Of a DNA stretch of 64,000 nucleotides, positions 1 to 64,000 are shown piece after piece. Positions within the stretch are counted from its first letter, which is position 1. Each line of letters starts with the position of its first letter. Source of the DNA: Xestospongia bergquistia (lineage: Eukaryota > Porifera > Demospongiae > Haplosclerida > Petrosiidae); assembly GCA_963965975.1 (NCBI GenBank), contig OZ014412.1, positions 498,501 through 562,500 of the forward strand, in the 5' to 3' direction. The notes below the pieces were generated by a model that ran no database searches, had not been told where the DNA came from, and saw only the letters and a program-made list of their open reading frames with translations. The position numbers were made by a program, and so were the translations under genes.

Positions 1-451
1 ATTGAAATCGTTATAGCAGTCCCTGTCAGACCTTCACATTATACTTATAGATATATTGCTTAACTTGACACATGACTAAAATACTACACACGCACATTAT
101 AATATATAATATATTATATATATGATACTGCAGGTAATATAAGCAGGAATAACACATATTGGGACCACTGAGAATAGATCTTTAACTTTTTACTCTAATA
201 GCTATAGAGCTGGCTATGCAATACTTATGATTTTAAAATACAGACAATTAACAAGTATACTAGAAATATGTTGATACACAGGTTTGTCTAGTGCCTGACT
301 TAGTCTTTGATCTTATTCAACTTCACAATGCTCTTTTAATATGTCAGCTTTTTCCTTTCTTCAGGTTCGTTAATCGACTCCACCCAACATACATTCCATT
401 ATGTATTTCCTTCTGTTTGAAATGGACTAGTAGAATTTTCTCTCTACAAAG
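1..451. other. 5' flank of R1, no gene seen
   Basis: AT-rich sequence without a supportable exon or RNA gene. It holds the upstream region of the receptor gene starting at 452. I see no clear core promoter. Confidence 0.4.
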
Positions 452-2396
452 ATGTCTACCTTATACTTAATACTGATTGTGATAAATATTGTATTAACTC
501 TTGTCCAAACAGTTGGTAAGTAACATCATTATTACTATTATATATAATAATATTACTGTTATATAGAGATTGTAGTTCATCCTCAATCAATCAATACCAT
601 TCTCAACTCAACAGTTTCTTTTACTTGTGAAGCTGATGTTTCTTTAATTGTTTTTGAAGTTAATAATGAGCTAGCATCTCTTAAGATTATAGAAAGCAAA
701 GGGTTTCAACAACAGTCTACAGAGACTCTCAGTGACAATAAGTGGAGAAGAGTGTTAATAGTTGAAGCATTAGAAGATAACAATAATACTAATATATCAT
801 GTAGAGCTATTGGCTCAGAGATAGCATACAGTGACATTGCTGTATTAAGAATACAAGGTGAGCTAATATTATAGATGTCATATTATATATTGATGTAGGT
901 TTACTAGCTCCTGCTAAAGATCTAACTGCTACAGTTCTCAATGGATCTAGTGTCTTACTGATGTGGTCTGCACCATATACATTGGATAATGTACCCATCA
1001 CTGGATATAACATCAATGATGATCAAGGAACACTTATAGGCTCAGTTAATACTACTGAGTACATCCTGACATCTAGTAATGATGATCCATGTAATGTAAC
1101 TACTGTATATGTCTCTGGTATTAATGGAGCTGGTATAGGAAATAGTAATAATGTCATGTACTATATTGCTAGAGGTATAGAGGTGCCTTTTAGAAAAATA
1201 AATCAGTTTATATTTTAGCTCCCAAGATTGGCTATAAACACTTATTAATATCAATAGAAACAACAGTTTATGATACAACAATATCAATGCAAGTATTTAT
1301 TGATGTAAGTATAAAGATATCATAACAATGAAAATAAACTGAATATTATTATAATATATACAGGTGAGTCATCTTTGTCCTGGAGAGTATCCTACTAGTG
1401 TAGATATTATAATAAAGAATTCTACTGGTCATATAGTACATAGTCTCACTGATGGTACATTGTCTCTTATTACTGGACACCAATTTGTTGTCAATGAGTA
1501 TATTATATTGTCTAGTAAAGTTAATATACCTATCTCAACTGAGGTTACATTCAGTAATCTTGATGGAGAATTTAATGTGTTAACAGATGTGGAGTTCAGT
1601 AAGTCTATATATTATCTCCTGTTTATTAATTGTTTGTTTTATTATAGTAACTTCAGTTAATATCAGTGTTAATAATAACAGTATTTGTATCCAATGTTAT
1701 TATATTAATAATACTACTAAATTAGGATGTCAAGTGGATCTAGTCAATGATAGTAAAGTACTTTATAGTGTCCAATTATTAAAGAATTCAACTACTAACA
1801 AAGCTAATGATTGCATAGTAAATATATCAAGTGGTTACTATGACGTCTATACATATGATATTAATGAGAATAGTACAATAAATACTGTTCCTATTGATAT
1901 CATATATCAAGTATTTGTACCTACTGAGTTGATACTACCATCATCATCAACAACAACAACAACAACAACAACAATACTACCTTCATGTAAGTATTATCTT
2001 GTGTCACTGATAACTATATATATTTCATTATAGCTCAGTCTAATCTTAGTTCTACTAAGACTTTTATTATTACTATATCAACCACTATATCAGTTATAAT
2101 AGTTGTAACAATAATTGTGGCTATAATTGTTATTATTATTATTACCGCTGTCAAGAGATCTCAACAAAGTATATATATATTCTCTTTATGTACAATATAA
2201 TGTTATTATATTATTAGGTCACAATATAACTGATAATGATGTTAACACACAAAAGAATGAAGCTTATGATATTATTGGACAGTTTAAAATGAAAATAGTT
2301 CGTAATGTATCATATGAAGATGTCACAACTCCTCCTAATAGAGCACATGATTATGTTAATGTTAGAAACAATAATGATAGGATTTGTTTTCATTAA
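452..2396 (+). CDS. R1: short-form Ig/FN3 receptor with tyrosine-rich tail
   Basis: Eight-exon model: 452-515, 567-857, 899-1174, 1219-1304, 1364-1598, 1648-1986, 2034-2168, 2218-2396. All introns are GT/AG and the model closes at 534 aa. Exon 1 is a signal peptide. Exon 2 is an Ig-like domain with cysteines in SFTCEA and NISCRA. Exon 3 is FN3 (MWSAPYTLDNVPITGYNI). Exons 4+5 form a split beta domain, and exon 6 is the membrane-proximal four-cysteine domain ending in a polythreonine stretch coded by an ACA repeat (about 1945-1977). Exon 7 is a hydrophobic helix followed by KRSQQ. The tail has AYDII, VSYEDV (fits the ITIM consensus) and DYVNV (YxN, the class of site bound by GRB2 SH2 domains). 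The exon 6-8 modules of the longer paralogues are absent. Role inferred: cell-surface recognition with tyrosine signalling; the ligand is unknown. Exons 4-6 are more divergent than in the other family members. Confidence 0.85.
1945..1977 (+). repeat. ACA trinucleotide run coding polythreonine
   Basis: About eight ACA codons in R1 just outside the membrane give a Ser/Thr-rich stalk, a likely O-glycosylated and length-variable spacer. Confidence 0.8.
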
Positions 2397-2734
2397 CTCA
2401 GTCTATCATTTCAAAATGACATAAATATTATTTCTATACTCACAATATATAAATATTATTTGATACTCAATAATTGTTCAATTAATATAGAGAACTGATA
2501 TTGCAAATAATAAAAGTTAAAATGCTCAATCTCTCTCTCTTAAGTCAATGGTCTACAAATTAAGATAATAGTGTGCTAAGATGTACATTGTGTTCCAATT
2601 ACAAGAACATGTTGTGTTTGTTTAGTAGAGGTAACTCCCTCAAGTTCATTGATCTTTGTCCTTAAAAATAGTTTATATATGTAATTAAATAAAATTGAAT
2701 ATAATGATCATTTGACACACAAAGTATTAATTAA
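2397..2734. other. Spacer between convergent R1 and R2
   Basis: Gene-free sequence between two converging 3' ends. It must hold both polyadenylation regions. I see no other structure. Confidence 0.5.
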
Positions 2735-5592
2735 CTATCTTGGTAATTGATGATCTCTCATAACAAGACCTACAATAAAGTCATATTATGTAATATATTA
2801 TAAGAGTACTTACTGTCATGATAGTTCTCAGGAGAGTCTTCTTCAATATGACCAGGTAATGGTCCTTCATTATGATATCCTATCTGGTGTTGAGGTGATA
2901 TCAATATTGGCTTTACTTCACTGGTACTGGTAAGAGAAGGAGATGTTAGTCCTCCAGTGATCTCTTTATCATTGGACGTTTGTTTGGTAGTATCTGATGT
3001 CTTGTTAGCTTTAGCTGGTATAGGAGGTGGTATATCATCATCTTGTACATTAGCTGGTATTATAGTAATATTAGGTATTGAAGGTTTTATATCATCATAA
3101 GATGGCTGGCTGGTAGAAGTTAAATAAACATCATCGACTATATTGTTGTGGTCTTCTATAGTAGTACTAGAAGATTCTAGTAGATGACGAGTATCCTCAT
3201 GACTATTATCTCTGGTAGAATGACGTGAAGTTATTATACATCCACCAGTAGGATGTGATACTGTACCATGTAGAACAACTAATCCAAAATCAGTATCTGA
3301 AACACTGATATTAGGAGGAAAATTAATTAATATAAAATTATTTATTGTACCCTGAACTTGTTCTTCCATCACTTTCAACATGTTTATCTATAGTTTTAAA
3401 ATGTTAGCACTTTATATATAATATATTAATTTACCTTGTTTGTGTTTTCTATAAAAACATATAATTATAATAATGAGTACTATAATAACACATGATACTA
3501 CTACTAGTAGTAATATAAAAATAATAATAACAGCTAAAACATCATCTAAAAAAAAAAGTAATGATATCATTTAATTAAATATAATATTAACAAACCACTT
3601 AATTTGTTTTTATTCTCTCCTCCTCTTCCTCCTCCATGTTGATTAGCTAATAAAGAGATCTTTATAATAACAAAGTGATCAATATGACATACTTGATGGT
3701 ATAAAGATGACTTCACTCCAAGCAGGTCTTGGGGCTTTATTACCATATTTATCAATATCATATACACTGATATTAGTATTATTAAATCCAGAGGGCACAT
3801 ATAGACATTGAGTCAATGTATTATTGAAATAGAAAGTATAGTTGTAGATAGATCCATTAATTGGATGTTCAAACTCAACTATACATCCCAAAGCTGAGTT
3901 ATTTTGAATGATAGTAACTTCAATACACACTCTACTAGTATTATCAACCTGACAGATGGTCACATTCTGAATACTGTGAGTAGCTATAATAATATATTAA
4001 ATATATGAGGTCAGTTAGGTTAGTAAAGGGATTTCCCCACTATATATTAACAAAGTCATCACATAATTGATTACTCACTTACAAATGTTCTTTTTAATAG
4101 TGTCTTCTCCGACAATATTAGAAAAAATGAACTGAAGAGAACAGAACTGGTACTTCTTTATCTTATACATATTATGATGATGTCCTCCAAACTCAATATG
4201 TCTCCTCATTTTATGACTAGATAGTTTGTACTTAGTAACATGTTCTCTCTGACCACACCTCCTTATAATCTTCAAATCAGTTGGAGTACAGTTCAGACAT
4301 AACTGTAACTATAAGTTTAATATAAACAATTAGTATATATAATTATGATCAACTGACCTCAGCTTGAACATGTATACAAACATGTTTATCATTACATTCT
4401 CTTACATGTACATTAGAATTAATAAATACTGGTTCTATTAGAGGAGATAATAGTTAGTGATCATAATATTAATATCCACTTACTACTTGGGAATAAGATA
4501 GTATAGTTTGATGACATACCATTTCCAGCTCCATTTACTGGTAATATGTTAATGATATATGATTCATTTAGATATGGAGCAGGCACTGATATTATAAAGC
4601 AGGTATCATTAGTAGTAATAGTATATACCATATTGTTGTATACAGAGAGAGTGATTACAAAATACATTGGTACATTATCCAGTGAAAATGGTTGCTGATA
4701 AAAGAGTTCAAAGGTGTCTGGAGTCAAGTAGTAATGATGTTTGTTAGTCACTTCATGAAGAATACCTTAATAAAAGGAGGTGATCATATGATAATATGTG
4801 TTAGCAAGTCAGAGACATTATGTAAAGACAGAGATCCATAATAGCCACATAATATTATGTACTTAGTGCTGTACAATATAATTTATTTAACATCGACCTT
4901 GTCTCACCTTGTATCTTCAACATAACTATGTCACCATCTACTGTCTTTCCATTAACAGCTCTACATGATATATTAGTATTATTGTCATCTTGTAATGCTT
5001 TAGCTGTTAATACTCTTCTAACTTTACCATTACCAAGAGTAACTTGAAAATGCTGACTAAATCCTCTGTTAACAATGTCTGAAGTAGCTGCTGAGGTATC
5101 ATTAACTCTAAAGATAATATCTTCGGCAACAGCTTCACAAGTAAAATTAACTGTTGAGTTGAGTGTGGTATTGACTGACTGAGGATTAAGTGTGATCTCT
5201 ATATAAAAATAATGATGATATACACAAATGTCTTTTAACTATAACATGGGGGCATTAAAAGCCAGATATTAGAAATAAAGTTCTCAAGAGTTTTATTGCT
5301 ATATGTAAATTAATTGATGTTATTGTTAAGGAAACTTGAAGGACAAGAATTAATCTGCCTCCATTTCTTGTCAGTAAAAAAATATGAGCTTCCAATGTTG
5401 ATATGTATCAGTTCCTCTTGAGAGTATTCTAAATATAGTAACACACTCCTAAGACTTATAATCAGGCAGTTTTTAGTCAATTACATGACAACATTATACT
5501 TCTTTCTATCTTTATACTACATATATTTGGTAATAGAACTTACCAACTGTATGAACAATAATAAATAATGTCATCACTGTAAGTATCTCCAT
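2735..5592 (-). CDS. R2: divergent short-form Ig/FN3 receptor, tail C
   Basis: Minus-strand exons: 5544-5592 (signal peptide), 4908-5198 (Ig-like), 4484-4765 (FN3), 4358-4434 and 4083-4308 (split beta domain), 3693-3983 (membrane-proximal domain), 3435-3545 (transmembrane helix, then FYRKHKQ), a tail exon ending at 2814, and 2735-2769 (C-terminus SLVMRDHQLPR). The ectodomain is the most divergent here and, as in R1, lacks exons 6-8. The tail exon carries PSYDDI, one NVQDDDIPPPIPA unit, GYHNE and ENYHD. Problem: the transmembrane exon ends in phase 1, and the obvious acceptor (exon from 3387) then puts the long tail out of frame, giving about 16 residues and a stop (about 458 aa). An internal acceptor (exon from 3371) restores the family tail (639 aa). 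The phase-1-to-0 adapter exon of the paralogues is missing. The gene could be frame-damaged or alternatively spliced. Confidence 0.75.
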
Positions 5593-5941
5593 ATTGACTA
5601 TAAGAATATATAAAATATCACATAATGTATATCACTGTTGAAACACACATACACACACACACGCTATCTATAACACACGACTAACCTACCCATGATGTCA
5701 GAGACGATGGTTTGAAGTTGTATATTGAGGCTAAAAAGAGAACGTCGCTTAACAAAAAATTAATAATACTATAATAATTAATAACTTATTCATTTTGGGG
5801 GCGTAAGAACTCTACTAGTTGTTAGCACTTATGAAGATATTCTACTTCAAATGATTGATGTATGTAGCTTGTTGATCCATTTGTGTTTAAATGTTTATTT
5901 ATATATTTATTGAATATATATCCTTTGTGTGTAGTATTGAG
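5593..5941. promoter_or_regulatory. Probable bidirectional promoter of R2 and R3
   Basis: Only 349 bases separate the start codons of two divergent receptor genes, so both promoters must lie here or overlap the first exons. It contains a short AC dinucleotide run (about 5648-5662). Inferred from arrangement only. Confidence 0.5.
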
Positions 5942-8402
5942 ATGTCTTCTATCTTGCCACTGATACTAATTCTGATAATATCTACTTCATCAGTTCTTGT
6001 TCATACAGCTAGTAAGTATCAAAAAATTATTATAATCACTATTAACATATTGTTACACAGATATTACAGTTCATCCTCAGTCAGTGAATACTACTCTCAA
6101 CTCAACAGTTAATTTTACTTGTGAAGCTATTGCTGATACTATTATCTTTCGAGTTAATAATGTCTCGGCAGCTAATGTAAAAGTTGTTAACAAAGGATAT
6201 ACTCAACAACCACAAGACCCTCTCAGTGGTGGTATAAAGAGAAGAGTGTTATTAGCTAAAGCACTAGTTGACAACAATAATACTAATATATCATGTAAAG
6301 CTATTAATTCAGAAAATGTATTCAGTGATATTGCTGTATTAAGAATACAAGGTGAGCTAATGTTATAGATGTCATATTATTATAATATATTAATGTAGGT
6401 TTACTAGCTCCTGTTAAAGATCTAACTGCTACAGTTCTCAATGGATCTAGTGTGTTACTGATATGGTCTGCACCATATACATTGGATAATGTACCTATCA
6501 CTGGATATAACATCTATGATGATCAAGGAACACTTATAGATACAGTTAATACTACTGAGTACATTGTAACATCTAGTAATGATGATCCATGTAATGTAAC
6601 TACTGTATATGTCTCTGGTATTAATGGAGCTGGTATAGGAGATAATAATCTTATTATGTACTATATTGTTAGAGGTAACACATTTCAATATTTAGTGATA
6701 GTATAAATTGTTTATCATTGATTTCTTCTTTTTCTTTCAGTTCCTCAAACTGTTCAAGTATCAGTTGTTCCAAATGTAGAGGGAAATATTACTTTATTCA
6801 ATGTGTTTATCAATGTCAGTTTAATAGTATAATATGTATATTATAACTAATAGATCCATAGATATTATAATGTACATCATTTGTTTAATTAATATATCAG
6901 ATTGTCTTCTCATACACTAGGTCAGTGGTCTATGTTTCGGTGAGTATCCTACTAATGTTATAGTAAATATCAAGGACTCTAATGATGTTCTACAACAAAC
7001 ATTATCTCATAATGTGACACTGTCTTTAGTTAATAATCAACTGATAATAGTTAATATATCATCACCTGTTAACTTGAGGACATATCTTGTTGAGGTAACT
7101 CTTAGTAATCCAGCTGGACAGTTTGATCATACTATCAATGTATTTCAATTTGGTAAGTTATATATCACATGTTATGTTGTGTGTATGTATTATCTCTTGT
7201 ATGAGACAGGTTTTCTTACTTCTGTTCTCAATATCTCTTCATCACTTGACAACTGTACTACTATTACTCTCAGTTGGGATCGTCCTAATGTAGACAGTAG
7301 AGTCCAGATATCTTACTATATACTACTGATATATGATGATGTCAACAAGATGTTATTACAAAATGTATCTATTAATGGAAATGAATACAAGTATGAAGAT
7401 GAGGAATTATTTCGTCATCGATATACATATACCATATATGGTATAAATGAACTGGGTGAAGGAGAACATAACAATAGTACCTTCTCTTTTCAAAGAGGTT
7501 AGTTAAAATAACTAATATGTGTGTTTATTTTATCATGTCATTTTAGCTCCAAGATCTGCTAAAGAAAATACTACATTTACTATTCTATCCTATATAAATA
7601 ATGAAGTCAACTTGATGTTTAATATACCAGTGAGTCTATCCAATAGTAGTTACTATATGATTATCATAGTTACTGTAGATTATTCTGGAATGTTCATCTG
7701 AAGCTCCAGAGAATGCTACAGTCACTGTACAATGTGATAATGTAGTTATATTTAATAAAATATATCTAGTAGAATTTTCAAGTCAAATTATGAACATAAC
7801 AGATAATCAACTTCTGCCAGCCCCTCAAAATCAACTCTGTAGTTTGTCTATTATCTTCAGTAATAATGCTGGACACAGTGATCCATTGATGTTTGATTTA
7901 AGTAAGAGATACTAAACATACAAAGACTAATATCTCATTTCTATATTGTAGATATCTCCAATATTAGAGATGCCACTCCCACTATTCAATCCCAATCTAT
8001 CCTACTGGTCATGCCATCTTCCACTAATGGATTATCAAAACATGAATCTTTAAGTTCTGCTAGTATGATAACAATTATAATTAAATATTTATATGTATAA
8101 CTTCTCTTTCTCTAGTTATAATAGTTACCATTATGATCATCATTAGTATCTTAATAATACTAATTATCTCCAGTGTTTGTGTGGGTGTTTATTATATAAA
8201 GAAGATACACAGTATGTATATCATGTATAGATGTAATATAATATAATTATATTATATTATAGAGTGTAATAGTATTGATGATGATATAACTATACAACAT
8301 AATATATCATATGAAGATACTAAACAATATCAGATAAAATTGACACGGAATACATCTTATGAACTTGTTACAATAACACCTGATTATGTTGATATCATTT
8401 GA
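5942..8402 (+). CDS. R3: long-form Ig/FN3 receptor without the exon-9 domain
   Basis: Eleven exons: 5942-6011, 6061-6351, 6399-6674, 6741-6814, 6921-7152, 7210-7497, 7547-7629, 7679-7901, 7952-8062, 8116-8211, 8263-8402. The model closes at 627 aa. Order: signal peptide, Ig-like domain (NFTCEA...NISCKA), FN3 (IWSAPYTLDNVPITGYNI), split beta domain (5/6 kb end VSGLCFGEYPTN), FN3 (LSWDRPNVDSRV), split domain of exons 7+8 (ECSSEAPENATVTVQC), then a unique Ser/Thr-rich linker in place of the four-cysteine domain. A 25-residue helix ends in YYIKKIH. The tail has ISYEDT, KQYQI, TSYELV and DYVDII at the C-terminus, so four tyrosines in about 45 residues. The Ig exon resembles R2, its divergent neighbour. 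Likely a signalling cell-surface receptor; the ligand is unknown. Confidence 0.88.
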
Positions 8403-8882
8403 ACATAATTATTATTGTAATAATTTAGTTTGATAATATACCAAATACATGGATTGTTTAAAAGATTATAATAAAACTATTACTAAATTATAAAGTGACA
8501 GTTTTTATGTCTTCGGTCAGTGATAATAAAGTATTATAATCTAACATGTGACTATTATAACTATATGATATTGTATTTCATCATCTACTGTGATATTATA
8601 TATCATAGTAGATGATGATATATATCAGATATTTGTCTATTTTTATAAGATAATGTACTACACAAGTAACACAACATATGTAATACTATCAATATTGATA
8701 TTACAATAATCATGGAAGAAAGAAAACTATTTACATTAATATTTGCTATAAATTGAACTCCATCAATTTTTCTTCACTTTATATAAGCATTGAATATTAT
8801 TGAGATGGATGTTAAAGATGATTTATTAACAATAATAGTAATATTAATGATAATAGTAATAGTAATGATAATAATGATAGTG

Positions 8883-8933
<51 letters not shown>

Positions 8934-9159
8934 TGTAATTATAATGATAATAGTAATAGTAATGGTAATTGTTACTCAAATGGACCAAACACACAACTCA
9001 AAGTAAAGTTATTTTAAGTGACCTAAAACAAACTCTGTTTAATTATAGTAACTATTATTCAGTATTTTCCCAGGGAGTCTCCCTGTTATATGAATTTACT
9101 TATTATTTAATATTGTGATTACATACATTATATGTCTAACCAAACTTCACTGACATATG
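8403..9159. other. R3 3' flank with AAT microsatellite
   Basis: No gene. From about 8885 to 8933 there is an (AAT)n run. The sequence from about 8985 onward is repeated at about 22465, marking the left edge of a large duplicated block. Confidence 0.6.
8885..8933. repeat. (AAT)n microsatellite
   Basis: About 16 uninterrupted TAA/AAT units. The open frames across it (Asn or Tyr runs) are artefacts of the repeat. Confidence 0.95.
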
Positions 9160-9480
9160 ATCCTCTTAACTGAAGAGAAAGGAACTGACTTTTCTCTATG
9201 TACATAATACAATGACACCTGATCAATGGTCATAATTCAGTGACTTGACTTCAGTTTTACACATACATATATTTTATTCACATTAGAATTAATTGACATT
9301 GGTTCTAAGGAAACAATAGTTAGTGATCACGATATCTACTTACCACTTGAAATGGTTACTGACAATAAAGTTTAAAGGTGTCCAGAAACAGTAAGTATAA
9401 AGTAAGTTTTAATAGTTACTTTATTTTATAGGTCCTGAATAAAAGGAAGTAATTATCTAATAAGTTATGTTTGTAAAGAA
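9160..9480 (-). pseudogene. Fossil of an R2-like receptor
   Basis: Read on the minus strand, scattered blocks match R2. They include the start of its FN3 exon near 4740 (9360-9400 here), its exon at 4358-4434 (9285-9310) and part of its exon at 4083-4308 (9165-9215). The middle of the FN3 exon is deleted and all frames are broken. The same decayed fossil recurs at 22646-22965, so it died before the block was duplicated. Confidence 0.6.
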
Positions 9481-10683
9481 ATAGTAAGCATAACATTTTA
9501 AAAGAGGACATCAAAAGAGAGACAGTTGGAATGAAGCATTCTTTTGTTAACTGAACAGTGTATATATCTATATTGTTGAAATAAGAGTCAATATCAAATG
9601 TACTATTAGTCACAGTACATGTTACAATATACATCCTCTGGGATTATCCATTCTTTCAGATAAAAATCATCACGTAATATGACAATTAATTTATATGATT
9701 TTCCTTGTATAAATTTTCTTCCAAAGAAAACAGAAAATTTAAATTCTATTTGCTAGTGTTATTTCATGATATAAGGTGTTATTAACTCTCAGTTGTTAAA
9801 CATTGATAACAATTTCACTTTCTATCAGTCAAGTGTCTCTTATGTTATAAACTGAATTAAAAGCAATGATAGCTATTTGTAACAATTTTATAGCTACTGT
9901 TATCTCTGAACTATACTTCACCTGATTTAAGATAAAAATGAGATGTGATCAACAAACATTGACTAGTCATGAAATGAACTAAGAAATTAAATTAGTTCCA
10001 TATAATAAAAGTCATAGAAATATATCAATAAAACTATATTATCATTTTTCACATCTGCTACTCTGAAAACAGATGTTACATTAGATCACAACTCATCTAT
10101 ATTTTTGCTATAAATCATCTATTGATAAGAACAATACCAATTTTTAAGACACAAAATGCCTTGATCTGTTAATCTCTCAATAACAGATATATTTTGTCAG
10201 TATTTGTTGAATTCAAAAATGTTACATACTACTCCTCTAGTAGTACATATACTTCTACAATAATCACTTAATAGAGACAGTCAAATATAAGGTATTAGCT
10301 ACAACATAGAAAATACAATCATAACAGTTACATAGTCAATGTTTTTTACTAATGTATTAATATGTGTGATACTTGTATTCTACAGCTTTTTAATTTGTAC
10401 TCTACATGTCTTATTCAATGTACCAACCCAATCATGAATTGTATTACATCTCAAATTAATACATCTTTATTAAAGTATTATTACTATATTAATGTTTAAA
10501 TTATTAACAGCATTTTAAATAAAGTACATTTACATTGTTCATTAACTATTTATGTATACATGTTATGACTATTGGTAAGTAATAGTATTATTATCTCTTG
10601 GTAACTAGGGATCTCTCATAATAATAAGCCTGTTATTAATAATAAAGTCATGTTATATAAGAGAGTACTTACTTTCATAATAA
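9481..10683. other. Duplicated non-coding 3' flank of R4
   Basis: No supportable gene. It is closely similar to 22966-24111 and, over its right half, to about 28745-29220, as part of the block that also carries R4, R6 and the broken copy at 29.2-30.7 kb. Confidence 0.6.
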
Positions 10684-13538
10684 TTAGAGTTGGGTCTGAG
10701 AAAACCGTGTGGATATGGTATTTGATGATTTATCAACTGATGCTTCAGTTGATAAATCATCATGGGAAGTAGGTGGATTTAGAGTTTGAGATTTTTTTTC
10801 TGTTTTTAGATTAGAAGAGACATCAGATGATGAAGACACATTATATCGATTGCCTATGAACAAACATTAGTAGAATATCAGTGATATCAATAAAAATATA
10901 TAAACTAACTTTGTTTCAGTTTAGAATAGTTATAAATACATGTAATTATAACAATTAAAATCGTTGTTATAATGATAATAAATATAAGAGATGAAACAAC
11001 AACAACAAATGTAACTAAATAAGGAATTAAAATCAACATTAATATGATTGAAAAATAATTGTTTTACTTATGAAAGATGTTGTTGCACTGCCAGGAGGTA
11101 ATGATGCAATTATTATAACTATGGGTAAGTAAACAAATTAATGAACATATTTCGTTATTAACTCACTTGTAGTAGTTGGTAATATATCAGTTATTATAAT
11201 ATCTCTTAATATTATAGCTGGTAATATTGATGTTAGTGGTATATCATTCTCCACATCATATACATAGACTGTATAATTACCAGCTGGGAGATTATCAATA
11301 CAACCTTGTACAGAAACATCACTTGGACTGTTTTTAATAAATGTTTTGTTCATTGAGGTCACTCCAATCACACTAACATAACATGACTTAGCAGATGGAG
11401 CAGATGAAAATACACACTCCACACATATAGAATTACCATTAGGGTAAGCAGTAGCATTTATAACATCATATGTACCTATATCATATAATAATATCAATAT
11501 ATTACATAATATCACTATCTCTTACTTAAAGTATGTATCAATGGATCACTGTGTCCAGCATTATTAATGAATGTAATAAAGAGGATACATTGATGATGTT
11601 GAGGGACCAACAGATTATCTGTTATGTTCATAGGTTGACTTGAATATTCTATCAGATATATTTTATTAAATATAACTACATTATCACATTGTACAGTGAC
11701 TGTAGCATTCTCTGGAGCTTCAGATAAACATTCCAGAATAATCTACAGTAACTATGATAATTATATAGTAACCACTATTGGATAGACTCACTGGTATATT
11801 AAACATCAACTTGACTTCACTATTTATATAGGACAGAATAGTAAATGTAGTATTTTCTTTAACAGATTTTGGAACTAGATGACATCATAAAATAAACACA
11901 CATATTAGTTATTTTAACTAACCTCTTTGAAAAGAGAAGGTACTATTGTTATGTTCTCCTTCACCCAGTTCATTTATACCATATATGGTATATGTATATC
12001 GATGACGAAATAATTCCTCATCTTCATACTTGTATTCATTTCCATTAATAGATACATTTTGTAATAACATCTTGTTGACATCATTATATATCAGTAGTAT
12101 ATAGTAAGATATCTGGACTCTACTGTCTACATTAGGAGGATCCCAACTGATAGTAATAGTAGTACAGTTGTCAAGTGATGAAGAGATATTGAGAACAGAA
12201 TTAAGTAAACCTGTCTCATACAAAAGATAATACACACACACAATATAACTTGTGATATATAACTTACCAAATGGAAATACATTGATAGTATGATCAAACT
12301 GTCCAGCTGGATTACTAAGAATTACCTCAACAAGATATGTCCTCAAGTTAACAGGTGATGATATATTAACTATTATCAGTTGATTATTAACTAAAGAGAG
12401 TGTCACATTATGAGATAATGTTTGTTGTAGAACATCATTAGAATCCTTGATATTTACTATAACATTAGTAGGATACTCACCAATACATAGACCACTGACC
12501 TAGTATATGAAATATAAAAACAAGACTTATTATAAATGAATTGACATAATAAGATAATTAAACACTATATATAGTAGTATACACATATAACTAACATTTA
12601 TTAATACTTGAAATAAAACAATAGTTTTAACTACTGTTGGGATGATTGATATATATACTTGAGTGTCTGGAACTAAAGTAGAATGAAACACAATAATTGT
12701 ACTTAAATGATTATGCATACCTCTAACAATATAGTACATGATATTATTACTATCTCCTATACCAGCTCCATTAATACCAGAGACATATACAGTAGTTACA
12801 TTACACGGATCATCATTACTAGATGTCAGGATGTACTCAGTAGTATTAACTCTGTCTATAAGTGTTCCTTGATCATCATTGATGTTATATCCAGTGATAG
12901 GTACATTATCCAATGTATATGGTGGAGACCACATCAGTAAGACACTAGATCCATTGAGAACTATAGCAGTTAGATCTTTAACAGGAGTTAGTAAACCTAC
13001 ATTAATATATCATAATAATATGACATCTATAACATTAGCTCACCTTGTATTCTTAATACAGCAATGTCACTATTTATATTCACAGGTGAACCATATGCTA
13101 TACATGATATATTAGTATTGTTATTATCTTTTAAGCCTTTAGCTAATAACATTCTTCTCAGTTTACCACCATTAATAAGATATGCAGGTTGCTGAGTAAA
13201 TCCTTTATTTACAACATCTGATGTATCTGCTGAACTATCATTTACTTGAAAGTCAATCAGATCAGCAACACCTTCACAAGTAAAACTAACTGTTGAGTTA
13301 AGAGTGGTATTGACTGACTGAGGATGAACAGTAATCTCTGTATAAATAGAATACATCATTGAGTAGTGAAGATATTGAAAGTATGTTGTTATTAGTCTCA
13401 TCCTCAGACATGTACAAGTAGGAAAAACTATTTGTAATATTCCTCTATTGGTCTGAGTAGATACTTACCAGCTGAGTGGACAAAAACTCGAACAATACAT
13501 ATCGTCATCACAGTCATTAAGTGTAAGGTAGACATCAT
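10684..13538 (-). CDS. R4: long-form Ig/FN3 receptor, tail B
   Basis: Twelve exons from the start: 13469-13538, 13044-13337, 12721-12996, 12596-12672, 12268-12499, 11923-12210, 11792-11874, 11526-11742, 11167-11475, 11068-11118, 10910-11014, 10684-10853. The model closes at 723 aa with GT/AG throughout. Order: signal peptide of the class with MSTLHLMTV, Ig-like domain (SFTCEG...NISCIA, no tryptophan between the cysteines), FN3, split beta domain, FN3, split domain, four-cysteine domain (ICVECVF...SCYV...GCID), a 17-residue stalk, a helix rich in Val/Ile and a short Ser/Thr-rich tail ending FSQTQL. The tail has one tyrosine (RYNVS) and no ITIM or proline repeat. It may be a decoy or signal through a partner (inference). 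It is a duplicate of R6 and lies head to head with R5. Confidence 0.9.
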
Positions 13539-15189
13539 TGACTATGATATAGAATGAGGCATGAAAGTTAAAATGAACATTGCAAATTTCTAGTATTTAA
13601 TAAAGTTGTTTTAATATAGATTTGTGTATAGTTAGTAATATGATATGAAAGTCAGTCAGTTATGAATGCTTCATTGATGTCTGAATATATGGTGAGATAG
13701 GTAGACATTCATCATTGATAATTTAAACCTATAATAACAAGTGCCTATGTATACTAGTATATAAACAATGAAAATAACAACATATGTTATTTGCTATTGT
13801 GAATAGCTGCTACTCATAAAAGAATCATGACAATAGAATACAGTGTTACTATTCTTATCCTTTATACCTTGGTACAATTTCTTTAATTCTTGATTGACCC
13901 TATGTACTATACTGTATTAATATTATAATATTATAGTAATGTCCTGTATGTTTTAATATAAATTGAATTGGAAAGTGAGAATCAATGGTTTGTAAGTCAG
14001 TTAGCTACCTACTGGTAAGAAGTGTGAATGATAACTGAAATCCTAACCTGAGCTCGTATTATCAATGGCTTACCTTACTCTCCACCACATATGGGCGTTG
14101 GCTCTTTTTGTCTAAATAACAAGGGTGGGGCTGCAATTGGGTGGGACCCAAGTAAAATTGGAGCAATAATGGAAACTGTCATTAATTGATGGAATAGATC
14201 CATACTCTATAAAACGTACCGAGGATACTGCCTCCTTTCCTCATCTAAGGTAAGCAGATAGAAAGATCATTTATTTCAATTTATAAATCAGTCATCACTG
14301 GTATTGAATATTACAAGAAAGAAAGGTTGTCAAGTATGAAAGATTTTGATGTACTTTTGCTGAGATACTCATTATTTTATGTCAATACAATTCAATGAAT
14401 AATGTGGTCCTATTAATGTGTATGTAATTAATTAATGTGGTCCATTTCTACATAGACATTGCTACATGTGTCTGATTACTTTTAATACTGTACATAATCT
14501 AACTTTCATTTGATGCTCCAAAATTGTCAATAGGTAATGAGTTCTACAGTAATAAATTTGAAGATATAATTCAATGATTATATAATTTATTATGTTTCTA
14601 TTGATATAGTAATAGGTTTGGTTCTAATGTTCATATTGCTATTGTGATAATTTATGACATCAATATTGACTTCTATTATAACCAGTTCATAATATTATGT
14701 ATTCTCATGTTATATACAACAACTTATATTTTTACTGTTATTGTGAAGACATCTTCAGGTCTATTTAATTAAATGAAAATAATAACATGTATATTATTAA
14801 TCTTTAAATTAAAAAGAAAATCAAAAATACTAATAGATTAGTTGTTACACCCACTCAAAATTGTGGTGACCGAGTGAAGAATTATAGAACCGGCTATTGT
14901 ACAACTAACAACCGACCCACTGACAATAGTAATAATAAGGATAACTATAACAACTGTAGCAAATAATACAACTAATGACAACTCATGACAACTGACAAAA
15001 TACTAAAAGCATGCGGTATTTATATCGATACATGACGTCATAATACACATAATGAATATATAATTATACATGTAGGTTCAATGTTTATCAAGTTACCTAG
15101 TATATCACAAAAATCAAAATATAAGAATGCCAGGTATTTGCTGTCTGAATTGAGGTTAGTCTACTTGTAAGGTAACCTTGAATTTTAAA
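13539..15189. other. Intergenic region between divergent R4 and R5
   Basis: No gene seen. The R4 side (to about 14250) is similar to 26925-27900 and 34527-35400. The R5 side is similar to about 35420-36020. It therefore belongs to the duplicated head-to-head unit. Confidence 0.55.
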
Positions 15190-15276
15190 TAACTAAGTAG
15201 TACTATATATTATGAAAAATAGCATTTAGTCCTATATAGTCATATATTATTTTTTATTATAATAATAGTCAGAAAG
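15190..15276 (+). promoter_or_regulatory. Conserved upstream block of R5
   Basis: The block begins AACTAAGTAGTACTATATAT and reaches the start codon. It is conserved upstream of R8, R10 and R11, whose intergenic surroundings otherwise differ. It contains a TATA-like stretch. Probable core promoter or 5' UTR. Confidence 0.5.
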
Positions 15277-18200
15277 ATGCTGTTTATCTTGTTCACTGTG
15301 ATAATATCTATTATTGTAGATGTCCAATCAGTTGGTAAGTGTCATTATGTGATTACTGTGATTACATCAATATTATATAGAGATTATAGTTCATCCTCAG
15401 TCAGTCAATACAACTCTCAACTCAACAGTTAGTTTTACATGTGAAGCTGTTGCTATTCTGATTGACTTCAGAGTCAATGATATGTCACTATCTATATCTA
15501 AAACAAATATTACTAACAGAGGATTTACTCAAGAACCACAAGATCTGCTCAGTGGTGGTATTAAGGAAAGAGTGTTATTAGCTAAAGCATTTGAAGACAA
15601 TAATAATACTAATATATCATGTAGAGCTTATGGCTCAATGAGTATAGACAGTGACATTGCTGTATTAAGAATACAAGGTGAGCTAATGTTATAGATGTCA
15701 TATTATTATGATATATTGATGTAGGTTTACTAGCTCCTGTTAAAGATCTAACTGCTACAGTTGTCGATGGATCTAGTGTGTTACTGATGTGGTCTGCACC
15801 ATATACATTGGATAATGTACCTATCACTGGATATAACATCAATGATGATCAAGGAACACTTGTAATCACAGTTAATACTACTGACTACATTTTGACATCT
15901 AGTAATGATGATCCATGTAATGTAACTACTGTATATGTCTCTGGTATTAATGGAGCTGGTATAGGAGATAGTAATAATGTCATGTACTATATTGTTAGAG
16001 GTAATATATTATGTTATACAGTGATGATGTTATATTTCTGTTATATTTCAGTTCCTCAAACTATTCCAGTATCAGTTATAGCAACAACAGAGAAAGACAA
16101 TGTTTTATTTAAAGTTTATATTGATGTCAGTCAGTGATATTGTGACACAAGCATTTCTTATGTTGGCAGTGTTGTAATTGTTTATACAACATACTATATA
16201 GGCTAACAAGAACTGAATATGTAATACTATGATAAACATTATGTACTATATAATTATAGTAATACTAGAGAGATAAAAGCTACTTCATATATTAATGAAA
16301 GCATTAATATGTTATTTTTATTCAACTAATTTGTACAGCATACATTAGTTGATAACTATGGAATCTAAAGCATTTACTCTATAATTTGTTAGCTTGTAAT
16401 AGTACAACATACCACATAAAATATTCACTGAGATCATGTAAATTTATCCTGTGTGTTATGCCTGCAAAGAAAACATTTTTTGGTCTATGATTAAAAGTGT
16501 CCTTACTATAATAATATACTATAGTATATAATTTTAAAGATATAATTCTTTAGATGACTAAACAATTATATTTTTAGAATTATATACTATAGTCTATTAT
16601 TATAGTAAGGACACTTTTAATCATAGACCAAAAAATGTTTTCTTTGCAGGTATAACACACAGGATAAATTTACATGATCTCAATATGTACTTTGTGTAAA
16701 ACATTTATAATATATTTTTATTTGTCATTGTATGATGGTTACCATTTATCACTATCTACACTAGGTCAGTGGTCTATGTATTGGTGAGTATCCTACTAAT
16801 GTTACAGTAAATATCAAGGACTCTAATGATGTTCGACAACAAACATTATCTCATGATGTGATGCTGTCTTTAGTTAATAATAAACTGATAATAGTTAATA
16901 TATCATCACCTATTAACTTGAGAACATATCTTGTTGAAGTAACTCTTAGTAATCCAGCTGGACAGTTTGATCATACTATCAATGTATTTCCATTTGGTAA
17001 GTTATATATTACATGTTATGTTGTGTGTGTATTATCTCTTGTATGAGACAGGTTTTCTTACTTCTGTTCTCAATATCTCTTCATCACTTGACAACTGTAC
17101 TACTATTACTATCAGTTGGGATCGTCCTAATGTAGACAGTAGAGTCCAGATATCTTACTATATATTATTGATATATGATGATGTCAACAAGATGTTATTA
17201 CAAAATGTATCTATTAATGGAAATGAATACAAGTATGAAGATGAGGAATTATTTCATCATCGATATACATATACCATATATGGTATAAATGAACTAGGTG
17301 AAGGAGAACATAACAATAGTACCTTCTCTTTTCAAAGAGGTTAGTTATAATAACTAATATGTGTGTTTATTATATGATGTCATTTTAGCTCCAAGATCTG
17401 CTAAAGAAAATACTACATTTACTATTCTGTCCTATATAAATAATGAAGTCAAGTTGATGTTTAATATACCAGTGAGTCTATCCAATAGTGGTTACTATAT
17501 GATTATCATAGTTATTGTAGATTATTCTGGAATGTTCATCTGAAGCTCCAGAGAATGCTACAGTCACTGTACAATGTGATGATGTAATTATATTTAATAA
17601 AACATATCTGATAGAATATTCTATGAACATAACAGATAATGTGTTAGCCCCTCAACATCAACAGTCTAGTCTCTCTATTATCTTCAGTAATAATGCTGGA
17701 CACAGTGATCCATTGATACATACTTTAAGTAAGAGATAGTGATATTATGTAATATATTGATATTATTATATGATGTAGGTACATATGATGTTATAAATGC
17801 TACTGCTTACCCTAATGGTAATTCTATATGTGTGGAGTGTGTATTTTCATCTGCTCCATCTGCTAAGTCATGTTATGTTAGTGTGATTGGAGTGACCTCA
17901 ATGAACAAAACATTTGTTAAAAACAGTCCAAGTGATCTTACTATACAAGGTTGTATTGATAATCTCTCAGGTGGTAATTATACAGTCTATGTATATGATG
18001 TTGAGAATGATATACCACTAACATCAATATTACCAGCTATAATATTAAGAGATATTGTAATAAATGATACATTACAAATTATTACTACAAGTGAGTTATA
18101 ATACTAGTTAAAACAGTCTGTTAACTTGCAATATTTATTTAGAAATACTCACGATCACATTATTAACTACAGATGGGATAACAATTGCAACAAAATCTCA

Positions 18201-18730
18201 AAATATTTCTAGTATATAACACAATATTATATTCTTATAATTATATCTGTCCTCCATCTTCCTTTATTTATTATTACTCCTACTGTAATTATTTACATTA
18301 TACCAAGTTATTCTACAATAGTCATACCATCAATTAATACAATAACAGTACCTGGATCTCAAAGTTGTCTTAGTATGATTATTTAATAATTATTATAATT
18401 AAATATTATTATATATTTCTTCTCTCTCTAGTTATAATTGTTACCCCTGTGGTCAGTATCTTAATAATTTTAATGGTACTTATTGTTTTCAGTGTTTTTG
18501 TAGTTGTTTATTATAAAAAGAAAAGACAAAGTATGTCTATATATGTATTTATATAATATAATATAATTAATATTCATATAGAGTCTGATGTTATAATTGC
18601 TCAACATAATCCAGCATACGAAGATCTCAGACAATATCAAACACCAATAGTCTTGAATCAGAACACAGTTTATGGTCTTGTAATTAGAAAAAACAATAAT
18701 ACAATACCTGATTGTCTGACTAACATCTAA
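15277..18730 (+). CDS. R5: long-form Ig/FN3 receptor, tail A
   Basis: Exons: 15277-15334, 15381-15677, 15725-16000, 16052-16125, 16765-16996, 17052-17339, 17389-17471, 17521-17728, 17779-18090, 18143-18211, 18432-18530, 18582-18730. The model closes at 714 aa. Order: signal peptide MLFILFTVIISIIVDVQSVG, Ig-like domain of the matching class (NDMSLSISKTNITNRGF), FN3, split beta domain, FN3, split domain, four-cysteine domain, stalk, transmembrane helix and YYKKKRQ. The tail has NPAYEDL (an NPxY PTB-type site), QYQT and TVYGLV. Intron 4 is unusually long (639 bases) and contains a 105-base-arm inverted repeat. A stalk exon present in R8 (39957-40061) has lost its AG acceptor here near 18275. It is phase 1 at both ends, so skipping it keeps the frame. 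Near-duplicate of R8. Confidence 0.88.
16429..16682. repeat. Inverted repeat in R5 intron 4
   Basis: The arm at about 16429-16533 is the near-perfect reverse complement of about 16578-16682, with about 45 bases between them. R8 has only the right-arm sequence at the matching place (about 38260-38340), so the left arm is an added inverted copy. Confidence 0.9.
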
Positions 18731-19264
18731 CAACAATATTGTTTGTTTATAATATTGATAACTATCATTTTAACAACCTAATCAACATTTATTTACAAAC
18801 ATTTTAAGAGATAATATACACTAGTTAATTAAATTAAAACTAGTTATTGGCAATACCTCCCAGAAAATGATAACATATTGACTATTATTAGGAATAGAAT
18901 TTTGGAGTAAAAATTTTGGACTTTTTTCATATTAAATAGTTGATTAATTTAAAGAAATACACCATACCTGTAACTTTATCATAAATAATGCTGAATGAAC
19001 TATAGCAATGTAGTAGTACTGTTATCTCTTACTAATGCATGAAGTATATGGGAACATTAATGAAGATCTTCTTAATGAACAACTGTTTCTTTCTTCTACA
19101 TAATAAATTGATATTGCATATAATGCATACAATTCTTGTTATAATAACTACAACTCTGTTTGCACTATTATATCAAGTGATATAAAATGATCACTGCATA
19201 TGATATTAATTATAAAGTAACATCATATATGATGTCATAATAACTTATAAATGACATTCTAACT
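18731..19264. other. R5 3' flank
   Basis: No gene seen. Up to about 19150 it is similar to the R8 3' flank (40417-40830), as expected for duplicated genes. Confidence 0.5.
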
Positions 19265-19680
19265 TAATAACTTATAAATGACAAAGAGGTTAGTTAAAAT
19301 AACTAATATGTGTGATTATTTTATCATGTAACTTTAGCCAAGATCTGCTAAAGAAAATACTACATTTACTATTTTGTCCTATATAAATAATGACATTAAC
19401 TTGATGTTTAATATACCAGTGAGTCTATCCAATAGTGGTTACTATATGATTATCATAGTTACTGTAGATTATTCTGGAATGTTCATCTGAAGCTCCAGAG
19501 AATGCTACAGTCACTGTACAATGTGGTGATGTAGTTATATTTAATAAACATATCTGGTAGATTATTCCATGAACATAACAGATAGTCTGCTAGCTCCTCA
19601 ATATCAATTATGTAATCTTTCTATTATCTTCAGTAATAATGTTTGGACAATCGCATCCATTGATATATAATTTAAGTAAA
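19265..19680 (+). pseudogene. Receptor fragment: exons 7 and 8
   Basis: The fragment starts at the 3' end of an exon 6 (CAAAGAGG then the conserved intron), followed by exon 7 (about 19338-19422) and exon 8 (about 19472 onward). It stops just past the exon 8 donor, where the reverse-transcriptase element begins. The start of exon 7 has lost two bases relative to intact paralogues (CTCCAAGA became CCAAGA), and exon 8 has lost a base in the AATAAAACATAT segment. The frame is broken, and no upstream or downstream exons exist. Confidence 0.85.
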
Positions 19681-22180
19681 CAATGGCAGCAGGGTAAAAT
19701 GGTGGACTTGTGGATCAATCTTATTCGTAATAGTAGAGACTCCAATCGCAAGAATCGTGTGAACTCTAACCAATCACCTGGTGCTCTACATGCTACCAAT
19801 GATAGACGTGCTCGACGTGCACTACAGGAAGGCCACTACCACAAGGCTATTTAATCCCTTTCATCTCTCGGCCTCGCTGACACATCTGATGACACTTTTC
19901 ATGTTTTACTCGCTAAACATCCTCAATCACCTCCCCCACCTCTACCCCCTGATCCTGTCCCTGCCCCCATAACCGTACCTGAGTCTTTAGTGCTGCACTC
20001 TATTAAGAGTTTTCCCCCAGGCTCTGCCCCTGGCCCATCTGGTTTACGTGCTGCACATCTGAAGGAGGCAGTTCTCTGCCCTTCCCCAATTCGTGCTTCT
20101 TCCATGCTTAAAGCCCTTCACAAACTTGTCAATCTCTTGTGCTCGGGCTCTGCTCCTTCATGCAATATGACTCACCTGTGTGGAGCTTCCCTGCTAGTAT
20201 CTATCAAGAAGGATGGTGGCCTTAGACGGTAGGGGAGGTTCTGCGTCGTCTCACTGCTAAGTGCTTAGCACGCGCATCAAATGGAGAAACTAATTGCATT
20301 TTGGCACCACTACAAGTTGGAGTTGGTGTTCCCGGAGGGACAGAAGCAGCAGAAACACCCAAGAGAATGTTTCTATCCAGGATTCGGACAAATGGGTATT
20401 ATTGCTTGATTTTGCTAATGCATTTAACTCTATAGATCGGGAGATAATGCTGTCTGAAGTACAGTCTCGCTTGCCTGGCCTCTCTGCCTGGTTCCAGTTC
20501 TGCTATAGTAACCCCTCTTCCCTTCTGTTTGGCACTCATACTTTGGATAGTTGCTATGGGGTACATCAGGGAGATCCCCTTGGCCCACTTGGTTTCGCAT
20601 TAACACTCCACCCTATCATAGAGAGGATTGCTATGGAAGTCCCCCATCTCTTAGCCAATGTCTGGTATATGGATGATGGCATCCTCTGCGGGTCAGGGGA
20701 TGATTTGCTGAAGGCCCTGGATATTGTTGAGGAGATGGGTCCTTCTAGAGGGCTCCAACTTAATAGACACAAGTCACTGTTATACATTCCACCCACTGAT
20801 AGATCCACCACCAACCCCCTTCCCTCTGACATCCCTGTTGCACATGACGGTTTTGTCCTTCTTGGCTCCCCTATAGGATCACCATCTTTCTGTGACTTGC
20901 ATGTCCAGAAACAAATTGAAAAACTCAGCCACACTCTGTCATTCCTGTCAGACCTAAGAGACTCCCAGATGGAGACCACACTCCTGCGTTTCTGTCTTGG
21001 TTTCCCTAAATTATCATTTCTGATTCGCACTTGCCCCCCCGCTCTTATTAAAAATGCTGTGTCATCGTTTGACTCTCTTATCCGCCAACACTTGGATGAC
21101 ATTGTAGGGGGCCCCCTCAATTCTTGGTCTTACACTAAGGCCTCTCTTCCTATCTCTTTAGGTGGCTTGGGACTCTGCAGGGCATCTCTCCATGCACCAG
21201 CAGCTTACATCAGCTCGATATCTTCGACTGAATGGCTCGTTTCAGATATCCTTGATGGAACTTGCTCACCTCCTCCTCTACTTTCCTCTGCTTTTTCGGA
21301 TTTTTCACTAGGCACAAACAACTCAGATTGGTCTTCAGCAGCTGGCATAGAGTTTCCATTATCTCAAAAGAATCTCTCCCGCGCTTTGGATGAAGCATCC
21401 TATACCTCTCTCCTTCATGAGGCTCCTAATCAACGTTTTAAAGCTCTCACTCTCTCTACCTCAATGCCCCACGCTGGGGACTGGCTTAACGTGATACCTT
21501 CACCAGCCCTTGGCTTGTCCGTTGAGGACTTGGATTTCTGCCATTGCCTACAATATTGGCTAGGAACCCCTATGTTTCCCTCAGAATATCAATGCCCCTT
21601 TTGTAGTGGTATGTGTGATGTCTATGGAGATCATCATGTTGAGTGTGGAGGTAATAAGGACAGAATCCATCGACACGACATGATTAGGGATGTTGTTTTC
21701 TCCTCTACACAAGCTGCCGCCCTCTGCCCTAGAAAAGAAGTACCTTCATTAATACCCTCATCTAGGAGCAGGCCTGCAGACGTGTATCTTCCCTCTTGGA
21801 CCAATGGCAAACCAGCAGCACTTGATGTGTCTGTGATTTCACCCATGCAGCAGCTAACACTCTCTGGAGCCTCCACATCACAAGGTTACACAATTGGAGT
21901 TGGAGAAGACAGGAAGCAATGGGCCCATGGTCAAAGATGCCACGAGGCTGGGATTTCCTTTGTCCCTCTCTTAACAGAGACTTTAGGAGGTTGGAGCACC
22001 ACTGCTACTAAGACCATCTCCTCGATTGGTAGACTGCTTGGCCTACGTTCTGGAACCGAGCCAAGGGAAACTACTTCTCATTTGTTCCAACGGTTATCAG
22101 TTACTCTGTGGAGAGGAAATGCCATAATGTGGTCTGCCAGGACACCGGCCACCCCACCTTTCGTTGATGGTCAACTTTGA
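19681..22180 (+). mobile_element. Decayed non-LTR-type reverse transcriptase element
   Basis: Coding homology runs through three frames. The first covers 19681-20227 with a TAA nonsense codon at 19852-19854. The second covers about 20228-20350. The third covers about 20350-22180. Frame 3 shows reverse-transcriptase motif A (LLLDFANAFNSIDRE), motif B (HQGDPLGPLGF) and the catalytic YMDD. Further on are a CPFC...HHVEC zinc-binding motif and an RPADVYLP...ALDV segment like the restriction-like endonuclease of R2-type elements. The N-terminal region has the APGPSGLRAAHLKEAV signature. The element is clearly richer in G+C than its surroundings, which points to a different origin. No long terminal repeats or poly(A) tail are visible. 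It begins where a receptor fragment ends. The stop and two frameshifts make it inactive. Confidence 0.85.
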
Positions 22181-22284
22181 CTGTCACTGTAAACTATAAT
22201 ATTAATTATTAATAACATATTATAATTTGTTATAATAACTTATTATTATTATTATTGTTATTATTATAGTTGTTATTATCTATA

Positions 22285-22319
<35 letters not shown>

Positions 22320-22365
22320 TATAAACAGCCAATTGTTATACCAGTCGTTAAGATGTATATGTTCT

Positions 22366-22410
<45 letters not shown>

Positions 22411-22645
22411 GGTATTAATAATAATAATGGTAATAATAATAATGATGATTGTCATTGAGATGGATAAAACACACAACTCAAAGTAAAGTTATTTTAAGTG
22501 ATAGTGACCTAAAATAAAATCTTTTTAATATTGTAGCTATTAGTTAGAGATTTCCCTGGGATTCTCCCTGTTATATGAATTTACTTATTATTCATTATTA
22601 TGATAACACACATTACATTTCTCTCCAAACTTCCTTGTCATATGT
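22181..22645. repeat. AT-rich spacer with (AAT)n microsatellites
   Basis: Trinucleotide runs lie at about 22288-22320 and 22367-22410, with a shorter interrupted run at 22421-22445. From about 22465 the sequence matches the duplicated block at 8985 onward. Confidence 0.85.
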
Positions 22646-22965
22646 TCCTCTCAAATTAATTGAAAGGAATCGACATTTCTCTATCTACATGATACAATGA
22701 CAGCTATAGTCATAATTCATTGACTTGACTTCAGTTCTACACATATACACTTAATTTTATATTCTCTTACATCACAATTAATTGACATTAATTCTCTTAA
22801 AGGAAACAATAGTTAGTGATCATGATACCTACCTGCCACTTGATATAGTTACTGACAATAAAGTTTAAAGGTGTTCAGAAACAGGAAGAATATAGCATTT
22901 TTTTAATAGCTACTTTATTTAGAGATCCTGAAAAAAAGGAAGTAATGATCTGCTAAGTTATGTTT
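22646..22965 (-). pseudogene. Second copy of the R2-like fossil
   Basis: Same decayed R2-like blocks as 9160-9480, further degraded, at the same position relative to the downstream receptor (R6 instead of R4). Confidence 0.55.
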
Positions 22966-24111
22966 GTAAAGAAATAAAAAGTGTAGGATTTGAAAAGAGG
23001 ACATCGAAAGAGAGACAGTTGGAATGAATAATAGTCAATATCCAATGTACTATTAGTCACAGTACATGTTATAATATGAGGCTATATATCTTCTTGGATT
23101 GTCCATTTTTTAAAGATAAAAAATCATCATTTATTATGAGGATTTATTCATATGATTTTTCTTGTATAAGTTTTCTTCAAAAAAAAACAGAACTTTTCAA
23201 TTCTATTTTTATAGTATGATTTGATGATACAAGGTGCTAATAACTCTCAGTTATTAAACACTGATAATAATTTCACTTTCTATTAGTCATATGTCTATTA
23301 AACTGAATTAAAGGTAATGACAGTTGTTTGTAACAATTTTATAGCTATCATTATGTCTGAACTATACTCCACCTGATTTAAGATAAAAATGAGATGTGAT
23401 CAAAACATTGACTAGTCATGAAATGAACAAAGATATTAAATTATTTGTGTATAATAAAAGTCATAGAAATACAACTATAAAACTATATTATCATCTTTTC
23501 ACATCTGCTAGCCAGAAGCAAATATTACATTATATCATAACTTATCTATATATTTGCTATAAATCGTCTATTGTTTTAAAGAACAATACCAATTTTTAAG
23601 ACCCAAAATGCCTTGATCTGTGAATCTCTCAATAACAGATATATTTCATCAGTATTTGTTGTAGTCAAAAATATTACATACTAGTCCTCTAGTAGTACAT
23701 ACACTTCTACAAATAATTACATAATAGAGTTATTCAACTATAATCTATTAGCTGCAACATAGAAAATACAATCGTAACAGTTACATAGTCAATGTTTTTT
23801 GCTGATGTATGCATATATGTGATACTTGTATTCTACATCTTGTTAATATGTATTATACATGTCTATATTCAATGTATCAACTCAATCATGGTATTGTTTT
23901 ACATGTCAAACTAATAGATCTATATTAAAGTATTATTTCTATATTAAAAAATAAATTATTAACAGCATTTTAAATAAAAATTGTTCATTAACTATTTATA
24001 TGTACACGTTATGATTATTGCTAAGTAATAGTATTGTTATCTCTTGGTAACTAAGATTTCTCATAATTAGATCTGTGATATAATTATATAAGAGAGTACT
24101 GTCATGATTAG
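22966..24111. other. Duplicated 3' flank of R6
   Basis: No supportable gene. It is the counterpart of 9481-10683. Confidence 0.55.
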
Positions 24112-26924
24112 TCAGACTTCGGTCATAAAAAACTGTATGGATATGGTATTTAATGTTTTATCAACTGATGCTTCAGTTTTATAGGGAGTAGGTGGATCTA
24201 GAATTGGAAAATCATTTTCTGTTTTTAGTTTAGAAGGGGAGACATCAGGTGATGAAGACACATTATATCGATTGCCTATGAACAAATACTAGTAAAATAT
24301 CAGAGATATCAATAAAAACATATAAACTAACTTTGTTTTTGCTTTGAGTACTTATAAATACATCTAATTATAACAATTAAAATCATTATTATAATGATAA
24401 TAAATGTAAGAGATGAAACAGCAATAAATGTAACTAAATAAGGAATTAAAATTAACATTAACATAATTGAGAAATAATTGTTTTACTTATGAAAGATGTT
24501 GCACTGCCAGGTGATGATGATGCTATTATTATAACTATAGGTAAGTAATGAAATTAACGAACATACTTTGTTATTAACTCACTAGTTGGTAATATATCAG
24601 TTATTACAATATCTCTTAATATTATAGCTGGTAATATTGATGTTAGTGGTATATCATTCTCCACATCATATATATAGACTTTATAATTACCAGCTGAGAG
24701 ACTATCAATACAACCTTGTACAGTAAGATCACTTGGACTGTTTTTAACAAATGTTTTGTTCTTTGAAGTCACTCCAATCACACTAACATAACATGACTTA
24801 GCAGATGAAGCAGATGAAAATACACACTCCACACATATAGAATTACCATTAGGGTAAGCAGTAGCATTTATAACATCATATGTACCTATATCATATAATA
24901 ATATCAATATATTACATAATATCACTATCTCTTACTTAGAGTACGTATCAATGAATCACTCTGTCCAGCATTATTACTAAAGATAATAGAGAGAGTACAG
25001 ACTTGATGTTGAGGGGCTAACACATTATCTGTTATGTTCATAGAATACTCTATCAGATATGTTTTATTAAATATAACTACATCATCACATTGTACAGTGA
25101 CTATAACATTCTCTGGAGCTTCAGATGAACATTCCAGAATAATCTACAGTAACTAAGATAATCATATAGTAACCACTATTGGATAGACTCACTGGTATAT
25201 TAAACATCAAATTGACTTCATTATTTATATAGGACAGAATAGTAAATGTAGTATTTTCTTTAGCAGATCTTGGAGCTAAAATGACATGATTAAACAAATA
25301 CACATATTAGTTATTTTTACTAACCTCTTTGAAAAGAAAATGTACTATTGTTATGTTCTCCTTCACCCAGTTCATTTATACCATATATGGTATATGTATA
25401 TCGATGATGAAATAATTCCTGATCTTCATACTTGTATTCATTTCCATTAATAGATACATTTTGTAATAACATCTTGTTGACATCATCATATATCAGTAGT
25501 ATATAGTAAGATATCGGGACTCTACTGTTTACATTAGGACGATCCCAACTGATAGTAATAGTAGTACAGTTGTCAAGTGATGAAGAGATATTGAGAACAG
25601 AAGTAAGAAAACCTGTCTCATACAAGACATAATACACACACACAACATAACATGTGATATATAACTTACCAAATGGAAATACATTGATAGTATGATCAAA
25701 CTGTCCAGCTGGATTACTAAGAGTTACTTCAACAAGATATGTCCTCAAGTTAACAGATGATGATATATTTACTATTATCAGTTGATTATTAACTAAAGAC
25801 AGTATCACATCATGAGATAATGTTTGTTGTAGAACATCATTAGAGTCCTTGACATTTACTGTAACATTAGTAGGATACTCACCAATACATAGACCACTGA
25901 CCTAGTGTAGATGAGAGATAAAAACAAGACCTATTATAAATGACTTGACATAATAAGATAATTAATCACTATATATAGTAGTATACACATATAACTAACA
26001 TTTATTAACACTTGAAATAAAACAATATTTTCTTCTACTGTTGGGATGATTGATACAGGTACTTGAGTACTTGGAACTAAAATAGAATGAAACATAATAA
26101 TTGTATTTAAATGATTATGCATACCTCTAACAATATTGAACATGACATTATTACTATCTCCTATACCAGCTCCATTAATACCAGAGACATATACAGTAAT
26201 TATATCACAGTAGTCGCCAGTCAATATGTACTCAGTAGTATTAACTGTGTCTATAAGTTGATCATCATTGATGTTATATCCAGTGATAGGTACATTATCC
26301 AATGTATATGGTGCAGACCACATCAGTAACACGCTAGATCCATTGAGAACTGTAGCAGATAGATCTTTAACAGGAGCTAGTAAACCTATATCAATATCAT
26401 AATTATATGACATCTATAACATTAGTTCACCTTGTATTTTTAATACAGCAATGTTACTCTTTATATTCACAGGAGAACCATATGCTCTACATGATATATT
26501 AGTATTATTGTTATCTTTTAAGCCTTTAGCGAATAACACTCTTCTCAGTTTACCACCATTAATAGGATATGCAGATTGTTGAGTAAATCCTTTGTTTACA
26601 ACATCTACTGTATCTGCTGAACTACCATTTACTTGAAAGTCAATCAGTTCAGCAACACCTTCACAAATAAAACTAACTGTAGAGTTAAGAGTGGTATTGA
26701 CTGACTGAGGATGAACAGTAATCTCTATATAAAAAGAACAAATCATTGAGTAGTGAAGATGTTGAAAGTATGTTGTTATTAATCTCATCCTCAGACATGT
26801 ACAAGTAGGAAAACTATTTGTAATGTTCCTCTATTGGTCTGAGTAGATACTTACCAGCTGTGTGGACAAAAACTTGAACAATACATGTTATTATCACAGT
26901 CATTAAGTGTAAATTAGATGTCAT
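24112..26924 (-). CDS. R6: long-form Ig/FN3 receptor, tail B
   Basis: Exons from the start: 26855-26924, 26431-26724, 26125-26385, 26000-26076, 25670-25901, 25325-25612, 25193-25275, 24936-25143, 24583-24885, 24487-24534, 24332-24433, 24112-24275. The model closes at 709 aa. Architecture as R4: signal peptide, Ig-like domain (NGSSADTVDVVNKGFTQQSA), FN3, split domain, FN3, split domain, four-cysteine domain, short stalk, helix (KYSKQKQ after the membrane) and a short tail ending QFFMTEV. In exon 3 one FN3 loop reads TGDYCDI where R4 has TSSNDDPCNV, so the copies differ where binding could vary. The Ig exon ends with donor GTGAAC instead of GTGAGC, as in R7 and R9-R11. The tail has no ITIM. Same-strand duplicate of R4, about 13.4 kb away. 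Confidence 0.9.
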
Positions 26925-28496
26925 TGGCTATGATGGAAATTAAATGAACAAATATTAACACAAACAATGCAAATTTATAGTATAAAATAAAGTTGTTTTA
27001 TATCCATTTGTTTATAATTAATAATATGTTTTAGAGGTATGATAATAATTAGTAAAAGCTTTATTGTTGTCTCAATACATAGTGAGGTCAGATGACTAAT
27101 GCTAGGCATTCATCATGGGAATTTAAATAATAACAAATGATTTAATTATATACTGACATATAAACAATGAAAATAACAACACATGTTATTTGCTATTGTG
27201 AATAGCTGCTACTCATAAAAGAATCATGATAATAGAATACAGTGTTACTATTCTTATCCTTTATACCTTGATACAATTTGTTTAATTCTTGATTGACCCT
27301 ATGTACTATAGTGTATTAACAATAGTAAGGCTAGAAATTTTAGTAGCTAGGGCTACTAAGTTTGCCAGTGATCTCAAGTGCAACACAATGTTAAGTGTAT
27401 TAATATTAGTAATGTCCTGTATGTTTTAATACCAAAGAGAGAATCAATGGTTTGTGAGTCAGTTAGTTGCCTACTAGTAAGAAATATGCGAATGATAATT
27501 GAGTTATGACTAACTCAGTAGCTGATAACAGGTCATAATTTATCATGAGCATTGCTCATAAGCTAATTCTATCTTGTATCATTGGAATGACCTTGTAATT
27601 TGAACTCAGCACTTTCTCATATACATTGTATTGCACTTGAGATCACTGGCAAACTTAGTAGCCCTAGCTACTAAAATTTCTAGCCTGTGTTCATATTATC
27701 AATGGCATTACAAGCTTACCTTACTCTTTAGCAAGTTCGCTCTTCGTCTCTAAAGAAGGATGATGCTGCAATTGGGGGAGGGTGTTAGCTAAACTAAGCA
27801 AAGGTGTCATTAATTGATGTGTCAGATCTAAAACGTACCAAGATGTAGTCTCCTTTCCTCATTTAGGATAAGCAAATAAAAAGATCATTTATTTCAACCT
27901 GTAAGTCAGCAATGGCAGATCTAGAGACTAGGGGGCTGCACAGGCAACCCCCTTTTTATTCTATAATAATATTCATGGCAATCATCAAAGTCAACACTAT
28001 GGTATATAATTACTACTTTAAGTATATTCATAGCAATTTCTTGGAACCACACCTTATAATTAAAAGTGTGCGCTATGAATAATAAATTTTATGAAAATTT
28101 ATTAAGCTTTAAAATTTAGGTCTGTGGACCCCCTACTTCTACACTCTGTATCCCCTGCATGGTGATCAGTCATCACTGGTATCAGATATTACTAAAAAGA
28201 AAGGTTGCCAAGTAAGAAAGATTATGATATATTTTTGCTGAGATATTCAATGTTTTATGTCAATACATTTGAGGGAGTGCATACTTGTCACAACTATGCA
28301 TTGTTCCTTATCATAATTTTCTTTATAGCAACTATGTTAGACCAAAATTGCACAATAAGAACTTTTTGTTGGACTGAGTCACATCTCCTTATGAGTATAA
28401 TCACAAATACTAGTTGGTTACAAAAAAAACAATCAGTTTTAACAGCATATTTAATAAAAGAATGCTGCTAAATTATTACAAGTCAACTTATAACAA
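26925..28496. other. R6 5' flank
   Basis: Contains the inverted repeat at 27328-27686. The remainder to about 27900 is similar to the 5' flanks of R4 and R7. An 88-codon open frame at 28205-28471 has no family or splice support and I do not call it a gene. Confidence 0.5.
27328..27686. repeat. Inverted repeat bracketing ordinary flank sequence
   Basis: The arms are about 27328-27390 and 27624-27686, almost perfect reverse complements, starting AGGCTAGAAATTTTAGTAGC. The sequence between them is ordinary flank sequence, partly shared with 13920-14050, 34900-35060 and 46560-46860. Those copies have only the right-hand arm or none. No clear target-site duplication surrounds the unit. Confidence 0.85.
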
Positions 28497-28580
28497 ATAG
28501 CTTGTTAGTGCAACATCAACATTGTACTGACTTTCTTTATTATCATCAGCAATAATGTTGGACACAGTGATCCATGATAC
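28497..28580 (+). pseudogene. Tiny relic of receptor exon 8
   Basis: The segment around AATAATGTTGGACACAGTGA matches the end of exon 8 (coding AGHSDP). No other exon lies nearby. Confidence 0.5.
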
Positions 28581-29209
28581 TTAAAATCTGATTGATTTAA
28601 CTATTACATTGTTATATGCTAGTATAATAAAATGTACCACTAATATGATTACTAATGTTTAATGAAATTAACTGTTTATATTGTTACGTAAGCATTAATA
28701 CATTAATAATCAAAACAACATTATTCTTACTTTTGCTTTAATCTGTAAATCTCTCAAAATATTGCATACTAGTCCTCTAGTAGTACATATACTTCTACAA
28801 ATAATTACATAATAGAGACAGTCAATTATAAGATATTAGCTACAACATAGAAATTACAATCATAACAGTTGCATAGTCAATGTTTTTTTGATATATGCAT
28901 ATATGTGATGCTTGTATTCCACATCTTGTTAATATGTATTATACATGTCTATAGTCAATGTACCAACCCAATCATGGTATTATTTTACATGTCAAACTTA
29001 CACATCTATATTAAAGTATTATTTCTATATTAAAGTTTAAATTATTAACAGCATTTTAAATAAAAATTGTTCATTAACTATTTATATGTACATGTTATGA
29101 TTATTGCTAAGTAATAGTATTGTTATCTCTTGGTAACTAAGGATCACTCATGATAAGACCTGTTATTAAATAATAAAATCATGTTATATAATATATATAA
29201 GAGAGTACT
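28581..29209. other. Third copy of the R4/R6 3' flank
   Basis: No gene. From about 28745 it is similar to 10220-10680 and 23670-24110. Confidence 0.5.
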
Positions 29210-30730
29210 TACTGTCATGATAATCAGACTGTGCTCTGATATAACTGTGGGAGAGTGGTATTTGATGTTTTATCAACTGATGCTTCAGTTTTATGTGCAG
29301 TTAGTGAATTTAGAGTTAAAGAAATAATTTTCTGATTTTCCTATTGATGAACAAAAGTCATATTGTTGTCCTATGAACAAATATTAATAGAACATCGGAG
29401 ATATTAACTAACGTTTTAGCTTTGAGCACTTACAAATGCATGACAATTAAAATCATTATTGTAATGATCATAAATATAAAAGATGAAACAGCAAACAAAT
29501 ATAACTAAAAGTAATTTAAAATCAACATTAATATAATTTAAAAAAATAATTGTTTTACTCACACTAACACAAGATGACTTAGCAAATGGAGTAAATGCAC
29601 ACTCCGCGCACGTGGTCTTAATGTCTATTAGGTCACTCTCATTTCTCAAACCATCTATCCATATATAGGTAAATTTCCTAAGTCCTTCTACTATACAAAT
29701 TTGTTTATAATATTTTATTCATTCCTCATAATATATACTTCAATTCCAATGTTGTTCTTGCTCCTCCCACCCTCTAAAATAAATCCAATTCTGCTACACC
29801 GACTTCCCTCTCTTCATTCTTCCCTAATGTCTCCTCACAATATGGAACACCCTTCTTCCCTGTGTCAGATTTAAACTCTGCTTTATAACATTTATTCATG
29901 TAACATCAATTTAAACCAAATAAAAAGTCAACATAAAAATATATAATTTTATGTATACATCTATTAATTTTGATGTTCTTTATATATTAACAGTTGCTAT
30001 TGTAAATCCATTGTGTTAAAAAATAGAACTACCATATACAGTGGTAGTACCATTTATAACATCATATACACTTATATCATATAATAATATCAATATATTA
30101 TATGATATCACTATCTCTTACTTAAAGTGCATATATCTTGGTTGATTTACTTAATGAGGTAAGCTAAATATTAACAAACAATAATAATATTTTAACACTA
30201 CTATACTGCTGGTATAGCTGATACTGTAATAGTTTGAGGAACTGAAATATAACAGAAATTTAACATCACTGTATAACATAATATGTTACCTCTAGCAATA
30301 CAGAATGTGGTATTATTACTATCTCCTATACCAACTCCATTAATACCAGAGACATATACAGTAGTTATATCACAGTAGTCACTATTCAAGATGTACTCAG
30401 TAGTATTAACTGTGTCTATAAGTGTTCCTTAATCATCATTGATGTTATATCCAGTGATAGGTACATTATCCAATGTATATGGTGCAGACCACATCAGTGA
30501 CACACTAGATCCATTGAGAACTGTAGCAGTTAGATCTTTAACAGGAGCTAGTAAACCTACATCAATATATCATAAAATATGACATCTATAACATTAGCTT
30601 ACCTTGTATTCTTAATACAGCAATGTTACTGGTTATTATCTCTGAATCAATAACTCTACATATTAGTGTTGTAGTTATCTTCAAATGTTGTAGCTAACAA
30701 GACTTGTCTTTTTACAATTGAAATTTTCTC
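29210..30730 (-). pseudogene. Decayed R4/R6-type receptor
   Basis: Minus-strand remnants in family order. An Ig-exon stub (about 30604-30720) is missing most of its 5' part. An FN3 exon (about 30295-30560) has a nonsense codon where GATCAAGG became GATTAAGG (near 30430). Exon 4 remains (about 30195-30240). Exons 5-8 are gone. Two separated bits of the four-cysteine exon remain (about 30040-30090 and 29560-29625). A transmembrane-like stretch (about 29430-29520) and a tail like R6 (about 29225-29340) follow. A dead third copy of the R4/R6 lineage. Confidence 0.85.
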
Positions 30731-31123
30731 CTGATGTGTAAATAATTCCTATATTATTTACTTAAGCAAATTAAAAATTATTCCAAAGTGTGGTTATTAT
30801 CATTAGTACAAAGATCAGGTAAAACAATAAAGATATTAATGTAGTACACAGATTTGTCTCATACCAACAACTGTAAATAATAATTTATTTAATTAATAAT
30901 TTGAGCCTATTTATTTAAACCAAACACTGTTATTGTAAATATAATTATTGACTCAAGTATTTCTTTCATAGTCACATATGATATGATCTGAGACAATCCT
31001 TTTATGGATTAGTTGTCATTTCATGACAATTTTTTATCATTGATAGTGTGTAATTTAAAAAACATATTTTGAATTTTTAAAAAATTACTTCTGTTCAGGT
31101 AGATATAACTGTTAATATATTAA
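30731..31123. other. R7 3' flank
   Basis: No gene. Parts (about 30810-31120) resemble the R12 3' flank (about 62290-62520). Confidence 0.45.
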
Positions 31124-34100
31124 CTATAAGTATGTACTAATAGTATTATCTCTTGGTAACTGATGATCTCTCATAACAAGACCTACAATAAAGTCATATT
31201 ATGTAATATATTATAAGAGTACTTACTGTCATGATAGTTCTCAGGAGAGCCTTCAATATGACCAGGTGATGGTTTTTCATTATGATATCCTATCTGGTGT
31301 TGAGGTGATATCTCTACTTCACTGGTACTGGTAAGAGAAGGAGATGTTAGTCCTCTAGTGATCTCTTTATCATTGGACATTTGTTTGGTAGTATCTGATG
31401 TCTTGTTACTTTTAGCTGGTATAGGAGGTAGTATATTATCATCTTGTACATTAGCTGGTATAGGAGGTGGTATATTATCATCTTGTACATTAGCTGGTAT
31501 AGGAGGTGGTATATTATCATCTTGTACATTAGATGATGGAGGATGTTGTTCTGTAGAAACTCCAAAATCTTCTACTTTAACATTCTCAGAACTCTTAGTA
31601 TACTTTATTGACTGAGCACTAACAATCTATAATATTAATAATAATAGTAATAATATTAATAATGTATCATATAATAACTTACTGATGGTCTATTATCAGC
31701 ATATGCTAATAAACTATCATCATTGTTTTTACTTTTTCCTATGAACAGTTTCAATACGATGTTATATAACTAAATTAACTCACTTCTCTTCCTATAATAT
31801 AGTATACAACCAACAAAAGATGTTATGATCACTATGATCACTATGATAACTACACCTCCAACTCCAACGCTAACACCAATAATCACTATTATATTATAAA
31901 TAATATAGTAGTTATTAAATTATGGACTTACATGTTTGTGATGTAGTTGGTAATGTTGTATTCATATTATTTTTTGGCGTAGCAGTTGTTGCCATGGTAA
32001 CTATATAATTAAAAGTTGCAAGCAAGTTATTATGGAATAAATCCTGTTGTGTTTCACAGTAAGCAAGTAATGAAATATTCTAACTTACTTGTAGTTGGTA
32101 ATATACTTGTAGTAGATATATCAGTTATTACAATATCTCTTAATATTATAGCTGGTAATATTGATGTTAGTGGTATATCATTCTCCACATCATATACATA
32201 GACTGTATAATTACCAGCTGGGAGATTGTCAATACAACCTTGTACAGTAAGATCTTTTGGACTGTTTTTAGTAAATGTTTTGTTCATTGAAGTCACTCCA
32301 ATCACACTAACATAACATGACTTAGCAGATGGAGCAGGTGAAAACACACACTCCACACATATAGAATTACCATTAGGGTAAGCAGTAGCATTTATAACAT
32401 CATATGTACCTATATCATATAATAATATCAATATATTACATAATATCACTATCTCTTACTTAGAGTACGTATCAATTGATCACTGTGTCCAGCATTATTA
32501 CTGAAGATAATAAAGAGAGTACATTGTTGATGTCGAGGGACCAACAGATTATCTGTTATGTTAATAAGTTCATTTGTATAGTTCACCAGATATGTTATAT
32601 TAAATATAACTACATCATCACATTGTACAGTGACTGTAGCATTCTCTGGAGCTTCAGATGAACATTCCACAATAATCTACAGTAACTATGATATCATATA
32701 GTAACCACTATTGGATAGACTCACTGGTATATTAAACATCAACTTGACTTCATTATTTATATAGGACAGAATAGTAAATGTAGTATTTTCTTTAGCAGAT
32801 CTTGGAACTAAAATGACATCATAAAATAAACACACATATTAGTTATTTCACTAACCTCTTTGAAAAGAGAAGGTACTATTGTTATGTTCTCCTTCACCCA
32901 GTTCATTTATACCATATATGGTATATGTATATCGATGATGAAATAATTCCTCATCTTCATACTTGTATTCATTTCCATTAATAGATACATTTTGTAATAA
33001 CATCTTGTTGACATCATCATATATCAGCAGTATATAGTAGGATATCTGGACTCTAGTGTCTACATTAGGAGGATCCCAACTGATAGTAATAGTAGTACAA
33101 TTGTCAAGTGATGAAGAGATATTGAGAACAGAAGTAAGAAAACCTGTCTCATACAAGAGATAATACACACACACAACATAACATGTGATATATAACTTAC
33201 CAAATGGAAATACATTGATAGTATGATCAAACTGTCCAGCTGGATTACTAAGAGTTACCTCAACAAGATATGTCCTCAAGTTAACAGGTGATGATATATT
33301 AACTATTATCAGTTGATTATTAACTAAAGAGAGTGTCACATCATGAGATAATATTTGTTGTAGAACATCATTAGAGTCCTTGATATTTACTGTAACATTA
33401 GTAGGATACTCACCAATACATAGACCACTGACCTAAAAGGTATAATTGAATCATAAAAGTTAATTTTTATGTTAAAAAGTACATATTATAGCAGCTATAA
33501 TACTATAAGGTGATATATAAGTTAATTGTGAATCTATAGTGATATTCATCGATTAAATTTTAGTAGATTTTTGTACTATGCAGACTAACATTGATGAACA
33601 CTTGAAATGAAACATTTTCTCCCTTTATTTTTGGAACAACAGACAATGGAATAGCTAGAGGAACTAAAATACAACTTAATGAAGCTTCTATCCATGTGGA
33701 AATATGATAATTATGTTACCTCTAGGTATATAGAACATGATGCTCTCACTATCTCCAATACCAGCTCCATTAATACCAGAGACATATACAGTAGTTATAT
33801 CACAGTAGTCGCCAGTCAGGATGTATTTTGTAGTATTAACTGTGTTTATAAGTCTTCCTTGATCATCATTGATGTTATATCCAGTGATAGGTACATTATC
33901 CAATGTATATGGTGCAGACCACATCAGTAAGACACTAGATCCATTGAGAACTGTAGCAGTTAGATCTTTAAGAGGAGATAGTAAACCTACATCAATATCA
34001 TAATAATATGACATCTATAACATTAGTTCACCTTGTATTCTTAATATAGCAATGTCACTATTTATATTCACAGGAAAACCGTATGCTATACATGATATAT

Positions 34101-34526
34101 TAGTATTGTTATTATCTTTTAAAGCTTTAGCTAATAACATTCTTCTCAGTTTACCACCATTAATAGGATATGCAGGTTGCTGAGTAAATCCTTTATTTAC
34201 AACATCTGATGTATCTGCTGAACTATCATTTACTTGAAAGTCAATTAAATCAGCAACACCTTCACAAGTAAAACTAACTGTTGAGTTAAGAGTGGTATTG
34301 ACTGACTGAGGATGAACAGTAATCTCTATATAAATAGAACACATCATTGAGTAGTGAAGATGTTGAAAGTAAGTTGTTATTACTCTCATCATCAGACAAG
34401 TAAGGAAAACTGATTTTAATGTTTCTCTATTATTATTGGTCTGAATAGATACTTACCAGCTGTTTGTACAAAAACTTGAGCAATACATGTCATCATCACA
34501 GTCATTAAGTGTAATGTGGACATCAT
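31124..34526 (-). CDS. R7: long-form Ig/FN3 receptor, proline-repeat tail C
   Basis: Exons from the start: 34457-34526, 34032-34325, 33720-33986, 33590-33663, 33201-33432, 32856-33143, 32725-32807, 32460-32676, 32089-32409, 31932-32000, 31784-31885, 31683-31738, 31227-31626, 31124-31182. The model closes at 843 aa, the longest here. The ectodomain is of the R4/R6 class (NDSSADTSDVVNKGF). The FN3 loop reads TGDYCDI. A helix (VIIVIIVIITSFVGCILYY) is followed by RKR. An adapter exon (phase 1 to 0) joins it to a long tail with three consecutive NVQDDNIPPPIPA units, GYHNE, ENYHD and C-terminal SLVMRDHQLPRDN. The tail exon begins IVSAQSIKYTKSS, so two exons that are separate in R10 and R11 appear fused and the ITIM segment is deleted. 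The PPPIP repeats may bind SH3, WW or EVH1 proteins (inference). Head to head with R8. Confidence 0.9.
31414..31530 (-). repeat. Three 39-base units coding NVQDDNIPPPIPA
   Basis: Three in-frame tandem copies inside the R7 tail exon; the last has one Pro-to-Leu change. Copy number differs among paralogues: one in R2, about three in R12, about one and a half in the broken copy at 54.2 kb, and three in the relic at 40.9 kb. Confidence 0.95.
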
Positions 34527-37008
34527 TGGCTTTGATGGAAATTGAAGGACAAATGGTAACACAAACAATGCAAATTTCTAGTATATAATAAAGTTGTTTT
34601 ATATGTATTTATATATAGTTAATAATATATTATGCACGTATGTAAGTCAGTTATAAAAGCTTCATTGATGTCCTATTATATATTGACGTCAGATGGCTAA
34701 TGCTAGACATTAATCATCGATAATTTAAACTTATAATAACAAATGCCTATGTATACTAGCATATAAACAATGAGAATAACAACGCATGTTATTTGACATT
34801 GTGAATAGCTGCATTTCATTAAAGAATCATGAGAGTAGAATACAATGTTACTATTGTTATCCTTTCTACCCTGGTACAATTTATTTAATGATTGATTGAC
34901 CCTATGTACTTATCATGAGCATTACTCATAAGCTAATTCTGTATTGCATCATTTGAATCACCTTGTAATATGAGCTCAGCGCTTTCTAACATGTACTTAT
35001 GTTGCATATAAGACTACAGGCAAACTTAGTAGCTCTACCTACTGAAATTTCTAACCTGAATGATATTACAAGCTTACCTTACGCTCCACCACAAATGGGC
35101 GTTGGCTTTTAGTGTGTAAAGAAGAAGGGTATGACTTCAATTGGGCGGGACCCAAGTAAAATTTGCAGGCTAAGCAAAGACTGTCATTAATTGATGGGAT
35201 AGATTCATACTCTCTTAAAACACTGTTGAAGTTAGCAGCACATTCACCAGAAATGTACGTTAAGTGTAGCTACACATGCGGCGGTTTTAAGATCCCCCTA
35301 TAGGAAGCACGAATGTGCTGGTAACTTCAGCAGAGTCTCTAAAACGTACTAAGGATACTACATCCTTTTCTCGTCTAGAGTAAGCAAGTGGAGAGATTAT
35401 TTATTTCAACCAGTAAGTCAGTCATCACTGGTATTGAATATTACTAGAAAGAAAGATTGTCAAGTATGAGAGATTTGATTGTACTTTTGATGAGATATTT
35501 AGTGTTTTATGTCAATACATTTCAATGAACATTCTGGTCCACCTCTACATAGACATCATTACATGTCTCTGATTACTTTTAATACTGTACATAATATAAC
35601 TCCTATTTGATGCTCCAAAATTGTTGATAGGTAATGAGTTCTACAATAATAAATTTCAAGATATAATTCAATGATTATTTAATTTATTAAGTTTCTTTTG
35701 ATATACTAGTAGGTTTGGTTCTAATGTTCATATTACTATTGTGTTAATTTTTGACTTCAGTATTGACTTTTATTATAACCAGTTCACAATATTATGTATT
35801 CTCATGTTATATACAACAATTGTATTGTTATTGTTATTGCTCAGACATCTTCTTCAGGTCTATTTAATTAAATGAAAATAATAACCTTTATATTATTAAT
35901 CTTTAAATTAAAAAGAATATTGTAACAGCTCCACCTGTTGATACGATACACCCACGCAAAATCAAACCACAAGAATGCCACTGTCAAGAACGTAAGGTTA
36001 ATTTCAGCAGAGTCTACTTGTAAGGTAAGCATGAATTTAAACAATACATATAAAATTATAATGTAAAGTACCACAATAGCAATCAACTTCAAGCTAACAA
36101 ACGTCTGGTACTGAGAAAACCTCAACTTTATCAAAGCCACTAGTGTTATAGAATTAAAAAGGCATCTTTCACACTTGAAATCTACATAGAAGTATTTTAA
36201 ATAATGTAACAATTAGAAATGTGTAAATGATCTAACAAATTTAATCAGCTTTATTCAAATATCAAAACCTTTTGAATTCATGATGGCACTGCTAGCCAAG
36301 AATTTAGTCACAAGCACCAATCATATAGTTAACTCAAATAAAAACCTAACTACAGTACATTCTCTCAGAAATTTGATTATATAGGCAATAAAAAGATATG
36401 ATAGGATGGAAAGGGTCTCTTGTGCCATAATACAATGTTTGATATGTAGTTTGTACCATAAATGTAACATTCACTATGACGAGAAAGTTAGGAACCTCAT
36501 TGCACGTAAATCTCTTTACAATGTCATCATTTGATTACTTATGTAGAATCAGTTTCATATCACATTTTTTAAAAGTACCATATGATTGGTAGCCCATGAA
36601 GTGACTATTTGTTACTGACCCGAGTAATAATTTCCTGTTATATCTGCCATGAGTAAACAATGTTAAACCATCCTTAAATAAATAAAATTATTATATTGTG
36701 TAATATACATACAAACACATATTACATGTAAACATCACACATACTCTAATCTGTGAGGCAGTGTACACTTTGCCATTGTGTTTAATGTGTTTGTTTTATT
36801 CCCATGCTAAAAAGGATTAATCCTTCATTTACTTAAATACAAAGTCCCATTTCAATATCTATACATTGACTTATATTCAAGAGATTGTCAACTACAAACA
36901 CCACATGATTGCTAAGTGTAATTGGTTATTTTCTTAAATTAAATGCCATCTGAATATCATATGGTACTGGGATTGTCATGACCTTCAGCTACATAAGAGA
37001 AAGCATAG
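34527..37008. other. Intergenic region between divergent R7 and R8
   Basis: No gene supported. Left part similar to 13539-14250 and 26925-27900, middle to 14330-14830. About 35870-36950 matches, in opposite orientation, 52580-53720 and 59980-61090. Carries the short terminal-inverted-repeat insertion at 35221. A 114-codon minus-strand frame at 35868-36212 lies in this repeated non-coding sequence and I reject it. Confidence 0.5.
35221..35335. mobile_element. Short TIR element (MITE-like)
   Basis: A 115-base unit whose ends are imperfect inverted repeats of about 27 bases (left CACTGTTGAAGTTAGCAGCA). It is absent from the matching site near 14210. It is flanked by similar TCT(C)TAAAA sequences, as expected of a target-site duplication. 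Non-autonomous DNA element, possibly hAT-like judging from the duplication length. Confidence 0.7.
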
Positions 37009-37078
37009 ACAACTAAGTAGTACTATATATTATGTAAAATAGTCATATATTATTTTGTTATTATAACAGTAGTCAGAA
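37009..37078 (+). promoter_or_regulatory. Conserved upstream block of R8
   Basis: Same AACTAAGTAGTACTATATAT block as upstream of R5, ending at the start codon, with an internal deletion of about 16 bases. Confidence 0.5.
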
Positions 37079-40000
37079 ATGATGTTTATCTTGCTCACTG
37101 TGATAATATCTATTATTGTAGATGTCCAATCAGTTGGTAAGTGTCATTATTTGATCATCATGATTACTATAACATTATATAGAGTTTACAGCTCATCCTC
37201 ATTCAGTCAATACTACTCTCAACTCAACAGTTAATTTTACATGTGAAGCTGTTGCTATTCTGATTGACTTCAGAGTCAATGATATGTCACTATCTATATC
37301 GGAAACAAATGTTACTAACAGAGGATTTATTCAAGAACCACAAGATCTGCTCAGTGTTGGTAATAAGAGAAGAGTATTATTAGCTAAAGCATTTGAAGAC
37401 AATAATAATACTAATATATCATGTAGAGCTTATGGCTCAATGAATATAGACAGTGACATTGCTGTATTAAGAATACAAGGTGAACTAATGTTATAAATGT
37501 CATATTATTACGATATATTGATGTAGGTTTACTAGCTCCTGTTAAAGATCTAACTGCTACAGTTCTCAATGGATCTAGTGTGTTACTGATGTGGTCTGCA
37601 CCATATACATTGGATAATGTACCTATCACTGGATATAACATCAATGATGATCAAGGAACACTTATAAACACAGTTAATACTACTGAGTACATCCTGACAT
37701 CTAGTAACGATGATCCATGTAATGTAACTACTGTATATGTCTCTGGTATTAATGGAGCTGGTATAGGAAATAGTAATAATGTCATGTACTATATTGCTAG
37801 AGGTAACATATTATGTTATACAGTGATGTTAGATTTTATGTTATATTTCAGTTCCTGAAACTATTCCAGTATCAGTTATACCAACAATAGAGGAAGATAA
37901 CGTTTTATTTCAAGTTTACATTGATGTCAGTCAGTAATATTTTGACACAAGCATTTCTTGTGTTGGTAATGTTGTAATTGTTAATACAACATACTATATG
38001 GACTAACAAGAACTGAATATGTAATACTATGATAACATTATGTACTATATAATTATAGTAATACTAGAGAGATAAAAGCTACTTTATATATCAACCAACG
38101 TAAACATTAATATGTTACTATATTCAACTAATTCGTATAGCATACATTAGTTGCTAAGTGTGGAATCTAGAGTTCATGTGAAGTACTAACTTTATAATTT
38201 GTTAGCTTGTAATAGTACAATATACCAACTAAACTAGATGACTAAACAATTATATCTTTAAAACATATACTATAGTAAGGACACTTTTAATCATAGACCA
38301 AAAATGTTTTATTTGCAGGCATAAGACCTAGAAGAAACTTATATAATTTTATTAAATATTTTGTGCATAATATTTTTAATATATTTTTAATTGTCATTGT
38401 GCGATGCTTCCTTTTTATCACTATCTACACTAGGTCTATAATCTATGTATTGGTGAGTATCCTAGTAATGTTATAGTAAATATCAAGGACTCTAATGATG
38501 TTATACAACAAACATTATCTTATGATGTCACACTGTCTTTAGTTAATAATCAACTGATAATAGTTAATATATCATCATCTGTTAACTTGAGGACATATCT
38601 TGTTGAAGTAACTCTTAGTAATCCAGCTGGACAGTTTGATGAAATTGACAATTCATCATTTCCATTTGGTAAGCTATATATATATATCACATGTTATATT
38701 GTGTGTGTGTATTATCTCTTGTATGAGACAGGTTTTCTTACTTCTGTTCTCAATATCACTTCATCACTTGACAATTGTACTACTATTACTATCAGTTGGG
38801 ATCCTCCTAATGTAGACAGTAGAGTCCAGATATCTTACTATATACTACTGATATATGATGATGTCAACAAGATATTATTACAAAATGTATCTATTAGTGG
38901 AAATGAATACAAGTATGAAGATGAGGAATTATTTCATCATCGATATACATATACCATATATGGTGTAAATGAACTGGGTGAAGGAGAACATAACAATAGT
39001 ACCTTCTCTTTTCAAAGAGGTTAGTTAAAATAGCTAATATGTGTGTTTATTTTATGATGTCATTTTAGCTCCAAGACCTTATAAAGAAAATACTACATTT
39101 ACTATTCTGTCCTATATAAATAATGAAGTCAACTTGATGTTTAATATACCAGTGAGTCTATCCAATAGTGGTTACTATATGATTATCATAGTTACTGTAG
39201 ATTATTCTGGAATGTTCATCTGAAGCTCCAGAAAATGCTACAGTCATTGTACAATGTGATAATGTAGTTATATTTAATATAACATATCTGGTAGAATATT
39301 CAAGTCAATCTATGAATATATCAGATAGTCTGTTGGTCCCTCAACATCAACAATGTATTCTCTCTATTATCTTCAGTAATAATGCTGGACAGAGTGATGC
39401 ATTGATATATACTTTAAGTAAGAGATAGTGATATTATGTAATATATTGATATTATTATATGATATAGGTACATATGATGTTATAAATGCTACTACTTACC
39501 CTAATGGTAATTCTATATGTGTGGAGTGTGTATTTTCATCTGCTCCATCTGCTAAGTCATGTTATGTTAGTGTGATTGGAGTGACTTCAAAAAACAAAAC
39601 TTTGTTTAAAAACAGTTCAAATGATCTTACTGTACATGGTTGTATTGATAATCTCCCAGCTGGTAATTATACAGTCTATGTATATGATGTGGAGAATGAT
39701 ATACCACTAACATCAATATTACCAGCTATAATATTAAGAGATATTATAATAACTGATATATTACCAATTACTACTACAAGTCAGTTTTAATATTAGTTAA
39801 AACAGTCTGTTAACTTGCTATATTTATTTAGAAATTCTCACGATCACATTATTAACTACAGATGAGATAACAATGACAACAAAATCTCAAAATATTTCTA
39901 GTATATAACACAATATTATATTGTTGTAATTACATCTTTCCTCCATCTTCCTTTAGTTATAATTACTCCCACTATGATTATTTACACTATACCAAGTTAT

Positions 40001-40416
40001 TCTACAGTAGTCATACCATCAAATAACACAATAACAGTGCCTGGATCTCAAAGTTATCTCAGTATGATATGATATAATAATTATTATAATTAAATGTTTT
40101 TATATAATTCTTCTCTCTCTAGTTATAATAGTTACCCCTGTGGTCAGTATCTTAATAATTTTAATAGTACTTATTATTTTCAGTGTTTTTGTAGTAGTTT
40201 ATTATAAAAAGAAGAAGAGACAAAGTATGTCTATATAATGTATTCATATAATTTAATATAATTAATATTCTTATAGAGTCTAGTACTAATGATCTTATAA
40301 TTGCTCAAGTTAATGTAGCATATGAAGATCCCAGACAATATCAAACAATAGTCTTGAATCAGAACACAGTTTATGGTCTTGTAATTAGAAATAGCAATAA
40401 TACAACTATAATCTAA
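37079..40416 (+). CDS. R8: long-form Ig/FN3 receptor, tail A
   Basis: Thirteen exons: 37079-37136, 37183-37479, 37527-37802, 37852-37925, 38434-38668, 38732-39019, 39069-39151, 39201-39417, 39468-39779, 39832-39900, 39957-40061, 40123-40224, 40277-40416. The model closes at 751 aa. The signal peptide begins with two ATG codons (MMFILLTVIISIIVDVQSVG); I use the first. The Ig exon matches R5, R10 and R11 (NDMSLSISETNVTNRGF). In the split domain DHTINVFPFG is replaced by DEIDNSSFPFG. It keeps the 35-codon stalk exon lost in R5 (TIPSYSTVVIPSNNT). The helix ends YYKKKKRQ. The tail has VAYEDP, QYQT and TVYGLV. The NPxY proline of R5 is replaced (NVAY), so a PTB site would be lost here. Head to head with R7; near-duplicate of R5. 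Confidence 0.9.
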
Positions 40417-40850
40417 CCCCAATATTGTTTGTTTATAATATTGATATCATTGTAACAACCAAATTATCATTTAATTATAAACATCTTAAAAGATAATGTA
40501 CACTAGTTAAGTAAATTAAAACTAGTTATTGGCAGTATCTCCCAGAAAATGATAACATATTAACTATTATTAGGAATAGAATTTTGGAGTAAAACTTTTG
40601 AATTTTTTTCCTATTAAATAGTTGATTATTGAAAAGAAATTTAAAGAAAAACAATATACCTCTCACTTTACCACAATGTAATACTGAATGAACTATAGCA
40701 ATGTAGTAGTACTGTTATCTCTTACTAATGCATGAAGCATATTGGAACTATGCTGAAGATCTTGAGCAACTGTTTTTTCTTCTACATAAAAAATAACTAA
40801 TACATATAGTGTATAAAATTCTTGCTATAATAACTACAGCTCTGACTACT
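40417..40850. other. R8 3' flank
   Basis: No gene. It matches the R5 3' flank. Confidence 0.5.
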
Positions 40851-41345
40851 CTAATATATCAGGTGGTATATCATCATCTTGTACATTAGCTGGTATAGGA
40901 GGTGGTATATCATCATCTTGTACATTAGCTGGTATAGGAGGTGGTATATCATCATCTTGTACATTAGCTGGTATTATAGTAATATTAGGTATTGATGGCA
41001 CTATCTCATCATATATACAATATCTTACTATTAGTATTACTTCAATAGAAACTGAACTCTTTTCTCTTTCAATCTTCAGAATTTTTCTACTTCAATACTC
41101 AATTGACTGAGTACTGACAATCTATATTTTTAAAATTATAATTATATTGATAATGTATAACTTACTGATGGTCTAGTATCAGCTAACAACATTGAATTCT
41201 ATGAACAGTTCTAACGAAATGTTATCAGAATATATTAATTAACTCACTCTTCTTCCTCTCCTTTCTATAGCATAATACACAACAACAACAACAAACACAT
41301 TAATAGACACAATAACATGATAGCTTCACCCACAAAAGTAACAAT
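40851..41345 (-). pseudogene. 3' relic of a tail-C receptor
   Basis: On the minus strand: a transmembrane-like exon (about 41245-41335, hydrophobic with a basic end), an adapter-exon stub (about 41160-41200), the phase-0 exon (about 41035-41125) and a piece of the tail exon with three NVQDDDIPPPIPA units (40859-40965). The SLVMRDHQLPR exon, the rest of the tail and the whole ectodomain are missing. Confidence 0.75.
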
Positions 41346-42971
41346 ATAATACTTTAATTAATTACATAGAATTAATTAAAAGAAAATACAAACTAACAAA
41401 TAATATTGTTATTGAAAAAAACTAATAAGAATAGAAGTTGTATTAAACATGCTACATATAAATAACACAGCTGGTGTCATTCCATCAAATAACAGACATC
41501 ATCACAAGTGATAAATATAACAGCAGCAATGATAACTATTAACAATCTATGATTAGACATTAGAGATTACAATTCAGACAAGCAACTATTAATTAACAAT
41601 AATAAACATCTGTTTACTTTTTGATATTAAAAAGTCAAATATTCTTTTTAATTTTACAACAAACTGGATGCGTTCTCTCTTGTGTCATTGCCTCTTAAAC
41701 TTTTGAGCATTGAAAAGACATTACAGATTATAATTAGTGTTGGTTGGACAAACAATTATTGATCAGCAATAATAAAAGTCTGTTTTCATTTTGTTATGAA
41801 TCTCTCTTGTATCATTGTCTTTAAAACGTTTGAGTGCTCCACACACCAACTGTTATCATTATCTGGTTGGTCAGTGTGATCTAGAAATGAGAGAAGTCTA
41901 GTTTTCTAAACAATTCAGTGATCACATTAGTACAAATATCTTAGTGCCATTGGAAACAAGCAATATTATATATATCAATAAATGTTTAGGAGACTCTACT
42001 GTTTGACTACTATGTAGTCATTTCCATATACCGCCATTTCTATTTATCATGACGTTGCCCCTACATTTACTTGTTTTTTATTTATATTAACATGTTTACT
42101 TAATTTATTAGTGTTTACATATGCTTTACAAAAATGCAAAGAATTGAAAATTTTCCTGTTTAATAATAATTATTAACTGAAGTAGTAATTAATAAAATGT
42201 ATTAGCCTACAACATTTCATTGTTTTCTTTTCAGAGGTAGCAATAATCAAATGAGAGGGTTTTTTTAAAAGTGACTATCACTATTGTGGTCTTCTACATT
42301 AGTAAGACGGTAAGATGGTTTACAGCTGTTGTTACTTGTCCATCATTAGCTAGTGTGTGGTTTACTATCATATTGAATATACTTCATATGAAGAATATGT
42401 AACACTCAAATTAGTAGGAAATAAACACATCTTTTATAAGTTTCTTTTTTTCTAACTGTATAGCTACTAACATTTGATGATGTCATACAAACTCATTATG
42501 ATTAGCTGTCTTTGATAAAATGTGATGTCCAAATTGTTTAAGATGTTGATAAACAACTGTTTTCCACTCAATAAAATGAGAATTATATATAATTTCTTGA
42601 TCTTATTATTATTTGATCAGTTTTGAATGAGATATTCACAGTTTCTACAAATGCAATGGAAAATCCAGACCATCTCTAAATAGCTATCATTACCTGATAT
42701 GATTCCAGTCCATATAATCTAAACATGTGTGTATATTAATATGTATAGTCACTACACCAATTTGAGCAGGATATTGCTGTACAATCATTATTAATATATT
42801 TATATTTTAAAAAATTAAAACAATATTAAAAAATACTAAAGTACATTCATATTGTTCATTAACTATTTATATGTGAATATTATAACTACTGGTAAGTAAC
42901 AATACAAACAGTATCATAATATCATGTTATATAAATATGTTAGATAATATATATAATTACTGTCACGATAG
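41346..42971. other. Intergenic, with an internal direct duplication
   Basis: No gene seen. About 41570-41705 and 41745-41835 are direct repeats of each other (Asn/Ile-rich AT sequence followed by CTCTCTTGTRTCATTG). The pair recurs at about 61365-61640 upstream of the R12 3' flank. Confidence 0.5.
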
Positions 42972-45900
42972 TCAGACTGGTGTAACATAAACACATTTTG
43001 TACCGTTCTTAACATGATATTCTGTCTGTTCATTAGTACTGGTAAAAGAAGAAGACGTTAGTCCTCCAGTGAACTCTTCATTATTGGATATTTGTTTTGT
43101 AGTATCTGATGTCTTGTTAGTATTAGCTCGTATAGGAGGTGTATCATCTACTAGATTAGCTAGGATTGTAGTATTACTAGATATTGATGGTTCTATATCA
43201 TCATAAGATGGAGGATATTGTTCTGTTTTTGGTGGAAAATGAAGTATATCAGCATATACTATTTTGTCACTTGATGAAAGAAAAGCTTGATGTCGCTTTT
43301 TAGAAAAGTTCGGAAGATCTTGATTAAAAAATTGCACCTTTTTCTGTTCAATATTTAAAGTATATTTATATATGTCATAATTACCTCATCATAACAATGA
43401 GTCATATCACTCTCAAAAGGTGTTGTAGATTGAACTTTAGCACTCTATAACATTAGTATTATCAATATTGTGTATCATATAATGACTTACTAATCGTTTA
43501 TCATCAGTTTTTACTAAATTAATACTATGCTTTTCTAAGAACAGATATATTAATAGTACTGTATACTGTATATAAATTTACTTTTTCTTTTATAGACTCC
43601 AACTACTACAACAAAGATAATAATAACAATACCAACTACAACTGATGGAACTGTAGTAGCAACAATTATAACTAAATAAAATAATAAAGATATAAAAACT
43701 ATAAAACAAATGTTTATCTTACTAGGAAAAGATTTGGCTGTTATTCCAACAGTAGTAGGAGATGATGTCACTGTTGTAACTATGTATCAGTAAACAATGA
43801 ACACACTGTGTTATATATTAACTCACTTGTGCTAGTTGGTAATATATCAATTATTATAATATCTCTTAATATTATAGCTGGTAATATTGATGTTAGTGGT
43901 ATATCATTCTCCACATCATATACATAGACTGTATAATTACCAGCTGGGAGATTATCAATACAACCTTGTACAGCAAGATCACTTGAACTGTTTTTAACGA
44001 ATATTTTGTTCTTTGAAGTTACTCCAATCACACTAACATAACATGACTTAGCAGATGGAGCAGATGAAAATACACACTCCACACATATAGAATTATCATT
44101 AGGGTAAGCAGTAGCATTTATAACATCATATGTACCTATATCATATAATAATATCAATATATTATATAATATCACTATCTCTTACTTAAAGTATATATCA
44201 ATGGATCACTGTGTCTAGCATTATTACTGAAGATAATAGAGAGAATACATTGTTGATGTTGAGGGGCTAACAATTTATCTGTTATGTTTACAGAATATTC
44301 TACTAGATATGTTTTATTAAATATAACTACATCATCACATTGTACAATGATTGTAGCATTTTCTGGAGCTTTAGATGAACATTCCATAATAATCTACAGT
44401 AACTATGATAATCATATAGTAACCACTATTGGATAGACTCACTGGTATATTAAAAATTAAGTTGACTTTATTATTTATATAGGACAGAATAGTAAATGTA
44501 GTACTTTGTTTGTTAAATCTTGGAGCTAAAATGACATCATAAAATAAACACGCATATTAGTTATTTTAACTAACCTCTTTGAAAAGAGAAGGTACTATTG
44601 TTATGTTCTCCTTCACCCAGTTCATTTAGACCATATATGGTATATGTATATCGATGATGAAATAATTCCTCATCTTCATACTTGTATTCATTTCCATTAA
44701 TAGATACATTTTGTAATAACATCTTGTTGACATCATCATATATTAATAATATATAGTAAGATATCTGGACTCTACTGTCTACATTAGGACGATCCCAACT
44801 GATAGTAATAGTAGTACAGTTGTCAAGTGATGAAGAGATATCGAGAACAGAAGTAAGAAAACCTGTCTCATACAAGAGATAATACACACACACAACATAA
44901 CATGTGATATATAACTTACCAAATGGAAATACATTGATAGTATGATCAAAATGTCCAGCTGGATTACTAAGAATTACCTCAACAAGATATGTCCTCAAGC
45001 TAACAGGTGATGATATATTAACTATTATCAGTTGATTATTAACTAAAGACAGTGTCACATTATGAGATAATGTTTGTTGTAGAACATCATTAGAGTCCTT
45101 GATATTTACTGTAACATTAGTAGGATACTCACCGATACATAGACCACTGATCTAGTGTATGAGAAGAATGCATAGAATCAAAAGCTATAATAAATATATT
45201 GAACTAATAACATTTTTGTAATACTATTTAGTAATTTACACATTTAACTAACATTTATGAATATTTTAAATAAAACGATACTTTCTTCTACTGTTGAGAT
45301 AACTGATACAGATACTTGAGTATTTGGAACTGAAATAGAATGAAACACAATAATTGTACTTAAATGATTATACATACCTCTAGCTATATAGTACATGACA
45401 TTATTACTATCTCCTATACCAGCTCCATTAATACCAGAGACATATACAGTAGTTATATTACATGGATCGTCATTACTAGATGTCAGAATGTACTCAGTAG
45501 TATTAACTATGTCTATAAGTGTTCCTTGATCATCATCATTGATGTTATATCCAGTGATAGGTACATTATCCAATGTATATGGTGGAGACCACATCAGTAA
45601 TACACTAGATCCATTGAGAACTGTAGCAGTTAGATCTTTAACAGGAGCTAGTAAACCTACATCAATATATCATAATAATATGACATCTATAACATTAGTT
45701 CACCTTGTATTCTTAATACAGCAATGTCACTATTTACATTCACAGGAGAGCCATATGCTCTACATGATATATTAGTATTGTTATTATCTTTTAATGCTTT
45801 AGCAAATAACGTTCTTCTCAGTTTACCACCATTAATAAGATATGCAGGTAGCTGAGTGAATCCTTTGTTCACAACATCTGATGTATCTGCTGAACTATCA

Positions 45901-46207
45901 TTTACTTGAAAGTCAATCAATTCAGCAAAACCTTCACAAGTAAAACTAACTGTTGAGTTAAGAGTGGTATTGACTGACTGAGGATGAAGAGTAATCTCTA
46001 CATAACAAGAACACATCATTGAGTAGTGAAGATATTGAAAGTTTGTTGTTATTAGTCTCATCATCAGACTTGTACAAGTAGGAAAAACTATTTTAATGTT
46101 TCTCTTGGTTTGAGAATAAGTAAGACTATATACTTACCAGCTGCATGTACAAAAACTGGAACAATACATATCATCATCACAGTTATTAAGTGTAAAGTAG
46201 ACATCAT
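42972..46207 (-). CDS. R9: long-form Ig/FN3 receptor, ITIM/proline hybrid tail
   Basis: Exons from the start: 46138-46207, 45704-45997, 45378-45656, 45329-45253, 44920-45151, 44575-44862, 44443-44525, 44186-44393, 43827-44135, 43723-43779, 43582-43671, 43491-43534, 43385-43444, 42972-43343. The model closes at 820 aa. Ectodomain of the R4/R6/R7 class. The FN3 loop reads TSSNDDPCNI and one Asp is inserted in NINDDDQG. Helix then VYKRKSK-like basic end (VGVYKRK). The tail has HCYDE, KIVYADI (ITIM consensus), a degraded DDTPPIRAN unit and PSYDDI, and ends YVTPV. The first ITIM tyrosine found in R10 and R11 is Asn here (FFNQDL). The tail stops in the exon that in tail-C genes continues to a further exon. 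Likely a tyrosine-phosphorylated surface receptor. Confidence 0.9.
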
Positions 46208-47355
46208 TGACTATAATATAAATTGAAGAATAAATGTTAACATGAACAATGTAGATTTCTAGTATATATATATGCTATGAAGGATGGTAAGTCAGTTTTA
46301 GAGGCCTCATTGATGTCTCAATACATAGTGAGGTCATATGGTTAATGCTAGACATTTATCATTGATAATTTAAATCTATAATAACAAGTCCTTTACTGGC
46401 ATTAAACAATGAAAATAGGAACACATGTTATTTAATATTGTAAATAGCAGATTTCATAAAACAATTGTGACAGTAGAATATACAGTGTTACTATTCTTAT
46501 CATTTATAACTTGGTATAATTTGTTTATTGCTTGATTGACCCTATTTTATTAATATTAGTATTGTCCTGTTTGTTTAAATATAAATAGAATTGCAAAAAG
46601 AGAAGCAATGGCTTGTAAGTCAGTTAGTTAACTACCAACAAAAATTGCAAATGATAATTGAGTAATAATTACCTCAGTAGTTGATGACAGACCATAACTT
46701 ATCGTGAGAATTACTCATAGGCTATATCTATCTTGCATTATTGAAATGACCTTATAATATGAACTTAGTGCTCTCTCATATACTTTATGTTGCACTTGAG
46801 ACTACTCGTAAACTTAGTAGCTCTAGCTACTGAAATTCCTAACCTGAGTTCATTTTATCAATGACATTACAAGCTTACTTTAATGACTTCACTCTCCATC
46901 ACATATAACTGTCAACTCTTTCAAAGGTGGGCTGCATTTGGGCGTGCACTTAATATTCATGTCCGTCACATGAACGTTCATGAATTATCTAACCTTTATT
47001 GCTCTACTTGTAATAATGAAGCAATGAATAATATAAGATAGTCTGTTAATGACGCTATTGTTGTATTGAGTATGAATTGTGTTAGACTTATGATGTGTTT
47101 TGTCTTGTCTTCTTAGATGTTAAGCATGTATTACAATACCATTCAGTAGTAGGATGTTTGATGTTAATAATGTATATTATTATATATTGTATGTTGAATC
47201 AAACATTATTAAAAGACAAAACATGTTTTATTTATACATTCTTTGATACCACTCTTTACATAAGTCACATTGTATCATATTCATTGTTGTAGAAACACTG
47301 GTGTCACTTGTGATTAAATTAATATATCAAAAACACTAATATTGATTATAAATAC
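46208..47355. other. R9 5' flank
   Basis: Up to about 46900 it is similar to the 5' flanks of R4, R6 and R7. A perfect 14-base palindrome CATGAACGTTCATG lies near 46971. No gene is supported. Confidence 0.45.
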
Positions 47356-47437
47356 CTTTCTTCAATTTGAAGAAGAACTTGAGTAAGAAACTTGTGGGCA
47401 TCTTCCTGATCACCTGGAGAGCAGTGTAGAATGAATT
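47356..47437 (-). pseudogene. Orphan exon of a ubiquitin-specific protease
   Basis: An 82-base minus-strand stretch with AG acceptor and GT donor codes HCSPGDQEDAHKFLTQVLLQ. This matches the GxQEDAHEFL box of USP-family deubiquitinases (usual Glu replaced by Lys). No catalytic Cys or His box is visible nearby, so it looks like a stray piece of a gene inside the receptor cluster. Confidence 0.55.
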
Positions 47438-48620
47438 CTATAAAATATGTAATTTGCTTCATATTAGTTTATCAATTACTGTTCAGGTGATTATAAATCT
47501 CTGCTGATTGTATCATCTTAGCCCCTCCTACATGCAGAGATTCTTTAATCTTTTTATCAAACATATACAGCATAATGTAGCTAAGAGTACATTTATATTA
47601 TTATGATATTGACAATAACAATTCTTATTACATTCTTCATGTTTATTTTTATATTCTTATAGGAGAGGAATATGGGGAAAGTTGCAAAGCAAGTGTTTCC
47701 TAGATTTGTTAATCCTGAGGGAAGACTTGAGTCCAACACAGCTCTCAATAATCCAAACTGAACACAATATCATGTACAATACATTTTATTAGTGTTTATT
47801 ATTCATTTAAAATATCATAATAACAATTAATAGAAGGATACGCCCACTATGTAATTTGATATACTTATTCATTGTTTTAAGTCAATGCAAACAAACTGCA
47901 TAGACATTCCTACATATGTCTGGTTACTTTTAATATTGACATAATATAATTCTCATTAGTGCTCCAGAAATTGTTAATTAGTCTTTTCAATATTTTATAG
48001 CTAAAAAAAATCTTGTTAAATATAATTTATTAATAAGCTTTAATCTCTCTCAATTCTGTGGCCTTGTATTAAGATGCTAACAAGTTAATGTATTACTAAA
48101 ATGTATATACAATGTCATGTTTCACTGAAATAGTATATGCCTACATATGTTAACTATATCATGTCAACTCTTAAAATGTCTATAATGTCAATGAACACCT
48201 TTTACTTGAGACAGTGGGAAGATATCTTGACAGACTGCCAACGTGTCATCTCAAAGTATGTCATGATAGTTTGAGGTTGAATATTTAAGTTGATATTTTG
48301 TGTTAAGTATCACAAACTGTTCATTCATAACAAATGTGATCTTTTCCTACTCTCTAACATCAAACAGATGAAAATAATTTCTTCTTGTTGCTTTTGTCCA
48401 TTAACGCTCTAGTTATATTTGAGTTTAAGATTGATGTGGCAACAGTGGTAATATAATCCAACACCTTCTGTATAGAGACATTGTTATGGATTTTTTTTTA
48501 GAGTTGTCTCATCTTTTGCTCTTTAAAACATTGCTGACTAAACTTCCTCCATTTTGTTTGTATCAGGATTTGGTGGACAATGGTGATTTCCAGATATCTT
48601 TTCTGCCCACTCTCCTAAAG
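47438..48620. other. Intergenic region
   Basis: Near 47662-47761 an AG-preceded + strand frame reads MGKVAKQVFPRFVNPEGRL and stops. It could be a terminal exon relic of an unknown gene, with weak support. From about 48198 the sequence is repeated at about 55611, the start of the 7.4 kb duplication. Confidence 0.35.
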
Positions 48621-48842
48621 CTACAACTCACTCTTTACATAATCTGTCAATCCACCTCTAAAATACTCAGTCGTCAATGCTTTGTGTAATGACAACCTCC
48701 CATTAGTATAGAATGGTACTTTTTGATTGGTCACCATATACTGTCTTGATCTTTGATAATAAGTCACTAAATATGGTCTCAGCCATGTACTATGCTTTAA
48801 ATATACCCACATTGGTCCTAGTGCCATCAAAGCTTTGAACAA
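48621..48842 (-). pseudogene. Protein-like fragment of unknown origin
   Basis: A 73-codon minus-strand frame (MALGPMWVYLKHSTWLRPYL, later TEYFRGGLTDYV) has a composition more like real protein than the surrounding AT-rich frames. The duplicate near 56050-56250 has the same sequence with frame breaks. No family recognised; probably a relic of a gene or transposon. Confidence 0.3.
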
Positions 48843-49375
48843 GCTTTGAGCTATTTAAGTTGTATAATAAACCTTATTTTGCTGTTGCATCTATCCAGGC
48901 ATAGAACTCTTAATTATGTAATATAGTAACAATAACTGGATAGTCAATATCATAGACTTTTCTCTATTTCTCTACAAATATTCATATCAGATAATTTATG
49001 CAGATATTCCACTTTAGTACACATTGACATTAGAGTATTTAGACATTATGGGAATGGACATTTTGGGAGTTGATATTATTGTCAAACTAACCCTATTTCA
49101 TTATGTACACTTATTGACTAGAGGAACACCTTCTGTTGTATGTGTTCTATTTGTTGTCAAATCTTGTTAAAGATAATTTACTCAAATAGAGTGGTCCATT
49201 TCATTAGTTATTAAAAAAAAAGATATGTCTACATTTTAAATCTAATTAACTTATAATAATTTGTCACTTTAGACACTGAGAAATAATTAACTGAAGTAAT
49301 GTGATTATCTTGTACATTAATAGAATGTGATGCATATCATGTAATACATTAGCTGGTTATTAAAATATAACATTA
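48843..49375. other. R10 3' flank
   Basis: No gene. It is nearly identical to 56260-56784. Confidence 0.5.
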
Positions 49376-52300
49376 TTACAATGATATTGTTCTGTTTTGG
49401 ACCAAAAATGAAGTATTAAGTATATCAGAGTACAATACTCTATCAAAAGATTGGGGAGGAGCTTGAGGTCGATTTTTAGAAAATTGCTGAAGTTCTTGAT
49501 AAACAACTGTTTCTTTTTTCTACCCAATAAAATAATATTATATACAATCTCTTAATATTAATATTACTTCAATAGAAGCTGGACTCTCTTCTATTTCAAT
49601 ACTCTTAGTATATGACAGTGGTTGAGGACTGTCAGTCTCTTCTTTTGCTATAGACATCTCAAAAGATGTTATTGGCTGAACACTGACGATCTACAATATT
49701 AATAATAATAGTAATATTAGTAATGTATTATATAATAACTTACTGATAGTCTATTATCAGCTGATGAATTAACAGCATAGGATACAATTTCAATATATTG
49801 TTATCAGAACATAATATTACTTAACTTACTCTTCTTGTTCCTTTTCTTCCTATACCACAGTATGCAACAACAACAACAACATAGTAATAGGCATAATAAT
49901 ATGATAACTCCACCCACAACAGAAACAACATAATACACTATTATATTATAAATAATATGATAGTCATTAAACAATTTATTTACATGTTAATGATGTAGTT
50001 GATAGTGTTGAATCCACAGAAAACATTGGTGTTGTCATGGTAACTACATAATGTTATAATATCATAATGTCAAGGAAAGTTAACATGTCATATATCTTAT
50101 CATATTCATAATAACTATGTAATAAAAAGTTGTATAACTTACTTGTAGTGGATAATATATCAGTTATTATAATATCTCTTAATATTATAGCTGGTAATAT
50201 TGATGTTAGTGGTATATCATTCTCCACATCATATACATAGACAGTATAATTACCAGCTGGGAGATTATCAATACAACCTTGTACAGTAAGATCACTTGGA
50301 CTGTTTTTAATAAATGTTTTGTTCATTGAAGTCACTCCAATTACACTAACATAACATGACTTAGCAGATGGAGCAGATAAAAATACACACTCCACACATA
50401 TAGAATTACCATTAGGGTAAGCAGTAGCATTTATAACATTATATGTACCTATATCATATAATAATATCAATATATTACATAATATCACTATCTCTTACTT
50501 AAAGTATGTATCAATGGATCACTTTGTCCAGCATTATTACTGAAGATAATAGAGAGAGTACAGAATTGATGTTTAGGAGCTGACAATTGTTGATTATCTG
50601 TTATGTTCATAGGTAGACTTGAATATTCTACCAGATATGTTTTATTAAATATAACTACATCATCACATTGTACAGTGATTGTAGCAATCTCTGGAGCTTC
50701 AGATGAACATTCCAGAATAATCTACAGTAACTATGATAATCATATAGTAACCACTATTGGATAGACTCACTGGTATATTAAACATCAAGTTAACTTCATT
50801 ATTTATATAGGACAGAATAGTAAATGTAGTATTTTCTTTAGCAGATCTTGGAGCTAAAATGACGTTATAAAATAAACACACATATTAGTTATTTTAACTA
50901 ACCTCTTTGAAAAGAGAAGGTACTATTGTTATGTTCTCCTTCACCCAGTTCATTTACACCATATATGGTATATGTATATCGATGACGAAATAATTCCTCA
51001 TCTTCATACTTGTATTTATTTCCATTAATAGATACATTTTGTAATAACATCTTGTTGACATCATCATATATCAGTAGTATATAGTAAGATATCTGGACTC
51101 TACTGTCTACATTAGGAGGATCCCAACTGATAGTAATAGTAGTACAGTTGTCAAGTGATGAAGAGATATTGAGAACAGAAGTAAGAAAACCTGTCTCATA
51201 CAAGAGATAATACACACACACAACATAACATGTGATATATAACTTACCAAATGGAAATAGATTGATAGTATGATCAAACTGTCCAGCTGGATTACTGAGA
51301 GTTACCTCAACAAGATATGTCCTCAAGTTAACAGGTGATGATATATTAACTATTATCAGTTGATTATTAACTAAAGAGAGTGTCACATTATGAGATAATG
51401 TTTGTTGTAGAACATCATTAGAGTCCTTGATATTTACTATGACATTAGTAGGATACTCACCAATACATAGACCACTGACCTAAGAGATGAATAAAATTTC
51501 TTATAATTATAAAAACAAACTGTCTTTAGTTTTAGCAGCACAAGCTACAGTGCTATAATGTGATATCAAAATAAAAGTAGTGGTGCATTATATAGACAAT
51601 ATATTACTGAATACTTGTATACTATGAACGCACATTGATGAAGACATGAAAGGAAATAATGTCTTCTTTTGTTGTTGGAACAATTGACACTGGAAGAGTT
51701 TTAGGAACTAAATTTTTTCTAAAATAATGGACATCCATTTGTACCATAAAATATACCTCTAGCTATATAGAACACGACATTATTACTATCTCCTATACCA
51801 GCTCCATTAATACCAGAGACATATACAGTAGTTATATCACAGTAGTTACCAGTCAGGATATACTCAGTAGTATTAACTCTGTCTAGAAGTGCTCCTTGAT
51901 CATCATTGATGTTATATCCAGTGATAGGTACATTATCCAATGTATATGGTGCAGACCACATCAATAACACACTAGATCCATTGAGAACTGTAGCAGATAG
52001 ATCTTTAACAGGAGCTAGTAAACCTACATCAATATATCATAATAATATGACAACTATAACAATAGTTCACCTTGTATTCTTAATAAAGCAATGTCACTAT
52101 CTATACTCATTGAGCCATAAGCTTTACATGATATATTAGTATTATTGTTGTCTTCAAATGCTTTAACTAATAACACTCTTCTCTTTATACCACCACTGAG
52201 AGAGTCTTGTGGTTCTTGAATAAATCCTCTGTTTGTAACATTTGTTTCCAATATAGATAGTGACATATAATTGACTCTGAAGTCAATCAGAATAGCAACA

Positions 52301-52471
52301 GCTTCACATGTAAAATTAACTGTTGAGTTGAGAGTAGTATTGACTGACTGAGGATGAACTGTAATATCTGTATATGATTGTAATAATCATGATAATGAAA
52401 TAATGACACTTACTGACTGATTGGACATCTATAATAATAGATATAATCACAGTGAGCAGGATAAACAGCAT
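49376..52471 (-). CDS. R10: long-form Ig/FN3 receptor with tandem ITIM tail
   Basis: Exons from the start: 52414-52471, 52071-52367, 51757-52023, 51634-51707, 51248-51479, 50903-51190, 50771-50853, 50499-50721, 50143-50448, 49984-50043, 49830-49937, 49744-49760, 49568-49690, 49376-49519. The model closes at 759 aa. Signal peptide and Ig class as R5/R8 (MLFILLTVIIS; NRGFIQEPQDSL). FN3 loop TGNYCDI. The helix contains six consecutive cysteines (LLLCCCCCCILWY) before RKKRNKK, so palmitoylation is possible. A very short adapter exon (17 bases) uses an internal AG. The last exon carries VVYQEL and VLYSDI, both fitting [ILVS]xYxx[ILV], 23 residues apart around a PQAPPQ stretch. By analogy with SHP-recruiting receptors this suggests an inhibitory receptor (inference). 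Duplicate of R11. Confidence 0.92.
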
Positions 52472-52560
52472 CTTTCTGACTACTATTATTATAACAAAAT
52501 AATATATGACTGTATGGGACTACAAGCTATTTTGCATAATGTATAGTATTACTTAGTTGT
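52472..52560 (-). promoter_or_regulatory. Conserved upstream block of R10
   Basis: Reverse complement of the block upstream of R5 and R8 (ACTAAGTAATACTATACATT), ending at the start codon. Confidence 0.5.
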
Positions 52561-53906
52561 CTATGCTTTCACTTATATAGTTGTTGTTGTGACAACCACA
52601 GTAGCATGTGATGTTCAGAAGACATTTAATTTATGAAATTAACAATTACACTTAGCAATGATGTGGTGTTTGTAGCTGCAATCTCCTGAATATAAGTCAG
52701 GTATTTAATTGAACTTTGTGTTTAAGGAAATGAAAGATTAATCCTTTTTAGCATGGGAAAAACCAACACACTGAACACAATGGTAGAGTGTACACTCCCT
52801 CATCTATTAGAATATATGTGATACCTACATTTAATATGTGTTTGTATGTATATTACGTAATATAATAATTTTATACTGATATTTATATAAGGATGTTTTG
52901 ACATTGTTGTATGATGAGAAAGTATACAGTTGTCACTACTTCTATCATAATTTTACTCATGGCAGTTATAACAGTAAATTATTGCTTGCATCAGTAACAG
53001 ATAGTCACTTTCTGGGCTACCAGTCATCTGATGCTTTAAGAAATGTGATGTAAACTGGTTCTATATAAGTAATCAATTGAAGATAGCATGAAGAGAATAT
53101 TGTATCAAACATTTGTATCAAATGTTGTATCTAACATAGTATCATGGCTCAAGAGACCCTTTCCATATTTGTCATATACCTTTTTATTTCCTATATAAAT
53201 TGATATCAGAAATTTCAGAGAGAATGCACACTGGTTAGGTTTTATTTGAGATAACTATATGATAGTTTTCTGTGACTAAGTTCCTGGCTAACAGTGACAT
53301 CATGGATTCAATGGTTTGGATGTTTGAATAAAGCTGATTAAATTTGTTAGATCATTTACACATTTCTAATTGTTGCATTATTTGAAGATACTTCTATGTA
53401 GTTTTCAAGTTCAACTATAGAGAGAGGTCACTGTAATTCCATAACATTAGTGGCTTTGATAATGTTTAGGTTTTCTCAGTACAAGACGTTTGTTAACTTG
53501 GAGTTGATTAACTATTGTGGCACTTTACACTATAATTTTATATCTATTATTTAAATTCAAACTTACCTTACAAGTAGACTGCTGAAAATATCCTTACGTT
53601 CTTGACAGTTGTGATTTTGATTTCGCGTGGGTGTTACTACATCAACAGGTGGAGCTGTTATATTATTTTCTGATTTATTTTTAATTTAAAAATTAATTAT
53701 ACACATGTTATTATTTTCATTTAAATAAATAGACCAGAAAAAGATGTTTGAACAATGACAATAACAATATAATTGTTGTATATAACATTGTTGTTGTACT
53801 TCAATTTCTCAAACTGAAAGTATATACAATAAACCAGTTTATCATTGATACACACTATATGATATTAATGAGTACATGTAATAATGTAGCTAGTTAGGAA
53901 TATTAA
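52561..53906. other. R10 5' flank
   Basis: No gene. It matches 59970-61090 in the same orientation and 35870-36950 in the opposite orientation. Confidence 0.5.
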
Positions 53907-55310
53907 TTATAAGTATGTAGTAGTATTATTATCTCTTGGTAACTGATGATCTCTCATAACAAGACCTACAATAAAGTCATAATATGTAATATATTATAAG
54001 AGTACGTACTGTCATGATAATTCTCAGGAGAGTCTTCTTCAATAAGACCAGGTAATGGTCCTTCATTATGATATGCTATCTGGTGTTGAGGTGATATCAA
54101 TATTGGCTCTACTTCACTGGTATTGGTAAGAGATGATGTTAGTCCTCCAGTGATCTTTCATTGTTGAATGTTTGTTTGGTAGTATCCGATCATCTTGTAC
54201 ATTAGCTGGTATAGGAGGTGGTATATCATCATCTTCTACATTAGCTGATGTTATAGTAACACTAGGTAATGTTTGCTTTGTATCATTATAAGATGGAGGA
54301 TGTTGTTCTGTTTTTGGTGGAAAACGATGTATATTATTATATACCACTTTATTACTAAATGAGGGAGGATCTTGAGGTCACTTTTTAGAAAATTCCTGAA
54401 GTTTTTGACAAACAACTGTTTCTTTTTTCTACACAATAAAATCAAATTACATACAATCTCTTAATATTATTATTACTTCAATAAAAACTGCACTCTCTCC
54501 TATTTCTACACTCTCAGAACTCTTAGTATATGTTATTGACTGAACACTATCAATCTATAATATTAATAATAATATTAATAATGTATTATATAATAACTTA
54601 CTGATAGTCTATTATCAACATAATGTTAATAAATTATCATCATTATTTTTATTGTTTTCTATGAACAATATTAATACAATATTATAACTAAATTAACTCA
54701 CTTTTCTTCCTATAATATAGTACACAACTAAAAGATGTTATGATCACTATAATAACTCCATCCCACCGCCAACACCAACACCAACACCAATAATCACTAT
54801 TATATTATAAATAATATAGTAGTTATTAAAAAATATACTTACATATTGGTGGTGTTGATTTAGTTGATAATGTTGTACTCACAGTATTAATTGGTGTAGC
54901 CATGGCAACTATATAAATTAATCAGAATAGGCAAAACAAATTAATGTGGAATACATTCCATTGTGTTTCATAATAACAATACAATGAAATGTTGTACTTA
55001 CTTGTAGTAGCTGGTAATATATAAGTTATTACAATATCTCTTAATATTATAGCTGGTAATATTGATGTTCGTGGTATATCATTCTCCACATCATATACAT
55101 AGACTGTATAATTACCAGCTGGGAGATTATCAATACAACCTTGTATAGTAAGATCACTTGGACTGTTTTTAACAAATGTTTTGTTCTTTGAAGTCACTCC
55201 AATCACACTAACATAACATGACTTAGCAGATGGAGCAGATGAAAATACACACTCCACACATATGGAATTACCATTAGGGTAAGCAGTAGCATTTATAACA
55301 TCATATGTAC
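53907..55310 (-). pseudogene. Truncated tail-C receptor
   Basis: Only the 3' half of a family gene remains: four-cysteine exon (55002-55310), stalk (about 54840-54910), transmembrane exon (about 54700-54800), adapter exon (about 54602-54660), phase-0 exon (about 54470-54556), tail exon (54010-54428) and C-terminal exon (53907-53965). Exons 1-8 are absent; exon 8 homology fades just upstream of 55310. The adapter exon has a one-base frameshift. The tail exon has a TGA where paralogues have Arg/Gln codons (after EFSKK, about 54378-54380) and its length is off by one. The first ITIM tyrosine is Cys (VVCQKL). A broken partner of R11, inside the 7.4 kb tandem duplication. Confidence 0.88.
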
Positions 55311-55415
55311 CTATATCATATAATAATATAAATATATTACATTATATCATTATCTCTTATGTATTAATGGATGACTTTGTATTTATGTATCTTGAAAATA
55401 GTTCACATCTAGATC
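55311..55415. other. Breakpoint region of the truncated receptor
   Basis: Receptor homology ends shortly after 55310 in this short AT-rich stretch, next to an unrelated protein-like fragment. Confidence 0.5.
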
Positions 55416-55640
55416 CTAGTTGTGTGCACCTTTTAATTCAGGAAGTTCCTGTTGTAATTCCTTCACACAACTCCAATAAAAGTGTTTAGGATGAAGGCTA
55501 TAGAACTGCTGTTTTTCAAATAAATAATGGAACATCCTAATTTTCTGCATATTCAGTTTGGAGGCCCAAGATTTGACTTTACTCCAAAGTGATTGGGCAT
55601 AATGATAGTAGTAGCCTTTTACTCGAGACAGTGGGAAAGA
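55416..55640 (-). pseudogene. Protein-like fragment unique to this copy
   Basis: A minus-strand frame reads AQSLWSKVKSWASKLNMQ, then FYSLHPKHFYWSCVKELQ, ending at TAG 55416. It has normal amino-acid composition, unlike most random AT-rich frames here, and is absent from the other duplication copy. No family recognised. It may be a fragment of an inserted gene. Confidence 0.35.
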
Positions 55641-56784
55641 TATCTTGATAGACTACCATTGTGCCATCACAAAGTAAATCATGATAGTTTGACGTTGAAT
55701 ATCTAAGTTGATTTTGTGTGCTAACTATCAAAACTGTTCATTCATAGCAAATATGATGATCTTTACTCCTCTCTATAATCTGAGAAGAAAATAATTTCCT
55801 TTCTTTTAATCCATTAACTTTCTAGTTGTATTTCAGATTGAGATTGATGTGGCAACAGTGGTAATCTAATTCAACAGTTTATGTATAGAGTCATTGTTGT
55901 TGTTTTTTTATGGAGTTGTCTCATCTTTTGCTCTTTAAAATAGTACTGACTTAATTTCCTCTACTTTGTTTGTGGCAGAATTTGGTGGACAATGGTGATT
56001 TCCAGATATCTTTTCTGCCTACTCTCCTAAAGTTATGACTCACTCTTAACATAATCTGTCAATGCACCTCTAAAATACTCAGTCATCAATGCTTTGTGTA
56101 ATGATAACCTCCCATTAATAGACATTGAAATCCCTTTTGCATATCATACACTCCTCTGCTCTTTGATAATAAGTCACTGAATATGGTCATTGGCCACATA
56201 CTATGCTTTAAATATAACCACACTGGTCCTAGTGCCATCGAAATTTTGAGCAAGCTTTGAGCTGTTTAAGTTGTAATAAACCTTAATTTGCTGGTACATT
56301 TATCCAGGCATAGAATTCCTTAAATGTGTGTAATATAGTTACATACACCATAATTGGGCAGTCAACATCATAGACTTTTCTCTATTTACACAAATATTCA
56401 TATCAGATAATTTATGCAGATATCCCACTTTGGTACAGATTGACATTAGAGTATTTAGACATTATGGGAATGGACATTTTGGGAGTTAATATTATTGTCA
56501 AACTAACCCTATTTCATTATGTACATTTATTGACTAGAGGAACACACTCTGTTGTATGTGTTCTATTTGTTGTCAAATCTTGTTAGAGATGATTTACTCA
56601 AATAAAGTGGTCCATTTCATGAATTATTAAAAATAAAAAAAAAGATATGTCTACATTTTAAATCTAATTAACTTATAATAATTTGTCACTTTACACACTG
56701 AGAAATAATGAAGTTATCTTGTACATTAATAGAATGTGATGCATATCATGTAATACATTAGCTGGTTATTAAAATATAACATTA
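55641..56784. other. R11 3' flank, duplicate of the R10 3' flank
   Basis: Homologous to 48230-49375, including a degraded copy of the frame at 48621-48842. No gene is supported. Confidence 0.5.
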
Positions 56785-59700
56785 TTACAATGATATTGTT
56801 CTGTTTTTGACCAAAAATGAAGTATTAAGTATATCAGAGTACACTATTCTATCACAAGATGGGGGAGGAGCTTGAGGTTGATTTTTAGAAAATTGCTGAA
56901 GATCTTGATAAACAACTGTTTCTTTTTTCTACAAAATAAAATAATATTATATATAATCTCTTGATGTTATTATTACTTCAGTAGACACTGCACTCTCTTC
57001 TATTTCAATACTCTTAGTATATGATAGTGACTGAGGACTGTCAATCTCCTCTTTCGCTATAGACATCTCAAAAGGTGTTAATGGCTGAGTACTGTTAATC
57101 TATATAATTAATAATAATAGTAATATTAGTAATGTATCATATAATAATTTACTGATATTCTATTATCAGCTGATGAGTTAACAGCATAGGTTCCTATGAA
57201 TAGTTCCAATGAAATGTTATCAGAACATAATATTAATTAACTCACTCTTCTTGTTCCTTTTCTTCCTATACCATAATATGCAACAACAACAACAACATAG
57301 TAATAGACATAATAATATGATAGCTCCACCCACAACAGAAACAAGATAATACACTATTATATTATAAATAATGTGATAGTAATTAAACAATTTATTTACA
57401 TGTTAATGATGTAGTTGATAGTGTTGAATCCACAGAAAACATTGGTGTTGTCATGGTAACTACATAATGTTATAATATCATAATGTCAAGGAAAGTTAAC
57501 ATGTCATATATCTTATCATATTCATAATAACTATGTAATAAAAAGTTGTATAACTTACTTGTAGTGGATAATATATCAGTTATTATAATATCTCTTAATA
57601 TTATAGCTGGTAATATTGATGTTAGTGGTATATCATTCTCCACATCATATACATAGACAGTATAATTACCAGCTGGGAGATTATCAATACAACCTTGTAT
57701 AGTAAGATCACTTGGACTGTTTTTAACAAATGTTTTGTTCTTTGAAGTCACTCCAATCACACTAACATAACATGACTTAGCAGATGGAGCAGATGAAAAT
57801 ACACACTCCACACATATAGAATTACCATTAGGGTAAGCAGTAGCATTTATAACATCGTATGTACCTATATCATATAATAATATCAATATGTTACATAATA
57901 TCACTATCTCTTACTTAAAGTATGTATCAGTGATACAAAGTATGTATCACTCTGTCCAGCATTATTACTGAATATAATAGAGAGAGTACAGAGTTGATGT
58001 TGAGGAGCTAACAGACTATCTGTTATGTTCATAGAATTTTCTACCAGATATGTTTTATTAATTATAACTACATCATTACATTGTACAGTGACTGTAGCAT
58101 TCTCTGGAGCTTCAGATGAACATTCCAAAATAATCTACAGTAACTATGATAATCATATAGTAACCACTATTGGATAGACTCACTGGTATATTAAACATCA
58201 AGTTGACTTCATTATTTATATAGGACAGAATAGTAAATGTAGTATTTTCTTTAGTAGACCTTGGAGCTAAAATGACATGATAAAATAAACACACATATTA
58301 GTTATTTTAACTAACCTCTTTGAAAAGAGAAGGTACTATTGTTATGTTCTCCTTCACCCAGTTCATTTACACCATATATGGTATATGTATATCGATGACG
58401 AAATAATTCCTCATCTTCATACTTGTATTCATTTCCATTAATAGATACATTTTGTAATAACATCTTGCTGACATCATCATATATCAGTAGTATATAGTAA
58501 GATATCTGGACTCTACTGTCTACATTAGGAGGATCCCAACTGATAGTAATAGTAGTACAGTTGTCAAGTGATGAAGAGATATTGAGAACAGAAGTAAGAA
58601 AACCTGTCTCATATAAGAGATAATACACACACACAACATAACATGTGATAAATAACTTACCAAATAGAAATGATGAATTGTCAAACTGTCCAGCTGGATT
58701 ACTAAGAATTACATCAACAAGATATGTCCTCAAGTTAACAGGTGATGATATATTAACTATTATCAGTTGTTTATTAACTAAAGACAGTGTTACATCATGA
58801 GATAATGTTTGTTGTAGAACATCATTAGAGTCCTTGATATTTACTGTAACATTAGTAGGAAACTCACCAATACATAGACCACTGACCTAAGAGATGACGA
58901 AAAACAATTATACTATAAAATTAAACGTCTTTAGTTTTAGCAGTGCAAGCTATACTGGTATAATGTGATATCAAAACATAAGTAGTGGTGCATTATATAG
59001 ACAACATATTACTGAATACTTGTATATTATAAACTAACATTGATGAACACTTGAAGTGAAATGATGTTTTCTTCTATTGTTGGAACAACTGACACTGGAA
59101 GTGTTTTAGGAACTAAAATTTAACTAAACTAATGGAAATCCATTTGTACCATAAAATATACCTCTAGCAATATTGAACATGACATTATTACTATCTCCTA
59201 TACCAGCTCCATTAATACCAGAGACATATACAGCAGCTACATTACAAGCTTCTAGTAGGTACGCAGTAGTATTAACTGTGTCTATAAGACTTCCTTGATC
59301 ATCATTGATGTTATATCCAGTGATAGGTACATTATCCAATGTATATGGTGCAGACCACATCAGTAACACACTAGATCCATTGAGGACTGTAGCAGTTAGA
59401 TCTTTAACAGGAGATAGTAAACCTACATCAATATATTATAATAATAATATGACATCAATAACTTTAGTTCACCTTGTATTCTTAATACAGCAATGTCACT
59501 ATCTATATTCATTGAGCCATAAGCTCTACATGATATATTAGTATTATTATTGTCTTCAAATGCTTGAGTTATTAGCACTCTTCTCTTAATACCACCACTG
59601 AGAGAATCTTGTAGTACTTGAGTAAATCCTCTGTTAGTAATATTTATTTTAGTTACAGATAGTAACATATCATTGACTCTGAAGATAACCACATTAGCAA

Positions 59701-59876
59701 CAGCTTCACATGTAAAATTAACTGTTGAGTTGAGAGTAGTATTGACTGACTGAGGATGAACTGTAATATCTGTATATGATTGTAATAATCATAATAATCA
59801 AATAATGACACTTACTGACTGATTGGACATCTACAATAATAATAGATATAATCACAGTGAGCAAGATAAACAGCAT
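56785..59876 (-). CDS. R11: long-form Ig/FN3 receptor with tandem ITIM tail
   Basis: Exons from the start: 59816-59876, 59473-59769, 59162-59422, 59039-59112, 58661-58886, 58316-58603, 58184-58266, 57915-58134, 57559-57864, 57400-57459, 57246-57353, 57153-57193, 56977-57099, 56785-56928. The model closes at 763 aa. Same plan as R10, with one extra Ile in the signal peptide. The FN3 loop is shortened (AYLLEACNVAAVYV). Exon 8 carries a short in-frame duplication (SDTYFVSLIHTL). The split domain has FDNSSFLFG instead of FDHTINVFPFG. The helix has the same polycysteine run. The adapter exon uses the canonical acceptor, unlike R10. The tail has VVYQDL and IVYSDI (both ITIM consensus) 23 residues apart around PQAPPP. 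Predicted inhibitory-type signalling receptor (inference from motif). Confidence 0.92.
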
Positions 59877-59969
59877 CTTTCTGACTACTATTATAATAAC
59901 AAAATAATACATGATTATATAGCTGGATTATAAGCTATTTTGTATAATGTATAGTACTACTTAGTTGTC
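59877..59969 (-). promoter_or_regulatory. Conserved upstream block of R11
   Basis: The reverse complement contains ACTAAGTAGTACTATACATT, as upstream of R5, R8 and R10. Confidence 0.5.
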
Positions 59970-62523
59970 TATGCTTTCACTTATATAGTTGTAGTTGTGA
60001 CAATCATAGTATCATGTCATGTTCAGATGTCAATTAGTTTATGAAAATAACAATTACACTTAGCAATGATGTGGTGTTTGTAGCTGCAATCTCCTGAATA
60101 TAAGTCAATGTATTAATTTTAATGGAACTTTGTGTTTAAGTAAATGAAGGATTAATCCTTTTTAGCATGGGAAAAACCAACACACTGAACACAATGGTAG
60201 AGTGTACACTGCCTCATCTATTAGAATATATGTGATACCTACATTTAATATGTGTTTGTAAGTATATTACATAATATAATAATTTTATACTGATATTAAT
60301 ATAAGGATGGTTTAACATTGTTGTATAATGAGAAAGTATACAGTTGTTACTACTTCTATCATAATTTTACTCATGGCAGTTATAACAGTAAATTATTGCT
60401 TGAGGCAGTAGCACGTAGTCACTTTGTGGGCTATCAATCATCTGATGCTTTAAGAAATGTAATGTGAACTGATTCTACAGAATTAGTTGATTGATGGTAG
60501 TACAATCAATTTTAGGTTCCTAACTGTCTCTTCATTGTGAATGTTACATTTTTGGGTAATAACTACACATATATACCAAACATTGTATCAAACATTGCAT
60601 CGTGGCTTAAGAAATCTTTTCTCTCCCGTCATATTTTTTATTTCCTATATAACAAATTTCAAAGATAATGTGGTTTTAGATATGGTTTATTTGAGATAGT
60701 TTTCTGTGACTGAGTTCCTGACTAGCAGTACAATCATGTTTGAATAAAGCTAATTAAATTTGTTAGATCGTTTACACATTTTCAATTGTTACATTATTTA
60801 AGATAATACTATGTAGTCTCCAAACATCAACTATAGAGATATGTCACTGTAATTCTATAACACTAGTGGCTTTGATTTTTTGTTTTCTCAGTACCACACG
60901 TTTATTAGCTTGAATTTAATTAACTATTGTGGCACTTTACATTATAATTTTATATCTATTATTTAAATTCATACTTACCTTACAAGTATATAGACTGCTG
61001 AAATTAACCTAACGTTCTTGACAGCTAATACCTTGTCGTTTGATTTTGCGTGGGTGTTACTATATTAACAGGTGGAGCTGTTATAATAATTTAGAGATAT
61101 GTTATTATATACTGATGCCTGAACAATAACAGTAACAATATAATTGTTGTATATAACGTAAGAATACATACTATTGTGAACTGGTTATAATAGAAGCACT
61201 GAAGTCTAAAATTATCACAATAGCAATACAATAACAATATAAACATTACAACCAAACCTACTAGTATATCAACAGAAACTTAATAAATTAAATAAACATT
61301 TAATTATATCTTCAAATTTATTACTGTAGAACTTATTACTTAGGTTGAAACATTAGAGATAATAATTCAGACAATCAATTATCAATTAATAACAATAAAA
61401 GTCTGTTTACTGTTTGTTATGAAAAGTCAAATATCTCATTCAATAATACAACAAAGTGGATGTGTTCTCTCTTGCATCATTACCTCATAAACGTTTGAGC
61501 ATTGATAAGACATTACAGTTTATAATTAGTGTTTGTTGGGCAAACAATTATTAATCAACAATAATAAAAGTATGTTTACTTTTTGATATGAATGTCTCTT
61601 GTATCATTGTCTTTTAAACATTTGAATGCTCTGCACTACTAAATGTTATTATTATCTAGTCAGTGTGATCAAGAAATGAGAGAAGTCTAGTTTCTAAACA
61701 ATTCAGACATCATGTCAGTACAAATTAACTGGAGACTATGTACAAACATTTATCAGATAGAAATGGCAGTATAAAATTTCCTACATAGTAATTTGAACTC
61801 ATGGTCCATAATATCATTGTAAACAAGACTATACTGTCCATACAAGTTTAGTGAGACTCTACTGTATAACTATTATGTAATGATATTCATACTGCCATTC
61901 CTACTGTAGTCTTGTTTGAGATATTTATACTGCCATCCTTACTTGTCATAAAGTTTTTAAATTTATTTATATCATCATGATTATTGGTAGTATGTCCAGA
62001 CTAATTTATTACTGGTATTAGTAATAATATCATATTTAGAACTAAATATGACTGCTTTATTTTCAAGTCTATACTATCTTATACTTCAATTCTTTAAACT
62101 GAAAGTATATAAGACAATAAGCCAATTTATCATTAATACACACTATATGATATTAATGAGTACATGTAATAATGTAGCTACTTAGAAATATAAGTGTTAA
62201 ACAAATAAAGTACAATATTATAACAACTTGAGTATCTTTGTAGCTTTAGTAATTTTGCATGTATAATATGTTAGATCTCTCAAGATCAGGTAAAAACAAT
62301 ACAGATATTAATGTAATGATATTAGTTTACAGACTTAAAATGTGTTTTATGTTGTTATCTCATACAATCAATTGTAAATATAATGATTGACTCAGTGTCT
62401 CTTTCTTAATTAGTCATAATATCTAGATGTGAGAAACCTTTATGATTTAGTTGTCATTTTCATTAATTGTGGTTAATTAAAAAAGATTTGCATTTTGGAA
62501 ATTTCATTCAATTTACAAATTAA
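59970..62523. other. Intergenic region between R11 and R12
   Basis: 59970-61090 matches 52561-53680. 61365-61640 matches 41570-41850. About 62290-62520 matches the R7 3' flank. No gene is supported. Confidence 0.5.
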
Positions 62524-64000
62524 CTATAAGTATGTAGTAGTAATATTATCTCTTGATAACTGATGATCTCTCATAACAAGACCTACAATAAAGTCATATT
62601 ATGTAATATATTATAAGAGTACTTACTGTCATGATAGTTCTCAGGAGAGTCTTCTTCAATATGACCAGGTAATGGTCCTTCATTATGATATCCTATTTGG
62701 TGTTGAGGTGATACCAATATTGGTTCTACTTCACTGGTATTGATAAGAGAAGGAGATGTTAGTCCTCCAATGATCTCTTTATCATTGGACATCTGTTTAG
62801 TAGTATCTGATATCTTGTTAGTTTTAGCTGGTACAGGAGGTGGTATATCATCATCTTGTACATTAGCTGGTATAGGAGGTGGTATATCATCATCTTGTAC
62901 ATTAGCTGGTATAGGAGGTGGTATATCATCATGTTGTACATTAGCTGGTATTATAGTAACACTAGGTATTGATGGCTCTATATTATCATAAGATGAAGGA
63001 TGTTGTTCTGTTTTTGGTGGAAAATGAAGTATATCACTATATACTACTTTATTACTAGATGAGGAAGGAGCTTGAAGTTGCTTTTTAGAAAATTCCTGCA
63101 GATCTTGATGAACAACTTTTTCCTCTTTCTATGAAGATTATAATAATATAATTATATTATTATATTAATGTATGTCATAATTAACCTTATCATCATGATC
63201 ACAAGCTTCTATTAATTCATGAGTCCTATTTCTCTCAAAAGATGTTTTAGATAGACCTCGATCTCTCTATAACATTAGTAATATCAATATTATGTATGAT
63301 ATTAACTTACTAATGGTCTATTTACTAAATAAACTCTATATTGTCCTAAGAAAAGATATATTAATAGTATTATAGAGTGTATATAAATTTACTTTTCCAT
63401 TTATAGACTCCAACTACTACTATAAAGATAATGATAATAATAACAAGTACAACTAATGGAACTACAGTAGCAACAATTATAACTAAATGAATAATAAAGA
63501 TATTAAAATTTTGAAACAAATGCTTGTCTTACTAGGAAAAGCTTCCTTTGTTATTATTCCACCAGTAGTAGGAGATGATGTCACTGTTATAACTATATAT
63601 TGGTAAACAATGAACACGCTGTGTTAAATTTTAACTTACTCGCAGTAGATATATCAGCTATTACAATGTCTGTTAATAGTATTGTTATTAACTCACTTGT
63701 TGTAGTTGGTACTATATCAGTTATTATAGTATCTCTTAATATTATAGCTGGTAATATTGATGTTAGTGGTATATCATTCTCCACATCATATACATAGACT
63801 GTATAATTACCAGCTGGGAGATTATCAATACAACCTTGTACAGTAAGATCATTTGGACTGTTTTTAACAAATGTTTTGTTCATTGAAGTCACTCCAATTA
63901 CACTAACATAACATGACTTAGCAGATGGAGCAGATGAAAATACACACTCCACACATATAGAATTACCATTAGGGTAAGCAATAGCATTTATAACATCATA
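62524..64000 (-). CDS. R12: tail-C receptor, 5' part beyond the window
   Basis: Partial gene. Visible exons: four-cysteine exon (63640 or 63697 to beyond 64000), stalk 63533-63592, transmembrane 63393-63482, adapter 63311-63345, phase-0 exon 63186-63266, tail exon 62627-63128, C-terminal exon 62524-62582. The helix is followed by YKWKS-like basic residues. The tail has KVVYSDI (ITIM consensus), SSYDNI, about three NVQDDDIPPPIPA units, GYHNE, ENYHD and SLVMRDHQLSRDN. The first ITIM position is His (VVHQDL). The four-cysteine exon has two in-frame donors 57 bases apart, both phase 1. The exon 9 start would fall about four bases beyond the edge. No break in the visible part. Confidence 0.88.
62826..62942 (-). 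repeat. Three 39-base units coding the proline-rich repeat
   Basis: In-frame tandem units (NVQDDDIPPPIPA type, outer copies with PPPVPA or QHDD variants) in the R12 tail exon, followed by a partial unit. Confidence 0.95.

Follow-up and report, generated by a model that had tools for sequence, protein, structure and literature searches.

The stretch analysed here (the window, 64,000 nucleotides of Xestospongia bergquistia contig OZ014412.1, positions 498,501 to 562,500) contains 12 apparently intact type I receptor genes and two remnants (g7 and g12). In 11 of the genes (g1 to g6, g8 to g11 and g13) a spliced model with GT-AG borders has its distal Ig exon inside the window; g14, the twelfth, runs off the end of the window and has its remaining exons in the adjoining sequence. 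The models are ab initio, with splices predicted from sequence, and some exon borders are off, as at the FN3 end in g1, g5 and g8. The model scan overlooked the transmembrane (TM) exon in six of the eleven genes (g2, g3, g4, g6, g11 and g13), and when the gap was searched separately, a TM exon and its splice sites turned up in all 12. Open frames and splice sites are kept through 8-15 predicted exons in eleven window genes, and the exon homology is clear, tblastn E values for the ectodomain modules running from about 3e-6 (E6 of g1) to 3e-65. An earlier note on this DNA had proposed 12 clustered receptor genes with a shared exon order. The clustering and the order are confirmed, and the count holds with the qualification that g14 is partial, that there are two further remnants and that the cluster extends far beyond the window, covering at least C2:440-768 kb with relatives across several Mb of the same chromosome. 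The probable sponge origin inferred in that note is in keeping with an animal-type mitochondrial cox1 read with TGA as Trp, with short introns and with a 146-Mb genome, features that would fit a demosponge. Automatic models of a 264-kb stretch overran gene ends and served only for viewing g14 and the TM segments, not for counts.

On the plus strand, g1 (452..2396) is a short form comprising signal peptide, Ig, FN3, Ig-like and membrane-proximal domains, an S/T stalk and a TM segment, followed by a tail of the YED_A type with YDII, YEDV and YVNV. The exons of g3 (5891..8402; TM exon 8116-8211) are those of the long-type ectodomain, in a model that is without the membrane-proximal E6 exon, and its tail is YED_B (YEDT, YELV and YVDI). 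Two long forms, g5 (15277..18730) and g9 (37079..40416), have YED_C tails, with YEDL, YGLV and NPAY in g5 and YEDP and YGLV in g9. The minus strand carries a divergent short form, g2 (2735..5592; TM exon 3435-3545), whose proline-containing tail has YDDI and no strict ITIM, and long forms with Ser-rich tails, namely g4 (10684..13538; TM exon 10910-11014), with a tail exon at 10684-10853 lacking YxxPhi, and g6 (24112..26924; TM exon 24332-24433). The remnant g7 (29229..30700, ends approximate, minus strand) has an in-frame stop in its FN3 exon and what is left of a Ser-type tail.

The remaining genes, all on the minus strand, have tails of an ITIM/Pro series. The long form g8 (31183..34526) has PPPIPA repeats and no strict ITIM, its last exon possibly being spliced on instead, and g10 (42972..46207), also long, has one strict ITIM (IVYADI), the first site having F instead of Y. 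Tandem ITIMs are found in two long forms, g13 (56785..59912; TM exon 57246-57353), with VVYQDL and IVYSDI in exon 56785-56928, and g11 (49376..52471; TM exon 49830-49937), with VVYQEL and VLYSDI in frame 49519-49376, which, following the example of g13, we treat as the last exon, whereas the scan spliced on. Between them the remnant g12 (53975..55311) retains the membrane-proximal exon and an ITIM/Pro tail, with no distal exons and a stop in the tail frame. The 3' part of a long form, g14 (62583..64000; TM exon 63393-63482), continues past the window, and its tail combines an ITIM (VVYSDI), SSYDNI and Pro repeats, with H instead of Y at the first site.

In ten genes the order is signal peptide, Ig, FN3, Ig-like, FN3, further modules, TM and tail. 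The near-identical ectodomains of the earlier note are found in these ten, g3 being without the E6 exon, but not in the divergent short forms g1 and g2, whose membrane-proximal domain shares 28% identity with the g8 domain. Variation among the ectodomain exons is greatest in the distal Ig. In g8 this exon scores under the Pfam Ig cut-off (best Ig_3, 15.2 bits against 30), while the fn3 model matches two stretches of g8 above its cut-off of 25 (41.6 bits) and g1 below it (21.5 bits). The AlphaFold prediction for the distal exon reached pLDDT 82 in the best of five models, only one of the five being confident for each exon predicted, and among solved structures the I-set domains of PTP-delta and Lrig3 come nearest (E about 1e-4), followed closely by many antibody V domains. 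The predicted fold supports an I-set-like Ig domain despite the sub-threshold Pfam score. The structure prediction of exon modules proposed in the earlier note gave an Ig fold for the distal exon, and for E6 Foldseek returned nothing below 1e-3. In L036, a distant relative, visual inspection suggested a death-like domain, but Pfam gave no match to it at E<=0.1 and we make no such claim.

With regard to the tails, the earlier note saw at least four unrelated kinds. They are better read from their sequences as three groups, YEDx/YxxPhi, Ser-rich and a single ITIM/Pro-repeat series that includes the tandem ITIM, because the Pro-repeat and tandem-ITIM tails form one homologous series in which the two motifs are present or lost copy by copy. 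The number of Pro repeats varies among tails. Strict ITIM consensus matches number 37, against 8.5 +/- 2.8 in shuffles, although the tail frames are related copies and the counts are not independent; the full tandem pair is present in 11 of 28 related frames and the ITIM is absent from six. These ITIMs are conserved consensus matches and their function as phosphosites is predicted. Among the distinct plus-strand YED_A frames, seven of nine have YxxI-x12-Yxx(V/I), which is only ITAM-like. A charged residue in the TM core was found in none of the 12 window genes, and the vertebrate activating arrangement is thus absent in the window. Tail type goes with strand, YED tails being on the plus strand in 12 cases and the minus in 2, and ITIM, Pro or Ser tails in 0 and 24 respectively, in hand-compiled lists that excluded fragments, detached tail pieces, genes with no tail match and one plus-strand Ser match judged an artefact. 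The association probably comes from orientation inherited during duplication.

Closely similar ectodomains are nevertheless found on different signalling tails. The clearest case is g9, with its YEDx tail, and g11, with its tandem ITIM, whose homology begins at least 960 bp ahead of the ATG and ends ten bases beyond the E6 exon, with 1.9 kb at 80% identity and 1.4 kb at 93%; their Ig exons are 87% identical in protein, and no homology was found downstream of E6, the last ectodomain exon. When Ig exons are grouped at 80% protein identity there are five groups, and four of them mix YED with ITIM, Pro or Ser tails, on tail labels assigned by hand. Exons of one gene can also differ in history: g1 is 93-98% identical to four long genes in intron 2 and 89-97% in FN3, but only 62-69% in the Ig-like and membrane-proximal exons. 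Distances for the Ig exon give Mantel r of -0.20 to 0.03 with those for the FN3, Ig-like, FN3b, E6 and ITIM exons and a weak correlation with E5 (r 0.25, p 0.03), as against 0.81 between its own halves. The distances for FN3, Ig-like, FN3b, E6 and E5 are less informative, because the halves control fails for the first four and the odd/even codon control fails for FN3b and is weak for E5. The distal Ig exon behaves as a single block, its distances being unrelated to those of most other exons and of the tail. At C2:635.6 and 645.8 kb, about 10.2 kb from each other, lie two YED_A genes with identical Ig exons. Head-to-head neighbours match somewhat better than expected (mean rank 8.5 of 25 against 13, p 0.006; first in 4 of 16), but we give this little weight, since the close pairs +504560/-503406 and +442997/-442145 rank just 19 and 12, the set includes fragments and local duplication is left out of the null.

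Comparison of the paralogues gave no indication of strong diversifying selection. Tested site by site, two of the 98 Ig codons appear diversifying at p<0.05, against about five expected by chance, and 14 are purifying; dN/dS is 0.82 over the Ig codons and 0.64-0.95 in pairwise comparisons by exon.

SHP-type phosphatases are the enzymes that read ITIMs, and they are expanded in this genome. There are at least seven intact SH2-SH2-PTP frames with the PTP-loop Cys and Arg and the FLVR arginines, six of the seven on C3 and five of those in one 18-kb stretch. They resemble SHP-1 and SHP-2 (PTPN6 and PTPN11) in domain order, and PTPN11 was the best PDB match for both frames searched; they differ in their clustering and in having WPE for WPD in two.

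We consider it probable that the locus belongs to a large multigene family whose members are surface receptors of the paired type, with variable Ig heads, a uniform stem, ITIM or non-ITIM tails and exchange between copies. The distal Ig would be the likely ligand-binding head and the FN3 and Ig-like modules the more uniform stem, with the same kind of head borne by receptors with differing tails. The one or two ITIMs, once phosphorylated, would recruit SHP-type phosphatases and so inhibit, while tails with YxxPhi/NPxY-like motifs or Ser-rich tails would signal otherwise and may be activating, adaptor-coupled or adhesive. Exchange between gene copies would keep the stem uniform and re-assort heads with tails.

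In the vertebrate paired receptors (KIR, LILR, PIR and SIRP), clustered genes for type I Ig proteins combine almost identical ectodomains with alternative tails, including an ITIM series, and the sponge cluster is like them in architecture. The analogy drawn in the earlier note stands as regards the clustered Ig/FN3 type I receptors, shared ectodomains and ITIM series, and the SHP expansion agrees with it; on the activating side it is only tentative, as the window genes lack the charged TM residue for an ITAM adaptor and have their own tyrosine or Ser-rich tails in the non-ITIM branch. The Ig and FN3 stem is a further difference. Among early animals, the Hydractinia Alr genes are clustered Ig-like candidate receptors with ITIM-type motifs (PMC12065747). 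The sponge genes share that description, being Ig-like type I TM proteins, but have FN3 modules and a Cys-containing membrane-proximal domain, and genetic control of fusion/rejection with high allelic polymorphism, as in Alr, would be hypothetical for them. The same paper describes Botryllus FcoR as type I Ig receptors, encoded at a single locus, whose tyrosine motifs are either ITIMs or of other kinds (PMC12065747), a combination of tails also seen in the sponge cluster; FcoR, however, is from a chordate, has V-Ig, sushi and C2-Ig domains and is genetically tied to allorecognition. As for sponges, PMC11999971 deals with Ig-containing adhesion proteins, like our genes in having Ig domains, and with the self/nonself candidate aggregation factor, an extracellular proteoglycan complex and not an ITIM receptor. 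Our searches of the open-access literature listed no comparable clustered ITIM receptor system in sponges.

Other roles for such a cluster have to be weighed. Given the FN3 and Ig stems typical of adhesion molecules, the genes could encode adhesion or matrix receptors, the tails being neutral variants and the ITIM matches arising by chance around tyrosines in repetitive, Pro-rich sequence; dN/dS of 0.74-1.00, the loss of motifs in several copies and the variable Pro repeats agree with this, but we think it unlikely in view of the frequent tandem pair, a motif count far above shuffles (with the caveat of related copies) and the expanded SHP genes. If the array consisted of recent tandem duplicates, decaying and of little function, this would account for g7 and g12, the stops in some tail frames and the identical YED_A pair, but such a reading is very improbable given the eleven genes that keep frames and splice sites.

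The two immune readings differ in what the heads would recognise. Germline-diversified sensors of microbes or symbionts, with the same head in inhibitory and non-inhibitory versions, fit the many paralogues, decoupled exon histories, alternative tails and heads common to both strands, and are quite possible, if short of probable, strong diversifying selection on the heads not being seen. The same lack of excess diversifying sites counts against the allorecognition complex suggested in the earlier note, a fusion/rejection system of the kind proposed for Alr and FcoR, in which Ig-head alleles would be matched between individuals and the ITIM or non-ITIM tail would set the outcome. Clustering on one chromosome, the variable head, the ITIM series and the number of paralogues speak for it, as do ITIM/ITAM-type receptors in the allorecognition loci of Hydractinia and Botryllus, but the sponge candidate cited in PMC12065747 is a different molecule, the aggregation factor, and we regard this reading as doubtful.

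The paired-type family that we favour suggests that the pairing of on and off receptors may have arisen very early in animal evolution, and clustered ITIM receptors together with expanded SHP genes in a sponge would bring one of the earliest branches of the animals into the convergence. We put forward only tentatively the more specific proposal of a sponge histocompatibility-type complex, in which gene exchange would re-assort interchangeable Ig heads among ITIM and non-ITIM tails that the expanded SHP family reads; if true, it would place self/nonself signalling through ITIMs at the root of the animal tree. The cluster supplies concrete genes for graft, expression and binding tests.

The receptor genes of the window, C2:498501-562500 (g1 to g14; g1, g3, g5 and g9 on the plus strand, the others on the minus strand), were modelled by mapping the receptor modules by tblastn, in a genome of 146.46 Mb and 21 contigs, and chaining GT-AG exons with our own script. 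The exon order is signal peptide, Ig (one exon), FN3, Ig-like (two exons, split after this first FN3 by a phase-0 intron), FN3, Ig-like (two exons), E6, Ser/Thr stalk, TM and tail, with E6 being a membrane-proximal domain with conserved Cys. Modelled introns are short and mostly phase 1, the longest, about 640 bp, being in g5. The distal Ig exon is present in 11 genes, with g14 an additional one truncated by the window edge, and g7 and g12 are remnants. In g1 and g2 the second FN3/Ig-like block is absent and E6 shows 28% identity to the g8 domain; the g3 model has no recognisable E6 exon. The TM exon, overlooked by the chaining scan in 6 of 11 genes, was recovered in all 12 when the region separating ectodomain from tail was searched specifically, and none of the 12 has a charged residue in the 19-residue TM core. 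By eye there is a long inverted repeat, perhaps a small transposon, at window 16430-16690 in the large intron of g5. A GC-rich (48%) reverse transcriptase frame (window 19340-22180; PF00078, E 1e-13) lies behind a receptor remnant with an E5 exon at 19.5 kb.

The proposal of the earlier note that nearly the same ectodomain carries different tails is borne out by g9 (plus strand, YEDx tail) and g11 (minus strand, tandem ITIM). In alignment fragments that began about 1000 bp upstream of the ATG, they are 80% identical over 1.9 kb, from 960 bp upstream of the ATG through signal peptide, Ig and FN3, and 93% over 1.4 kb from Ig-like to E6; the alignment stops ten bases beyond the E6 donor. g11 and g13 can be aligned along their whole length. 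g9 and g8 are alignable only from shortly 5' of the Ig exon, and there are thus two upstream/signal-peptide types. When Ig exons are grouped at 80%, four of the five groups contain mixed tail classes, one comprising g5 and g9 (YEDx), g11 and g13 (tandem ITIM) and the minus-strand gene -578036 (ITIM/Pro). The closest cross-strand Ig pair, +535682 and -578036, is 96% identical in DNA.

With regard to the tails, g1 has YDII-x12-YEDV-x9-YVNV, g3 has YEDT, YELV and YVDI, and g5 and g9 have YED(L/P) and YGLV. Those of g4 and g6 are Ser-rich. g11 and g13 have tandem ITIMs, VVYQ(E/D)L then VLYSDI or IVYSDI; g10 and g14 retain the second site and have F or H for Y in the first; g2 and g8 have Pro repeats without a strict ITIM. 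The tails do differ, but of the four unrelated kinds suggested earlier the ITIM and Pro-repeat tails belong to one homologous series. In 28 tail frames from C2:428501-692500 (264 kb; C2 is the contig of the window), some including intron sequence and at least four with a stop, there are 37 matches to the strict consensus [ILVS]xYxx[ILV]; 500 shuffles gave 8.5 +/- 2.8 and at most 18. Both motifs of the pair are present in 11 of the 28, and 6 have no match. As the frames are related, the excess shows motif conservation and not independent origin.

For exon histories we chose 20 long genes, with the ITIM exon taken from 12. DNA distances average 0.19 in the Ig exon, 0.17 in the ITIM exon and 0.03-0.10 in the remaining ectodomain exons. 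Ig exon distances are uncorrelated with those of FN3, Ig-like, FN3b, E6 and the ITIM exon (r 0.02, -0.20, -0.02, -0.03 and 0.03) and weakly correlated with E5 (r 0.25, p 0.03). In controls the Ig exon agrees with itself (halves r 0.81, odd/even codons 0.75) and thus behaves as a single block. Odd/even codons gave 0.74 for FN3, 0.65 for Ig-like and E6, 0.28 for E5 and -0.07 for FN3b; halves failed for FN3 (-0.03), Ig-like (0.19), FN3b (-0.13) and E6 (-0.17), and gave 0.33 for E5. FN3b, failing both, is uninformative, and FN3, Ig-like and E6 may, judging from these controls, be patchworks within themselves. g1 compared with four long genes is 93-98% identical in intron 2, 89-97% in FN3, 74-79% in the Ig exon and 62-69% in Ig-like and E6. 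The simple reading of the sequences is that gene conversion or unequal exchange would lie behind the decoupled exon histories.

When changes are counted on trees that ignore recombination, the Ig exon has a dN/dS of 0.82 and the other exons range over 0.74-1.00, and diversifying codons are not above chance. By entropy, Ig exon variation clusters in three stretches, one following each of the two Cys and one in the middle, which may be binding loops. The predicted fold of the Ig exon is a beta sandwich (best model pLDDT 82.1, the other four 35-43) resembling I-set and V-type Ig domains; E6 is also a predicted beta sandwich (80.6, others 37-46), with weak FN3/Ig-like matches.

The cluster extends well beyond the window. 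Of 343 E6 candidates 150 were scored, and 146 of these are on C2. As lower bounds, at least 33 full-length matches are 90% or more identical, plus one 45-residue piece; 28 of the 33 fall within C2:440-768 kb and the other 5 between 1.89 and 2.37 Mb; other matches are more distant, most at 2.7-4.4 Mb. All 51 matches to a composite ITIM/Pro tail query are on C2, with none on other contigs. Two YED_A genes (C2:635567-637465 and C2:645782-647680), 10,215 bp apart with identical Ig exons, are either a recent duplication or an assembly duplicate. After a distant relative, L036 (C2:4029467-4034000), come frames containing YSTL repeats, together with a stretch that looked death-domain-like by eye and had no Pfam match. 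Elsewhere, C5:326266-337311 is a long array with FN3 exons about every 449 bp, and C6:3154917-3200446 has broken cox1-like copies with stops, probably nuclear copies of mitochondrial DNA.

In the case of the enzymes that would read ITIMs, there are 81 SH2 matches genome-wide and seven intact SH2-SH2-PTP (SHP-type) frames of 520-618 residues, read from five stretches. C3 carries six of the frames, with two further fragments, and C7 the seventh. The single open frames (loci L009-L013) are at C3:1265376-1283582, C3:916176-917741 and C7:8317893-8319749, and five of the seven are packed into one 18-kb stretch. Each of the six full frames submitted to Pfam gave a PTP and two stretches of SH2; the remaining frame spans two loci and was submitted in part. 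For both frames compared, the best solved-structure match is PTPN11 (E 1e-196 and 5e-152). The PTP-loop Cys and Arg and two FLVR-type arginines are kept in all seven, and two have WPE for WPD. A further stretch, C6:1622265-1697212, has ten SH2 matches that lie in open frames 398-500 residues long and may represent an expansion of kinases or adaptors.

Searches of open-access papers, judged on titles and abstract openings and with preprints and most subscription papers outside their scope, brought up no account of receptors of this kind in sponges. One review describes ITIM/ITAM-type motifs in the allorecognition candidates of Hydractinia and Botryllus (PMC12065747), another links sponge Ig proteins to adhesion and recognition (PMC11999971), and 20 Ig-like and 7 FN3 domains are counted in an Antarctic sponge transcriptome (PMC12723187). 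Term searches of the latter and of an allorecognition review (PMC12018476) gave no mention of ITIM, and immunoglobulin, fibronectin and phosphatase are absent as terms from the main text of an Amphimedon graft transcriptome study (PMC5450542). Allorecognition is one possible role of the cluster. The cluster itself, most likely that of a sponge, is a real paired-receptor-like one, with an ITIM series and with Ig heads common to different tail classes, and the SHP set that accompanies it is expanded by comparison with the numbers usual in other animals.
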